A model generated the notes under the pieces. The model saw only the letters and a program-made list of their open reading frames with translations, did no database searches and had not been told where the DNA came from. From Tannerellaceae bacterium (GTDB lineage Bacteria; Bacteroidota; Bacteroidia; Bacteroidales; Tannerellaceae): a stretch of 41,323 nucleotides of DNA. Where the stretch lies: contig JAITGS010000056.1 of the NCBI GenBank assembly GCA_031280435.1, positions 1-41,323 on the forward strand, given 5' to 3'. How positions within the stretch are numbered: position 1 is the first letter of the stretch; each line of letters starts with the position of its first letter. Of the stretch, positions 1 to 41,323 are shown piece by piece. The position numbers and the translations under genes were made by a program.

Positions 1-35
1 CTGAAGCTATACCGGGGCAACAGCCCTGCAATCCG

Positions 36-68
36 AAGGGGAGCGTCACGGCAAGCGGCGCTCCCCTT
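36..68. terminator. Stem-loop, possible terminator of an off-window gene
   Basis: A perfect 10-bp inverted repeat (AAGGGGAGCG at 36-45 and CGCTCCCCTT at 59-68) encloses a 13-nt loop. No T-run follows on either strand. It probably ends the transcript of a gene left of the window; a TGA at 2-4 could be the end of that gene, but this cannot be verified from what is present. Confidence 0.4.
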
Positions 69-85
69 CCCGTTTCATCCCCGCC

Positions 86-652
86 GGCCCACCGATAAAC
101 TCACTTGAGCCAGGGAAAAGTTTTGGAGCCACCGATAAACTCAGTTGAGCCCGGAAAAACGATTTGGAGCCACCGATAAACTCACTTGAGCCAGGGAAAA
201 GTTTTGGAGCCACCGATAAACTCGGTTGAGCCAGGGAAAAGTTTTGGAGCCACCGATAAACTCACTTGAGCCCCAAAAAACGATTTGGGCCCACCGATAA
301 ACTCAGTTGAGCCCAAAAAAACGATTTGGAGCCACCGATAAACTAGGTTGAGGCAAAACAGGCCTTTTTGGGGCACTTTGAGCTTATCGCTGATGAAAAA
401 AAAGGGTTTTGAGAGGAAGCCGGTCTCTCATTCGGCCCAAAAAACTTTTTTTGGCGACAATGTGGCAGCCCGATTAGCCCCAAAAAAAATTTTGAGGACA
501 ATGTGGCATATCATTTCTTCCAAAAAAATGATTTTGCCTCAATCTAGTTTATCGGTGGCTCCAAATCGTTTTTTGGGGCCCACCGATAAACTCACTTGAG
601 CCCCCAAAAAGATTTGGGCCCACCGATAAACTCACTTGAGGCGGAAAAAAAT
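86..652. repeat. Array A: ~40-bp tandem repeats with an inverted copy
   Basis: The core ACCGATAAAC starts at 91, 131, 172, 212, 252, 293 and 334 (periods 40-41 bp), and again at 582 and 622 (period 40). One inverted copy of the core lies at 547-556. Each unit is a conserved half (CACCGATAAACTC then TTGAGCC) followed by an A/T-rich half that comes in at least two flavours, GGGAAAAGTTTTGG or CCAAAAAACGATTTGG. Between the blocks lies degenerate material in which GACAATGTGGCA recurs at 456 and 497 (41 bp apart). The array occupies the whole gap 3' of the ftsK operon. The short open frames across it follow from the repetition and are not called as genes. Confidence 0.9.
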
Positions 653-694
653 CTCTCTCAACCGAGAGACCACAGTGTTGTGGGCGCCGGCCAC

Positions 695-2164
695 CTACTT
701 GATATAGGGCGAGATGTAGTAATACACGTCTTTCGAGGGGCTGCTCTCGATGTGATAGCGGTCGGAGGCAGTGATTCGGAAGGTATAGCCTTGCTCAATA
801 TCCGTAGATATATCGAAGCGGGCCTCCTGCCTGCGCAGGCCGGTAGCGAGAATATTCACCGGATTTTCAGTGTCTACCCACGGGCCGGGCGATGCATAAA
901 CCGTGAACGAAGCCGGCTCGGCCTGACTTGAGGCCGAAACCTCCCAGGCGAGGCGGATTTGGTTCCCCTCAACCGATACCGACAGGTTAAGGGGCGCCGG
1001 AGGCCTCTCGTCGCTCAGCCATGACAGCGGAGGGAGCAGGGCCGGGTAGCGGAAGTAGTGATTCTGGAGGCTGTCGCGTATCCCCTTGGCGTTGCGGAAT
1101 ATCTGGGCGCCGCGGAAGAAGGCTATGCCGTCGGCGTTCACCGCCCTCAGGTAGTTTATCTGCCGGCTTATCTCGTCGGCCGGCCAGTTGTCCGGCGGCA
1201 GCATGCGATAGGGCGCGAGGCCGGCCACAAAGTGCCGGTTCGACTTGTACTGCATCCAGTTTTTCACGAAGGGATAGAAGAACATATCCTTGAAGTACAG
1301 CATGGGGGCCACGAAATCGTGAATCTCGTCGTGCAGCCACCTTTGCGCATCCTGATAAACCGACAGCCCCGTTTGTCCGGCATTGGGCACTATATTGATG
1401 CGGCTATATTTTCCGAGCGGCGAGCTGCTCACCTGAATCCAGGGCTTTTGGCTCTTCACCATGTGATATATCCTCTCGACCGTGCGGTAGATGTTGTCCT
1501 CCCGCCACTCGCGCAGGCTTTTCGAGCGTCCGTAGCGCGAGTAGGTTGCGGCATCGGGGAATCCGTCGGCCAGGTCGGGGTAGCGGATGTAGTCGAAGTG
1601 TACGCCGTCAACATCATAGCCTTCGATGAGCTCCTCCACCAGCTCGTACAGGTAGTCGGACGTGCCGGGCAGGCCGGGATCCATGTACCACTCGCCGTTG
1701 TAGAGCTTGCAGAGGTCGGGGCGCTGTCGCGGCACCGATCGGCGATTGCGTCCGGCAGCGGCAGCCGTTCCTACCGGATAGGTGACAATCCATGCGTGGC
1801 ACTCTAAGTTGCGCTTATGACATTCGTCTATGGCGAAGGCCAGCGGATCGTATCCCGGATTGCCTCCGAGCCTGCCCGTGAATACGCTGTTGAAGGGCTC
1901 TATGGCCGAGGGGTAGATGAGGTCGCCTCTGAGCCTCACCTGGAGGAAGACGGTGTTGAAGTTGCAGCTCCTGAGCATGTCGAGCTTGTCGCAGAGCTCC
2001 TGTTGCTGCTGCCTGCGGCCCGATTCGTTCACAGCGGGGCGCGTAGGCCAGTCCATGCCGTAGATGGTGGCCATCCAAACCGCGCGCATCTCCCTTTTGG
2101 GATAATCGGCGGCTTGCAGATGCAAAGACAGGAGTAGGAGGCTTAAAAGGGAAAGCAATCTCAT
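695..2164 (-). CDS. GHL10-family (YngK-like) putative glycoside hydrolase
   Basis: A 489-aa exported protein. Residues 1-18 form a Leu-rich signal peptide ending near LQAAD. Residues ~20-370 match the glycosyl-hydrolase-like GHL10 domain (PF02638, a TIM-barrel family): the start REMRAVWMATI, the segment FNTVFLQVRLRGD, and the acidic strand YDVDGVHFDYIRYP at ~183-196 that normally carries active-site carboxylates. Residues ~380-485 look like a fibronectin type III-like beta domain (PPAPLNLSVS opening). The substrate is unknown; family members are usually linked to envelope or peptidoglycan-like glycans, which is family knowledge and not visible here. The start is 4 bp after the trxB stop, so it is very likely the last gene of the ftsK-lolA-trxB operon. 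The stop is followed by repeat array A. Confidence 0.85.
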   Translation of the reverse strand: MRLLSLLSLLLLSLHLQAADYPKREMRAVWMATIYGMDWPTRPAVNESGRRQQQQELCDKLDMLRSCNFNTVFLQVRLRGDLIYPSAIEPFNSVFTGRLGGNPGYDPLAFAIDECHKRNLECHAWIVTYPVGTAAAAGRNRRSVPRQRPDLCKLYNGEWYMDPGLPGTSDYLYELVEELIEGYDVDGVHFDYIRYPDLADGFPDAATYSRYGRSKSLREWREDNIYRTVERIYHMVKSQKPWIQVSSSPLGKYSRINIVPNAGQTGLSVYQDAQRWLHDEIHDFVAPMLYFKDMFFYPFVKNWMQYKSNRHFVAGLAPYRMLPPDNWPADEISRQINYLRAVNADGIAFFRGAQIFRNAKGIRDSLQNHYFRYPALLPPLSWLSDERPPAPLNLSVSVEGNQIRLAWEVSASSQAEPASFTVYASPGPWVDTENPVNILATGLRRQEARFDISTDIEQGYTFRITASDRYHIESSPSKDVYYYISPYIK

Positions 2165-2168
2165 GCGT

Positions 2169-3116
2169 CTATACGCTGAGCAGATAACGATCGGCCTCTA
2201 TTGCGGCCTTGCAGCCGGAGGCAGCGGCCGTGATGGCCTGGCGATAGCGTGAGTCGGCCACGTCGCCGGCCGCAAAGACGCCGGGGAGGCAGGTGCGGGG
2301 GCTGTCGGCTTCGGTTATGATGTAGCCGGCCTCGTCGGTGGCGAGCCACTCGCGGAAGATCCCGGAGTTGGGCGTATGGCCTATGGCAAGGAAGAAGCCG
2401 TCGACGGCTATGCTTACCTCCTCCGCGTCGGGCATCCCTTGGCGCTTAACGAGGCGGGCTCCCTCCAGCGCATGCTCGCCGAACAGGCCTACGGTGTTAT
2501 GCTCGAACAGTATTTCTATCCTCGGATTATGAAAGACCCTATCTTGCATCACCATCGAGGCCCTCAGCCGGTTTTTGCGTACAATCATATATACTTTCGA
2601 AGCCAGCGACGCAAGGTAGATGGCTTCTTCGCAGGCCGTATCTCCTCCGCCTACAACTGCAACCACCTTCTTGCGGTAGAAGAAGCCGTCGCAGGTGGCG
2701 CAGGCCGATACGCCGCTGCCGGCGTACTTCTGTTCGTCGGGCAGGCCGAGGTACTTCGCCGAGGCGCCCGTTGCTATTATGAGGGTATCGGCCTCCATCG
2801 TCAGGCTTTCGTTGATAATGACGCGATAGGGAGCTTGCGAGAGGTCGGCTCCGGTAGCTATTCCGGCACGCAGATCGGCTCCGAGGCGGCTTGCCTGCTG
2901 CCTCAGGTTGTCCATCAGCTGTATGCCCATGATTGGATCGGGATGGCCCGGGAAGTTCTCCACGTGGCTTGTGATTGTAAGCTGTCCGCCCGGCTGCATT
3001 CCTTCGTAGAGTACGGGCGAAAGATTTGCGCGGGTGGCGTAGATGGCGGCGGTGTATCCCGCCGGGCCGGAACCTATGATGAGGCAACGGACCCTTTCGT
3101 TCGTTGTTGTGTTCAT
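2169..3116 (-). CDS. trxB: Thioredoxin-disulfide reductase
   Basis: A 315-aa flavoprotein of normal family length that transfers electrons from NADPH through FAD to thioredoxin in the cytoplasm. Visible motifs: N-terminal FAD-binding IGSGPAG (~14-20); the redox-active CATC in SACATCDGFF (C139 and C142); the NADPH-binding GGGDTACEEA; and the C-terminal FAD motif GVFAAGDVAD near residue 285. It lies 31 bp downstream of the lolA-like gene and 4 bp upstream of the GHL10 gene, so it is translated from the ftsK operon message. Nothing is missing or frameshifted. Alternative assignments among pyridine nucleotide-disulfide oxidoreductases are unlikely given the CATC motif between the FAD and NADPH motifs. 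Confidence 0.96.
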   Translation of the reverse strand: MNTTTNERVRCLIIGSGPAGYTAAIYATRANLSPVLYEGMQPGGQLTITSHVENFPGHPDPIMGIQLMDNLRQQASRLGADLRAGIATGADLSQAPYRVIINESLTMEADTLIIATGASAKYLGLPDEQKYAGSGVSACATCDGFFYRKKVVAVVGGGDTACEEAIYLASLASKVYMIVRKNRLRASMVMQDRVFHNPRIEILFEHNTVGLFGEHALEGARLVKRQGMPDAEEVSIAVDGFFLAIGHTPNSGIFREWLATDEAGYIITEADSPRTCLPGVFAAGDVADSRYRQAITAAASGCKAAIEADRYLLSV

Positions 3117-3147
3117 GATTTTAATGTGTTTGATGTGAATTATAGTT

Positions 3148-3783
3148 TTAACGCAGGTCTATGACTTCCGCTCCGGGATACTTTCCTTCGGGGAAGGCGA
3201 AGAAGCCGTCGGGGCGCGACAGTCCCGTTTGCAGGTTAGCGATGCGTATGGCGCTGTATGTTCCGTTCTTCATGCTGATGCGGATATAAGATGGGAGGCT
3301 GCCGGCCTTGTCGATTTGCAGCTCTATGCCGGCAATGTCCGACTTGCCCGTGGGCTTGAGCTCAACCTGATGGATCATGCGTCCGCTGCGGCCCGTTGCC
3401 TCGCCCCCGTACTCGGCCTTGAAGCCCTTTCGGTAGTCGCGGATGAGGACGGCCGGATTGGTGAGCCGCAGCTCCTCCCCTTCGGGAGTGCTGATGTTCA
3501 CCTCGTTCGCCTCCGTCAGGTAAACCCATTGAGTGAGGCCGTCGTACCAGGTAAGTATGCCCGGCGTGGCCAGGGTGAACTTGTCTCCCTGCATGTTTAT
3601 TATCCCCTCGGCCGATTCGGTGGTCGCTCCGGTCTGGGTTTGTATGCTGAAGGTGGCGGAGATGCCTTTGGCGTCGCGATAGGCCTTGGCCGACTTTTCG
3701 AGGATAGCGTCCGCCGACGTTTGTGCCGCAACAGGGATGGCCTGAAGCGCGAGTGCTACATATATATATAATGTAAGTTTCAT
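3148..3783 (-). CDS. lolA: LolA-like outer-membrane lipoprotein carrier protein
   Basis: A 211-aa secreted protein with a clear signal peptide (residues ~1-20, ending VAAQTS). The mature part has the LolA-type pattern: a helix AILEKSAKAYRDAKGISATFSI, then alternating strands including GIINMQGDKFTLATPGILTWYDG, typical of the open beta-barrel that carries lipoprotein acyl chains across the periplasm. Sequence similarity to proteobacterial LolA is low, so the call rests on fold pattern, length and position. It starts 18 bp after the ftsK stop and ends 31 bp before trxB; the order ftsK-lolA-trxB is, from memory, common in Bacteroidales. Whether it delivers lipoproteins to a LolB-independent acceptor is not shown here. 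Confidence 0.85.
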   Translation of the reverse strand: MKLTLYIYVALALQAIPVAAQTSADAILEKSAKAYRDAKGISATFSIQTQTGATTESAEGIINMQGDKFTLATPGILTWYDGLTQWVYLTEANEVNISTPEGEELRLTNPAVLIRDYRKGFKAEYGGEATGRSGRMIHQVELKPTGKSDIAGIELQIDKAGSLPSYIRISMKNGTYSAIRIANLQTGLSRPDGFFAFPEGKYPGAEVIDLR

Positions 3784-3801
3784 ACGAAAGGAAGTTGATG
3801 C

Positions 3802-6240
3802 TTATTTGAGGTTCTTCAGAATATATTCGAGCGAAACTAAGTCCTGGATCAGTACCTGACGCCCCTTGCTGCCGTCGGTGGGGCCGACTATGCCCGTAGC
3901 TTCAAGCTGATCGCTGATACGTCCCGCGCGGTTGTATCCGATGTTGAATTTGCGTTGTATGAACGATGTAGAGCCCTGCTGGTCTACCACTACGGCACGG
4001 GCAATCTCCTCGAAGAGCGGATCCTTGCGCGAGAGGTCAACCGAAACATCGCCGCCTCCGCCTCCGCCTTCCAGGGCGTATTCCGGAAGCTCAAAGGCCG
4101 TGGCATAACCCGTCTGCCGTCCAATGTATTCCGATATGGACTCCACCTCAGGCGTATCCACAAAGGCGCATTGCACACGTATCAGGTCGTTCCCCTGAGA
4201 GAACAGCATATCGCCCCGGCCTATCAGGCGGTTCGCCCCGGGCTGGTCGAGTATGGTGCGGGAGTCTATCATGGACGATACCCTGAAGGCCAGCCTTGCG
4301 GGGAAGTTGGCCTTTATCGTTCCGGTAATGATGTTGGTAGATGGGCGCTGGGTTGCTATCACCATGTGCAGACCCACGGCCCGCGCTTTCTGCGCAATCC
4401 TCGCTATGGGCAGCTCTATCTCTTTCCCGGACGTCATTATCAAATCGCCGAACTCATCAATGATAACCACGATGTAGGGCATGTACCTGTGGCCCTTAAG
4501 GGGGTTGAGCCGGCGGTGAATGAACTTGTCGTTGTACTGTTTGATGTCTCTCACGTGCGCCTGCATCAGCAGGTCGTATCTGTCGTCCATCTCCTTGCAC
4601 AGCGAGTTGAGCGTCTGAATCACCTTGGACGGATCCGTTATAATGGCCTTATCCCCTTCCGGAAGTTTGGCCAGATAGTGCTTCTCAATGCGTCCGTAGA
4701 TATTAAATTCAACCATCTTGGGGTCGACAAGCACAAACTTCAGTTCCGCAGGATGCTTTTTATACAGCAGCGAGGTAATAAGCGCGTTCAGCCCAACCGA
4801 TTTCCCCTGGCCCGTAGCCCCGGCCACCAGCAGGTGAGGCATCTTGCAGAGGTCGAACATAAAGATCTCGTTCGTGATGGTCTTACCCAGGGCAACCGGC
4901 AGGTCGTACTTACATTCAACATACTTGCGCGAGGAGATGATGGACTGCATCGAAACGATCTGAGGATCTTTGTTAGGCACCTCAATCCCAATCGTACCCT
5001 TGCCGGGCATAGGCGCTATGATACGTATGCCCAGCGCCTCCAGGTTGAGAGCAATATCATCCTCCAGGTTCTTTATTTTGGCAATCCGGACGCCAACATC
5101 GGGCACCACCTCGTACAGCGTAATCGTAGGGCCCACCGTCGCCTTGATAGAAGCTATGCTTATGCCGAAGTTCTCCAGGGTTTGCTTGATGCGGCGCTGG
5201 TTTGCTATCTGTTCGTCGAAATCCACCTGCTTGTCCGGCGATTCGTACTTCTGGAGCAGGTCGAGCGTAGGGTTGCGGTAGGCCGAGAGGTCGAGCTTGG
5301 GGTCGTAGTCCTCCAGGTCGAGCTCCGGCACGAAATCATCCTCGCCAATCTCTTCCGCAGCAGCCTCATCCTGAAACGCAGGAGGCTCCGGCACGTAGGT
5401 TTCCTCATCAGGCGCAATGCTTATAACAAATTCCTCGGAGGGCGAAGCAGCATCCTCCGGCGGCGGAGCCGATGCGGTGATGAGTGGCGCCGGCCGTCGC
5501 CGCATCGGAGGCTCCACGTCGGCGGCCTCCTCCTGTGGCTCCTCATCATCCTCATCCTCATCCGCAGCAGGACGTCTTAAAAAGCCGAAGGAGAAATTAG
5601 GCCGCCTCATCAGGCCCAATAAAAAAGGAAGGGTGCGGGAGCTGGTCAGTATGGAGATGATTAGGAATACTCCCAGCAACATTAATAACATTCCCGGCAC
5701 CCCTATATTGCTGACAATGACGTCTGCTATGTACTGCCCGTGCAATCCTCCGGGATTGAGGAAAAAGCCGGGCCGTGCGAAAAAGAATCCGAGGAAAACG
5801 GAGCCCCACAGCAGCCATGAGGCGCTGAACAGGAATCGCTTGAGGATGGAAATGCCCCTCACATGCATCAGCCTGGCCGCAACGGAGCCCATGAAGAACA
5901 GCAGCATTACCGACGGGATTCCGAACATGCGGTTCACGAGCAGGTTTGCCAGGTAGGCTCCCCTGACGCCCGCCCAGTTCTGCACCACAGCCTCCCGTCC
6001 GACTTTCATGTCGCCCATACGCTCCAGTGCAAGCTCCTTAAGCGACACATTTTCGATCTTGCTCTGGTCGGCCGCTCCCGAAAAGAAAAAGGAAATGATT
6101 GCGCAACCCATGTACATGGTAATGAAGGCTAAAATCAGCCCGCAAACGAACTGCGTCCTGTAATTCCCGAAAAATTCCGCCATGGAGCGGAACATTCCTG
6201 CCTTCTCATTATTCTGTTTTTTTGTTGCTCGTTTCGACAT
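3802..6240 (-). CDS. ftsK: DNA translocase FtsK/SpoIIIE
   Basis: An ~812-aa septal DNA pump that clears chromosome dimers and terminus DNA during division. The N-terminus has four predicted membrane segments (about residues 25-50, 105-120, 135-160, 185-205). An acidic, proline-rich linker follows to ~residue 340. The RecA-like motor has Walker A GATGQGKS at ~474-481 and Walker B VVIIDEFGDLI at ~590-600. The last ~65 residues are a winged-helix gamma domain (TSFIQRKFNIGYNRAGRI) that reads polar DNA motifs. The frame is open to a Met at 6264, but the promoter -7 box TATCTTTG occupies 6262-6269, so translation must begin downstream; MSKRATKK at 6240 is chosen, with 6249 possible. First gene of a four-gene operon. 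Confidence 0.95.
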   Translation of the reverse strand: MSKRATKKQNNEKAGMFRSMAEFFGNYRTQFVCGLILAFITMYMGCAIISFFFSGAADQSKIENVSLKELALERMGDMKVGREAVVQNWAGVRGAYLANLLVNRMFGIPSVMLLFFMGSVAARLMHVRGISILKRFLFSASWLLWGSVFLGFFFARPGFFLNPGGLHGQYIADVIVSNIGVPGMLLMLLGVFLIISILTSSRTLPFLLGLMRRPNFSFGFLRRPAADEDEDDEEPQEEAADVEPPMRRRPAPLITASAPPPEDAASPSEEFVISIAPDEETYVPEPPAFQDEAAAEEIGEDDFVPELDLEDYDPKLDLSAYRNPTLDLLQKYESPDKQVDFDEQIANQRRIKQTLENFGISIASIKATVGPTITLYEVVPDVGVRIAKIKNLEDDIALNLEALGIRIIAPMPGKGTIGIEVPNKDPQIVSMQSIISSRKYVECKYDLPVALGKTITNEIFMFDLCKMPHLLVAGATGQGKSVGLNALITSLLYKKHPAELKFVLVDPKMVEFNIYGRIEKHYLAKLPEGDKAIITDPSKVIQTLNSLCKEMDDRYDLLMQAHVRDIKQYNDKFIHRRLNPLKGHRYMPYIVVIIDEFGDLIMTSGKEIELPIARIAQKARAVGLHMVIATQRPSTNIITGTIKANFPARLAFRVSSMIDSRTILDQPGANRLIGRGDMLFSQGNDLIRVQCAFVDTPEVESISEYIGRQTGYATAFELPEYALEGGGGGGDVSVDLSRKDPLFEEIARAVVVDQQGSTSFIQRKFNIGYNRAGRISDQLEATGIVGPTDGSKGRQVLIQDLVSLEYILKNLK

Positions 6241-6261
6241 ACGCTTCATTAAAATATGGCG

Positions 6262-6269
6262 CAAAGATA
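6262..6269 (-). promoter_or_regulatory. -7 box of the ftsK operon promoter
   Basis: TATCTTTG on the minus strand matches the Bacteroides -7 consensus TAnnTTTG exactly. No TTTG was found 19-21 bp upstream. Transcription would begin near 6255, 15 bp before the chosen ftsK start. Confidence 0.65.
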
Positions 6270-6345
6270 ATCAATTGCGATATACTTATAGCGAGCCGCC
6301 AACAGAGGCATGCGGCGAATCGGCATTTGCCTAATAAAAAGCCGC

Positions 6346-6471
6346 GGAAGGCGTTTGTGAATGAGGCTACGCTCAAAAAGCAGGGTCGGAAGGTGTTTGT
6401 GAATGAGGCTACGCTCAAAAAACAGGGTCGGAAGGCGTCTGTGAATGAGGCTACGCTCACAAAGCAGGTCA
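6346..6471. repeat. Array B: three 42-bp tandem repeats
   Basis: GGAAGG followed by GTGAATGAGGCTACGCTCA recurs with starts at 6346, 6388 and 6430, exactly 42 bp apart. A fourth, inverted and diverged copy of the ACGCTCAAAAA part is at ~6592-6615, on the far side of the REP-bounded element at 6467-6590. The unit is a multiple of three, which gives long open frames on both strands with 14-residue repeats; no start or promoter context supports translation. Confidence 0.85.
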
Positions 6472-6590
6472 TTCCCGCGAAGGCGGGAATCTCCGATCGA
6501 GATCTGGGACGATTGTATGTGTTTTCGTGTGACACAACTACAAACGTAACCGTTTTTCGATCGGAGATTCCCGCCTTCGCGGGAATGACC
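6467..6590. repeat. REP-bounded ~124-bp palindromic element, copy 1
   Basis: Two perfect 34-nt inverted arms, 6467-6500 and 6557-6590, each containing the hairpin ATTCCCGCGAAGGCGGGAAT, flank a 56-nt centre. The arms match copy 2 (26963-27089) while the centres differ apart from short shared words such as GGGACGA. The hairpin word resembles REP/dRS3-type repeats found in many bacteria. No transposase is encoded, so if mobile it would need help in trans. It is inserted within the flanking repeats of array B. Confidence 0.85.
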
Positions 6591-6646
6591 CGTTTTTTGA
6601 GCGTAACCTGCTTCATGAATACCCCCTTTTTCCTATGAATATACCA

Positions 6647-6914
6647 AACATAGTCCTATGTTTGCCTCAATTTTTTGGGAATGTACCAAACATAGGACTA
6701 TGTTGACCTTATTTTCTTTTGGATGACCAAAACATAGGACTATGTTGACTTCATTTTTTCTGGGATAACCAAAACATAGTCCTATGTTTGGCCCGTTTTC
6801 CTTTTGATGATATAAACATAGGACTATGTTTGGCCCGTTTTTCTTTTGGGGATATGAACATAGGACTATGTTTGGCCCAAATTCTTTTGAAAGATATGAA
6901 CATAGGGCTATGTT
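6647..6914. repeat. Array C: seven 16-bp palindromes at exact 42-bp spacing
   Basis: Palindromes with arms AACATAG and CTATGTT start at 6647, 6689, 6731, 6773, 6815, 6857 and 6899, each exactly 42 bp from the last. The central dinucleotide is TC in copies 1 and 4, GA in copies 2, 3, 5 and 6, and GG in copy 7. The arms are intact in all seven, while the 26-bp spacers (T-rich, with a loosely conserved TTTTCTTTTGG) vary. Conservation of arms against variable spacers suggests that the palindrome is the selected part. It lies between the ftsK promoter and the gene at 7020. Confidence 0.95.
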
Positions 6915-7019
6915 TTGTTGAATACTTTTTTTGAGATGTCCGGGCTTTACAGGGCGATATTCAATGGAAAAGCTTTTTCTTTGTTGCCGTATAACAAACC
7001 GTATAATTATAAGTGAAAG

Positions 7020-7817
7020 ATGGAAAACAAGATTATGCAGCACAAGTACATTCTGTATTTATTGTCGGTGGCGCAGGCGGTTGAGTTTCATGTGGAAACG
7101 ACGGACCTGATCCGGGACGATGTTGCCTTGGTTGAGCAGATGACGGACCTTATGGCGGACTACGAAGCCGCTACTCAGGCTCTGGAGGAGGCCTTCGGGG
7201 ATAGCCGGAAGTCCTTCGAAACCGAATTTATAGCCGGCAGCGACGTATCGCGCGACGCCATATCGGCAGAAATAATTCGCCGGGTCAACTTTGTGCACAG
7301 CAATCCTACGGACGAGGCTGAGCGGGAGGCTGCGCGGCTGCTTAAGTTCGAGATAGACAAGTATAACTCCGTCATCCGCCACGGTTACACGGAGGAGACG
7401 CTCGGACTGTTCCACCTTATCATAGACCTGCGCAAGCATCCCGATGCGCTGAACCTGCTTGGCATAGAGCAGCTTCTGCTCAGGCTTGAGGCCGCCAACA
7501 ATGCCTTCGAGCAGCAGTATCTGATACGTACGGTGGCCCTTGAGGCCAAGCGCGAGCGCACGCCGGTGGGCAAGCTGGCGCTCAAAGCCAACAAGTCGTT
7601 CGAGCAGATATGCATATCGGCCGCGGGGCTCATCATTTCGCGTCCGACGGACGAGGTGAAAGCCGCGCTAACGTCCGTCATCTCCCACATCAACGGCCAG
7701 ATACACGATTATACCACCATTGTGCACCGGCACAGCGGCGTCCTGGCCAGCCGGCGCAAGAAAAAGCAGGAGGCGGCCCAAAAGGCGAAAGAGGACGGCA
7801 AGCCGGAAAAAAAATAG
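7020..7817 (+). CDS. Uncharacterised helical protein, DUF6261-like
   Basis: A 265-aa protein that I cannot assign a function. It is predicted almost wholly alpha-helical, cytoplasmic (no signal peptide or membrane segment), acidic in the first two thirds and ending in a strongly basic Lys/Arg tail (RRKKKQEAAQKAKEDGKPEKK region, ~245-265). The layout recalls the Bacteroidales DUF6261 family, but this is from memory and of low certainty. The start at 7020 (MENKIMQHKY) is chosen as first in frame; an internal Met at 7035 is equally possible. No TAnnTTTG box was seen upstream. The region immediately upstream is array C, so a link between this protein and the palindromes is worth considering but not shown. 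Confidence 0.7.
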   Translation: MENKIMQHKYILYLLSVAQAVEFHVETTDLIRDDVALVEQMTDLMADYEAATQALEEAFGDSRKSFETEFIAGSDVSRDAISAEIIRRVNFVHSNPTDEAEREAARLLKFEIDKYNSVIRHGYTEETLGLFHLIIDLRKHPDALNLLGIEQLLLRLEAANNAFEQQYLIRTVALEAKRERTPVGKLALKANKSFEQICISAAGLIISRPTDEVKAALTSVISHINGQIHDYTTIVHRHSGVLASRRKKKQEAAQKAKEDGKPEKK

Positions 7818-7867
7818 ATGTTAAGGTAGGAGGTTATAAGCCCCAAAGCAGTTTCGCGAATATTTTG

Positions 7868-7885
7868 CCGGGCCGGCTTTTTATT
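7868..7885 (+). terminator. Weak stem-loop with T-run
   Basis: GCCG-GGC-CGGC followed by five T residues lies ~50 bp after the stop of the helical protein. The stem is only four pairs, so it is a weak candidate terminator separating that gene from the threonine aldolase promoter. Confidence 0.3.
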
Positions 7886-7901
7886 TCTGAGGGAATAGCC
7901 A

Positions 7902-7909
7902 TATATTTG
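7902..7909 (+). promoter_or_regulatory. -7 box upstream of threonine aldolase
   Basis: TATATTTG fits TAnnTTTG exactly. A T-run at 7878-7883 lies at about the right distance for a degenerate -33 element. The expected start is near 7916, giving a leader of ~78 nt before the ATG at 7994. Confidence 0.6.
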
Positions 7910-7993
7910 CGGCTGTTGATGCGGTTTTCCGCTATATGGGAGGAGGAAAATTTATATAACCCAAATATCAAAAACATTATAAGTATATAAACA

Positions 7994-9025
7994 ATGAGAA
8001 GCTTTGCAAGCGATAACAATTCGGGCGTACATCCACAGGTGATGGAGGCAATCATTAGCGCCAACGTGGGCCATGCGGTGGGCTATGGCGACGATTCCTG
8101 GACGAAATTGGCGGTTGGGCTGCTTGAGGAAACCTTCGGCGGCGCCTCGGCGGAGGCCTTCATAGTGTTCAACGGCACCGGAGCCAACTCGGTTGCCCTT
8201 CAGGCGGTAACGCAGTCCTTCAACAGTATACTGTGCAGCACAACGGCGCACATCTTTGTGGACGAATGCGGCGCGCCGGTGCGAATGAGCGGCTGCATGG
8301 CCATCCCTATTCCTACAACGAATGGCAAGCTGACCACGGATCAGGTGCTTCCCTACCTGAAGAACTACGACGTCTGTCATCATTCGCAGCCCGCAGTTCT
8401 GTACATATCGCAGGTGACCGAGCTCGGCACGGTTTATACCGTAGAGGAGATAAAATCGCTCGCCGATCTGCTGCACTGGCACGGGATGTACCTTCACATG
8501 GACTGCGCCCGCATAGCTAACGCCTGCGCTAAGCTTAAGGTGTCGCCGGCCGACCTCACCGTGAAGGCAGGGGCCGATATAATAAGCTTCGGCGGCACCA
8601 AGAACGGCATGATGATGGGCGAGGCGGTCATCTCTTTCCGCCCTAAAATCAGCGCAAACCTTAAGTACTACCGCAAGCAGTCGGCCCAGCTGGCATCGAA
8701 GATGAGGTACCTCTCGGCCCAGTTCATTCCGTACCTGACGAACGATTTGTGGCTCCGCAATGCCGCCAATGCCAACGCAAAGGCCGCCCGCCTGGCCGCG
8801 GTTCTGAAGGATTTGCCCGGCATAAGCTTCACGCAGGAAACGGAAACCAACCAGCTGTTTTTCACCATGCCGAGGGAGGCCGCACAAAGGCTGGCCGAGC
8901 GCTATTTCTTTTACTACTGGAACGAGGACGAGGCCGAAGTCAGGTTGGTGACCTCATGGGATACCACAGACGAGGACGTTGACGAGCTGGCGGACTACAT
9001 GCGGGAGCTGTTGCTGCCCGCCTGA
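7994..9025 (+). CDS. ltaE: Low-specificity threonine aldolase family protein
   Basis: A 343-aa PLP-dependent fold-type I enzyme expected to cleave L-threonine or L-allo-threonine to glycine and acetaldehyde in the cytoplasm. Motifs: the N-terminal SDNNSGVHPQVMEAI (binding loop), the conserved FNGTGANSVALQA, LHMDCARIANA with the Asp that contacts the PLP pyridine nitrogen, and SFGGTKNG, where the Lys forms the Schiff base. Length is normal. It has its own -7 box ~85 bp upstream. The next gene starts 50 bp after its stop with no obvious promoter or terminator between, so read-through into the lyase genes is possible, although there is no metabolic reason to link them. Confidence 0.92.
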   Translation: MRSFASDNNSGVHPQVMEAIISANVGHAVGYGDDSWTKLAVGLLEETFGGASAEAFIVFNGTGANSVALQAVTQSFNSILCSTTAHIFVDECGAPVRMSGCMAIPIPTTNGKLTTDQVLPYLKNYDVCHHSQPAVLYISQVTELGTVYTVEEIKSLADLLHWHGMYLHMDCARIANACAKLKVSPADLTVKAGADIISFGGTKNGMMMGEAVISFRPKISANLKYYRKQSAQLASKMRYLSAQFIPYLTNDLWLRNAANANAKAARLAAVLKDLPGISFTQETETNQLFFTMPREAAQRLAERYFFYYWNEDEAEVRLVTSWDTTDEDVDELADYMRELLLPA

Positions 9026-9075
9026 AATCAATCGAACACATACACATATTATATATATACAACCTGAAAAAAATC

Positions 9076-10959
9076 ATGAAGAACATCAGAGGCAAAATCA
9101 TTGCCGCCACTTTCATCCTTATGCTTTCCGTACCCTTCGGAGCCCAATCGCAATGGAAGTACCTCCCGGAGCGGCAGGCCGTACCTCCTCATCCGCGCAT
9201 CCTGCTGAAGGCGGGCGAGGAGCAGGCCCTGAAGAATAACATTGCCGCCGACCCGACCTGGGCGGCCGTCCATCAGCTTGTAATCAACGAAGCCGACAGG
9301 ATGCTGGGACTGCCGGAGCTTAAAAGGGAGCAGATAGGGCGCCGCCTGCTGTCTGTTTCACGCGAGGCCATACGCCGCCTGTTCTACCTTTCCTACGCCT
9401 GCCGCATGACGGACAGTGAGGCCTACGTGCGCAAGGCCGAGCGGGAGATGCTGGCCATAGCATCCTTCACGGACTGGAACCCCTCGCACTTCCTTGACGT
9501 TGCGGAGATGACGATGGCCTTGTCCATAGGCTACGACTGGCTGTACGCCAAGCTGTCGGAGCCCACCCGGCAGCGAGTGGCCTTAGCCATATTCACGAAG
9601 GGTATAGATCCGTCTATGAACAACAAGAACGCCTGGTACAAAACGGCCACTCACAACTGGAATCAGGTATGCAATGCCGGGATAGCCTTCGGAGCCATCG
9701 CCTTGATGGACAACATGCCGGAGCTGAGCAACAGCATCATAGACGCGGCCCTTGAGAGCATACAGCTTCCCATGAAAGACTACGAACCGGACGGCGCCTA
9801 CCCCGAAGGTTTCGGCTACTGGGACTACGGCACCAGCTTCAACGTCATGTTCCTGAGCGCCGTCGAGAAATTGTACGGCACCGACTTCATACTCGGCAAG
9901 AATCCTTCGTTCCTGAAGACAGGCGAGTACAGGCTGAACATGGCCGGGCCCGGCTACAAGTCGTTCAATTATAGCGACAATGGTCTGAACGGCGGACTGA
10001 ACGCTGCCATGTTCTGGTTTGCCTCCAAAACCAAGAATCCGACCCTTCTGTGGACGGAGAAGCATTACCTGTCGAAAGAAATACGCACGACCGACAGGCT
10101 TTTGCCCGCAATCCTTTTGTGGGGGAGCCACATCCGCATCAGCGAGGTTCAGCCTCCGGAGAATTTAATCTGGACGGGCACGGGCGTGACTCCCGTAGCG
10201 CTGATGCGAACCTCGTGGACGCAGCCCGGAGCCATTTACGTTGGCTTTAAGGGCGGCACGGCATCGAGTAACCATGCCCACATGGACGCGGGCTCGTTCG
10301 TGATGGATGCCGACGGTGTTCGCTGGGCGTCGGACTTCGGCATGCAGGACTACAACTCGCTTGAGACCAAAGGGGTGGATCTGTGGAACCGATCGCAGTC
10401 ATCCGATCGCTGGCGAGTGTTCCGCTACAACAATATGGCCCACAATACGCTGACGGTGAACAATGCGCTCCACGATGTGCAAGGATTCGCTTCGCTTATA
10501 TCTACCTCCGGGCAGGTCGGCTTTATCAGTGCCGTGGCCGAGATGACGCCTGTGTACAAAGGCCAACTTGCGGCTGCAAAGCGGGGCGTAGCTATCCTCG
10601 ACGGGCAATATGTGGCGGTGAAGGATGAGATCAGGACGCAGGGCGGGCAAGAAACCGTAGTGCGCTGGACTATGCTTACAACGGCTACGGTCAAAATCAG
10701 CGGCCGTAATAGCTTTGAGCTCCGGCAAGATGGCAAACGGCTGAAGCTTGAGGTAGCTGAGCCGGCGAAAGTCTCCCTCAAGACCTGGTCGACCGTATCG
10801 CCGAACGACTTCGACGCCGAGAACCCCGGCACGAGCCTGATCGGCTTCGAGGTGAGCCTCCCTCCGTCGACGGAGGCCACTCTGCTTGTGAAACTCATAC
10901 CGCAAAGCGCCAAGCGGACGTCCGGCGCTGTGCCTCCGCTCTCGCAGTGGCCCAAATGA
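9076..10959 (+). CDS. Heparinase II/III-type polysaccharide lyase
   Basis: A 627-aa exported lyase. Residues 1-25 are a signal peptide (ending FGAQSQ). Residues ~35-330 form the alpha-helical toroid seen in heparinase II/III-type lyases, with conserved HNWNQVCNAG at ~194-203 and DGAYPEGFGYWDYGTSF. The C-terminal half is the beta-sheet domain (PF07940) with NHAHMDAGSFVMDADG at ~398-413, whose His residues are the usual catalytic and metal-site positions. It resembles the Bacteroides lyases placed in PL33 or nearby PL12/PL21 families, so the likely substrate is a uronic-acid glycan such as hyaluronan or chondroitin, cleaved by beta-elimination. Its stop overlaps the start of the PL8 gene (ATGA), so the two are translationally coupled. 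Confidence 0.88.
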   Translation: MKNIRGKIIAATFILMLSVPFGAQSQWKYLPERQAVPPHPRILLKAGEEQALKNNIAADPTWAAVHQLVINEADRMLGLPELKREQIGRRLLSVSREAIRRLFYLSYACRMTDSEAYVRKAEREMLAIASFTDWNPSHFLDVAEMTMALSIGYDWLYAKLSEPTRQRVALAIFTKGIDPSMNNKNAWYKTATHNWNQVCNAGIAFGAIALMDNMPELSNSIIDAALESIQLPMKDYEPDGAYPEGFGYWDYGTSFNVMFLSAVEKLYGTDFILGKNPSFLKTGEYRLNMAGPGYKSFNYSDNGLNGGLNAAMFWFASKTKNPTLLWTEKHYLSKEIRTTDRLLPAILLWGSHIRISEVQPPENLIWTGTGVTPVALMRTSWTQPGAIYVGFKGGTASSNHAHMDAGSFVMDADGVRWASDFGMQDYNSLETKGVDLWNRSQSSDRWRVFRYNNMAHNTLTVNNALHDVQGFASLISTSGQVGFISAVAEMTPVYKGQLAAAKRGVAILDGQYVAVKDEIRTQGGQETVVRWTMLTTATVKISGRNSFELRQDGKRLKLEVAEPAKVSLKTWSTVSPNDFDAENPGTSLIGFEVSLPPSTEATLLVKLIPQSAKRTSGAVPPLSQWPK

Positions 10960-13082
10960 TACGGTCTATGAAGCAGAAGATATTCGTTGGCCTTATATCG
11001 GCCGTAATGCTGAGCCTGAGCCTGTCGGTTTCGGCTCAAGGGAAGGGAAGCAACCCCGACATAGAGCTCCTGAGGAAGAAGTTTGCCGCAGAGCTGTTGC
11101 AGGCTCCGGTTAATGAGGCTGAGGTGCGCGATATGATGCGCGATATACGTCCGGACGGCACCTGGCCGGGGATAGACTATGCCGACACTGCCCGCACGGC
11201 CTTCCGGCATACCATTCACCTGTCCAACATGATTCGGATGAGCCGGGCCTACAAGCAAAAGGGCTCGCCGCTTGCCTCCGATAAGGAGCTGAAGAAGGCG
11301 ATATACCTCGCCCTCGACCACTGGCTCCGCCACAATTACATCTGCGAGAACTGGTGGAACAACGAAATAGGTACGCCAAACGATCTGACCTCCGTACTGT
11401 ATATAATGGACAGCGATTTGACCCGCGATCAGATAGAGAAAGCTTCGGCCATAGCCGGTCGGGCTCATATCGACGCATGGGGAGCCCGCCAGAGCGGCGA
11501 CAGGATTAAAATCGCAGGGATACAGGCCAAGAACGCCGTGTTCAGCCGCAACCGGCCCCTGTTCGAGATGCTGGTGAAGGTTATTGAGAGCGAGATACGC
11601 ATAGTGCCCTTCGCTCAGCGCGGACTGATGAGCGACATGAGCTTCCACCACCGCGACGACAAGGTGAACAACACGCTGTCGTACGGACTTGGATACGCCG
11701 AGTCCTTCGTGGAGTGGGCCGAGAAGCTGTCCGATACAAGATACCGCTTCTCTGAGGCGCCAATCAAGCTGCTGACGGACTATTACCTCGACGGCATCTG
11801 CAAGATGATGGTGTTCGGCAAGATTAATGATCCGGGAACGGCTAACCGCGACATCTCACGCTCGCGCGGAGGCGGTGGAGCCGGCTCGCTCATGCCTCGC
11901 CGCCTGATGAACATATCCGACTACCGCAAGGAGGAACTGAGGCAAGTGGCGGAGGCGCGCGAAGGTAAACCCTCGGAGGCAAGGCTGTTCGCAAGCTTCT
12001 TCTGGCAATCGGAGCACCTTGCCGTGCAGCGGGCGGACTGGTATGCCTCGGTGAGGATGTACTCGTCGAGGAATGCTAATATGGAGGAGCCGTACAACGG
12101 CGAGGGCCTCAAGAATCATCACCGCGGAGACGGAACCAACTACGTTTCGCTGTCGGGTAGGGAATATTACAGCATAACGCCGGTGTACGACTGGCAAAAG
12201 ATTCCGGGAACAACCATAGTGCAGAAGGAGATGCTTCCGCCGGAGAATCAGATACAGAAGTACGGCCTGACGGACTATGCCGGCGCTGCAACCGACGGCC
12301 GATACGGAGCGGTTGGCTTTGATTTTATCAGTCCGCATGATCCCTTGAGGGCGCGTAAGGCCTGGTTCTTTTTCGACGATGAGTATGCCTGCTTAGGAGT
12401 GGGTATAAGCGCTCAGGCGGCACAGACGACGGTTACGACGGTGGATCAGCGGGCGAGCGAGGGGGCGGTTGCGATAGCCTCCGACTCTGATTTGCATATC
12501 ATCAGGGCCGGCGAGCGCGAGCTGTCGTCTGCCGGATGGGTGCATCACGGCAATGTGGGGTATATTTTCCCCGAAGCCGGCAAGGTTCAGGTATCGAACG
12601 GGCGGCAAACGGGCAGCTGGTTCGACATTAACCGTCAGACGAGTACCTCTAAGGAGCAACTGTCGGCCGACGTATTCAAGCTGTGGATAGATCACGGCCC
12701 GCGGGTTCGTAACGGCAGCTATGCCTACGTGGTTATGCCCGCGGCGACGGCTGAGGAGACGAAGCAGGCCGCCGCATCGCCCAAGCTTGAGATACTGAGC
12801 AATACGCCGGCTCTCCAGGCTGTCTATCACAGGGAGCTCGGCATGGTGCAGGGCGTGTTCTATAAGCACGGGGAGATCAATGTGCCGGGCATGCATATAG
12901 CGGTTCACAGTCCGGCTATAATAGTGGCGCGGAGTACGGACAAGGCTATATTCATCAGCCTGTCCGACCCTACACGGAACCAGGACAGGATAGTGATAGA
13001 CCTTAACGGGCAGTCGCTTACGGCGCCCTTGCCCGTCGGTGAATATGCAGGGCAAAGCCTTTCGCTGCAGATCAATAAATGA
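10956..13082 (+). CDS. Polysaccharide lyase family 8 (chondroitin AC / hyaluronate lyase type)
   Basis: An ~708-aa exported lyase with a signal peptide (LISAVMLSLSLSVSAQG). The N-terminal alpha/alpha toroid carries NWWNNEIGTP at ~132-141, then MSFHHRDDKVNNTLSYGLGY (~228-247) with the candidate catalytic His and Tyr, and the Arg motifs SRSRGG and HHRGDGTNY. C-terminal beta-sandwich domains follow. Family enzymes cleave beta-1,4 links to hexuronic acid in chondroitin or hyaluronan and leave 4,5-unsaturated ends. An upstream GTG at 10947 is in frame, but the ATG at 10956, whose last two bases open the preceding gene's TGA, is the better start; ATG at 10968 would also keep the signal peptide. GH88 follows after 25 bp. 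Confidence 0.92.
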   Translation: MIRSMKQKIFVGLISAVMLSLSLSVSAQGKGSNPDIELLRKKFAAELLQAPVNEAEVRDMMRDIRPDGTWPGIDYADTARTAFRHTIHLSNMIRMSRAYKQKGSPLASDKELKKAIYLALDHWLRHNYICENWWNNEIGTPNDLTSVLYIMDSDLTRDQIEKASAIAGRAHIDAWGARQSGDRIKIAGIQAKNAVFSRNRPLFEMLVKVIESEIRIVPFAQRGLMSDMSFHHRDDKVNNTLSYGLGYAESFVEWAEKLSDTRYRFSEAPIKLLTDYYLDGICKMMVFGKINDPGTANRDISRSRGGGGAGSLMPRRLMNISDYRKEELRQVAEAREGKPSEARLFASFFWQSEHLAVQRADWYASVRMYSSRNANMEEPYNGEGLKNHHRGDGTNYVSLSGREYYSITPVYDWQKIPGTTIVQKEMLPPENQIQKYGLTDYAGAATDGRYGAVGFDFISPHDPLRARKAWFFFDDEYACLGVGISAQAAQTTVTTVDQRASEGAVAIASDSDLHIIRAGERELSSAGWVHHGNVGYIFPEAGKVQVSNGRQTGSWFDINRQTSTSKEQLSADVFKLWIDHGPRVRNGSYAYVVMPAATAEETKQAAASPKLEILSNTPALQAVYHRELGMVQGVFYKHGEINVPGMHIAVHSPAIIVARSTDKAIFISLSDPTRNQDRIVIDLNGQSLTAPLPVGEYAGQSLSLQINK

Positions 13083-13107
13083 GAATAACTTCATCATATA
13101 AATTCAA

Positions 13108-14292
13108 ATGAAAACATCAGTCACAATCATTGCACTTGCTATTCTTTTAGCCTCATGCACATCCAAAGAGCCTATGGGCAAGCTCATAGAAGACAGGCTT
13201 GCGCGCAGTATAGAACAGTATGAACTCATGGCCGCATCGCTTATGGACCAGCCCGACCGGCTTCCGCGCGACATCATGCCCGACGGCAAGCTGCGCACTA
13301 CGGGGCCGTCCGATTGGGTGAGCGGCTTCCTGCCCGGTTCGCTCTGGTACCTGTACGAGTACAGCGAGCGTCCGGAGCTGTTGGACTATGCCGTTGACTA
13401 CACCATGCGCCTTGTTGATCAGCAGCATAACCGCGGCACGCACGACCTGGGCTTCATGCTCTATTGCAGCTTCGGCAACGGGCTGCGACTTACGTCGGAC
13501 ACAGTGTTCCGGCGCATATTGCTCACCGGCGCCGAGTCGCTTGCGAGCAGGTATAATCCCCTCATAGGCTGCATCAAATCCTGGGATCATAACGGCGATA
13601 AGTGGCAGTTTCCGGTTATCATCGACAACATGATGAACCTGGAGTTCCTTATGTGGGCAGCCCGCGAGAGCGGCGCGAACGGCTACGAGGCCATCTGCCT
13701 GTCGCACTCGGACATGACCGCTAAGAACCACTTCCGCCCCGACTTTAGCTCCTATCATGTTATATCCTACGATACCATCACCGGACAGGTGGAGAAGAAG
13801 AACACGCACCAGGGATACGCCGACGAGTCGGCCTGGGCCCGCGGGCAGTCGTGGGGCCTGTACGGCTACGTGGTGATGTATCGCGAAACGCATGACGAGC
13901 GCTACCTGACCCTGGCCCGTAACATTGCATCTTTCCTGCTGTCGCATCCCAATCTGCCTGCCGACAAGATACCGTACTGGGACTATAACGCTCCCGACAT
14001 CCCTGAGGCCAAGCGCGATGCATCCGCCGGAGCCATCATGGCATCGGCGCTGATAGAGCTGAGCGGATACGTTGATCCCGCAACGGCTAAAACCTACCTT
14101 GGCGTGGCCGAGCAGCAGATACGTACCCTCTCGTCGGCGGAATACTTTGCCGAGAAGGGAACGAATGCCAACTTTATACTGAAACATTCGGTTGGCCACC
14201 TGCCGGGCAATTCGCAGATAGACGTGCCGCTCACATACGCTGATTATTACTACATTGAGGCTCTGCTGCGCTTCCGGAAGACGCTTAAGTGA
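13108..14292 (+). CDS. Unsaturated glucuronyl hydrolase, GH88
   Basis: A 394-aa lipoprotein (lipobox LASC, Cys17), so probably anchored in the periplasm or outer membrane. It fits glycoside hydrolase family 88, which removes 4-deoxy-L-threo-hex-4-enuronosyl residues from the disaccharides made by the lyases upstream, acting by hydration of the double bond. The two conserved Asp are D113 in GTHDLGFM and D173 in IIDNMMNLE, 60 apart as in characterised members. Aromatic substrate-site motifs SWDHNGDKWQFP and SAWARGQSWGLYGY are present. It starts 25 bp after the PL8 stop and completes the degradation set. No sulfatase is encoded nearby, so the substrate may be unsulfated, or sulfatases may lie elsewhere. 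Confidence 0.93.
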   Translation: MKTSVTIIALAILLASCTSKEPMGKLIEDRLARSIEQYELMAASLMDQPDRLPRDIMPDGKLRTTGPSDWVSGFLPGSLWYLYEYSERPELLDYAVDYTMRLVDQQHNRGTHDLGFMLYCSFGNGLRLTSDTVFRRILLTGAESLASRYNPLIGCIKSWDHNGDKWQFPVIIDNMMNLEFLMWAARESGANGYEAICLSHSDMTAKNHFRPDFSSYHVISYDTITGQVEKKNTHQGYADESAWARGQSWGLYGYVVMYRETHDERYLTLARNIASFLLSHPNLPADKIPYWDYNAPDIPEAKRDASAGAIMASALIELSGYVDPATAKTYLGVAEQQIRTLSSAEYFAEKGTNANFILKHSVGHLPGNSQIDVPLTYADYYYIEALLRFRKTLK

Positions 14293-14340
14293 CGGCGCCT
14301 GTGCGAAGACTTTCCATTAACCGGATCGGTTACTGTGCAT

Positions 14341-14500
14341 TTCGCGATCCCCTGCATGCTCATTTCGCGATCCCCTGCATGCTCATTTCGCGATCCCCTG
14401 CATGCTCGTTTCGCGATCCCCTGCATGCTCGTTCGGCTCCCACCCGAATGCTCGTTCGGCTCCCACCCGAATGCCCGTTCGGCTCCCACCCGAATGGAGA
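14341..14500. repeat. Array D: 23-bp tandem repeats in two blocks
   Basis: Four near-identical units begin with TTCGCGATCCCCTGCATGCT at 14341, 14364, 14387 and 14410, followed by three units beginning TTCGGCTCCCACCCGAATGC at 14432, 14455 and 14478. The spacing is 23 bp throughout except the 22-bp step between blocks. The blocks share TTCG, CTCC/ATCCCC and ATGCTCG, as if one was derived from the other. The array lies between GH88 and the dnaN promoter. No DnaA boxes were seen. Confidence 0.93.
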
Positions 14501-14567
14501 ATATCATTAGTTGGAGAAAAAAGAGTGGGAAAGAGGCGTTGTGGTAGCAGGGATTTAAATTATTTCT

Positions 14568-14575
14568 TAATTTTG
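14568..14575 (+). promoter_or_regulatory. -7 box of the dnaN operon promoter
   Basis: TAATTTTG matches TAnnTTTG and lies 49 bp before the dnaN ATG. No good -33 TTTG is found at 19-21 bp. It separates array D from the dnaN leader. Confidence 0.55.
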
Positions 14576-14623
14576 CTCGCGATAGAAAATAACATTCTTA
14601 ACAATTAAACAATCAGATAGATT

Positions 14624-15745
14624 ATGAAATTTGACGTATCAAGCACAGCGCTATTATCTCGTTTACAGTCTATAAGTAAAGTAATAGCATCAAAGAATTC
14701 TATGCCTATATTGGATTGCTTCCTGTTTGAGTTGCAAGCCGATAAGCTGATAATCACCGCTTCGGATATAGATACCCGTATGGTGACGTCAGTGGGAGTA
14801 TCGAACGTGTCGGGTTCCGGCCTCTTTGCCGTGATAGCGAAAAATCTGCTCGACCCGCTCAAGGAACTGCCCGAACAGCCGCTGAACTTTGAGATAGACG
14901 ACGAGAGTTTGAACATCCTTCTTCATTTCGAGAATGGCAAGTATAATTTCAGCGGCAAGAGCGGCGATACCTATCCCCAGCAAAAGCCCCTCAGCGAGAG
15001 CTGCACCACGGTTGCAATCGAATCGCAAACGCTGCTCAACGGCCTTGGTCGCTCGCTGTTTGCAACGGCGGACGATGAGCTGCGACCTGTGATGAACGGC
15101 GTGTTTTTCGACATCAATCAGGCCAACCTGACCTTCGTAGCCTCCGACGGTCACAAGCTCGTTAGGCTGAGCAACAACGGGATACAATCGGCCTCGCCCG
15201 CTTCCTTTATCCTTCCCAAGAAACCGGCAAACCTGCTCAAGAGCATACTTGCAAAGGAAACAAGCTTAGTGGAGATTAAGTTCGACCAGAACAATGCATA
15301 CGTCGCCTGCCCCAACTTCGAGATGGTTTGCCGCCTGATTGAAGGTCGCTATCCTAATTATAACAGCGTTATCCCGCAGGATAACCCCTATAAAGTGACC
15401 GTCGACCGCATATCTCTGCTCAACGCCCTGAAGCGCGTATCGGTATTTTCGGCATCGAGCAGCCTTGTGAAGATACACGCAGATACGAACAGGCTGATAG
15501 TATCGGCCCAGGACATAGACTTCTCAACCTCGGCCGAAGAAACCGTGGTATGCTCCTACGAGGGCAGCGAGCTCAAGATAGGCTTTAAAGCCACATTCCT
15601 GATCGAGATACTGAGCAATATAGCCGCCGAAAACATAGTGCTCGAGCTTGCCGATCCTTCGCGCGCCGGCATAGTCCTCCCAACCGAGAACGAGGAGAAC
15701 GAAGAGCTTCTGATGCTTCTGATGCCTATGATGTTGAACGACTAA
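14624..15745 (+). CDS. dnaN: DNA polymerase III beta subunit (sliding clamp)
   Basis: A 373-aa protein of normal length for the ring-shaped clamp that tethers the replicative polymerase. Features include the opening MKFDVSSTALLSRLQSISKVI, ASDIDTRMVTSV, the central VASDGHKLVRL, the second-domain RLIEGRYPNYNSVIP (the most conserved clamp segment), and the C-terminal LLMPMMLND expected at the hydrophobic partner-binding cleft. It is first in a run of six same-strand genes (dnaN, exonuclease, coaBC, DUF4835, recN, rlmB). As usual in Bacteroidota, dnaN is not next to dnaA here. Confidence 0.97.
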   Translation: MKFDVSSTALLSRLQSISKVIASKNSMPILDCFLFELQADKLIITASDIDTRMVTSVGVSNVSGSGLFAVIAKNLLDPLKELPEQPLNFEIDDESLNILLHFENGKYNFSGKSGDTYPQQKPLSESCTTVAIESQTLLNGLGRSLFATADDELRPVMNGVFFDINQANLTFVASDGHKLVRLSNNGIQSASPASFILPKKPANLLKSILAKETSLVEIKFDQNNAYVACPNFEMVCRLIEGRYPNYNSVIPQDNPYKVTVDRISLLNALKRVSVFSASSSLVKIHADTNRLIVSAQDIDFSTSAEETVVCSYEGSELKIGFKATFLIEILSNIAAENIVLELADPSRAGIVLPTENEENEELLMLLMPMMLND

Positions 15746-15759
15746 GAATTTGCGTTCGG

Positions 15760-16530
15760 ATGCAGCTCAACCTCAAAAATGCGCTGGTGTTCTTCGATCT
15801 GGAAACGACGGGCATAAACCTCGTAAAAGACCGCATCGTAGAAATATCATACGTCAAAGTATATCCTAACGGGAAAGAGGAGGTGAGAACCAAGCGCCTC
15901 AATCCCGGCATACCAATCCCCCAGGAAGCAACCGCCATTCACGGCATCACCAACGACGACGTTAAAGACTGTCCCACATTCCGCGAGATAGCCAAGTCGC
16001 TTGCCGCACAGATAGAAGGTTGCGACCTTGCAGGATTCAACTCCAACCGCTTTGATATACCCATGCTTGCCGAGGAGTTCCTCAGGGCCGAGGTTGACGT
16101 TGACCTGAACCGGCGCAAATTTGTGGACGTGCAAACCATCTTCCATAAGAAGGAACTGCGCAACCTCGAAGCAGCCTATAAGTTCTATTGCGGCAAAGAG
16201 CTCGAAAACGCTCATTCGGCCGAAGCCGATACCAAGGCGACCTATGAAATACTCAAAGCTCAGCTCGATCGCTATCCCGACCTTCAGAACGACGTTAGCT
16301 ACCTTGCCTCCTATTCGAGCTATAATAATAATGTAGACTATGCCGGGCGTGTCATATATAACAGTAAAGGCGAAGAGGTGATAAACTTCGGCAAGTATAA
16401 AGGCGAGCTTGCCACCCATGTGCTGAAGACCGATACGGGTTATTACGACTGGATAATGAAAGGGGATTTCACCCTCAACACCAAGCAGGTGTTCACCAAA
16501 ATCAAGCTAAAAGGATTCAACGCCAAGTGA
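15760..16530 (+). CDS. DnaQ-like 3'-5' exonuclease (DNA polymerase III epsilon type)
   Basis: A 256-aa DEDDh exonuclease. Exo I is FFDLETTGI (~11-19) with the metal-binding Asp and Glu. Exo II is FNSNRFDIPML near residue 88-98, and Exo III is HSAEADTKATYEIL near 152-165 with the His and final Asp. The C-terminal ~60 residues (INFGKYKGELATHVLKTDTGYYDWIM) form a small domain resembling the DUF3820 region often found on such exonucleases. It lies 14 bp after dnaN, consistent with a role in proofreading or repair alongside the clamp. It may be a stand-alone repair nuclease, because many Bacteroidota replicative polymerases carry proofreading elsewhere. Confidence 0.9.
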   Translation: MQLNLKNALVFFDLETTGINLVKDRIVEISYVKVYPNGKEEVRTKRLNPGIPIPQEATAIHGITNDDVKDCPTFREIAKSLAAQIEGCDLAGFNSNRFDIPMLAEEFLRAEVDVDLNRRKFVDVQTIFHKKELRNLEAAYKFYCGKELENAHSAEADTKATYEILKAQLDRYPDLQNDVSYLASYSSYNNNVDYAGRVIYNSKGEEVINFGKYKGELATHVLKTDTGYYDWIMKGDFTLNTKQVFTKIKLKGFNAK

Positions 16531-16612
16531 GGCCGCGAGAGCAAGCCGCATTGCTTATGGCCCTACCGTGTACGCCTTATAATAAAGACAGGGGTCAAAG
16601 CGTTAAGCATAT

Positions 16613-17815
16613 ATGTTGAACAATAAGAAAATCATACTTGGAATTACAGGCAGCATTGCAGCATATAAGGCCGCGGTGCTGCTTCGGGCGCTTATAAGAG
16701 AGGGCGCCGAAGCTCAAGTTGTCATGACACCCGCAGCTAAGGAATTTATCGCTCCGCTAACCCTGTCGACGCTCAGTCGCAAGGCGGTAGTGAGCGAGTT
16801 CTTTGCCGGCAAAGACGGAACGTGGAACAGCCATGTGGATTTGGGTTTGTGGGCAGACGCCATGCTGATAGCTCCCGCAACGGCATCAACGATAGGCAAG
16901 ATGGCCAACGGCATAGCCGACAATATACTCATCACCGCCTACCTCTCATGCAAAGCTCCCGTACTGGTAGCTCCCGCAATGGATCTCGACATGTATGCAC
17001 ATCCGGCAACACAGCTCAACCTGCAAAGGCTACGCTCATACGGCAACATAATAATAGAACCTGCCGTGGGCGAGCTTGCCAGCGGTCTCGTCGGTAAAGG
17101 ACGGATGGAAGAGCCGGAGGCTATACTCGCAGCGCTGAAGGGCCACTTCGCCCGGCGGTCGGAGTTGTATGGGAAGAAGATACTCGTGACAGCCGGGCCT
17201 ACGTTTGAGAAGATAGATCCGGTACGCTTCGTCGGCAACTTCTCTTCGGGGAAGATGGGCTTTGCGATAGCCGAAGGCTGTGCCGAGCGAGGAGCCGAAG
17301 TGACATTGATAGCCGGCCCGGTGTCTCTCCGGACGTCGCATCCGGGCATACGCAGGATAAACGTAGGGTCGGCCAACGAGATGTATGCCGCCGCCGCAGA
17401 GCATTTCCCTGCCTCCGACGCTGCCATACTCTGTGCGGCCGTAGCCGATTACCGCCCCGCTACGATAGCCGGCGAGAAGATCAAACGCGAGGAGCAGACG
17501 GAGATGACGTTGCATCTTACGGCCAACCCCGACATAGCTGCATCGCTCGGCGCAATGAAGCGTAACGATCAGGTAATAGCAGGCTTTGCCTTGGAAACCG
17601 GCGACGGCATCCCTCGTGCGTCAGCCAAGCTTAAGCGTAAGAACCTCGACTTCATAGTGCTGAATCCGGCCAACGAGTCCGATGCAGGCTTCGGCGTAGA
17701 TACCAACCGCATCACAATCATAGACTCCGACGGCAACCGCCGTGACTTCCCGCTCAAGAGCAAGCAGGATGCAGCCACCGATATTATCAATGAACTCATA
17801 TCCCGCCTGCCATGA
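16613..17815 (+). CDS. coaBC: Bifunctional phosphopantothenoylcysteine decarboxylase / phosphopantothenate-cysteine ligase
   Basis: A 400-aa enzyme for two steps of coenzyme A synthesis. The N-terminal flavoprotein CoaC domain (1-~180) has [11 protein letters not shown], the catalytic-His region [20 protein letters not shown], and APAMDLDMY. The C-terminal CoaB ligase (~185-400) starts [28 protein letters not shown] and contains AAVADYRP. Two CoaC residues that are Asn and Cys in the E. coli enzyme (PAMN and ACGD-type motifs) read Asp (PAMDLDM) and Ser ([11 protein letters not shown]) here; I recall the same in related Bacteroidota, so this is probably lineage-typical. The stop overlaps the next start (ATGA at 17812-17815). 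Confidence 0.95.
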
Positions 17816-18726
17816 AACGATCGCGAATCCTGTTATTACAGCTATGCGTTATCCTGTGCGGCTTCTTCCTCCCCTTTGCCGGTGAAGCTCAGGAAATAAA
17901 TATGCGCATCATCATCAATAGCGATAAGATACAGGGAACGAACAAGCAAGTATATACGGCTTTGCAGAGCTCCCTGACGGAGTTTGTAAACAATCGCCGC
18001 TGGACAGACGCCACCTTCGCACAGAACGAACGAATTGACGCAACCTTCACCCTCATCGTCAACGAGCATACCGGCAACCAATATAAGACCGAACTCCAGG
18101 TTCAGGCGCGTCGTCCCGTATATAATTCCAACTATACAACCACTTTGCTGAACATTCAGGACAGGCAGCTTGACTTTGAATACGTAGAGTTTTCACCCTT
18201 AGACTATACCGAGAATACTCTGGAGAACAATCTGACCGCCACGCTTGTCTACTACATATATATAATACTGGGATTAGACTTCGACAGCTTCTCGGCCAAG
18301 GGTGGCGCCGCTTTTTATCAGCAAGCTTTACAGATAGTCAACCTTACGCAATCGCAACCGGGATGGAACGGCTGGAAAGCCTTTGAGAACAATCGTAACC
18401 GTCATGCAGTTATAACCGCTCTGACTGAGAATCAATCCGACGGCTTCCGTGAACTATGGTACACCTATCATCGCAAAGGCCTCGACGAGATGGCAGGCAA
18501 TGCGGATCGAGGACGTACTACGCTCATCGAGGCCCTTCCCGCTCTGGAGCAGTACAGAAGTGCACGTCCCTCGTCGGTGCTCCTTCAGATGTTTGCCGAC
18601 GCCAAGCTCGACGAGATTGTAGCTCTGTATTCGAAGGCCAATATGCAGGAGAAGCAATCGGGCTTCAAATTACTATCCAATATATATCCGTCATACTCTT
18701 CAAAGCTGGAAGCATTGAGCCGATAA
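17812..18726 (+). CDS. DUF4835 family exported protein (PorD-type)
   Basis: A 304-aa protein with a signal peptide (residues ~1-25, ending GEAQ). The mature N-terminus (EINMRIIINSDKIQGTNKQVYTALQSSLTEFVNNRRWTD) is the characteristic start of the DUF4835 family. The rest is strand-rich to ~130, then helical with an aromatic segment YYIYIILGLDFDSFS. Some genomes label this family PorD, a type IX secretion protein; that is from memory and no other type IX gene is in the window. It is translationally coupled to coaBC and sits 8 bp before recN, an order that appears conserved in Bacteroidales. Confidence 0.88.
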   Translation: MKRSRILLLQLCVILCGFFLPFAGEAQEINMRIIINSDKIQGTNKQVYTALQSSLTEFVNNRRWTDATFAQNERIDATFTLIVNEHTGNQYKTELQVQARRPVYNSNYTTTLLNIQDRQLDFEYVEFSPLDYTENTLENNLTATLVYYIYIILGLDFDSFSAKGGAAFYQQALQIVNLTQSQPGWNGWKAFENNRNRHAVITALTENQSDGFRELWYTYHRKGLDEMAGNADRGRTTLIEALPALEQYRSARPSSVLLQMFADAKLDEIVALYSKANMQEKQSGFKLLSNIYPSYSSKLEALSR

Positions 18727-18734
18727 CCGCAGAT

Positions 18735-20396
18735 ATGTTGAAATCACTGTTCATACAAAACTTCGTTCTTATCGACCATCTCGACATCCGGTTCAACGAC
18801 TCGTTCACCGTTATCACCGGCGAAACCGGAGCCGGGAAGTCAATTATACTCGGAGCCCTCGCTCTGGCTCTGGGGCAAAGAGCCGATACGCGGAGCGTCA
18901 AAAGCGGAGAAGATAAATGCATTATCGAGGCTGTTTTCAATATCTCCAAATACGAACTTGAAGCCTTTTTCAACGAAAACGAGCTGGAGTACGACAGCGA
19001 AGCATGCATACTTCGCCGAGAACTTTTCGCATCAGGCAAATCTCGTGCCTACGTTAACGATTCGCCGGCATCGCTTCATATACTGAAAGAACTCGGCAAT
19101 CGCCTTATCGACATACACTCCCAGCACCAAAATCTGCTCCTGGCCGACACCAAATTCCAATTGAAAGTGATAGACGTGATGGCGCAGAACGAGCCCTTCC
19201 TAAAGCAATACCGCAAGCACTACGCCGAATTGTTGCGCTTAAAGAAAGCCTTGGCCGAACTGCTTGCCCGCTCCGTACAATCTAAGCAAGACGAGGACTA
19301 TGTCCGCTACCAGCTCCAGCAACTTGAAGACGCCCGGCTCCTGCCTGACGAACAGGAAGCTCTGGAAGAAGAACTTGCTCTGTTAGCTAATGCAGAAGAA
19401 GTCAAATCAGCCATGTACAGGATTGGAGAGCTACTTAATGGCGACGAAATCGGGGCCGTTGTTCACATCAAAGAAGCCCTTAACGCAGCCGAATCCCTTC
19501 GCCGCTTTATGCCCAACGCAACCGAAATGGTTGAACGGCTGAATACCGCATTTATTGACCTCAAAGATCTCGCCTCCGAAACCCACTCACGCGCTGAAGC
19601 TATTGAATTCGAACCCGAACGTCTCGAATGGGTGAATCAGCGGTTGGATACTCTCTACACCCTCCAGCAAAAGCATCGCCTACCGAATACCGCCGCGCTG
19701 ATCGAACTCCGCGACTCTTACAGCAGCAAGCTGAAAGACATCGCATCCTTCGACGAGCAGATAGAAGAACTGCGCAAGCAAGTTGCCGCCGTCGCCGCCG
19801 AAGTAAAACAACATGCCGACGTACTTCACGAACGCCGTACTCAAGCATCCGACACAGTTGCTACGCTGTTGACCGCCAACGTAGCCCAGCTCGGGATGCC
19901 CAACACACGCTTCCGTGTTGATCTGCCGGCTAAACACGAACCCGACGATGATGGGATCGACGACGTTCGCTTCATGTTCTCAGCCCACAAAAGCGGTGAG
20001 CTCGAACGTGTGGCGCAAACTGCATCCGGCGGTGAAATCTCCCGGCTCATGCTATGTATCAAAGCCATGATTGCCGGCTCAACTGCCCTCCCCGCCATTA
20101 TTTTCGACGAAGTAGATACCGGTGTATCGGGAGACATCGCCGATAAGATGGGTGTCATCATGCAGCAGCTCGGACAAACGATGCAAGTCGTGGCCATCAC
20201 CCATCTCCCTCAAATCGCCTCCAAAGGCCAAGAACACTATTTCGTTTACAAAGAAGATACTCCCCATCAAACTCTAACCCAAATCCGCATGCTCGCCGGC
20301 GAGGAACGAGTGCTCGAGATTGCCCGCATGTTAAGTGGAGCAAGCCTCACCGATGCATCAATCGCCAATGCCCGCGAACTGCTAACAAATCCGTAA
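18735..20396 (+). CDS. recN: DNA repair protein RecN
   Basis: A 553-aa SMC-like ATPase for recombination repair of double-strand breaks. The reading frame stays open upstream into the DUF4835 gene, but MLKSLFIQNFVLIDHLDIRF at 18735, 8 bp after that gene's stop, is the family's normal N-terminus. Walker A is GETGAGKS (~30-37). A central ~300-residue stretch rich in Glu, Lys, Leu and Arg forms the coiled coil (for example EEELALLANAEEVKSAMYRI). The C-terminal signature is ASGGEISRLMLCIK, with Walker B PAIIFDEVDTGVSG and a switch His in THLPQIAS. Length is normal. rlmB follows 3 bp after its stop. Confidence 0.96.
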   Translation: MLKSLFIQNFVLIDHLDIRFNDSFTVITGETGAGKSIILGALALALGQRADTRSVKSGEDKCIIEAVFNISKYELEAFFNENELEYDSEACILRRELFASGKSRAYVNDSPASLHILKELGNRLIDIHSQHQNLLLADTKFQLKVIDVMAQNEPFLKQYRKHYAELLRLKKALAELLARSVQSKQDEDYVRYQLQQLEDARLLPDEQEALEEELALLANAEEVKSAMYRIGELLNGDEIGAVVHIKEALNAAESLRRFMPNATEMVERLNTAFIDLKDLASETHSRAEAIEFEPERLEWVNQRLDTLYTLQQKHRLPNTAALIELRDSYSSKLKDIASFDEQIEELRKQVAAVAAEVKQHADVLHERRTQASDTVATLLTANVAQLGMPNTRFRVDLPAKHEPDDDGIDDVRFMFSAHKSGELERVAQTASGGEISRLMLCIKAMIAGSTALPAIIFDEVDTGVSGDIADKMGVIMQQLGQTMQVVAITHLPQIASKGQEHYFVYKEDTPHQTLTQIRMLAGEERVLEIARMLSGASLTDASIANARELLTNP

Positions 20397-20399
20397 CCC

Positions 20400-21146
20400 A
20401 TGAAAGACACCAGTATGATATTCGGCCTCCACGCTGTAATGGAAGCCATCCGTAGCGACCGCGAGATCGACACCATATATATACGCCGCGAGCTCCAAAG
20501 CGAATTAGCCAAAGAACTGCAAGCGGCCATAAAGGATAAAAACATTACCGTAAGGCGCGTGCCTGTTGAACGCCTCAACCGCATCACTCGCAAGAACCAT
20601 CAGGGAGTGATAGCCTTCCTGCAACTTGTACCGTACCAGCGTTTAGACGATATCCTTCCCTTTGTTTACGAGCAAGGCCGCAGCCCGTTTATCGTAATAC
20701 TCGACGGCGTGACCGACGTTCGCAACTTCGGAGCCATAGCCCGAACCTGCGAATGTGCAGGCGTCGACGCCCTTGTCATACCCGCTCGAGGCAGCGCAGC
20801 CATTAGCGCCGACGCTATTCAAACCTCTGCCGGCGCACTTCATACGCTACCCGTATGCAGGGAGCCCGGCATAAGCGAAGCCATCCGATTGCTGCACGAT
20901 CACGGTGTTATGGTTGTAGCGGCCACCGAAAACGCCGCCGATGTTCACACCGGCCTTGCAGTTGGCCATTCACCCGTAGCCATCCTTATGGGCTCCGAAG
21001 ACGCAGGCATAGCTCCAGCCCATCTCCGCATGGCCGATCGCACAGTCAGAATCCCCATTTACGGCAACATTCAATCCCTCAACGTATCCGTTGCGGCCTC
21101 CATATTGATATACGAAGTTGTGCGGCAAAGAAATCGGGCAGAATAA
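20400..21146 (+). CDS. rlmB: 23S rRNA (guanosine-2'-O-)-methyltransferase RlmB/TrmH family
   Basis: A 248-aa SPOUT-class methyltransferase. The N-terminal substrate-binding domain opens with MIFGLHAVMEAIRS and contains the typical NHQGVIAFLQ. The C-terminal knot has the three SPOUT motifs: LDGVTDVRNFGAIART, AILMGSEDAGI, and IPIYGNIQSLNVSVAASI, which bind S-adenosylmethionine. It is the last gene of the dnaN operon. RlmB (G2251 of 23S rRNA) is the most likely role, but other TrmH-family 2'-O-methyltransferases have the same layout. Confidence 0.93.
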   Translation: MKDTSMIFGLHAVMEAIRSDREIDTIYIRRELQSELAKELQAAIKDKNITVRRVPVERLNRITRKNHQGVIAFLQLVPYQRLDDILPFVYEQGRSPFIVILDGVTDVRNFGAIARTCECAGVDALVIPARGSAAISADAIQTSAGALHTLPVCREPGISEAIRLLHDHGVMVVAATENAADVHTGLAVGHSPVAILMGSEDAGIAPAHLRMADRTVRIPIYGNIQSLNVSVAASILIYEVVRQRNRAE

Positions 21147-21401
21147 TCCGGGCGACAATTCCGCCAAGCCATCCTCGAATAATTCTCCCTCTCCCACTAA
21201 CCCAACAATTCGGGAGTCCCATACATTATTAATAGCGCTACATTAAAGCTGAAGCTTTTCGTGCGCAGTCTAAATGGAGCCGAGGCGCCCTTGGTAAATA
21301 TTTAGGCAGGATACTTTATTTGCTGAAATAGCCGGATTAACCGGAGGGTACAGGTGGATCGCTTTTCGCTCGACTTGTTTTACGAATGATGCAACCGATA
21401 T

Positions 21402-21436
21402 AAATAAACAAGGGGCAACTTTTTCAAGTCGCCCCT
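21402..21436 (-). terminator. Minus-strand terminator with GAAA tetraloop
   Basis: On the minus strand AGGGGCGACTT-GAAA-AAGTTGCCCCT forms an 11-bp stem, fully paired if one G-U is allowed, closed by a GNRA loop and followed by the U-rich TGTTTATTTAT. On the plus strand the same place is an A-C mismatch and no T-run follows, so it is assigned to the minus strand. Confidence 0.65.
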
Positions 21437-21533
21437 CTCTGAGAATCAAAAACTAACCTAATCCATCTGTGTATTTAACAATAGGTTTTGGCTATTGCTT
21501 AACTAATCATAAATAAGTCTTACACCTTTACTC
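21402..21533 (-). ncRNA. Candidate small RNA with Fnr-like site
   Basis: Between rlmB and the Crp/Fnr gene there is no convincing ORF, but the minus strand shows the parts of a short transcript. These are a TTGAC-N4-ATCAA site (21568-21581), a CACCTTTG at 21538-21545 (one mismatch to TAnnTTTG), an internal hairpin CAATAG-CCAAAAC-CTATTG (21479-21497), and the GAAA-loop terminator. A start near 21533 would give ~130 nt. The pieces are seen; the transcript is inferred. It could instead be the 3' trailer of the Crp/Fnr gene. Confidence 0.35.
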
Positions 21534-21567
21534 GGTGCAAAGGTGAGAATTTTTTGCGACACTACAC

Positions 21568-21581
21568 TTGATCTATGTCAA
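21568..21581. promoter_or_regulatory. Fnr/Crp-type operator candidate
   Basis: TTGATCTATGTCAA is an interrupted palindrome with 9 of 10 positions matching the FNR consensus TTGAT-N4-ATCAA. Its centre (21574.5) lies about 41.5 bp upstream of the inferred minus-strand start near 21533, the classic position of a class II activator site. It is 42 bp from the stop of a Crp/Fnr-family gene. Confidence 0.4.
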
Positions 21582-21622
21582 TTTTTTAGGGGTTCCAAGG
21601 ATAAAATTATAGTATACGAACA

Positions 21623-22207
21623 TTATTTTTTCCGAAACATGCTTCCGCGCACACGGCTGAGGGTTTCCGGCGACATAATTAAGTACGATGCAATATTCAG
21701 CAGAGGCACTCTATTTACAAGCGAAGGAAAATCTTTCATGAAGCGCTGATAGCGCTCCTTTGCCGTAGAAAACTGGAACGTATCCCACCTGTTATAGTTG
21801 TGCATCAAGGACGTCTCCAATATAATGCGATACAGAGAGCTCAGCTCCGAGTTGTATTCCGACATATCTAACATTGACATATAGGGGATCTCGTACAACA
21901 CGCTGGGCTCAAGGGCTTCTATCATCAGGCCGCTCGGAACTTGTTCTAAAAAGCCGGCTACGTTAATGCAGACATTGCCTTCGCTTACAAAATTTTCGGT
22001 AATGTCGTGACCATTCTTGAGATAAAACATTCGCAGAAGGCCCTTATCTACATAATATAAACTGTTTAGGATTTCTCTATCTTTCAGCAGCAACTTGTGC
22101 TTATCTAATTGCCTGCGTTCGATGATGGTAGAAAGTTGTTCTATGGACTTGTTGCCGAGCGGCAAGTACTTTGTACTTATTTTCTGAGCTATGATTTTTT
22201 CTCTCAT
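21623..22207 (-). CDS. Crp/Fnr family transcriptional regulator
   Basis: A 194-aa protein with the two-domain Crp/Fnr layout. Residues ~10-120 form a cyclic-nucleotide-binding-like beta-roll (KLLLKDREILNSLYYVDKGLLRMFYLKNGHDITENFVSEGN). A dimerisation helix follows, then a short C-terminal helix-turn-helix (LNIASYLIMSPETLSRVR, ~170-188). The ligand is not evident: residues for cAMP binding are not clearly conserved and there is no N-terminal Cys cluster for an iron-sulfur centre. Such short Crp-like regulators are numerous in Bacteroidota. It is monocistronic, has its own promoter (-7 TATCTTTG, -33 CTTG), and GGAG lies just before the ATG. Confidence 0.9.
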   Translation of the reverse strand: MREKIIAQKISTKYLPLGNKSIEQLSTIIERRQLDKHKLLLKDREILNSLYYVDKGLLRMFYLKNGHDITENFVSEGNVCINVAGFLEQVPSGLMIEALEPSVLYEIPYMSMLDMSEYNSELSSLYRIILETSLMHNYNRWDTFQFSTAKERYQRFMKDFPSLVNRVPLLNIASYLIMSPETLSRVRGSMFRKK

Positions 22208-22243
22208 CTCCAGTATATTATAAGGGTTAATTCATTATTGCTG

Positions 22244-22274
22244 CAAAGATATTTCTTTAATTTTAATGTGCAAG
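22244..22274 (-). promoter_or_regulatory. Promoter of the Crp/Fnr gene
   Basis: On the minus strand CTTG (22271-22274) and TATCTTTG (22244-22251) are separated by 19 bp, matching the Bacteroides TTTG-N19-TAnnTTTG layout with one mismatch. The expected start near 22237 gives a ~30-nt leader. Confidence 0.65.
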
Positions 22275-22334
22275 CCTTTTGCTTCTCAATGGTGGAAATG
22301 CATTGCATTTGGCGGGATTTGTAGAAGATTTGCT

Positions 22335-25300
22335 TCATTTGTATTCAGACCAGCTCTTTATTTGTATATCGTCGAGGCTCAAAGTGCAGAAGGCGGTAAT
22401 GAAGGCATCGGCCAGACGTGCGTTGGTAATTAGCGGAATATTAAGATCTATGGCTGCACGTCGGATCTTGTATCCGTTGTCCAACTCTCCGGCGGTGAGG
22501 TCGCGAGGAATGTTGACCACCATATCGATCTTCCTTTCGTGCAGTAGCCTCAGAGCTTGGGGCTCTGCTTTTTCGCTGGGCCAGTGAACGCGCTCGCAGT
22601 CTATCTGCTCATCCGTGAGGAAGCGGTGAGTGCCTCCGGTAGCGTACAGCTTGTAGCCTTTTTCCGTCAGCAAGCGGGCAGCGTCCACCAGATCGGCTTT
22701 CTGCTTCGTCGCTCCGGTTGAGAGGAGTATGTTCTTGGCAGGAATACGGTAGCCGACAGACAGCATGCTCTTCAGGATGGCCTCGGAGGTGTCCGTTGCA
22801 ATGCAGCCAACCTCGCCCGTCGACGCCATATCCACTCCCAGAACAGGATCAGCCTTCTGAAGCCGGCTGAAGGAGAACTGAGAAGCCTTGATGCCCACAT
22901 AGTCGAGGTCAAATTCGTTCTGAGTAACAGGCTGAACCGGAAGCCCCAGCATCACGCGCGTGGCCAGATCGATGAAGTTTATCTTCAAAACCTTGCTGAC
23001 GAAGGGGAAGCTCCGAGAGGCCCTCAGATTACACTCAATTACCTTTATATCATTATCCTTAGCCAGATACTGGATGTTGAAAGGCCCGGAGATGTTCAGC
23101 TCTTTCGCTATCTTACGGCTAACGCGCTTGATGCGCCTCACGGTTTCCACATATAGCTTCTGGCCGGGGAATTGTATAGTTGCATCGCCGCTATGTACGC
23201 CGGCAAATTCTATGTGCTCGCTTATGGCGTAGATGATTATCTCGCCGTTTTCGGCAACCGCATCCACCTCTATCTCCTTCGCATTCTCTATGAACCGGCT
23301 CACCACCACGGGATGCTTCTTGCTGACGTTGGCGGCCAGCTGCAGGAAGCGCTCGAGCTCTTCGCCGTTCGAGCATACGTTCATCGCCGCTCCGCTAAGC
23401 ACATAGCTGGGGCGGACGAGCACCGGGAAGCCCACCTCGCTCACAAAGGCATCTATCTCGCTCATAGTGCTAAGCTCCTTCCAGCGAGGCTGATCGACGC
23501 CTATCCTGTCAAGCATGGCCGAGAACTTATGCCTGTCTTCGGCATTGTCTATGCTCCTGGCGCTGGTGCCGAGTATGTTAACATTTTGCGCGTCGAGACG
23601 CAGAGCGAGGTTGTTCGGAATCTGTCCGCCCGTCGAAACAATGACGCCATGCGGCTGCTCAAGCTCAATGATGTCCATCACCCGCTCGAAGGTCAGCTCG
23701 TCGAAGTAGAGGCGGTCGCACATGTCGTAGTCCGTCGAAACCGTTTCAGGGTTGTAGTTTATCATCACCGAGCGCCATCCCTCCTTACGTATAGTGTTCA
23801 GGGCCTGCACGCCGCACCAGTCGAACTCCACGGAGCTGCCTATGCGGTAGGCGCCGGAGCCCAGCACTATGATGGAGCGGTGGTCGCCAAGATAGTTAAG
23901 GTCGTTATCCCGGCCGCCGTAGGTCAGATACAAGTAGTTGGTTTGCGCGGGATATTCGGCGGCGAGCGTATCTATCTGCTTGACCGACGGCACTATGCCC
24001 CGCCTTTTCCGCTCTATCCGCAGGTTGAGCATGTCGGCCTCCGTCATGTCCTCTTTGAAAATAGCCCTGGCTATCTGGAAATCAGAGAATCCCTCAACCT
24101 TAGCCTTGCGGAACAGCTCGTCGCCCAGGCCGTCCGTGCCCCTCACAGCTTCGAGCTCGGCCCCCGTCCGTATGATGTTGTATAGCTTCTGCAAGAACCA
24201 TTTATCAATCTTGGTTAGCTCAAAAATCCTGTCAATGGAGTAGCCCGTGCGCAAAGCTTGGCTGATTGCAAACAGACGGCGGTCGGTAGGTTCGCTGAGG
24301 GCCTTATCTATATCAGGGATAACCAGTTCCTTATTCTCCACAAGCCCGTGCATACCCTGCCCAATCATGCGGATGCCCTTCTGTATCGCCTCCTCAAAGG
24401 TGCGGCCTATGGCCATAACTTCGCCAACCGACTTCATACTCGAACCAAGCTCGCGCGCAACGCCGTGGAACTTACCCAAATCCCAGCGGGGTATCTTGCA
24501 AACCACGTAGTCCAGAGCAGGTTCGAAGAAAGCGCTGGTAGTTTTTGTAACGGAGTTATGAAGCTCGAACAATCCGTAGCCCAAACCAAGCTTGGCCGCC
24601 ACAAAAGCCAGCGGGTACCCGGTAGCCTTAGAAGCGAGCGCAGACGAACGGCTAAGGCGCGCGTTCACCTCAATCACTCTGTAATCCTCACTTTCAGGGT
24701 CTAAGGCATACTGAACATTGCACTCGCCCACTATCCCTATGTGCCTTATTATCCGTATGGAGAGCTCGCGGAGCTTGTGATATTCCGCATTCGTAAGCGT
24801 TTGAGAGGGAGCTATCACTATACTTTCCCCGGTGTGAATCCCCAGAGGGTCAAAGTTTTCCATGTTACACACAGTTATGCAGTTGTCGAACCTGTCGCGC
24901 ACAACCTCGTACTCCACTTCCTTCCAGCCCTTCAAGCTCTTTTCAACCAAAACCTGCGGAGCGAAGGAGAAAGCCTTCTCGGCCAGCACATTAAGCTCGG
25001 CTTCATTGTCGCAAAATCCCGAGCCAAGCCCTCCGAGCGCATACGCTGCCCGCAAGATCACCGGATAGCCAAGCCTTTCGGCAGCCATCCTGGCGTCGTT
25101 TATATTGTCAACCGCCTCACTCTTAATCGTTTTAACATTTATCTCGTCGAGCTTGCGGACGAAGAGTTCCCTATCCTCCGTGTCCATAATCGCCTGAACC
25201 GGAGTGCCGAGCACCCGCACATTGTGCTTCTCCAGAATCCCGCTGCGGTACAGGTCGACGCCGCAGTTCAGGGCCGTTTGTCCGCCGAAGGCAAGCAGTA

Positions 25301-26684
25301 TGCCGTCGGGCTTCTCTTTTTCAATAACCTTCTCAACAAAAAACTTCGTTACCGGAAGGAAATACACCGTATCCGCCACTCCCTCCGAAGTTTGCACCGT
25401 AGCAATGTTGGGATTTATAAGTACCGTTTCAATATTTTCCTCCTTTATAGCCTTGAGGGCCTGGGAGCCCGAATAGTCGAACTCGCCCGCCTCGCCAATC
25501 TTGAGCGCTCCCGAGCCGAGCACCAGCACCTTGCGGACAGGCCTCTGCTCGAGGCTTTCCTCCGTAAGCGAAACCTTGCCGAGGTCGAGGCGGCCCGTTC
25601 GGAGCGCATCAGCAAACAAATCGAAGATAAATTCGGTGTCGGTAGGCCCGCTATTAGCCTCAGGATGAAACTGTGAGCTGAAGAAAGGCTTATGCTTGTG
25701 ACGTATGCCCTCGTTGGTGCCGTCGTTCATGTTAACAAACAGCGGCTCCCAGTCGGAACCTAAGGATTCGCTCTCGACCGCATATCCGTGGTTTTGCGAC
25801 GTGATAAAGCAGCGGGTGGAGCCTACCATCCTGACGGGCTGATTGTGGCTGCGATGGCCGTATCTGAGCTTAAAAATCGAAGCCCCTCCGGCTTTGCCCA
25901 GCAGCTGGTTCCCCATGCATATCCCGCAGATGGGTTTATCCCCCTCCAAAGCCTTGCGGATGTGCCGAACGGCCGCGTCGCAGGTCTCCGGATCGCCGGG
26001 GCCGTTGCTTATGAAAAGTCCGTCCCATTCCAAAGTGTTAAAATCGTAATCCCAAGGCACCCTTATCACGCATATATTCCGCCTGAGCAGGCATCTGATA
26101 ATGTTGTGCTTAACCCCGCAGTCGACGAGCACGACGCGCTTTTTCCCGGGCCCTTCTCCATAAACAATAACCTCTTTTGTAGAGACGCGGTCCACGTAAT
26201 TTATATCCTCATACTTTACATTTTCCTCTTCGCCCTCGGGCGCGCCCTCAATGGATATGGTACCCCTCATAACGCCCCTTTCGCGCAGGATTTTGGTCAG
26301 GGCTCGGGTGTCGATGCCGCAAAGGCCGGTGATTTTTTCCTTCACCAGCCAGTCGCCGAGGCTTTCGTCGGCGTTCCAGTGGCTGTATTCCGAGCTGTAA
26401 TCGCTCACAATTATGGCGTCGGCGTAGATGCGATCGCTCTCCATGAAGCGGGATATGCCGTCGGCCTCAAAAGCCTGCTGCGGAACGCCGTAGTTGCCCA
26501 CGAGGGGGTAGGTCAAAACCATAAGTTGGCCGGCATACGAAGGGTCGGTCAGGCTTTCGGGATAGCCGGTCATGGCGGTATTGAAAACCACTTCGCCCGT
26601 GATAGATTTGTTGTAGCCGAAAGAATATCCGTCGAAAACCGTTCCGTCGTCGAGCCTGAGTCTTGCTTTTTTTTGTGTGTCCAT
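22335..26684 (-). CDS. carAB: Fused glutamine-dependent carbamoyl-phosphate synthase (CarA-CarB in one chain)
   Basis: A 1449-aa single polypeptide making carbamoyl phosphate for pyrimidines and arginine. Residues 1-~365 are CarA, with glutaminase triad C256 (GICMGNQ), H340 and E342 ([14 protein letters not shown]). After a linker of ~20 residues CarB starts at [24 protein letters not shown] (~384). CarB has two ATP-grasp halves, the second from [21 protein letters not shown], and a C-terminal MGS-like allosteric domain ([10 protein letters not shown]). The frame is open throughout with no Met near the junction that could start a separate CarB. Separate carA and carB genes are the usual bacterial form; fusion is familiar from animals and fungi, although the CarB sequence itself looks typical of Bacteroidales. 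Confidence 0.95.
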   Translation of the reverse strand: [1449 protein letters not shown]

Positions 26685-26781
26685 ATCTTCGATATTTGTT
26701 AAATATTTTAAGTTTATTCTATATATTCAAAAACTGCCTCCAAATACAAAGTTTTTTTTGCCGGATAGTGCGGCCTTAGCC

Positions 26782-26866
26782 CCAAGAACAATGCAAATGT
26801 TCTCAGGAATAATTGCGTTGTACCCAAGAACAATTGCGTTGTACTCAAGAACAATTGCGTTGTTTT
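26782..26866. repeat. Array E1: 21-bp repeats upstream of carAB
   Basis: AAGAACAATTGCGTTGTAC-type units have the core AATTGCGTTG at 26811, 26832 and 26853, exactly 21 bp apart, preceded by one degenerate unit near 26783. The core contains the palindrome CAATTG in two copies. The same CAATTGCG word heads many units of array E2 beyond the REP element, suggesting one array split by an insertion. Confidence 0.8.
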
Positions 26867-26875
26867 CGTCATTGA

Positions 26876-27126
26876 GGGGGTGTGCAAAAAGTAATTCATG
26901 CAAATTGGATTCGCTTAAACAAGCGGAGGCTGTGTAAAAAGGAATTTCCGCCAGCCCATGCGGGTCATTCCCGCGAAGGCGGGAATCTCCGATCGAAAAA
27001 GGGGACGAATGGGTATATTTTTCTTCATATAACACAAATACTATCGTCCCAACTATCGATCGGAGATTCCCGCCTTCGCGGGAATGACCTATTTGGGCGG
27101 GCGGAAATTCCTTTTTGCACACCCCC
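26876..27126. repeat. REP-bounded palindromic element, copy 2, with nested inverted flanks
   Basis: Perfect 34-nt inverted arms at 26963-26996 and 27056-27089 are the same as in copy 1. Outside them the pairing continues with TGTAAAAAGGAATTTCCGCC (from 26933) against its near-complement at ~27099-27121. Further out GGGGGTGTGCAAAAAG (26876-26891) pairs with 27111-27126. The 59-nt centre holds a second inverted pair, GGGACGA and TCGTCCC. The whole could fold as a cruciform. No coding capacity. Confidence 0.8.
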
Positions 27127-27142
27127 CTGCGAGCCACCCCCG

Positions 27143-27411
27143 CAACAATGGAATTGTAGCCGGCAATATTTGAATTGTATCCGGCAATAATGGAATTGTA
27201 GCGGGCAACAATTGCGCGGTTGCCGGCAATAATCCTGCGGTAGCCGGCAACAATTGCGCGGTAGCCGGCAATAATCCTGCGGTAGCCGGCAATAATCCTG
27301 CGGTAGCCGGCAACAATTGCGCGGTAGCCGGCAATAATCTCGCGGTAGCCGGCTACAATTGCGATATTGCCGGCTACTTTTGCGTTGTAGCCAAATACAA
27401 TTGCGTTGTAT
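27143..27411. repeat. Array E2: about thirteen 21-bp repeats
   Basis: Units of the form GCCGGCAACAATTGCGCGGTA alternate irregularly with GCCGGCAATAATCCTGCGGTA, at 21-bp spacing over ~270 bp, grading into diverged units at both ends. Each full unit carries the palindrome GCCGGC, and one variant also CAATTG. Because 21 is a multiple of three, several frames are open and read as heptapeptide repeats (GYRAIVA / GYRRIIA). No promoter or start context supports a gene. It fills the gap between purF and carAB. Confidence 0.92.
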
Positions 27412-27599
27412 TTTAAGATTCTCGCCTTATTTCCCGGAACAATTGCCTTGTTCCTGAGGGATTTTTGTGAGGGGGTAAGGGGGAGCGGATTTTGTGGGCT
27501 AACCTGTCGTATTGGGAAAAATGCGGGAATGGCGGGCCTGTGTTCCCGTCGTGATTGGGATTGTTTGAGGGGCATTCCAATCGTTTCCGCAGCCATTTG

Positions 27600-29495
27600 T
27601 CAGTGATTTTTCAACACAAGTCTGTCGCTATTGGGTATGTATTCTTCCATAAATCTCACGAATGCCCGGTTAACCATTCGTACCCCTCCCGGCGTTGGGT
27701 AGTTGCCGGAGAAATACCAGTCGCCCGGATGGTTTGGGCATGAGGCCCGCAGTCCTTCCAAGGTCTGGTAGACTATAACGACTTCGGCCTTGGTTGCGGC
27801 CGGCCGGAGCAGTTCAACCATTTTGGCGGAGATTTCCTCGTCGGTAAAGGCTGCGTAGATTTCCTTAACGTAGTTGACCTCGGTGGTGTCGCAGTACTTT
27901 GCTTTATGGTAGGCTTCGAGCATTACGGCGGTGAGGCCTCGCTCTTCAAGCAGTGCTATGGCCGCCCTGAAGGCTACGAACTCGTTCATGCGAGACATGT
28001 CGATTCCATAGTAATCGGGGTAGCGAACCTGTGGCGATGATGATACTATAACTATCTTTTTCGGCCCCAGGCGGTCGAGTATCTTGATGATACTTTGGCG
28101 GAGGGTTGTTCCGCGCACTATGCTGTCGTCTATAACGACGAGGTTGTCGTCTCCGGGCCGTATGCTTCCGTAGGTGATGTCGTAAACGTGTGCTGCGAGG
28201 CCGTTGCGGCTGTGTCCTTCGGCTATGAAGGTGCGTAGCTTGATGTCCTTCACGGCCACTTTCTCGCATCTTATCCGGGCGGAGAGGATTTCCGTGAGCC
28301 TCTCCTCGTTAGCCTCAGGCTTCAAGCCGAGTATGGCCTCTCTTTTGACCTGGTTCAGATGGTTGTTGAGGCCTTCCTGGAGGCCGAAGTAGGCTACCTC
28401 GGCTGTATTGGGTATGAAGGAGAAGACGGTGTTCCGCAGGTCGTAGTCAACGGCTTTGAGTATGGGGTGCACGAGGTTTTCGCCCAGCTTTTTCCTCTCT
28501 TTGTAGATATCCGCGTCGCTTCCTCTAGAGAAATATATGCGTTCGAAGGAGCATGCGCGGTTTTCCTGTTGGGGCAGGATTTGGCTTGTTCGGGCCACGC
28601 CTCCTTTACTTACAATAAGAGCCTGACCGCGGCCAAGCTCATGTATTTCCGATGCGTCAACGTTCATGACGGTCTGTATGACGGGCCGTTCGGAGGCTAC
28701 CACCACGGCTTCCTCGTCTTTATAGAAGAAGGCGGGCCGTATGCCCCAGGGATCCCTCATGCAGAACATTTCGCCGCTTCCGGTAACGCCTGCCATGACG
28801 TATCCTCCGTCCCAGATCCGGGAGGATTCCCGCAGGACGTTGGCCAAATCTATCTGCTGCTCTATCACCGGAGTGATTTCCTTTTCGTTCAGCCCTCGGT
28901 CTGTACAGATGCGGTAGAGGCGCTCCACTTCGCGGTCGAGGCGGTGGCCCATCTGCTCGAGGAGTATGGAGCCGTCGCCAATGTCTCTGGGGTGCTGCCC
29001 GACGGAGGTGATGTTATCGAAAACGTCGGCGACGTTGGTGAGGTTGAAGTTGCCGCAAAGGGCGAGGTTCTTGGCTCTCCAGTTGTTGCGCCTGAGGAAG
29101 GGGTGTATGAAGGAGAGGCCGGAGTTATCGGTCGTGCTGTATCTGAGGTGGCCCATGTAGAGCTCTCCGAAGAAGGGAGGATGCTTCGGCCCGGAGCCGT
29201 CTCCGGTGGGCTCGGGTATGTAGTCGCGGAAGCCTTTGTGAGCAGCCTCGAAGATTTCGGTGATAGCGCTTGCTCCGACGGCTCTTTCCCTGAACATGTA
29301 TTCTTCTCCGGGTGCAGCGTTCAGGCGTACGCATGCCATTCCGGCGCCTTCCTGCCCGCGGTTGTGCTGCTTTTCCATGAGGAGGTAGAGCTTGTTGAGC
29401 CCGTACTTGAGGCTGCCGTATTTGTTGGTGTAATATTCGAGGGGTTTCAGTAGCCTGATCATTGCTACCCCACATTCATGCTTTAGTTCTTCCAT
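27600..29495 (-). CDS. purF: Amidophosphoribosyltransferase (PurF type)
   Basis: A 631-aa enzyme for the first committed purine step: PRPP plus glutamine to 5-phosphoribosylamine. Cys8 in HECGVAMIR becomes the N-terminal nucleophile after removal of a 7-residue leader. The class II glutaminase domain (~8-290) shows HNRGQEGAG, GHLRYST, CGNFNLTN and DPWGIRP. The phosphoribosyltransferase domain has the PRPP loop VVIDDSIVRGTT at ~453-464. At 631 aa it is longer than the ~470-500 aa of standard PurF and represents the long form I recall from Bacteroides, near carA/carB as here. It starts 81 bp after the phosphoethanolamine transferase stop. The long form might have a specialised role. Confidence 0.9.
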   Translation of the reverse strand: MEELKHECGVAMIRLLKPLEYYTNKYGSLKYGLNKLYLLMEKQHNRGQEGAGMACVRLNAAPGEEYMFRERAVGASAITEIFEAAHKGFRDYIPEPTGDGSGPKHPPFFGELYMGHLRYSTTDNSGLSFIHPFLRRNNWRAKNLALCGNFNLTNVADVFDNITSVGQHPRDIGDGSILLEQMGHRLDREVERLYRICTDRGLNEKEITPVIEQQIDLANVLRESSRIWDGGYVMAGVTGSGEMFCMRDPWGIRPAFFYKDEEAVVVASERPVIQTVMNVDASEIHELGRGQALIVSKGGVARTSQILPQQENRACSFERIYFSRGSDADIYKERKKLGENLVHPILKAVDYDLRNTVFSFIPNTAEVAYFGLQEGLNNHLNQVKREAILGLKPEANEERLTEILSARIRCEKVAVKDIKLRTFIAEGHSRNGLAAHVYDITYGSIRPGDDNLVVIDDSIVRGTTLRQSIIKILDRLGPKKIVIVSSSPQVRYPDYYGIDMSRMNEFVAFRAAIALLEERGLTAVMLEAYHKAKYCDTTEVNYVKEIYAAFTDEEISAKMVELLRPAATKAEVVIVYQTLEGLRASCPNHPGDWYFSGNYPTPGGVRMVNRAFVRFMEEYIPNSDRLVLKNH

Positions 29496-29576
29496 TGTAA
29501 AAACGTTTGATGATTAGTGCTCATATTCAGTTTAGTCTTTAGCTGTTCGGTTCGTTGCTTTATATGGGTTTAAGTC

Positions 29577-31235
29577 TTACCTGTCCACTTTCTTTAGTAT
29601 ATCCTCGTATGATTCTTTGCCGACCATGCGGGATTTCGGCGCGACGTAGGTCTCGGAGAAGACGCTGAGCGAAGGGTCGTAGTCCGCATATTCCAGTCTG
29701 CTGAGGTTGGAGAGCGAGTGTATGAAGTTTTCGGTGCTGTATGCCCGCGCCGTATCTATAACTATGTGCGTATTCTCCTGTTTGTAACGTTCGGAGCGCC
29801 ATAGCACGAAGGGAATCTGACATTGGCAGGGCCAAACGTTGGAGACGTGATGCCCGCTGGCCTTGCGGGTGTCGTACACTTCCTCGCCGTGGTCGGAAAA
29901 GAAGAGGAGCGCGGATGCTATACTGCTGTCCTGGCCCTCTATTTCGCGGAGTATGCTGTCGAAAACAAAGTCGCCGTACAGAATGGAATTATCGTAAGCG
30001 TCAATGGTTTTCTTCATATCGTCGTTGCGGAATCCTATGTCGGGCAAGTCATTACTCGTCTGGTTATCGAACTGTTCGAAGGCAGGCGGATACCGGAACG
30101 AGTAGGCATGATGGCTGCCCATGAGGTGAACGAAGATGATCTTGTTTCTCGGCAGGCTGTCTGCAAGCGCATCCTTGAGGGCCGGCAGCAAGATGTCGTC
30201 GGGGTCGTTAGCCGCGCTGAGGTCGTAGAGGCGATCGGCAGTGCTCGCAATAACCCCGTAGCTTCCTCCCCACTTCGAGAGGAAAGCCTGGTTGGAAATC
30301 CAATAGGTGGTGAATCCTGCCGCCTTATACATCTCAACAACCGAAGGCTTCTGGTGGTAATACTCCGGATGCCTGTGGTTGGCGAAAGTGAGCACCTTCT
30401 GAAGCACGCCTATCGTGTGGGTATCGGGTGCAATCACGTCGGTAAAGACATCGAGCTCGCCGGCTTTATCAACCATCCTGGGCGTAGTGGGGCGGAAGTA
30501 ACCGTAAAGGCTCATGTGGCAGGAAGCCGTCGACTCGCCTATGAGGACAACGAAGACGTGCTTGGTTGTATCGGATAGCTTGCATTGCACATCCATGGTG
30601 AGGTGCTTTCTGCGCTCCTGCTCCTTGCGGAAAGTGCGATGCTCTATGGCAAAAAGTATGTAGCTCTTGTAGAACTCTATGGTAGGCACGGACTGGCTCA
30701 GGTACTGGAAGCCTACTACCAGCCCTACGATTAGCGCCGCCGCTCCGAAGGCGACCTTGCCTCGCCGGATCGAGAGCCTTTCTCCGCCGTTCGCCTTGCA
30801 GATGCACCAGATCCCGACAGCCAGATAGATTACCGCCGCCATCAAACATTCCCACGGCACAAACTGGTACATGTATTCCTGAGCCTCCGAAGAATCCGTA
30901 TTGAATATGCTCCAGAACATATCCCTCCGCAGATAGAGCCTCGACAGATACAGATAGCTCCAAACTATAAGGTTAGGAGCCAGCGACAGCAGGAACAGAA
31001 CCGTGAGGTATATCTTCTCTCCCTTGCGATTGAGGAAAAAGCTTATGACCGAAAGCGCCACCCATGCGGCAACGCAGGTTATCCATGCAAAACATTTGTC
31101 CAACAATCTGACGTCTTCGGCCAGGAAGTAAAACATGGAATTGGCGCATACCACAAGAAATATAAGCAGTATGGCCCATTTTCTTTCGTGTAAAAGGGAT
31201 GATATTTTGGGGGTGTAATGATGGCTATATTTCAT
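29577..31235 (-). CDS. Phosphoethanolamine transferase (EptA/CptA-like, sulfatase superfamily)
   Basis: A ~552-aa inner-membrane enzyme expected to move phosphoethanolamine from phosphatidylethanolamine to lipid A or core sugar. Four to five hydrophobic segments occupy the first ~190 residues. The periplasmic catalytic domain has IGESTASCHMSLYGY, where the Thr is the expected nucleophile (the GEST form is closer to CptA than to EptA), HLMGSHHAYSFRYP, and metal-site FFSDHGEEVYD with KASGHHVSN. The reading frame extends to a TTG at 31250, but the -7 box is at 31258-31265 and the start of transcription should fall near 31250, so the ATG at 31235 (MKYSHHYTPK) is chosen. purF lies 81 bp downstream. 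Confidence 0.88.
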   Translation of the reverse strand: MKYSHHYTPKISSLLHERKWAILLIFLVVCANSMFYFLAEDVRLLDKCFAWITCVAAWVALSVISFFLNRKGEKIYLTVLFLLSLAPNLIVWSYLYLSRLYLRRDMFWSIFNTDSSEAQEYMYQFVPWECLMAAVIYLAVGIWCICKANGGERLSIRRGKVAFGAAALIVGLVVGFQYLSQSVPTIEFYKSYILFAIEHRTFRKEQERRKHLTMDVQCKLSDTTKHVFVVLIGESTASCHMSLYGYFRPTTPRMVDKAGELDVFTDVIAPDTHTIGVLQKVLTFANHRHPEYYHQKPSVVEMYKAAGFTTYWISNQAFLSKWGGSYGVIASTADRLYDLSAANDPDDILLPALKDALADSLPRNKIIFVHLMGSHHAYSFRYPPAFEQFDNQTSNDLPDIGFRNDDMKKTIDAYDNSILYGDFVFDSILREIEGQDSSIASALLFFSDHGEEVYDTRKASGHHVSNVWPCQCQIPFVLWRSERYKQENTHIVIDTARAYSTENFIHSLSNLSRLEYADYDPSLSVFSETYVAPKSRMVGKESYEDILKKVDR

Positions 31236-31257
31236 TATCTCTCTATTCAAAACGGCG

Positions 31258-31265
31258 CAAAGATA
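31258..31265 (-). promoter_or_regulatory. -7 box of the phosphoethanolamine transferase
   Basis: TATCTTTG on the minus strand, an exact match to TAnnTTTG, 22 bp before the ATG at 31235. It also rules out the upstream TTG start at 31250. Confidence 0.65.
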
Positions 31266-31383
31266 TGTGTTTACCCTTTAAAAATAAAGCATCCCCTTAA
31301 GAACCCGGCAGAAAAGATATCAACAATTCATGCGGCCCTATGATTAATTATTAATGTATAGCCGCGCTCTCCTTAATACAGTC

Positions 31384-31414
31384 CTTGCGGGAAGGAATAA
31401 TTCTGCTACCTTTG
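31384..31414 (+). promoter_or_regulatory. Promoter of tRNA-Arg
   Basis: CTTG (31384-31387) and TACCTTTG (31407-31414) are spaced by 19 bp, matching the Bacteroides -33/-7 layout with one mismatch in -33. The tRNA begins 19 bp after the -7 box. Confidence 0.7.
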
Positions 31415-31433
31415 CCGCGCTTTACAAGAAGAC

Positions 31434-31507
31434 GGTCCGGTAGCTCAGTTGGATAGAGCAACAGCCTTCTAAGCTGTGGGTCTTGAGTTCGAATCTCAAC
31501 CGGATCA
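31434..31507 (+). tRNA. tRNA-Arg (anticodon TCT)
   Basis: A 74-nt cloverleaf. Acceptor GGTCCGG pairs with CCGGATC (one G-U). The D arm is GCTCAGTTGGATAGAGC, the anticodon stem ACAGC/GCTGT has loop CTTCTAA (anticodon TCT at 31468-31470), and the T arm is TTGAG-TTCGAAT-CTCAA. The discriminator base is A and CCA is not encoded. It reads AGA codons. There is no duplicated 3' end nearby that would mark an integrated element. Confidence 0.97.
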
Positions 31508-31994
31508 CGACAATTTGAATTTTGTTTTCTCAGCAAATTATCAGGCCGGGGCGATGATTACCATTGTTCCGGTCTTCTTTTTGAGCACCCGGCACTCCTC
31601 CGGCACACTCCTCCTTTCCTATTATTAATAAGCGAGCACGGCGCAGCGCCAAGCGAAATTCCTGCAAGCCGACTCCGAGCCTTTTGATGTCCGCCAACGG
31701 ATATTTGTCGGCTTCCTGAGGGCTTGCTGTGCGATAGAGTGGAGCCTTGCCGCCGTGGCTGTGATTTGTCGACGGGTCGCTGTGGGCTTGGGAATATCTG
31801 TCGACAGAATATGTAAAGATGCATGCGGCAAAATCATGAACCGGAAGCTGCGAATGACTTTGGTTATATTTTGCCGATGCATCTTATTATATCCGATCGC
31901 CGCATTATGAATCTCTGCCGAAAGGGATGGCGCAATGCGGCCGGAAGGGATGGCGATTAGCCTCGAGGGAGAGCCTGTGTCGGCTGTGCTTTTG
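31508..31994. other. Intergenic region without a convincing gene
   Basis: 487 bp between the tRNA and the 3' end of the peptidase gene. Short open frames on the minus strand have no promoter or family resemblance. The notable content is the long inverted repeat at 31816-31885 and two copies of AAGGGATGGCG near 31921 and 31948. Confidence 0.6.
31816..31885. repeat. Long imperfect inverted repeat (70 bp)
   Basis: AAGATGCATGCGGCAAAAT (31816-31834) pairs with ATTTTGCCGATGCATCTT (31868-31885) with a single bulged G. Inside, AACC and GGTT can add pairs, leaving a loop of ~20 nt. It lies 110 bp beyond the stop of the peptidase gene. It could act as a terminator for that minus-strand gene, or be the remnant of a small mobile element. 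Confidence 0.6.
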
Positions 31995-34058
31995 TCAGTC
32001 CCATTCCGGCGGCTCCTCTCCTTTGAGGTGCTTCACGAAGTAGTCCTGAATCTGGTGGATTTCGAATGTGCTGCCGAGGCTGTGTCCTTTGGAGGGCAGA
32101 TAGAACTGATCGAAGTTCTTCCCGGCCTTGACAAGCGCGTCGACCACCTGGAGGGTTGAAGCAGGATCTACATTGTCGTCGAGCTCACCGTTGATCAGCA
32201 GCAGCTTGCCCCGGAGCAAAGGAGCATTATCAACGTTGGAGGAAGCCGCATACGTGGAGTCTACGGGATAGCCCATCCATTGCTCATTCCACCAGATTTT
32301 GTCCATTCGATTGTCGTGGCATCCGCAGAAGGATACGGCAACTTTGTAGAAGTCGTTGTGAAAAAGTAAGGCTCCCATTGCGCTTTGGCCTCCGGCCGAC
32401 CATCCGTAGATGCCTACTTTGCTTATGTCCATGCTTGGATAGCGGGCGGCTGCAGCCTGAATCCATAATTTGCGGTCGGGGAAGCCGGCGTCTTTCAGGT
32501 TTTTCCAGCATACGTCGTGGAAGGCCTTGGAGCGGTTGGAGGTGCCCATGCCGTCTATTGAAACGACTATAAATCCGAGCTCTACAAGCTTGGACATCAG
32601 ATGATGAGCCGGGCGAAAGGCCTTGTCGACATGCGAATCGTGCGGCCCGGCATAGATGAACTCCACGACGGGATACTTCCGCGACGGATCAAATCCGTTG
32701 GGCCGGTGAATATTCCCCCAGATGTCCGTCGTGCCGTCGCGTCCTTTAGCGTGGAAAACCTCGACGGGCTGCCAGCCTTCGCTGATTAGATCGCCAACGT
32801 CGCAACGCTCTATTTCAGCAACAAGCGAGCCGTCGGAAGTGCGCTTAAGCAAGCTTACGGGCGGCAGATCGGGGCGCGAATATACGTCGGTGTAATATTT
32901 GCGATCTTTAGAGAAAACAACCTCGTGGTTGCCGTTTTCGGGAGTCAGATCGCGGAAGCCGCCGCCGTTTAGCTTCACGCTGCAATAGTGCCTGTTGTAA
33001 GGATCTTCATTCTCGTAGAGCCCTGAAGCGTAGAAGTATACCAGGCCGGCTTTTTCGTCCGCGTAGTCGAGTGCCCGCACAACCCATTTGCCTTGAGTGA
33101 GCCTGTTCCTGATCTTGCCCGTTGTGCAGTCGATGAGGTAGAGATGCCGCCAGCCGTCTTGCTCGGAAGCCCATATCATTTGACGTCCGTCGTCGAGATC
33201 GCGGCGTATGATGTTATTATAGTAAACAAATGTGGGAGAAGTTTCGTCGGCTATGTGAGTAATCCGTCCGCTTACTGCATCCACCTCGCCGACTGTGTAT
33301 CGCTGGTGTCCTCTCTGGTTAAATTCGAAAGTGAAGGCTCGGCTGTCTTTGCGCCATCCGGTGAGGCGCAGATGAAATTGGTTGACATATTGATTCGTTT
33401 CTAAAGGTAATTGTCGCCTCTCTTTAAGGTCGAAGAGCACGGGAAGATAGACCGGCAGCACATCTCCGGGCTTGGCATAGTCGCGCCATTCCAGTATAGG
33501 CTGTCGCTGGTCTGAGGGCGCTGAGCGGATTAGAGGAATGCGCCGTTCGTCAACATCCATCACTTTCAATGTTGATATTTTCTTTGAATCGGGCGACCAT
33601 TGCAAGCGAGCGCTGTAAAAGGCTTTATTGGTTCCGTCGAGCGACAGTACAATCTCGCCGCGTCCGCCAACCGGGCGCACGCAAAGATTGTTGTCGCGAA
33701 TGTAGGCTTCCCACTGTTGATCGGGCGAGAGGACTTTGGAGGTATCTCTATGCGAGCGAAAATCGCGCTGCTGAGCTTCGCGCGTCTCTTCTTCCTGCTT
33801 CTCAACCTTCCTTTTTTTGCCGGTTTCGGCATTTACCATATAATATATGTCGCCGCTTCGCTCGTGGTTAACGTACCAGAACTCATGGGTGTCGCCCACC
33901 CAGTGCGGCTTTACAAAGGAGGAATATACGCGCCCGGCGCGCTTCAGAACCGAGTCGGCGCGCACATAGTCGGCCTTACTTAAACTTTGCGGAAATACTT
34001 CGGAGCACAATAAAAGTGCGAGAAAACAGACAGTGATTTTCTTGAGGTTCATATTCAT
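31995..34058 (-). CDS. S9 family serine peptidase, DPP IV-like
   Basis: A 687-aa exported prolyl-oligopeptidase-family enzyme, expected to release N-terminal dipeptides (X-Pro) in the periplasm. The signal peptide covers residues ~1-24 (LLLCSEVFPQ). The beta-propeller (PF00930) spans ~90-440, and the alpha/beta hydrolase (PF00326) follows. The nucleophile is S554 in YGWSAGGQS (DPP IV proper has GWSYGG). The Asp is at ~627 (GELDDNVDP) and the His at ~659 (SKGHSLG). Ala replaces Tyr beside the nucleophile and residues for N-terminal recognition were not verified, so a related S9 specificity is possible. It follows the efflux genes after 111 bp but has its own -7 box at 34107-34114. Confidence 0.9.
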   Translation of the reverse strand: MNMNLKKITVCFLALLLCSEVFPQSLSKADYVRADSVLKRAGRVYSSFVKPHWVGDTHEFWYVNHERSGDIYYMVNAETGKKRKVEKQEEETREAQQRDFRSHRDTSKVLSPDQQWEAYIRDNNLCVRPVGGRGEIVLSLDGTNKAFYSARLQWSPDSKKISTLKVMDVDERRIPLIRSAPSDQRQPILEWRDYAKPGDVLPVYLPVLFDLKERRQLPLETNQYVNQFHLRLTGWRKDSRAFTFEFNQRGHQRYTVGEVDAVSGRITHIADETSPTFVYYNNIIRRDLDDGRQMIWASEQDGWRHLYLIDCTTGKIRNRLTQGKWVVRALDYADEKAGLVYFYASGLYENEDPYNRHYCSVKLNGGGFRDLTPENGNHEVVFSKDRKYYTDVYSRPDLPPVSLLKRTSDGSLVAEIERCDVGDLISEGWQPVEVFHAKGRDGTTDIWGNIHRPNGFDPSRKYPVVEFIYAGPHDSHVDKAFRPAHHLMSKLVELGFIVVSIDGMGTSNRSKAFHDVCWKNLKDAGFPDRKLWIQAAAARYPSMDISKVGIYGWSAGGQSAMGALLFHNDFYKVAVSFCGCHDNRMDKIWWNEQWMGYPVDSTYAASSNVDNAPLLRGKLLLINGELDDNVDPASTLQVVDALVKAGKNFDQFYLPSKGHSLGSTFEIHQIQDYFVKHLKGEEPPEWD

Positions 34059-34106
34059 AACTTACGGATAATAATTGTTTTTCATTGTATCTGAATTGTG
34101 TGTCCG

Positions 34107-34114
34107 CAAATATA
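34107..34114 (-). promoter_or_regulatory. -7 box of the S9 peptidase
   Basis: TATATTTG on the minus strand, an exact match to TAnnTTTG, ~50 bp before the ATG. It implies the peptidase can be transcribed independently of the efflux genes. Confidence 0.55.
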
Positions 34115-34169
34115 TGGAAAAAGCGATACTCTGACGCACCGCCTTTCCGAGCTTCATGCCTTCACTCCA

Positions 34170-35420
34170 TCATTCCAGGATCAGAACCTGGTTGTCCTTA
34201 TAGCTTTCGTAGCCGGATACAATCACCTTGTCGCCTGCGCTAAGTCCTTCGAGCACTTCGTAATACTGCGGATTCTGGCGTCCGATGCGGATGTTGCGTC
34301 GGTAGGCCCGTTTGCCGTCGTGGTCGACTACGAATATCCAGCTTCCGCCTGTGCTCTGGAAGAAGGTGCCTTTGGGAATAATAATTCCTTCGGTTGGCTG
34401 TCCGAGCTCGAGGTTGATGTAATAGGTTTGCCCTGAGCGGATATTGTCGGGGCGCTCGCCTGTGAATACAAAGTCGGAGCGGAACTTGCCCTCGCGCACT
34501 TCGGGATAAACCTTTCTAAGCGTAAGCGCAAAATTGCCTCCCTGACGTTCGAAAGTTGCATTAAGCCCGGTACGTACGCGGTCGATGTAATGTTCGTCTA
34601 TTCTCGCCTCCACTTTATAGTCGGACAGGTCGTTGATTTGGCCTATTGTTTGGCCCGGCGATACATTTTGCCCGAGAACAATGTCTAATCGTCCGAGCTC
34701 TCCGTTGATTTGCGAGCGCACATTGAGATGATCCTTACGCTCCCTGATGAGCAGTACGTTACGCCGCATATTGTCCAGATTGTCCTCCATCACGTCAACC
34801 TGAATACTGCGATAAATGGAGTCTTGCCGCAATCTTTCGAGCACAAGCGCATGCTTTTGTATAGCCAGTTCATAGTCTTCCCTGGCCTGCAAATAGTCTT
34901 CGCGCGCTATAAGATTGTCCTTGTATAGCTGTTCCTGCTGGCCGAATTTGCGGAGCTTGCGCTGCGTATCGAGTTCGAGCTGGAGCTTCTCGTTTTGATT
35001 GTTCAGGCGGTCTTGCTCCATCGTTACCTGAGTATTTCTCAGGAAGTTCTGCTTTTCGGCAAGCTCAGCTTCAGCGCTTAGGATCTGCAAGTCGAGAGCC
35101 GAATTGCTAAGCCTGACAATAACGTCGCCGCGGTTCACCCATGCACCTTCTTCAACAACTTTTTCCTGAACTATGCCGCCTTCTTCGGGGCTGAGCTGTA
35201 CCACCGTAATGGGCTGCACCTGCCCGTCGACGCGCACAAAGTCATTGAACAAATCGACCCGCGCTTCGCCTATACTAATTCCCCGTGCATCGACTTTCAG
35301 GGTCGACGAATGATCTCCGAATATGATCCATCCGATGAGGAAAATGATAACGGCTCCAACGATGATATATGGAATATGTTTTCTCCGTATACCTTTCTTT
35401 CTTTCTAATTGTATGTCCAT
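34170..35420 (-). CDS. Membrane-fusion protein (HlyD/AcrA-type adaptor)
   Basis: A 416-aa periplasmic adaptor that would link an inner-membrane exporter to TolC. It has a short cytoplasmic start, a single membrane segment IPYIIVGAVIIFLIGWIIFG (~17-36), then a biotinyl-lipoyl half-motif (VVQLSPEEGGIVQEKVVEEGAWVNRGDVIVRL, ~80-112). A long coiled-coil hairpin follows (~115-240, rich in Glu, Gln and Leu), then the returning lipoyl half, a beta-barrel and a membrane-proximal domain ending near GLSAGDKVIVSGYESYKDNQV. The tolC-family gene is 89 bp upstream on the same strand. No ABC or RND transporter gene accompanies the pair; MacB-like ABC exporters are the usual partners of this adaptor type. Confidence 0.9.
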   Translation of the reverse strand: MDIQLERKKGIRRKHIPYIIVGAVIIFLIGWIIFGDHSSTLKVDARGISIGEARVDLFNDFVRVDGQVQPITVVQLSPEEGGIVQEKVVEEGAWVNRGDVIVRLSNSALDLQILSAEAELAEKQNFLRNTQVTMEQDRLNNQNEKLQLELDTQRKLRKFGQQEQLYKDNLIAREDYLQAREDYELAIQKHALVLERLRQDSIYRSIQVDVMEDNLDNMRRNVLLIRERKDHLNVRSQINGELGRLDIVLGQNVSPGQTIGQINDLSDYKVEARIDEHYIDRVRTGLNATFERQGGNFALTLRKVYPEVREGKFRSDFVFTGERPDNIRSGQTYYINLELGQPTEGIIIPKGTFFQSTGGSWIFVVDHDGKRAYRRNIRIGRQNPQYYEVLEGLSAGDKVIVSGYESYKDNQVLILE

Positions 35421-35509
35421 GATAATATGAGAAATGAATGGTTATTAATTAATTGATGTTATTGTATATGCACATCCTGTTGTTATGTGTATTTGCCTTC
35501 GTTGCCATT

Positions 35510-36838
35510 TTAATCAATAAGCGGCCTGCCTTTGTAATACTCCACCTGCCTGCTTTTCAACAGAAACATAAGTTGGCGTTGTAAAAGATTAGCTTTAGAC
35601 TCAAGCAATGTGTTGGCACTGGTTTGCAGCTCTATGGAACTCATCAGCCCTTCCTCAAACTTCCGCAAAGTGAGGCGGTAGGCGATTTCGTCAGCCTTCA
35701 GCTTCTTCTCCATTTGCACGCTCTCCTTGGCAAAGCCATCGCGGTCGGCCACCGATTGCTCGATCGCTGTTTGCAATTTACGCAGAGTTTCCGAGCGCTG
35801 CTCGTTTGCAATTTTCATATTGTTGCGAGCCCTTCTCACGTCGGTCAGCGCCGCAAAACCATCGAGAATCGGAATCCTCAACGACACGGAAATATACTCG
35901 CCACGGTTGTTGCCGAACTGCCTGCGGAAAGGCGTAGGCATTGTTTCCGCCTTCAGATTCTCAAAGTAGCTCGTATAGATGCCGGCCGAGAGATTTAGCG
36001 ACGGAAGCAGCCGCCCCTTCTGCATCAGATACTTGAGGCGAGTCGCCTTGCTGAGGAAGTCCGCCTGCACCGCACCGGGGTTGACATTCATGGCATAGCC
36101 GAAGATCTCGTCAACAGATTCACTCGGCGTTGGATAATCTGAGACAAGCGCCGCCGTATCTATCATAAGCTCCTCATCATAGGGATAATTCATGTAATCT
36201 TTGAGTTGCAGCATCGCCGTCGTATAGAGGTTCTGCTGGCGAGTCAGCATATAATCGTCGCCCGCCACGAGAGCCTCAATCTGGGCAACATCAGCCTTTC
36301 CCTTGAGGCCGAGCTCCTCTTCGCGTTGTACTTTTGTTAGATTTCTGTTGCTCTCTGCAAGTTTTTCGGCTGCAAACTTTATGGTGCCTTTGTAATAAGC
36401 CACGTTAACATATGCTTCCATCGTATTGAGCGCCAAATCATCCTTTGCCTTCTGAATATCGTTCTGCCCCATTTGCCTGTTGGCCTTAGCCAGCCTCCAT
36501 TGATTAACTAATTGCCCGCCGCGAAACAAAGGCAACGAACTGCCACCTTCGTAGTAATTATTAAGGGTGGTAGTATTTACGTAAGTGTTCGTCTCGGGGT
36601 CAACGGCGCGTCCAAAATTATATTGGAGCGACGAACCAACCGTAACCGACGGCAAAAATGATCCCACGGCGGCAAGTTGCTCAGCCTTGTAGATGTCGTA
36701 CGTATAAGCAGCCCGCTTAACCGCCGGGCTGTTCTCCACCGCATACTTCATGCAGTCGTTCAAGCTCCATAATCGCTCTTGCGCTGGGAGAATTGACGGG
36801 CAAAAAGCCAAAATGCTATATAAAACTATTCTTTTCAT
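35510..36838 (-). CDS. TolC family outer-membrane efflux protein
   Basis: A 442-aa exported protein with a signal peptide (residues ~1-19, ending ILPAQ) and the opening LNDCMKYAVENSPAVKRAAYTYDIYKAEQLAAVGSFLPSVTVG that marks the outer-membrane efflux protein family (PF02321). Two internally related halves, each with long heptad-rich helices (for example KFAAEKLAESNRNLTKVQREEELGLKGKADVAQIEALVA), form the periplasmic tunnel. Length is typical. It is first in the tolC-adaptor pair. A sigma-54-like promoter lies 34-50 bp upstream and a 36-bp palindrome ~105-140 bp upstream, suggesting control by an NtrC-type activator. Confidence 0.92.
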   Translation of the reverse strand: MKRIVLYSILAFCPSILPAQERLWSLNDCMKYAVENSPAVKRAAYTYDIYKAEQLAAVGSFLPSVTVGSSLQYNFGRAVDPETNTYVNTTTLNNYYEGGSSLPLFRGGQLVNQWRLAKANRQMGQNDIQKAKDDLALNTMEAYVNVAYYKGTIKFAAEKLAESNRNLTKVQREEELGLKGKADVAQIEALVAGDDYMLTRQQNLYTTAMLQLKDYMNYPYDEELMIDTAALVSDYPTPSESVDEIFGYAMNVNPGAVQADFLSKATRLKYLMQKGRLLPSLNLSAGIYTSYFENLKAETMPTPFRRQFGNNRGEYISVSLRIPILDGFAALTDVRRARNNMKIANEQRSETLRKLQTAIEQSVADRDGFAKESVQMEKKLKADEIAYRLTLRKFEEGLMSSIELQTSANTLLESKANLLQRQLMFLLKSRQVEYYKGRPLID

Positions 36839-36871
36839 CGTGTATAAACTATTATGTTCTTATTAGGAATA

Positions 36872-36888
36872 ATACAAATCACATGCCA
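36872..36888 (-). promoter_or_regulatory. Sigma-54-like promoter of the tolC-adaptor operon
   Basis: On the minus strand TGGCAT-GTGAT-TTGTA matches the -24/-12 consensus TGGCAC-N5-TTGCA with GG and the second element spaced correctly; the -12 GC reads GT. The start would fall ~25 bp before the tolC ATG. No clean TAnnTTTG is present, which favours this alternative. Confidence 0.5.
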
Positions 36889-36942
36889 AAGTCATAATGT
36901 ATATGCTATCAGCCATATACATAAGCCTCGTCGAAGCGTCAA

Positions 36943-36978
36943 CGTCAAAAAAATAGACGTTACTGTCCATTTTTTTGA
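36943..36978. promoter_or_regulatory. 36-bp palindrome, possible activator site
   Basis: GTCAAAAAAATAGAC (36943-36957) and GTCCATTTTTTTGAC (36964-36978) are inverted complements with one mismatch around a 6-nt centre. It lies 55-90 bp upstream of the sigma-54-like promoter, where NtrC-family activators commonly bind. It could also form an RNA hairpin, but no transcript is expected through it from tolC. Confidence 0.55.
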
Positions 36979-37250
36979 CACTTGCACAGCAAAAAATATA
37001 GTTCGCCGCCTTAGTTCGCTGAAAAAACCATGGCGTATTAAAGCTGCTTTTGGCTTAATCACAACTGATGCAATGAAAAGTGCCCCGCTTTTGGGGTGAA
37101 TCAGTAGTTATACTAGGAAAAGTCAGGAGCAATTTGCAACCAATACATTCTTCGCAGGAAAATAATAGCCGGAAATACATATTTGCAGGCATGAATCTGA
37201 AGAATAATTACTTCAAACCATTCCCTGCGCTTTAATTGCTACTGAAAAAA

Positions 37251-39158
37251 TCAATGATTGAGCCGTAAATTACCCTTTTCCAATACCAATCCCGAGCCGC
37301 TATCTATAAAATATCTTATTGCAGAGATTGTTTGTTCCGCAGGGAACGGCAGGGCCGCAACGATCTTCTCAACCTCAAGCGATTGAGTGCCAAGGAGCTC
37401 GGATATGGCGTCCCAGATAAGGTCGGGGTCAACCTGAGGCTCGGTTTCGGGCGTTTTTCTAAGGCAAAAGTCGCATTGTCCACAGGGTTCCGACTGTTTT
37501 TCGCCGAAATATGCGAGTAGCATTTGGCTGCGGCAGCGATTTTCGGTAGACAGATAGTCAATGGCTTTGCCTATGCGCTGTTCAAATCGTCGCCTTCGGT
37601 CTTCGTAGGCCGCGGCAGGGATGATTATATGGCGCGATTCTTCCCGGCTGCGAGAATAGATAATTCGCGGTATTTTGCGTTGGGGAATATAGTTGATTAT
37701 CCGTCTTTTAGAAAGGGAAATGAGGGTTTCGTAAACGTCTGTGTATTGGCATCCTGTTCGTGTGGCGATCAATCCCTCGTTGATGAAGGCATAATCGGTG
37801 AAAAGGCCTGTATATGTACGAAGAATGCATTGTACAATATCGTCGGTGAGCTTGCTGCCTTGCAGAAAACTGTAAAGCTCATCGCGGGTGACAAGAAACA
37901 TCAGTCGCGAGGCCCTGTCTGTTTCTTCTAAGTATTCAATGTATCCGGAAAGCTCCAGAATTTTCAGAGCATAGTGGGTTTGTAAAATCGGAAATTTGTA
38001 TACGGCACAGAATTGAGCGAGAGAAAACTCGTGTATGCTTTCGAAACCAAATCCTGCGGCCACCTGAAAATAGCTGCCCAGGGTATCATATATTTTACGA
38101 ATTACTTCTTTAGCCGGAAATTCGTCGGACATACGTTTTTTTATCTTCCTGACGTCCAGCTCGCAGCTTACTACTACTACGGCGTAGGCTTTTTCCCCGT
38201 CGCGTCCGGCTCGTCCGGCTTCCTGAAAATATTCTTCGAGCGAGCCCGGCATGTCTACATGAAGTACGAGGCGCACGTCGGGCTTGTCTATGCCCATTCC
38301 AAAGGCATTTGTGGCTACCATTACTCTACATTCTCCTTTTTTCCAACGATCTTGGCGGATGTTTTTTTCATCACTGTTGATGCCGGCATGATAAAAGTCG
38401 GCCTCGATTCCGTTTGCTTGCAGTACGGCGGCCATTTCGGCGCAGCGTTCCCGGCTGCGTACATATACAATAGCGCTGCCGGGTACTTTGTTGAGAATGT
38501 GTATAACGGTATATTGTTTTGTATCGGTATTCCGCACCACGTAGGCGAGGTTGCTACGGTGAAAGCTGACTGAAAATACGTTTGGCTCCTTGAACTTCAG
38601 TTGTTTCTGTATGTCGTCAACGGTTGTCGGAGTAGCTGTGGCCGTGAGGGCGAGTACGGCTGCGTTCGGCAGCATCTCGCGTATGTCGGCAATGGCAAGG
38701 TAGGACGGTCGGAAGTCGTATCCCCATTGCGAGATGCAGTGACATTCGTCGACGGCTATGAACGACACATTCATGGCTTTCAGTTTGGCGCGGAAGAGCT
38801 CGGAGCTCAATCGTTCGGGCGATACGTAAAGGAATTTGTAGTCTCCGAAGATGCAATTTTCGAGCCTGGCTACTATTTCCGCAGCATCCATACCGGAATA
38901 GACGGCTGTGGCCTTTACTTTTTTGTGCCTGAGGTTATCAACCTGGTCCTTCATCAAGGCAATAAGCGGAGTTACAACTATACAAATTCCATCGGCTGCA
39001 AGTGCGGGTACCTGAAAGGTTATTGATTTGCCTCCCCCGGTAGGCATTAATCCGAGCGTATCTTTTCCTGCAGCTATGGAATGGATTATGTCTTCCTGAA
39101 GTGGTCGGAAAGAGCTATATCCCCAATAGTCGGACAATATTTGGTGATAAATATCCAT
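37251..39158 (-). CDS. recQ: ATP-dependent DNA helicase RecQ family (short form)
   Basis: A 635-aa superfamily 2 helicase unwinding DNA 3' to 5'. Motif 0 is FRPLQEDII, Walker A MPTGGGKS (~39-46), the DExH box is DECHCISQWGYDFRPSYL, and motif VI reads QEAGRAGRDG. The RecQ zinc site is seen as CRSQMLLAYFGE followed by CGQCDFC. After it comes a winged-helix-like tail (~570-635); there is no recognisable HRDC domain, so this is the shorter of the two RecQ types common in Bacteroidales. It starts 10 bp after recJ's stop, so helicase and nuclease are co-expressed, a natural pair for single-strand gap and end processing. Confidence 0.94.
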   Translation of the reverse strand: MDIYHQILSDYWGYSSFRPLQEDIIHSIAAGKDTLGLMPTGGGKSITFQVPALAADGICIVVTPLIALMKDQVDNLRHKKVKATAVYSGMDAAEIVARLENCIFGDYKFLYVSPERLSSELFRAKLKAMNVSFIAVDECHCISQWGYDFRPSYLAIADIREMLPNAAVLALTATATPTTVDDIQKQLKFKEPNVFSVSFHRSNLAYVVRNTDTKQYTVIHILNKVPGSAIVYVRSRERCAEMAAVLQANGIEADFYHAGINSDEKNIRQDRWKKGECRVMVATNAFGMGIDKPDVRLVLHVDMPGSLEEYFQEAGRAGRDGEKAYAVVVVSCELDVRKIKKRMSDEFPAKEVIRKIYDTLGSYFQVAAGFGFESIHEFSLAQFCAVYKFPILQTHYALKILELSGYIEYLEETDRASRLMFLVTRDELYSFLQGSKLTDDIVQCILRTYTGLFTDYAFINEGLIATRTGCQYTDVYETLISLSKRRIINYIPQRKIPRIIYSRSREESRHIIIPAAAYEDRRRRFEQRIGKAIDYLSTENRCRSQMLLAYFGEKQSEPCGQCDFCLRKTPETEPQVDPDLIWDAISELLGTQSLEVEKIVAALPFPAEQTISAIRYFIDSGSGLVLEKGNLRLNH

Positions 39159-39168
39159 TTCAGGCCTT

Positions 39169-40899
39169 TTACTGTTCGGGAATCCTGATGTCTTTTATCA
39201 ATAGCTGGATGTTTGTATTTCCGATGTAAGCATTTTCTTCAATGCTATAACAAATGTCGAAAGGGAGTTGGGCCATTATGTACTCGCTGTATTGATGCAT
39301 GCCGAAAGCGATGGCGTGAATCGGGCTTTTGCAGCTCTCGTCTATGAGTTCGAGCCTTACGTGTTCGAGCTCTTTCCCAACGAGCTTGCTTGTGCCGAAA
39401 TCTTTTACGTTGCGGCTGCAAAAGATTGGCTTTGAGTTATCCGGCCCGAATGGGCTCATCTTTTTGAGTTCGCCCACAAGGGTTGCCGTGATGTCTTTCA
39501 GCTCTATTTCGGCGTCGATTTCTATTTGCGGCGACATCTGTTCGGGTTCAATCAGCTTGTCGGTGAGTTCCATAAATCTGTCGATGAAGAGGTCGAGGTT
39601 TTCTTCTTTGAGCGTGAGCCCAACGGCGCATGTATGTCCGCCGAAATTTTCAAGAGTGTCGCTGCAGCTTTCAATAGTTTTGTAAACGTCGAACACGTTG
39701 ATTGATCTTGCCGAGCCGGTGATCATGGAGGTTTGTGTGGATTTTGTAAGTACAACGGCAGGCATGCAGTATTTTTCGGTAAGCCGTGACGCAACGATGC
39801 CTATGACGCCGCTGTGCCAGCTCGGATCGTAAACAACTATGGCTTTGCGATCTTCCATGTTGGTGAATCTGTCGATTATAGCGTTGGCTTCGTCGGTGAT
39901 TTTCTTATCAAGTTCGCGGCGTTCGTCGTTGTATTTGTTGATATTTTCACTCTTTTCGCGAGCGCTTTCGCTGTCCCGCACGAGCAGCAGGTCAACGGCT
40001 TCTCCGCCGTTCATCATGCGTCCGGAGGCATTGATTCGAGGCCCTATTTTAAAAACTATATCGTTGATAGTGATTTCCTTACCTCCCAAGCCGCAAATGT
40101 CGATTATCCCCTTCAACCCGAGGCTCGGAAAGGAGTTGAGCTGCTTGAGCCCATAGTATGCGAGCACTCGATTTTCGCCGGTGATAGGAACAATATCGGC
40201 TGCGATGCTGACGGCGGCCAGGTCGAGGAGCTTCTCGAGCGGAGCGAGCGGAATGTCGTTGCTGGTGGAAAAAGCTTCCATGAATTTATATCCGACGCCG
40301 CATCCCGACAGGTGTTCGTATGGATATGAGGAGTCTGCGCGCTTCGGATTTAGCACAGCCACGGCATCGGGCAGTACGTCGTCGGGCTTGTGATGGTCAC
40401 ATATAATAATGTCTATGCCTTTTTCTTGTGCGTACTCAATTTTGTCAACGGCTTTGATGCCGCAATCGAGCGCAATGATGAGTGTAATGCCATGGGTGGC
40501 AGCATAGTCAATGCCTTTGATAGAAATGCCGGAGCCTTCACCGTCGCGATCGGGAATATAATAATCGAGGGTGGAAGAATAGGGCCTGAGATATTTGTAC
40601 ACCAGCGATACGGCGGTTGTTCCGTCGACATCATAATCTCCATAGATTAATATTTTTTCTTTATCTCCCAGCGCCTGATTAAGCCGTTTTACCGCCTTGT
40701 CCATATCGGGCATCTGATAGGGGTCGTGCAGGTCGCTGAGATGCGGTTGAAAAAACTTTTGTACTTCTTCCTCGGAAGTAATGCCTCTCCGGACAAGAAG
40801 CAAGCAGGTTACGGGGCTGTATCCCAGCAACATTGCAAGTTCGCTACTCTTATGTAATTCTTCCGGTGTGGGGGTGTGTAAATTCCATTTGTATGCCAT
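39169..40899 (-). CDS. recJ: Single-stranded-DNA-specific exonuclease RecJ
   Basis: A ~576-aa DHH-family 5'-3' exonuclease. The metal-binding motifs are ILIYGDYDVDGTTAVSL, ALDCGI, ICDHHKPDD (the DHH signature) and NPKRADSSYPYEHLSGCGVGYK. The DHHA1 domain shows SGSARSINVFDVYKTIESCSDTLENFGGH. The C-terminal OB-like domain (~460-576) ends with QLLIKDIRIPEQ. An in-frame Met at 40956 would add 19 residues (MCFIPISALHTDKRKK) that look unlike the family; MAYKWNLHTPTPEEL at 40899 is the normal start. It is the first gene of the recJ-recQ pair. No -7 box was recognised upstream. Confidence 0.95.
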   Translation of the reverse strand: MAYKWNLHTPTPEELHKSSELAMLLGYSPVTCLLLVRRGITSEEEVQKFFQPHLSDLHDPYQMPDMDKAVKRLNQALGDKEKILIYGDYDVDGTTAVSLVYKYLRPYSSTLDYYIPDRDGEGSGISIKGIDYAATHGITLIIALDCGIKAVDKIEYAQEKGIDIIICDHHKPDDVLPDAVAVLNPKRADSSYPYEHLSGCGVGYKFMEAFSTSNDIPLAPLEKLLDLAAVSIAADIVPITGENRVLAYYGLKQLNSFPSLGLKGIIDICGLGGKEITINDIVFKIGPRINASGRMMNGGEAVDLLLVRDSESAREKSENINKYNDERRELDKKITDEANAIIDRFTNMEDRKAIVVYDPSWHSGVIGIVASRLTEKYCMPAVVLTKSTQTSMITGSARSINVFDVYKTIESCSDTLENFGGHTCAVGLTLKEENLDLFIDRFMELTDKLIEPEQMSPQIEIDAEIELKDITATLVGELKKMSPFGPDNSKPIFCSRNVKDFGTSKLVGKELEHVRLELIDESCKSPIHAIAFGMHQYSEYIMAQLPFDICYSIEENAYIGNTNIQLLIKDIRIPEQ

Positions 40900-41220
40900 T
40901 ATAATGATTTTTTTTCTTTTGTCTGTGTGAAGTGCACTTATTGGTATGAAGCACATTAGAGGTATTTTTTCCGAAAGCCTTTTATTTTAGGCATCATGTC
41001 GGCAAAAAATAATTGCGTAAAAGTAGGCATTATTTTGTGATGAGAAAGCGAAAGATCCTTAATATTTCTTTTATGTGCTTCTTTTGGAGGGAGTATTAGT
41101 CTGTTTCACAAGCTTTCTCGTGCCCTTAATAATATTAATGTATGAAACACGTATTAGTCGGAAAAATCTGCGAGCCGGAAATGTTTAGCCAAGGACAAAG
41201 GCATCTAAACGAATCTCACT
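40900..41220. other. Intergenic region upstream of recJ
   Basis: No gene is supported. The sequence is A/T-rich. The word GTATTAGTC occurs twice (about 41092 and 41152), with TTTCAC and GAAACAC nearby in opposite orientation and an A/T-only stretch TTAATAATATTAA between. These may be binding sites for the gene beyond the window or for recJ, but the evidence is slight. Confidence 0.5.
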
Positions 41221-41323
41221 TCGGGGGTTCCCAAAATGTTTTCGGGGGTTCCCAAAATGGTTTCGGGGGTTCCCAAAATGTTTTCGGGGGTTCCCAAAAT
41301 GTTTTCGGGGGATCCCAAATTGT
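41221..41323. repeat. Array F: five 21-bp repeats running off the window edge
   Basis: TCGGGGGTTCCCAAAATGTT-type units start at 41221, 41242, 41263, 41284 and 41305, exactly 21 bp apart, the last cut by the window end and already diverging (GGATCCC). Each unit contains GGG-TT-CCC. It is unrelated in sequence to arrays A-E, but shares the exact 21-bp period of E. Confidence 0.93.

Follow-up and report, generated by a model that had tools for sequence, protein, structure and literature searches.

The window analyzed here, 41,323 nucleotides long, is the whole of contig C114 from the draft genome of a Tannerellaceae bacterium (hereafter G000; 3,057,007 bases in 143 contigs, 83% complete). It contains seven tandem arrays detected by TRF, located in four intergenic gaps and near both ends of the contig (Table 1). 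The genes that flank them include, as judged by Pfam domains, ftsK, dnaN, carAB and recJ. The records most similar to the FtsK of this contig come from Tannerellaceae and Parabacteroides, and many of these are metagenome-assembled. Only the first 88 bases of the contig precede array A, and the other contig end falls within the seventh array. Array letters follow the TRF calls, and their one-to-one match with the letters of an earlier first-pass annotation of this DNA is not certain.

Table 1. Tandem arrays and MITE-like elements in the window
Feature	Position	Strand	Description
Array A	89..352		40/41-bp units, 6.5 copies (TRF)
Array B	6345..6468		42-bp units, 3 copies (TRF)
MITE-like element	6469..6588		about 120 bp, terminal inverted repeats of about 31 bp
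Array C	6642..6915		42-bp units (TRF)
Array D	14338..14496		23-bp units, two types in succession, upstream of dnaN (TRF; dnaN by domains)
Array E	26781..26863		21-bp units, related to F (TRF)
MITE-like element, second copy	26965..27087		between E and F
Array F	27142..27405		21-bp units; higher-order periods of 42 and 63 bp (TRF)
Seventh array	41220..41323		21-bp units, cut by the contig end (TRF)

Fragments of the array A unit, both inverted and direct, persist to about position 650, and 32 matches to this array are found across G000, several of them near contig starts. An inverted piece of the array B unit stands after the first copy of the MITE-like element, which has 30 full or partial copies in the G000 sample described below. 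Array C is built on the palindrome AAACATAG(GA, TC or GG)CTATGTTT, present seven times, with no more than a single arm mismatch; its starts (6646, 6688, 6730, 6772, 6814, 6856 and 6898) define six intervals, all of exactly 42 bp, and the spacers in between show a mean difference of 45%. Arrays E and F have the core ACAATTGCG in common, and F matches positions 26813-26843 at 90%; these two arrays are therefore not independent. Open reading frames extend across B, C and E/F. At gathering scores, Rfam models recognized a tRNA and no other family in the window, and no match was found for the B/C gap among phage records or for array A and its flank among plasmid records.

The survey was extended to a 669 kb sample of G000 that includes the window (22% of the genome, in two samplings), with the basic period of each array taken by lag identity and genes called by a custom hexamer script. 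At a TRF score of at least 100 and a period of at least 12, the sample holds 122 arrays, with basic periods of 21 bp (14 arrays), 23 bp (12), 39 bp (1), 40 bp (13), 41 bp (54), 42 bp (25), 43 bp (1) and 63 bp (2); that is, 120 of the 122 take one of seven values (21, 23 and 39 to 43), the commonest being 41. A scan independent of TRF gave the same picture, lags of 21-23 or 40-43 accounting for 97.7% of periodic intergenic positions, and the 20-44 bp period filter applied before clustering discarded no intergenic array. TRF itself preferred a multi-unit, higher-order period in 36 of the 122 arrays, two of which are those with a basic period of 63. The first-pass annotation had proposed that intergenic arrays share periods near whole DNA turns; such arrays are real and more widespread than it had noted, and 21 and 42 bp are indeed frequent, but so are 41, 40 and 23 bp. 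Its statement that arrays are absent from coding sequence is nearly correct, as 117 lie outside predicted genes and five inside (two of the five are the 63-bp repeats), while a place beside housekeeping genes is nothing specific, arrays occurring throughout the sample. Neither of the two outcomes named as contrary to the idea, periods spread evenly over other lengths and arrays equally frequent in genes, was encountered here. The density, 18.2 arrays per 100 kb, is inflated because most sampled stretches began at contig starts: in 16 of 38 loci beginning at a contig's first base (hand-counted), an array starts within the first 400 bases, which indicates that arrays tend to break the assembly.

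Twelve genomes of the same genus (G001-G012) were available for comparison, of which G010, G012 and G007 form, with G000, the four best sampled. These relatives contributed 16, 44 and 3 arrays, respectively, and when the four genomes are pooled, 180 of 185 arrays have periods of 21-23 or 39-44 bp. In the TRF-free scan, lags of 21-23 or 40-43 hold 92.3% of periodic intergenic positions in G010; the figure is 30.0% in G012, where 66.8% lie at lag 10, a signal that is probably the product of a run of 12,000 bases read as N. Nine further genomes of the genus, sampled thinly (26-67 kb each), yielded 20 arrays, 17 of them in class and coming from five genomes; the others have periods of 31 (in G004), 49 and 65, and three of the nine genomes gave no array. 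Among outgroup families, five genomes yielded four arrays, one of them in class, and three more yielded none. The named loci (L009-L088, 1,168 kb), which overlap records of G012, G007, G001 and G006 and thus partly repeat the sample of relatives, have 14 in-class arrays out of 22. Arrays of mostly unrelated sequence whose unit lengths fall into two narrow classes are therefore a real and general property of the genus, and they seem to be intergenic minisatellites of one kind, common to several of its species.

The 117 intergenic arrays of G000 form 56 blastn clusters, the largest with 11 members, and most have no detectable kinship; all 56 clusters have a period of 21, 23 or 40-43. The first-pass view that the arrays have no common sequence is thus borne out in the main, the core of E and F being the exception. 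A test of circular identity still leaves 38 components among the 45 clusters of the 41-bp class. Few periods recurring in mostly unrelated arrays, in G000 and in its relatives, call for a common cause, as had been argued from the window.

Could this cause be descent, as has been proposed for Porphyromonas gingivalis? A small number of ancestral arrays, with periods of 21, 23 and 41 bp, would have spread as mobile or copied elements, their sequences diverging while the period was inherited. Several observations are in its favor. The 23-bp units have a common frame (mean identity 0.583 compared to 0.465 for shuffled sequences, five representatives from G000), family A is present at many sites, and 41-class pairs from different clusters exceed the shuffle limit in 4.75% of cases, compared to 0.6-1.8% in intergenic controls, an excess indicating that some arrays are related by descent. 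For 42 of 93 array blocks, a flank similar to theirs is found beside another block, a resemblance to which the MITE-like element may contribute, and nine of 73 blocks are bordered by inverted repeats scoring at least 14, with 1.5 expected. The same period classes are, moreover, reported in P. gingivalis in the excerpted text of PMC4596501. Against descent, most 41-class clusters are unrelated by circular identity, the units of the relatives resemble those of G000 hardly more than shuffled sequences do, and 64 of the 73 blocks do not have flanking inverted repeats of score 14, no excess being left at score 18 (2 observed, 1.5 expected). Inheritance alone also leaves unexplained why length would be retained when sequence is lost. 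On balance we consider descent an unlikely general cause. The MITE-like element (122 bp) was considered as a source of the arrays and rejected: 12 of its 30 copies lie within 200 bp of an array (9.15 expected, with a maximum of 15 in 200 draws) and six within 50 bp (5.75 expected), which is no closer than random intergenic positions.

Turnover of the arrays is visible between genomes. Families A, C, D and F of the window were sought in 20 relatives, and weak matches were found for A alone, in G009; the families tested are species-specific in sequence. The gap that separates carAB from its neighbor, 915 nt long with E and F in G000, measures about 22 nt and is free of arrays in G010 (boundaries taken from tblastn alignments), and in a converse case a gap of 31 nt in G000 has an array in its G010 counterpart. 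Presence thus differs in both directions, which indicates that arrays come and go. Over 41 comparisons of orthologous gaps, a number set by the few conserved gene pairs, one array was present only in G000, one only in the relative and none in both.

Within the units, a hairpin search on the consensus gave significant palindromes (p<0.05, 60 shuffles each) in 62 of 180 units, nine being expected and related arrays being counted separately. The palindromes differ between arrays, and about two thirds of the units have no significant one. Arrays selected for their palindrome score and p value served for the analyses of arm variation, anchored spacing, loop inversion and edge phase. In 53 of them, the arms deviate from the consensus at 0.074 of positions and the rest of the unit at 0.138; this set includes two arrays in predicted genes, and the non-arm value of at least one member, L154, is inflated by ungapped alignment (0.545, compared to 0.287 in the palindrome-anchored analysis). 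The palindrome is less diverged than the spacer in 34 of 47 arrays with a comparable spacer (hand-counted). Arms thus vary more slowly than the remainder of the unit. Loops, for their part, appear inverted in some units (11 of 321, with one-base loops in four of the 11). For a 9-nt loop at 10740 in L222, three of seven loops in L187 and both TC centers of array C, the inversion does not extend to the spacers that follow, a configuration not easily given by single substitutions. Among double changes in arms, eight are compensatory, with 4.4 expected, and eight are not, so that compensation is not clearly above chance. Divergence is higher at the edges than in the interior for 51 of 82 arrays (0.142 compared to 0.121, p 0.008). 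Kinship between the two halves of 41-class units amounts to a weak excess at lag 21 (z 3.4), single units not exceeding 0.67 identity.

Our preferred reading, held tentatively but as the likeliest cause, is that a common hairpin-associated duplication process sets the unit length. Each array would grow as a short segment, often one with a dyad, hairpin-forming sequence, is duplicated in tandem time after time. The segments amplified would be mostly unrelated, with a duplication step that is nearly always 21-23 or 40-43 bp; as this step hardly varies among unrelated segments, unit length appears to be determined by the process and not by the sequence. Multi-unit blocks would be copied in turn, giving the higher-order periods, and whole loops would sometimes be inverted with the neighboring spacer keeping its orientation. 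Block duplications and loop inversions both point to hairpin-associated replication or repair events. Ordinary replication slippage should yield many unit lengths. We infer that a single putative duplication machinery lies behind the arrays, and hairpins would take part in its duplication step. A common amplification process had already been raised by the first-pass annotation as the alternative to helical phase, and it fits as well as or better than the latter. One version of the process was rejected: if nicks occurred in pairs at a distance of half a period on either side of the dyad, an edge phase of 0.5 would be expected, which was not seen, the 41-class edges lying at 0.67 on the left (not significant) and 0.17 on the right (p 0.0095). 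A tendency of array edges to fall at palindrome ends may reflect the slower arms alone.

The main competitor is selection. A nucleoid or regulatory protein would bind one dyad per unit, neighboring sites being two or four helical turns away, and only arrays so spaced would persist. Periods near two and four turns are what this reading predicts, and the layout of array C, with its conserved palindromes and divergent spacers, would be explained more directly by selection for exact 42-bp spacing than by a duplication process. The spacing anchored on palindromes equals the array period in 326 of 349 near-period intervals, another 26 intervals being far from it, and the slower variation of the arms is in line with a bound site. 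A/T tracts of at least 5 occur in 60% of 41-class units, compared to 30% in intergenic DNA matched for GC content, and tend to sit about half a period along (p 0.007, n=13); in tandem gaps, their strand relative to gene direction is split 12 to 5, numbers too low to be of use.

Pure helical phase, as in protein-binding arrays such as iterons, would however also allow periods of about 31-32 and 52 bp, and none of the 185 arrays falls at 29-34 or 50-54 bp. The helical part of the first-pass proposal is thus supported only in part: two- and four-turn lengths are common, but three- and five-turn lengths are absent from the four best-sampled genomes, 23 bp corresponds to 2.2 turns, and the modal 41 together with separate 21 and 23 classes fits no single pitch, the 56 cluster periods giving R 0.894 for a pitch of 9.8 and 0.847 for 10.5, a slight advantage for the former. 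Length changes show no measurable constraint either. Per substitution, arrays show 0.155 gap events and 0.036 net length changes, compared to 0.123 (p 0.51) and 0.057 (p 0.32) in 18 full copies of the MITE-like element; as the rates do not differ significantly from those of a dispersed element, the most straightforward sign that spacing is still under selection falls away, although this control is small and array C stands out as a single striking case. In the palindrome-anchored analysis, neighboring units are unequal in length in 38 of 238 pairs, and compensated indels number six for 3.1 expected. An apparent excess of compensated indels (81 of 561 pairs, compared to 2.1%) was discarded as proof of such selection, since it is confounded by phase drift in fixed steps. 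Finally, with dozens of different palindromes in one fifth of the genome, proteins of very many specificities would have to exist, or else one that recognizes structure.

Position relative to genes also bears on selection. In G000, arrays occupy 21 of 42 divergent gaps, 7 of 52 convergent ones and 34 of 293 tandem ones (divergent compared to convergent, p 0.0002), a bias that would suit a regulatory protein; among gaps with at least 100 array-free bases, the figures are 21 of 38, 7 of 31 and 34 of 115. In G010, the corresponding counts for all gaps (4 of 12, 1 of 10 and 6 of 83) are too small. Divergent gaps are not preferred in G012 (8 of 16 divergent, 6 of 14 convergent, 13 of 83 tandem), where counts are weak since the hexamer script, on a sample with 12,000 bases read as N, called only 51% of it coding. 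The preference for promoter-bearing gaps is clear in G000 alone, and gap length may be part of its cause. Taking the two sides together, we regard selection on spacing as rather unlikely to be the general explanation, and retain the duplication process as the preferred one, selection and descent following at no great distance.

Two further readings concern the products of the arrays. They could act as strings of hairpins in transcripts that leave or enter neighboring genes; the palindromes would suit this role, and for the repeats of P. gingivalis, the excerpts of PMC4596501 give predicted folding and partial transcription. Near-exact spacing is, however, unneeded for RNA function, single changes to G-U and A-C are equally common (92 and 96, a weak test as the strand is unknown), and the tRNA is the only Rfam family in the window; we hold an RNA role to be highly improbable. 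The possibility, also raised in the first-pass annotation, that the arrays are genes for repeat proteins, or remnants of such genes, draws on the divisibility of 21 and 42 by three and on the open frames mentioned above. It is rejected: periods of 40, 41 and 23 are not multiples of three, which is the case for 80 of the 120 in-class arrays of G000, and the hexamer script called 117 of the 122 arrays non-coding.

Several known systems share part of these features. CRISPR loci alternate a conserved palindrome with a more variable spacer of the same length, and array C resembles this layout; a CRISPR identity was rejected for it, as its spacers are recognizable diverged copies of one another, and the units here are short, with many different repeats within one genome. 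REP/BIME elements, associated with RAYT transposases, are extragenic palindromes in clusters, whereas here unrelated palindromes have a regular tandem spacing; the Y1 transposase domain PF01797 had no match in G000 (83% complete), compared to matches in 5 of 14 control genomes, and this candidate too was set aside. In eukaryotic satellite DNA, alpha satellite among it, monomer length outlasts sequence, higher-order repeats form and edges are more diverged. The arrays here share the kept unit length, the higher-order repeats and the diverged edges, but they involve no nucleosome, are short and are spread through intergenic DNA.

Among prokaryotes, the archaeal Borg repeats (PMC9879509, excerpts) are similar in forming many independent arrays with different units, intergenic or genic and A-rich; they differ in being perfect and in lying within genes for about half of them, and the excerpted text states no confinement of intergenic unit lengths to two narrow classes. 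Heptamers are the most abundant intergenic tandem repeats in a survey of 7,006 prokaryotic genomes, as given in the part of PMC6344855 consulted. The closest known kind, compared by description in the excerpts of PMC4596501, is found in P. gingivalis, whose repeats of 22, 23 and 41 nt comprise BrickBuilt (23-nt), MITEPgRS/464 (41-nt) and others of these three lengths. These belong to the same order, are intergenic and dispersed, fall in the same length classes and have predicted stem-loops; arrays are far more numerous here, with dozens of unrelated units and with 21, 40 and 42 bp as additional lengths. According to the same excerpts, BrickBuilt has 19 copies with a related unit, portions of both leader and tail in 11 of the 19, and no BLASTn match beyond P. 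gingivalis except homologues in P. gulae. Both IS5-like inverted ends are present in 4 of the 19 copies, whereas most array blocks here, as counted above, do not have inverted flanks. None of six repeat terms was found in the text of PMC5771137, on long-read genomes of P. gingivalis, and a search of the PMC literature, including termite-gut and other Bacteroidales, found no report of sequence-unrelated arrays limited to such period classes.

The recurrence of the same length classes in P. gingivalis, as described in the excerpts of PMC4596501, offers the best external clue that these lengths may be measured by something in the Bacteroidales. It is possible, though doubtful, that a putative machinery of this order duplicates any dyad-containing DNA in increments of roughly two or four turns (21-23 or 40-43 bp), unit length being set by the enzyme and sequence left free, and that the P. 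gingivalis repeats arise by the same process. Dozens of unrelated arrays in two narrow length classes, and in relatives as well, with other sequences, call for some machine or constraint by which DNA length is measured. The finding would give the unexplained P. gingivalis repeats of 22, 23 and 41 nt a place within a general process, and the arrays may represent a bacterial counterpart of satellite DNA, in which the length of the monomer outlives its sequence.

Within some of the palindromic arrays, the loop between the palindrome arms is found both ways round in neighbouring units, while the orientation of the spacer stays constant; in one case it is the entire 9-nt loop that is inverted. At a larger scale, inspection of the sequence by eye showed that the units of array B (42 bp) reappear inverted beyond the adjacent MITE-like element, so that array, element and inverted units together form one large inverted repeat.

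This element is about 122 bp long and is bounded by terminal inverted repeats of about 31 bp (TCATTCCCGCGAAGGCGGGAATCTCCGATCG). The 669 kb sampled from the genome, window included, contain 30 full or partial copies (18 of them full), whereas the sequence sampled from the same-genus relatives G012, G010 and G007 holds no terminus, even with up to 6 mismatches allowed.

A second window copy lies between the 21-bp arrays E and F, and an open frame of 289 codons runs through all three. The hexamer script, our gene caller, made no gene call there, and the frame probably arose by chance, because 21-bp periods leave a reading frame open. The same script did predict coding sequence around 63-bp repeats at another locus; these possibly belong to a leucine-rich repeat protein, a name that is a guess, as the script shows the coding call only. 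In G012, as in the window, an array immediately precedes ftsK, but its 21-bp units differ in sequence from B and C.

Location of the repeat features (L numbers are locus handles)
Feature	Location	Strand	Remark
Palindrome loops in either orientation	L222 10740-11053; L187 12570-12723; window 6646-6915		
Large inverted repeat, array B	window 6345-6620		
MITE-like element	window 6469-6588 and 26965-27087; L121 6246-6367		further copies elsewhere
289-codon open frame	window 26727-27596	minus	spans E, MITE-like element, F
63-bp repeats	L122 2291-3225		within predicted coding sequence
G012 array upstream of ftsK	L159 14494-14887; also L017 7413-7806
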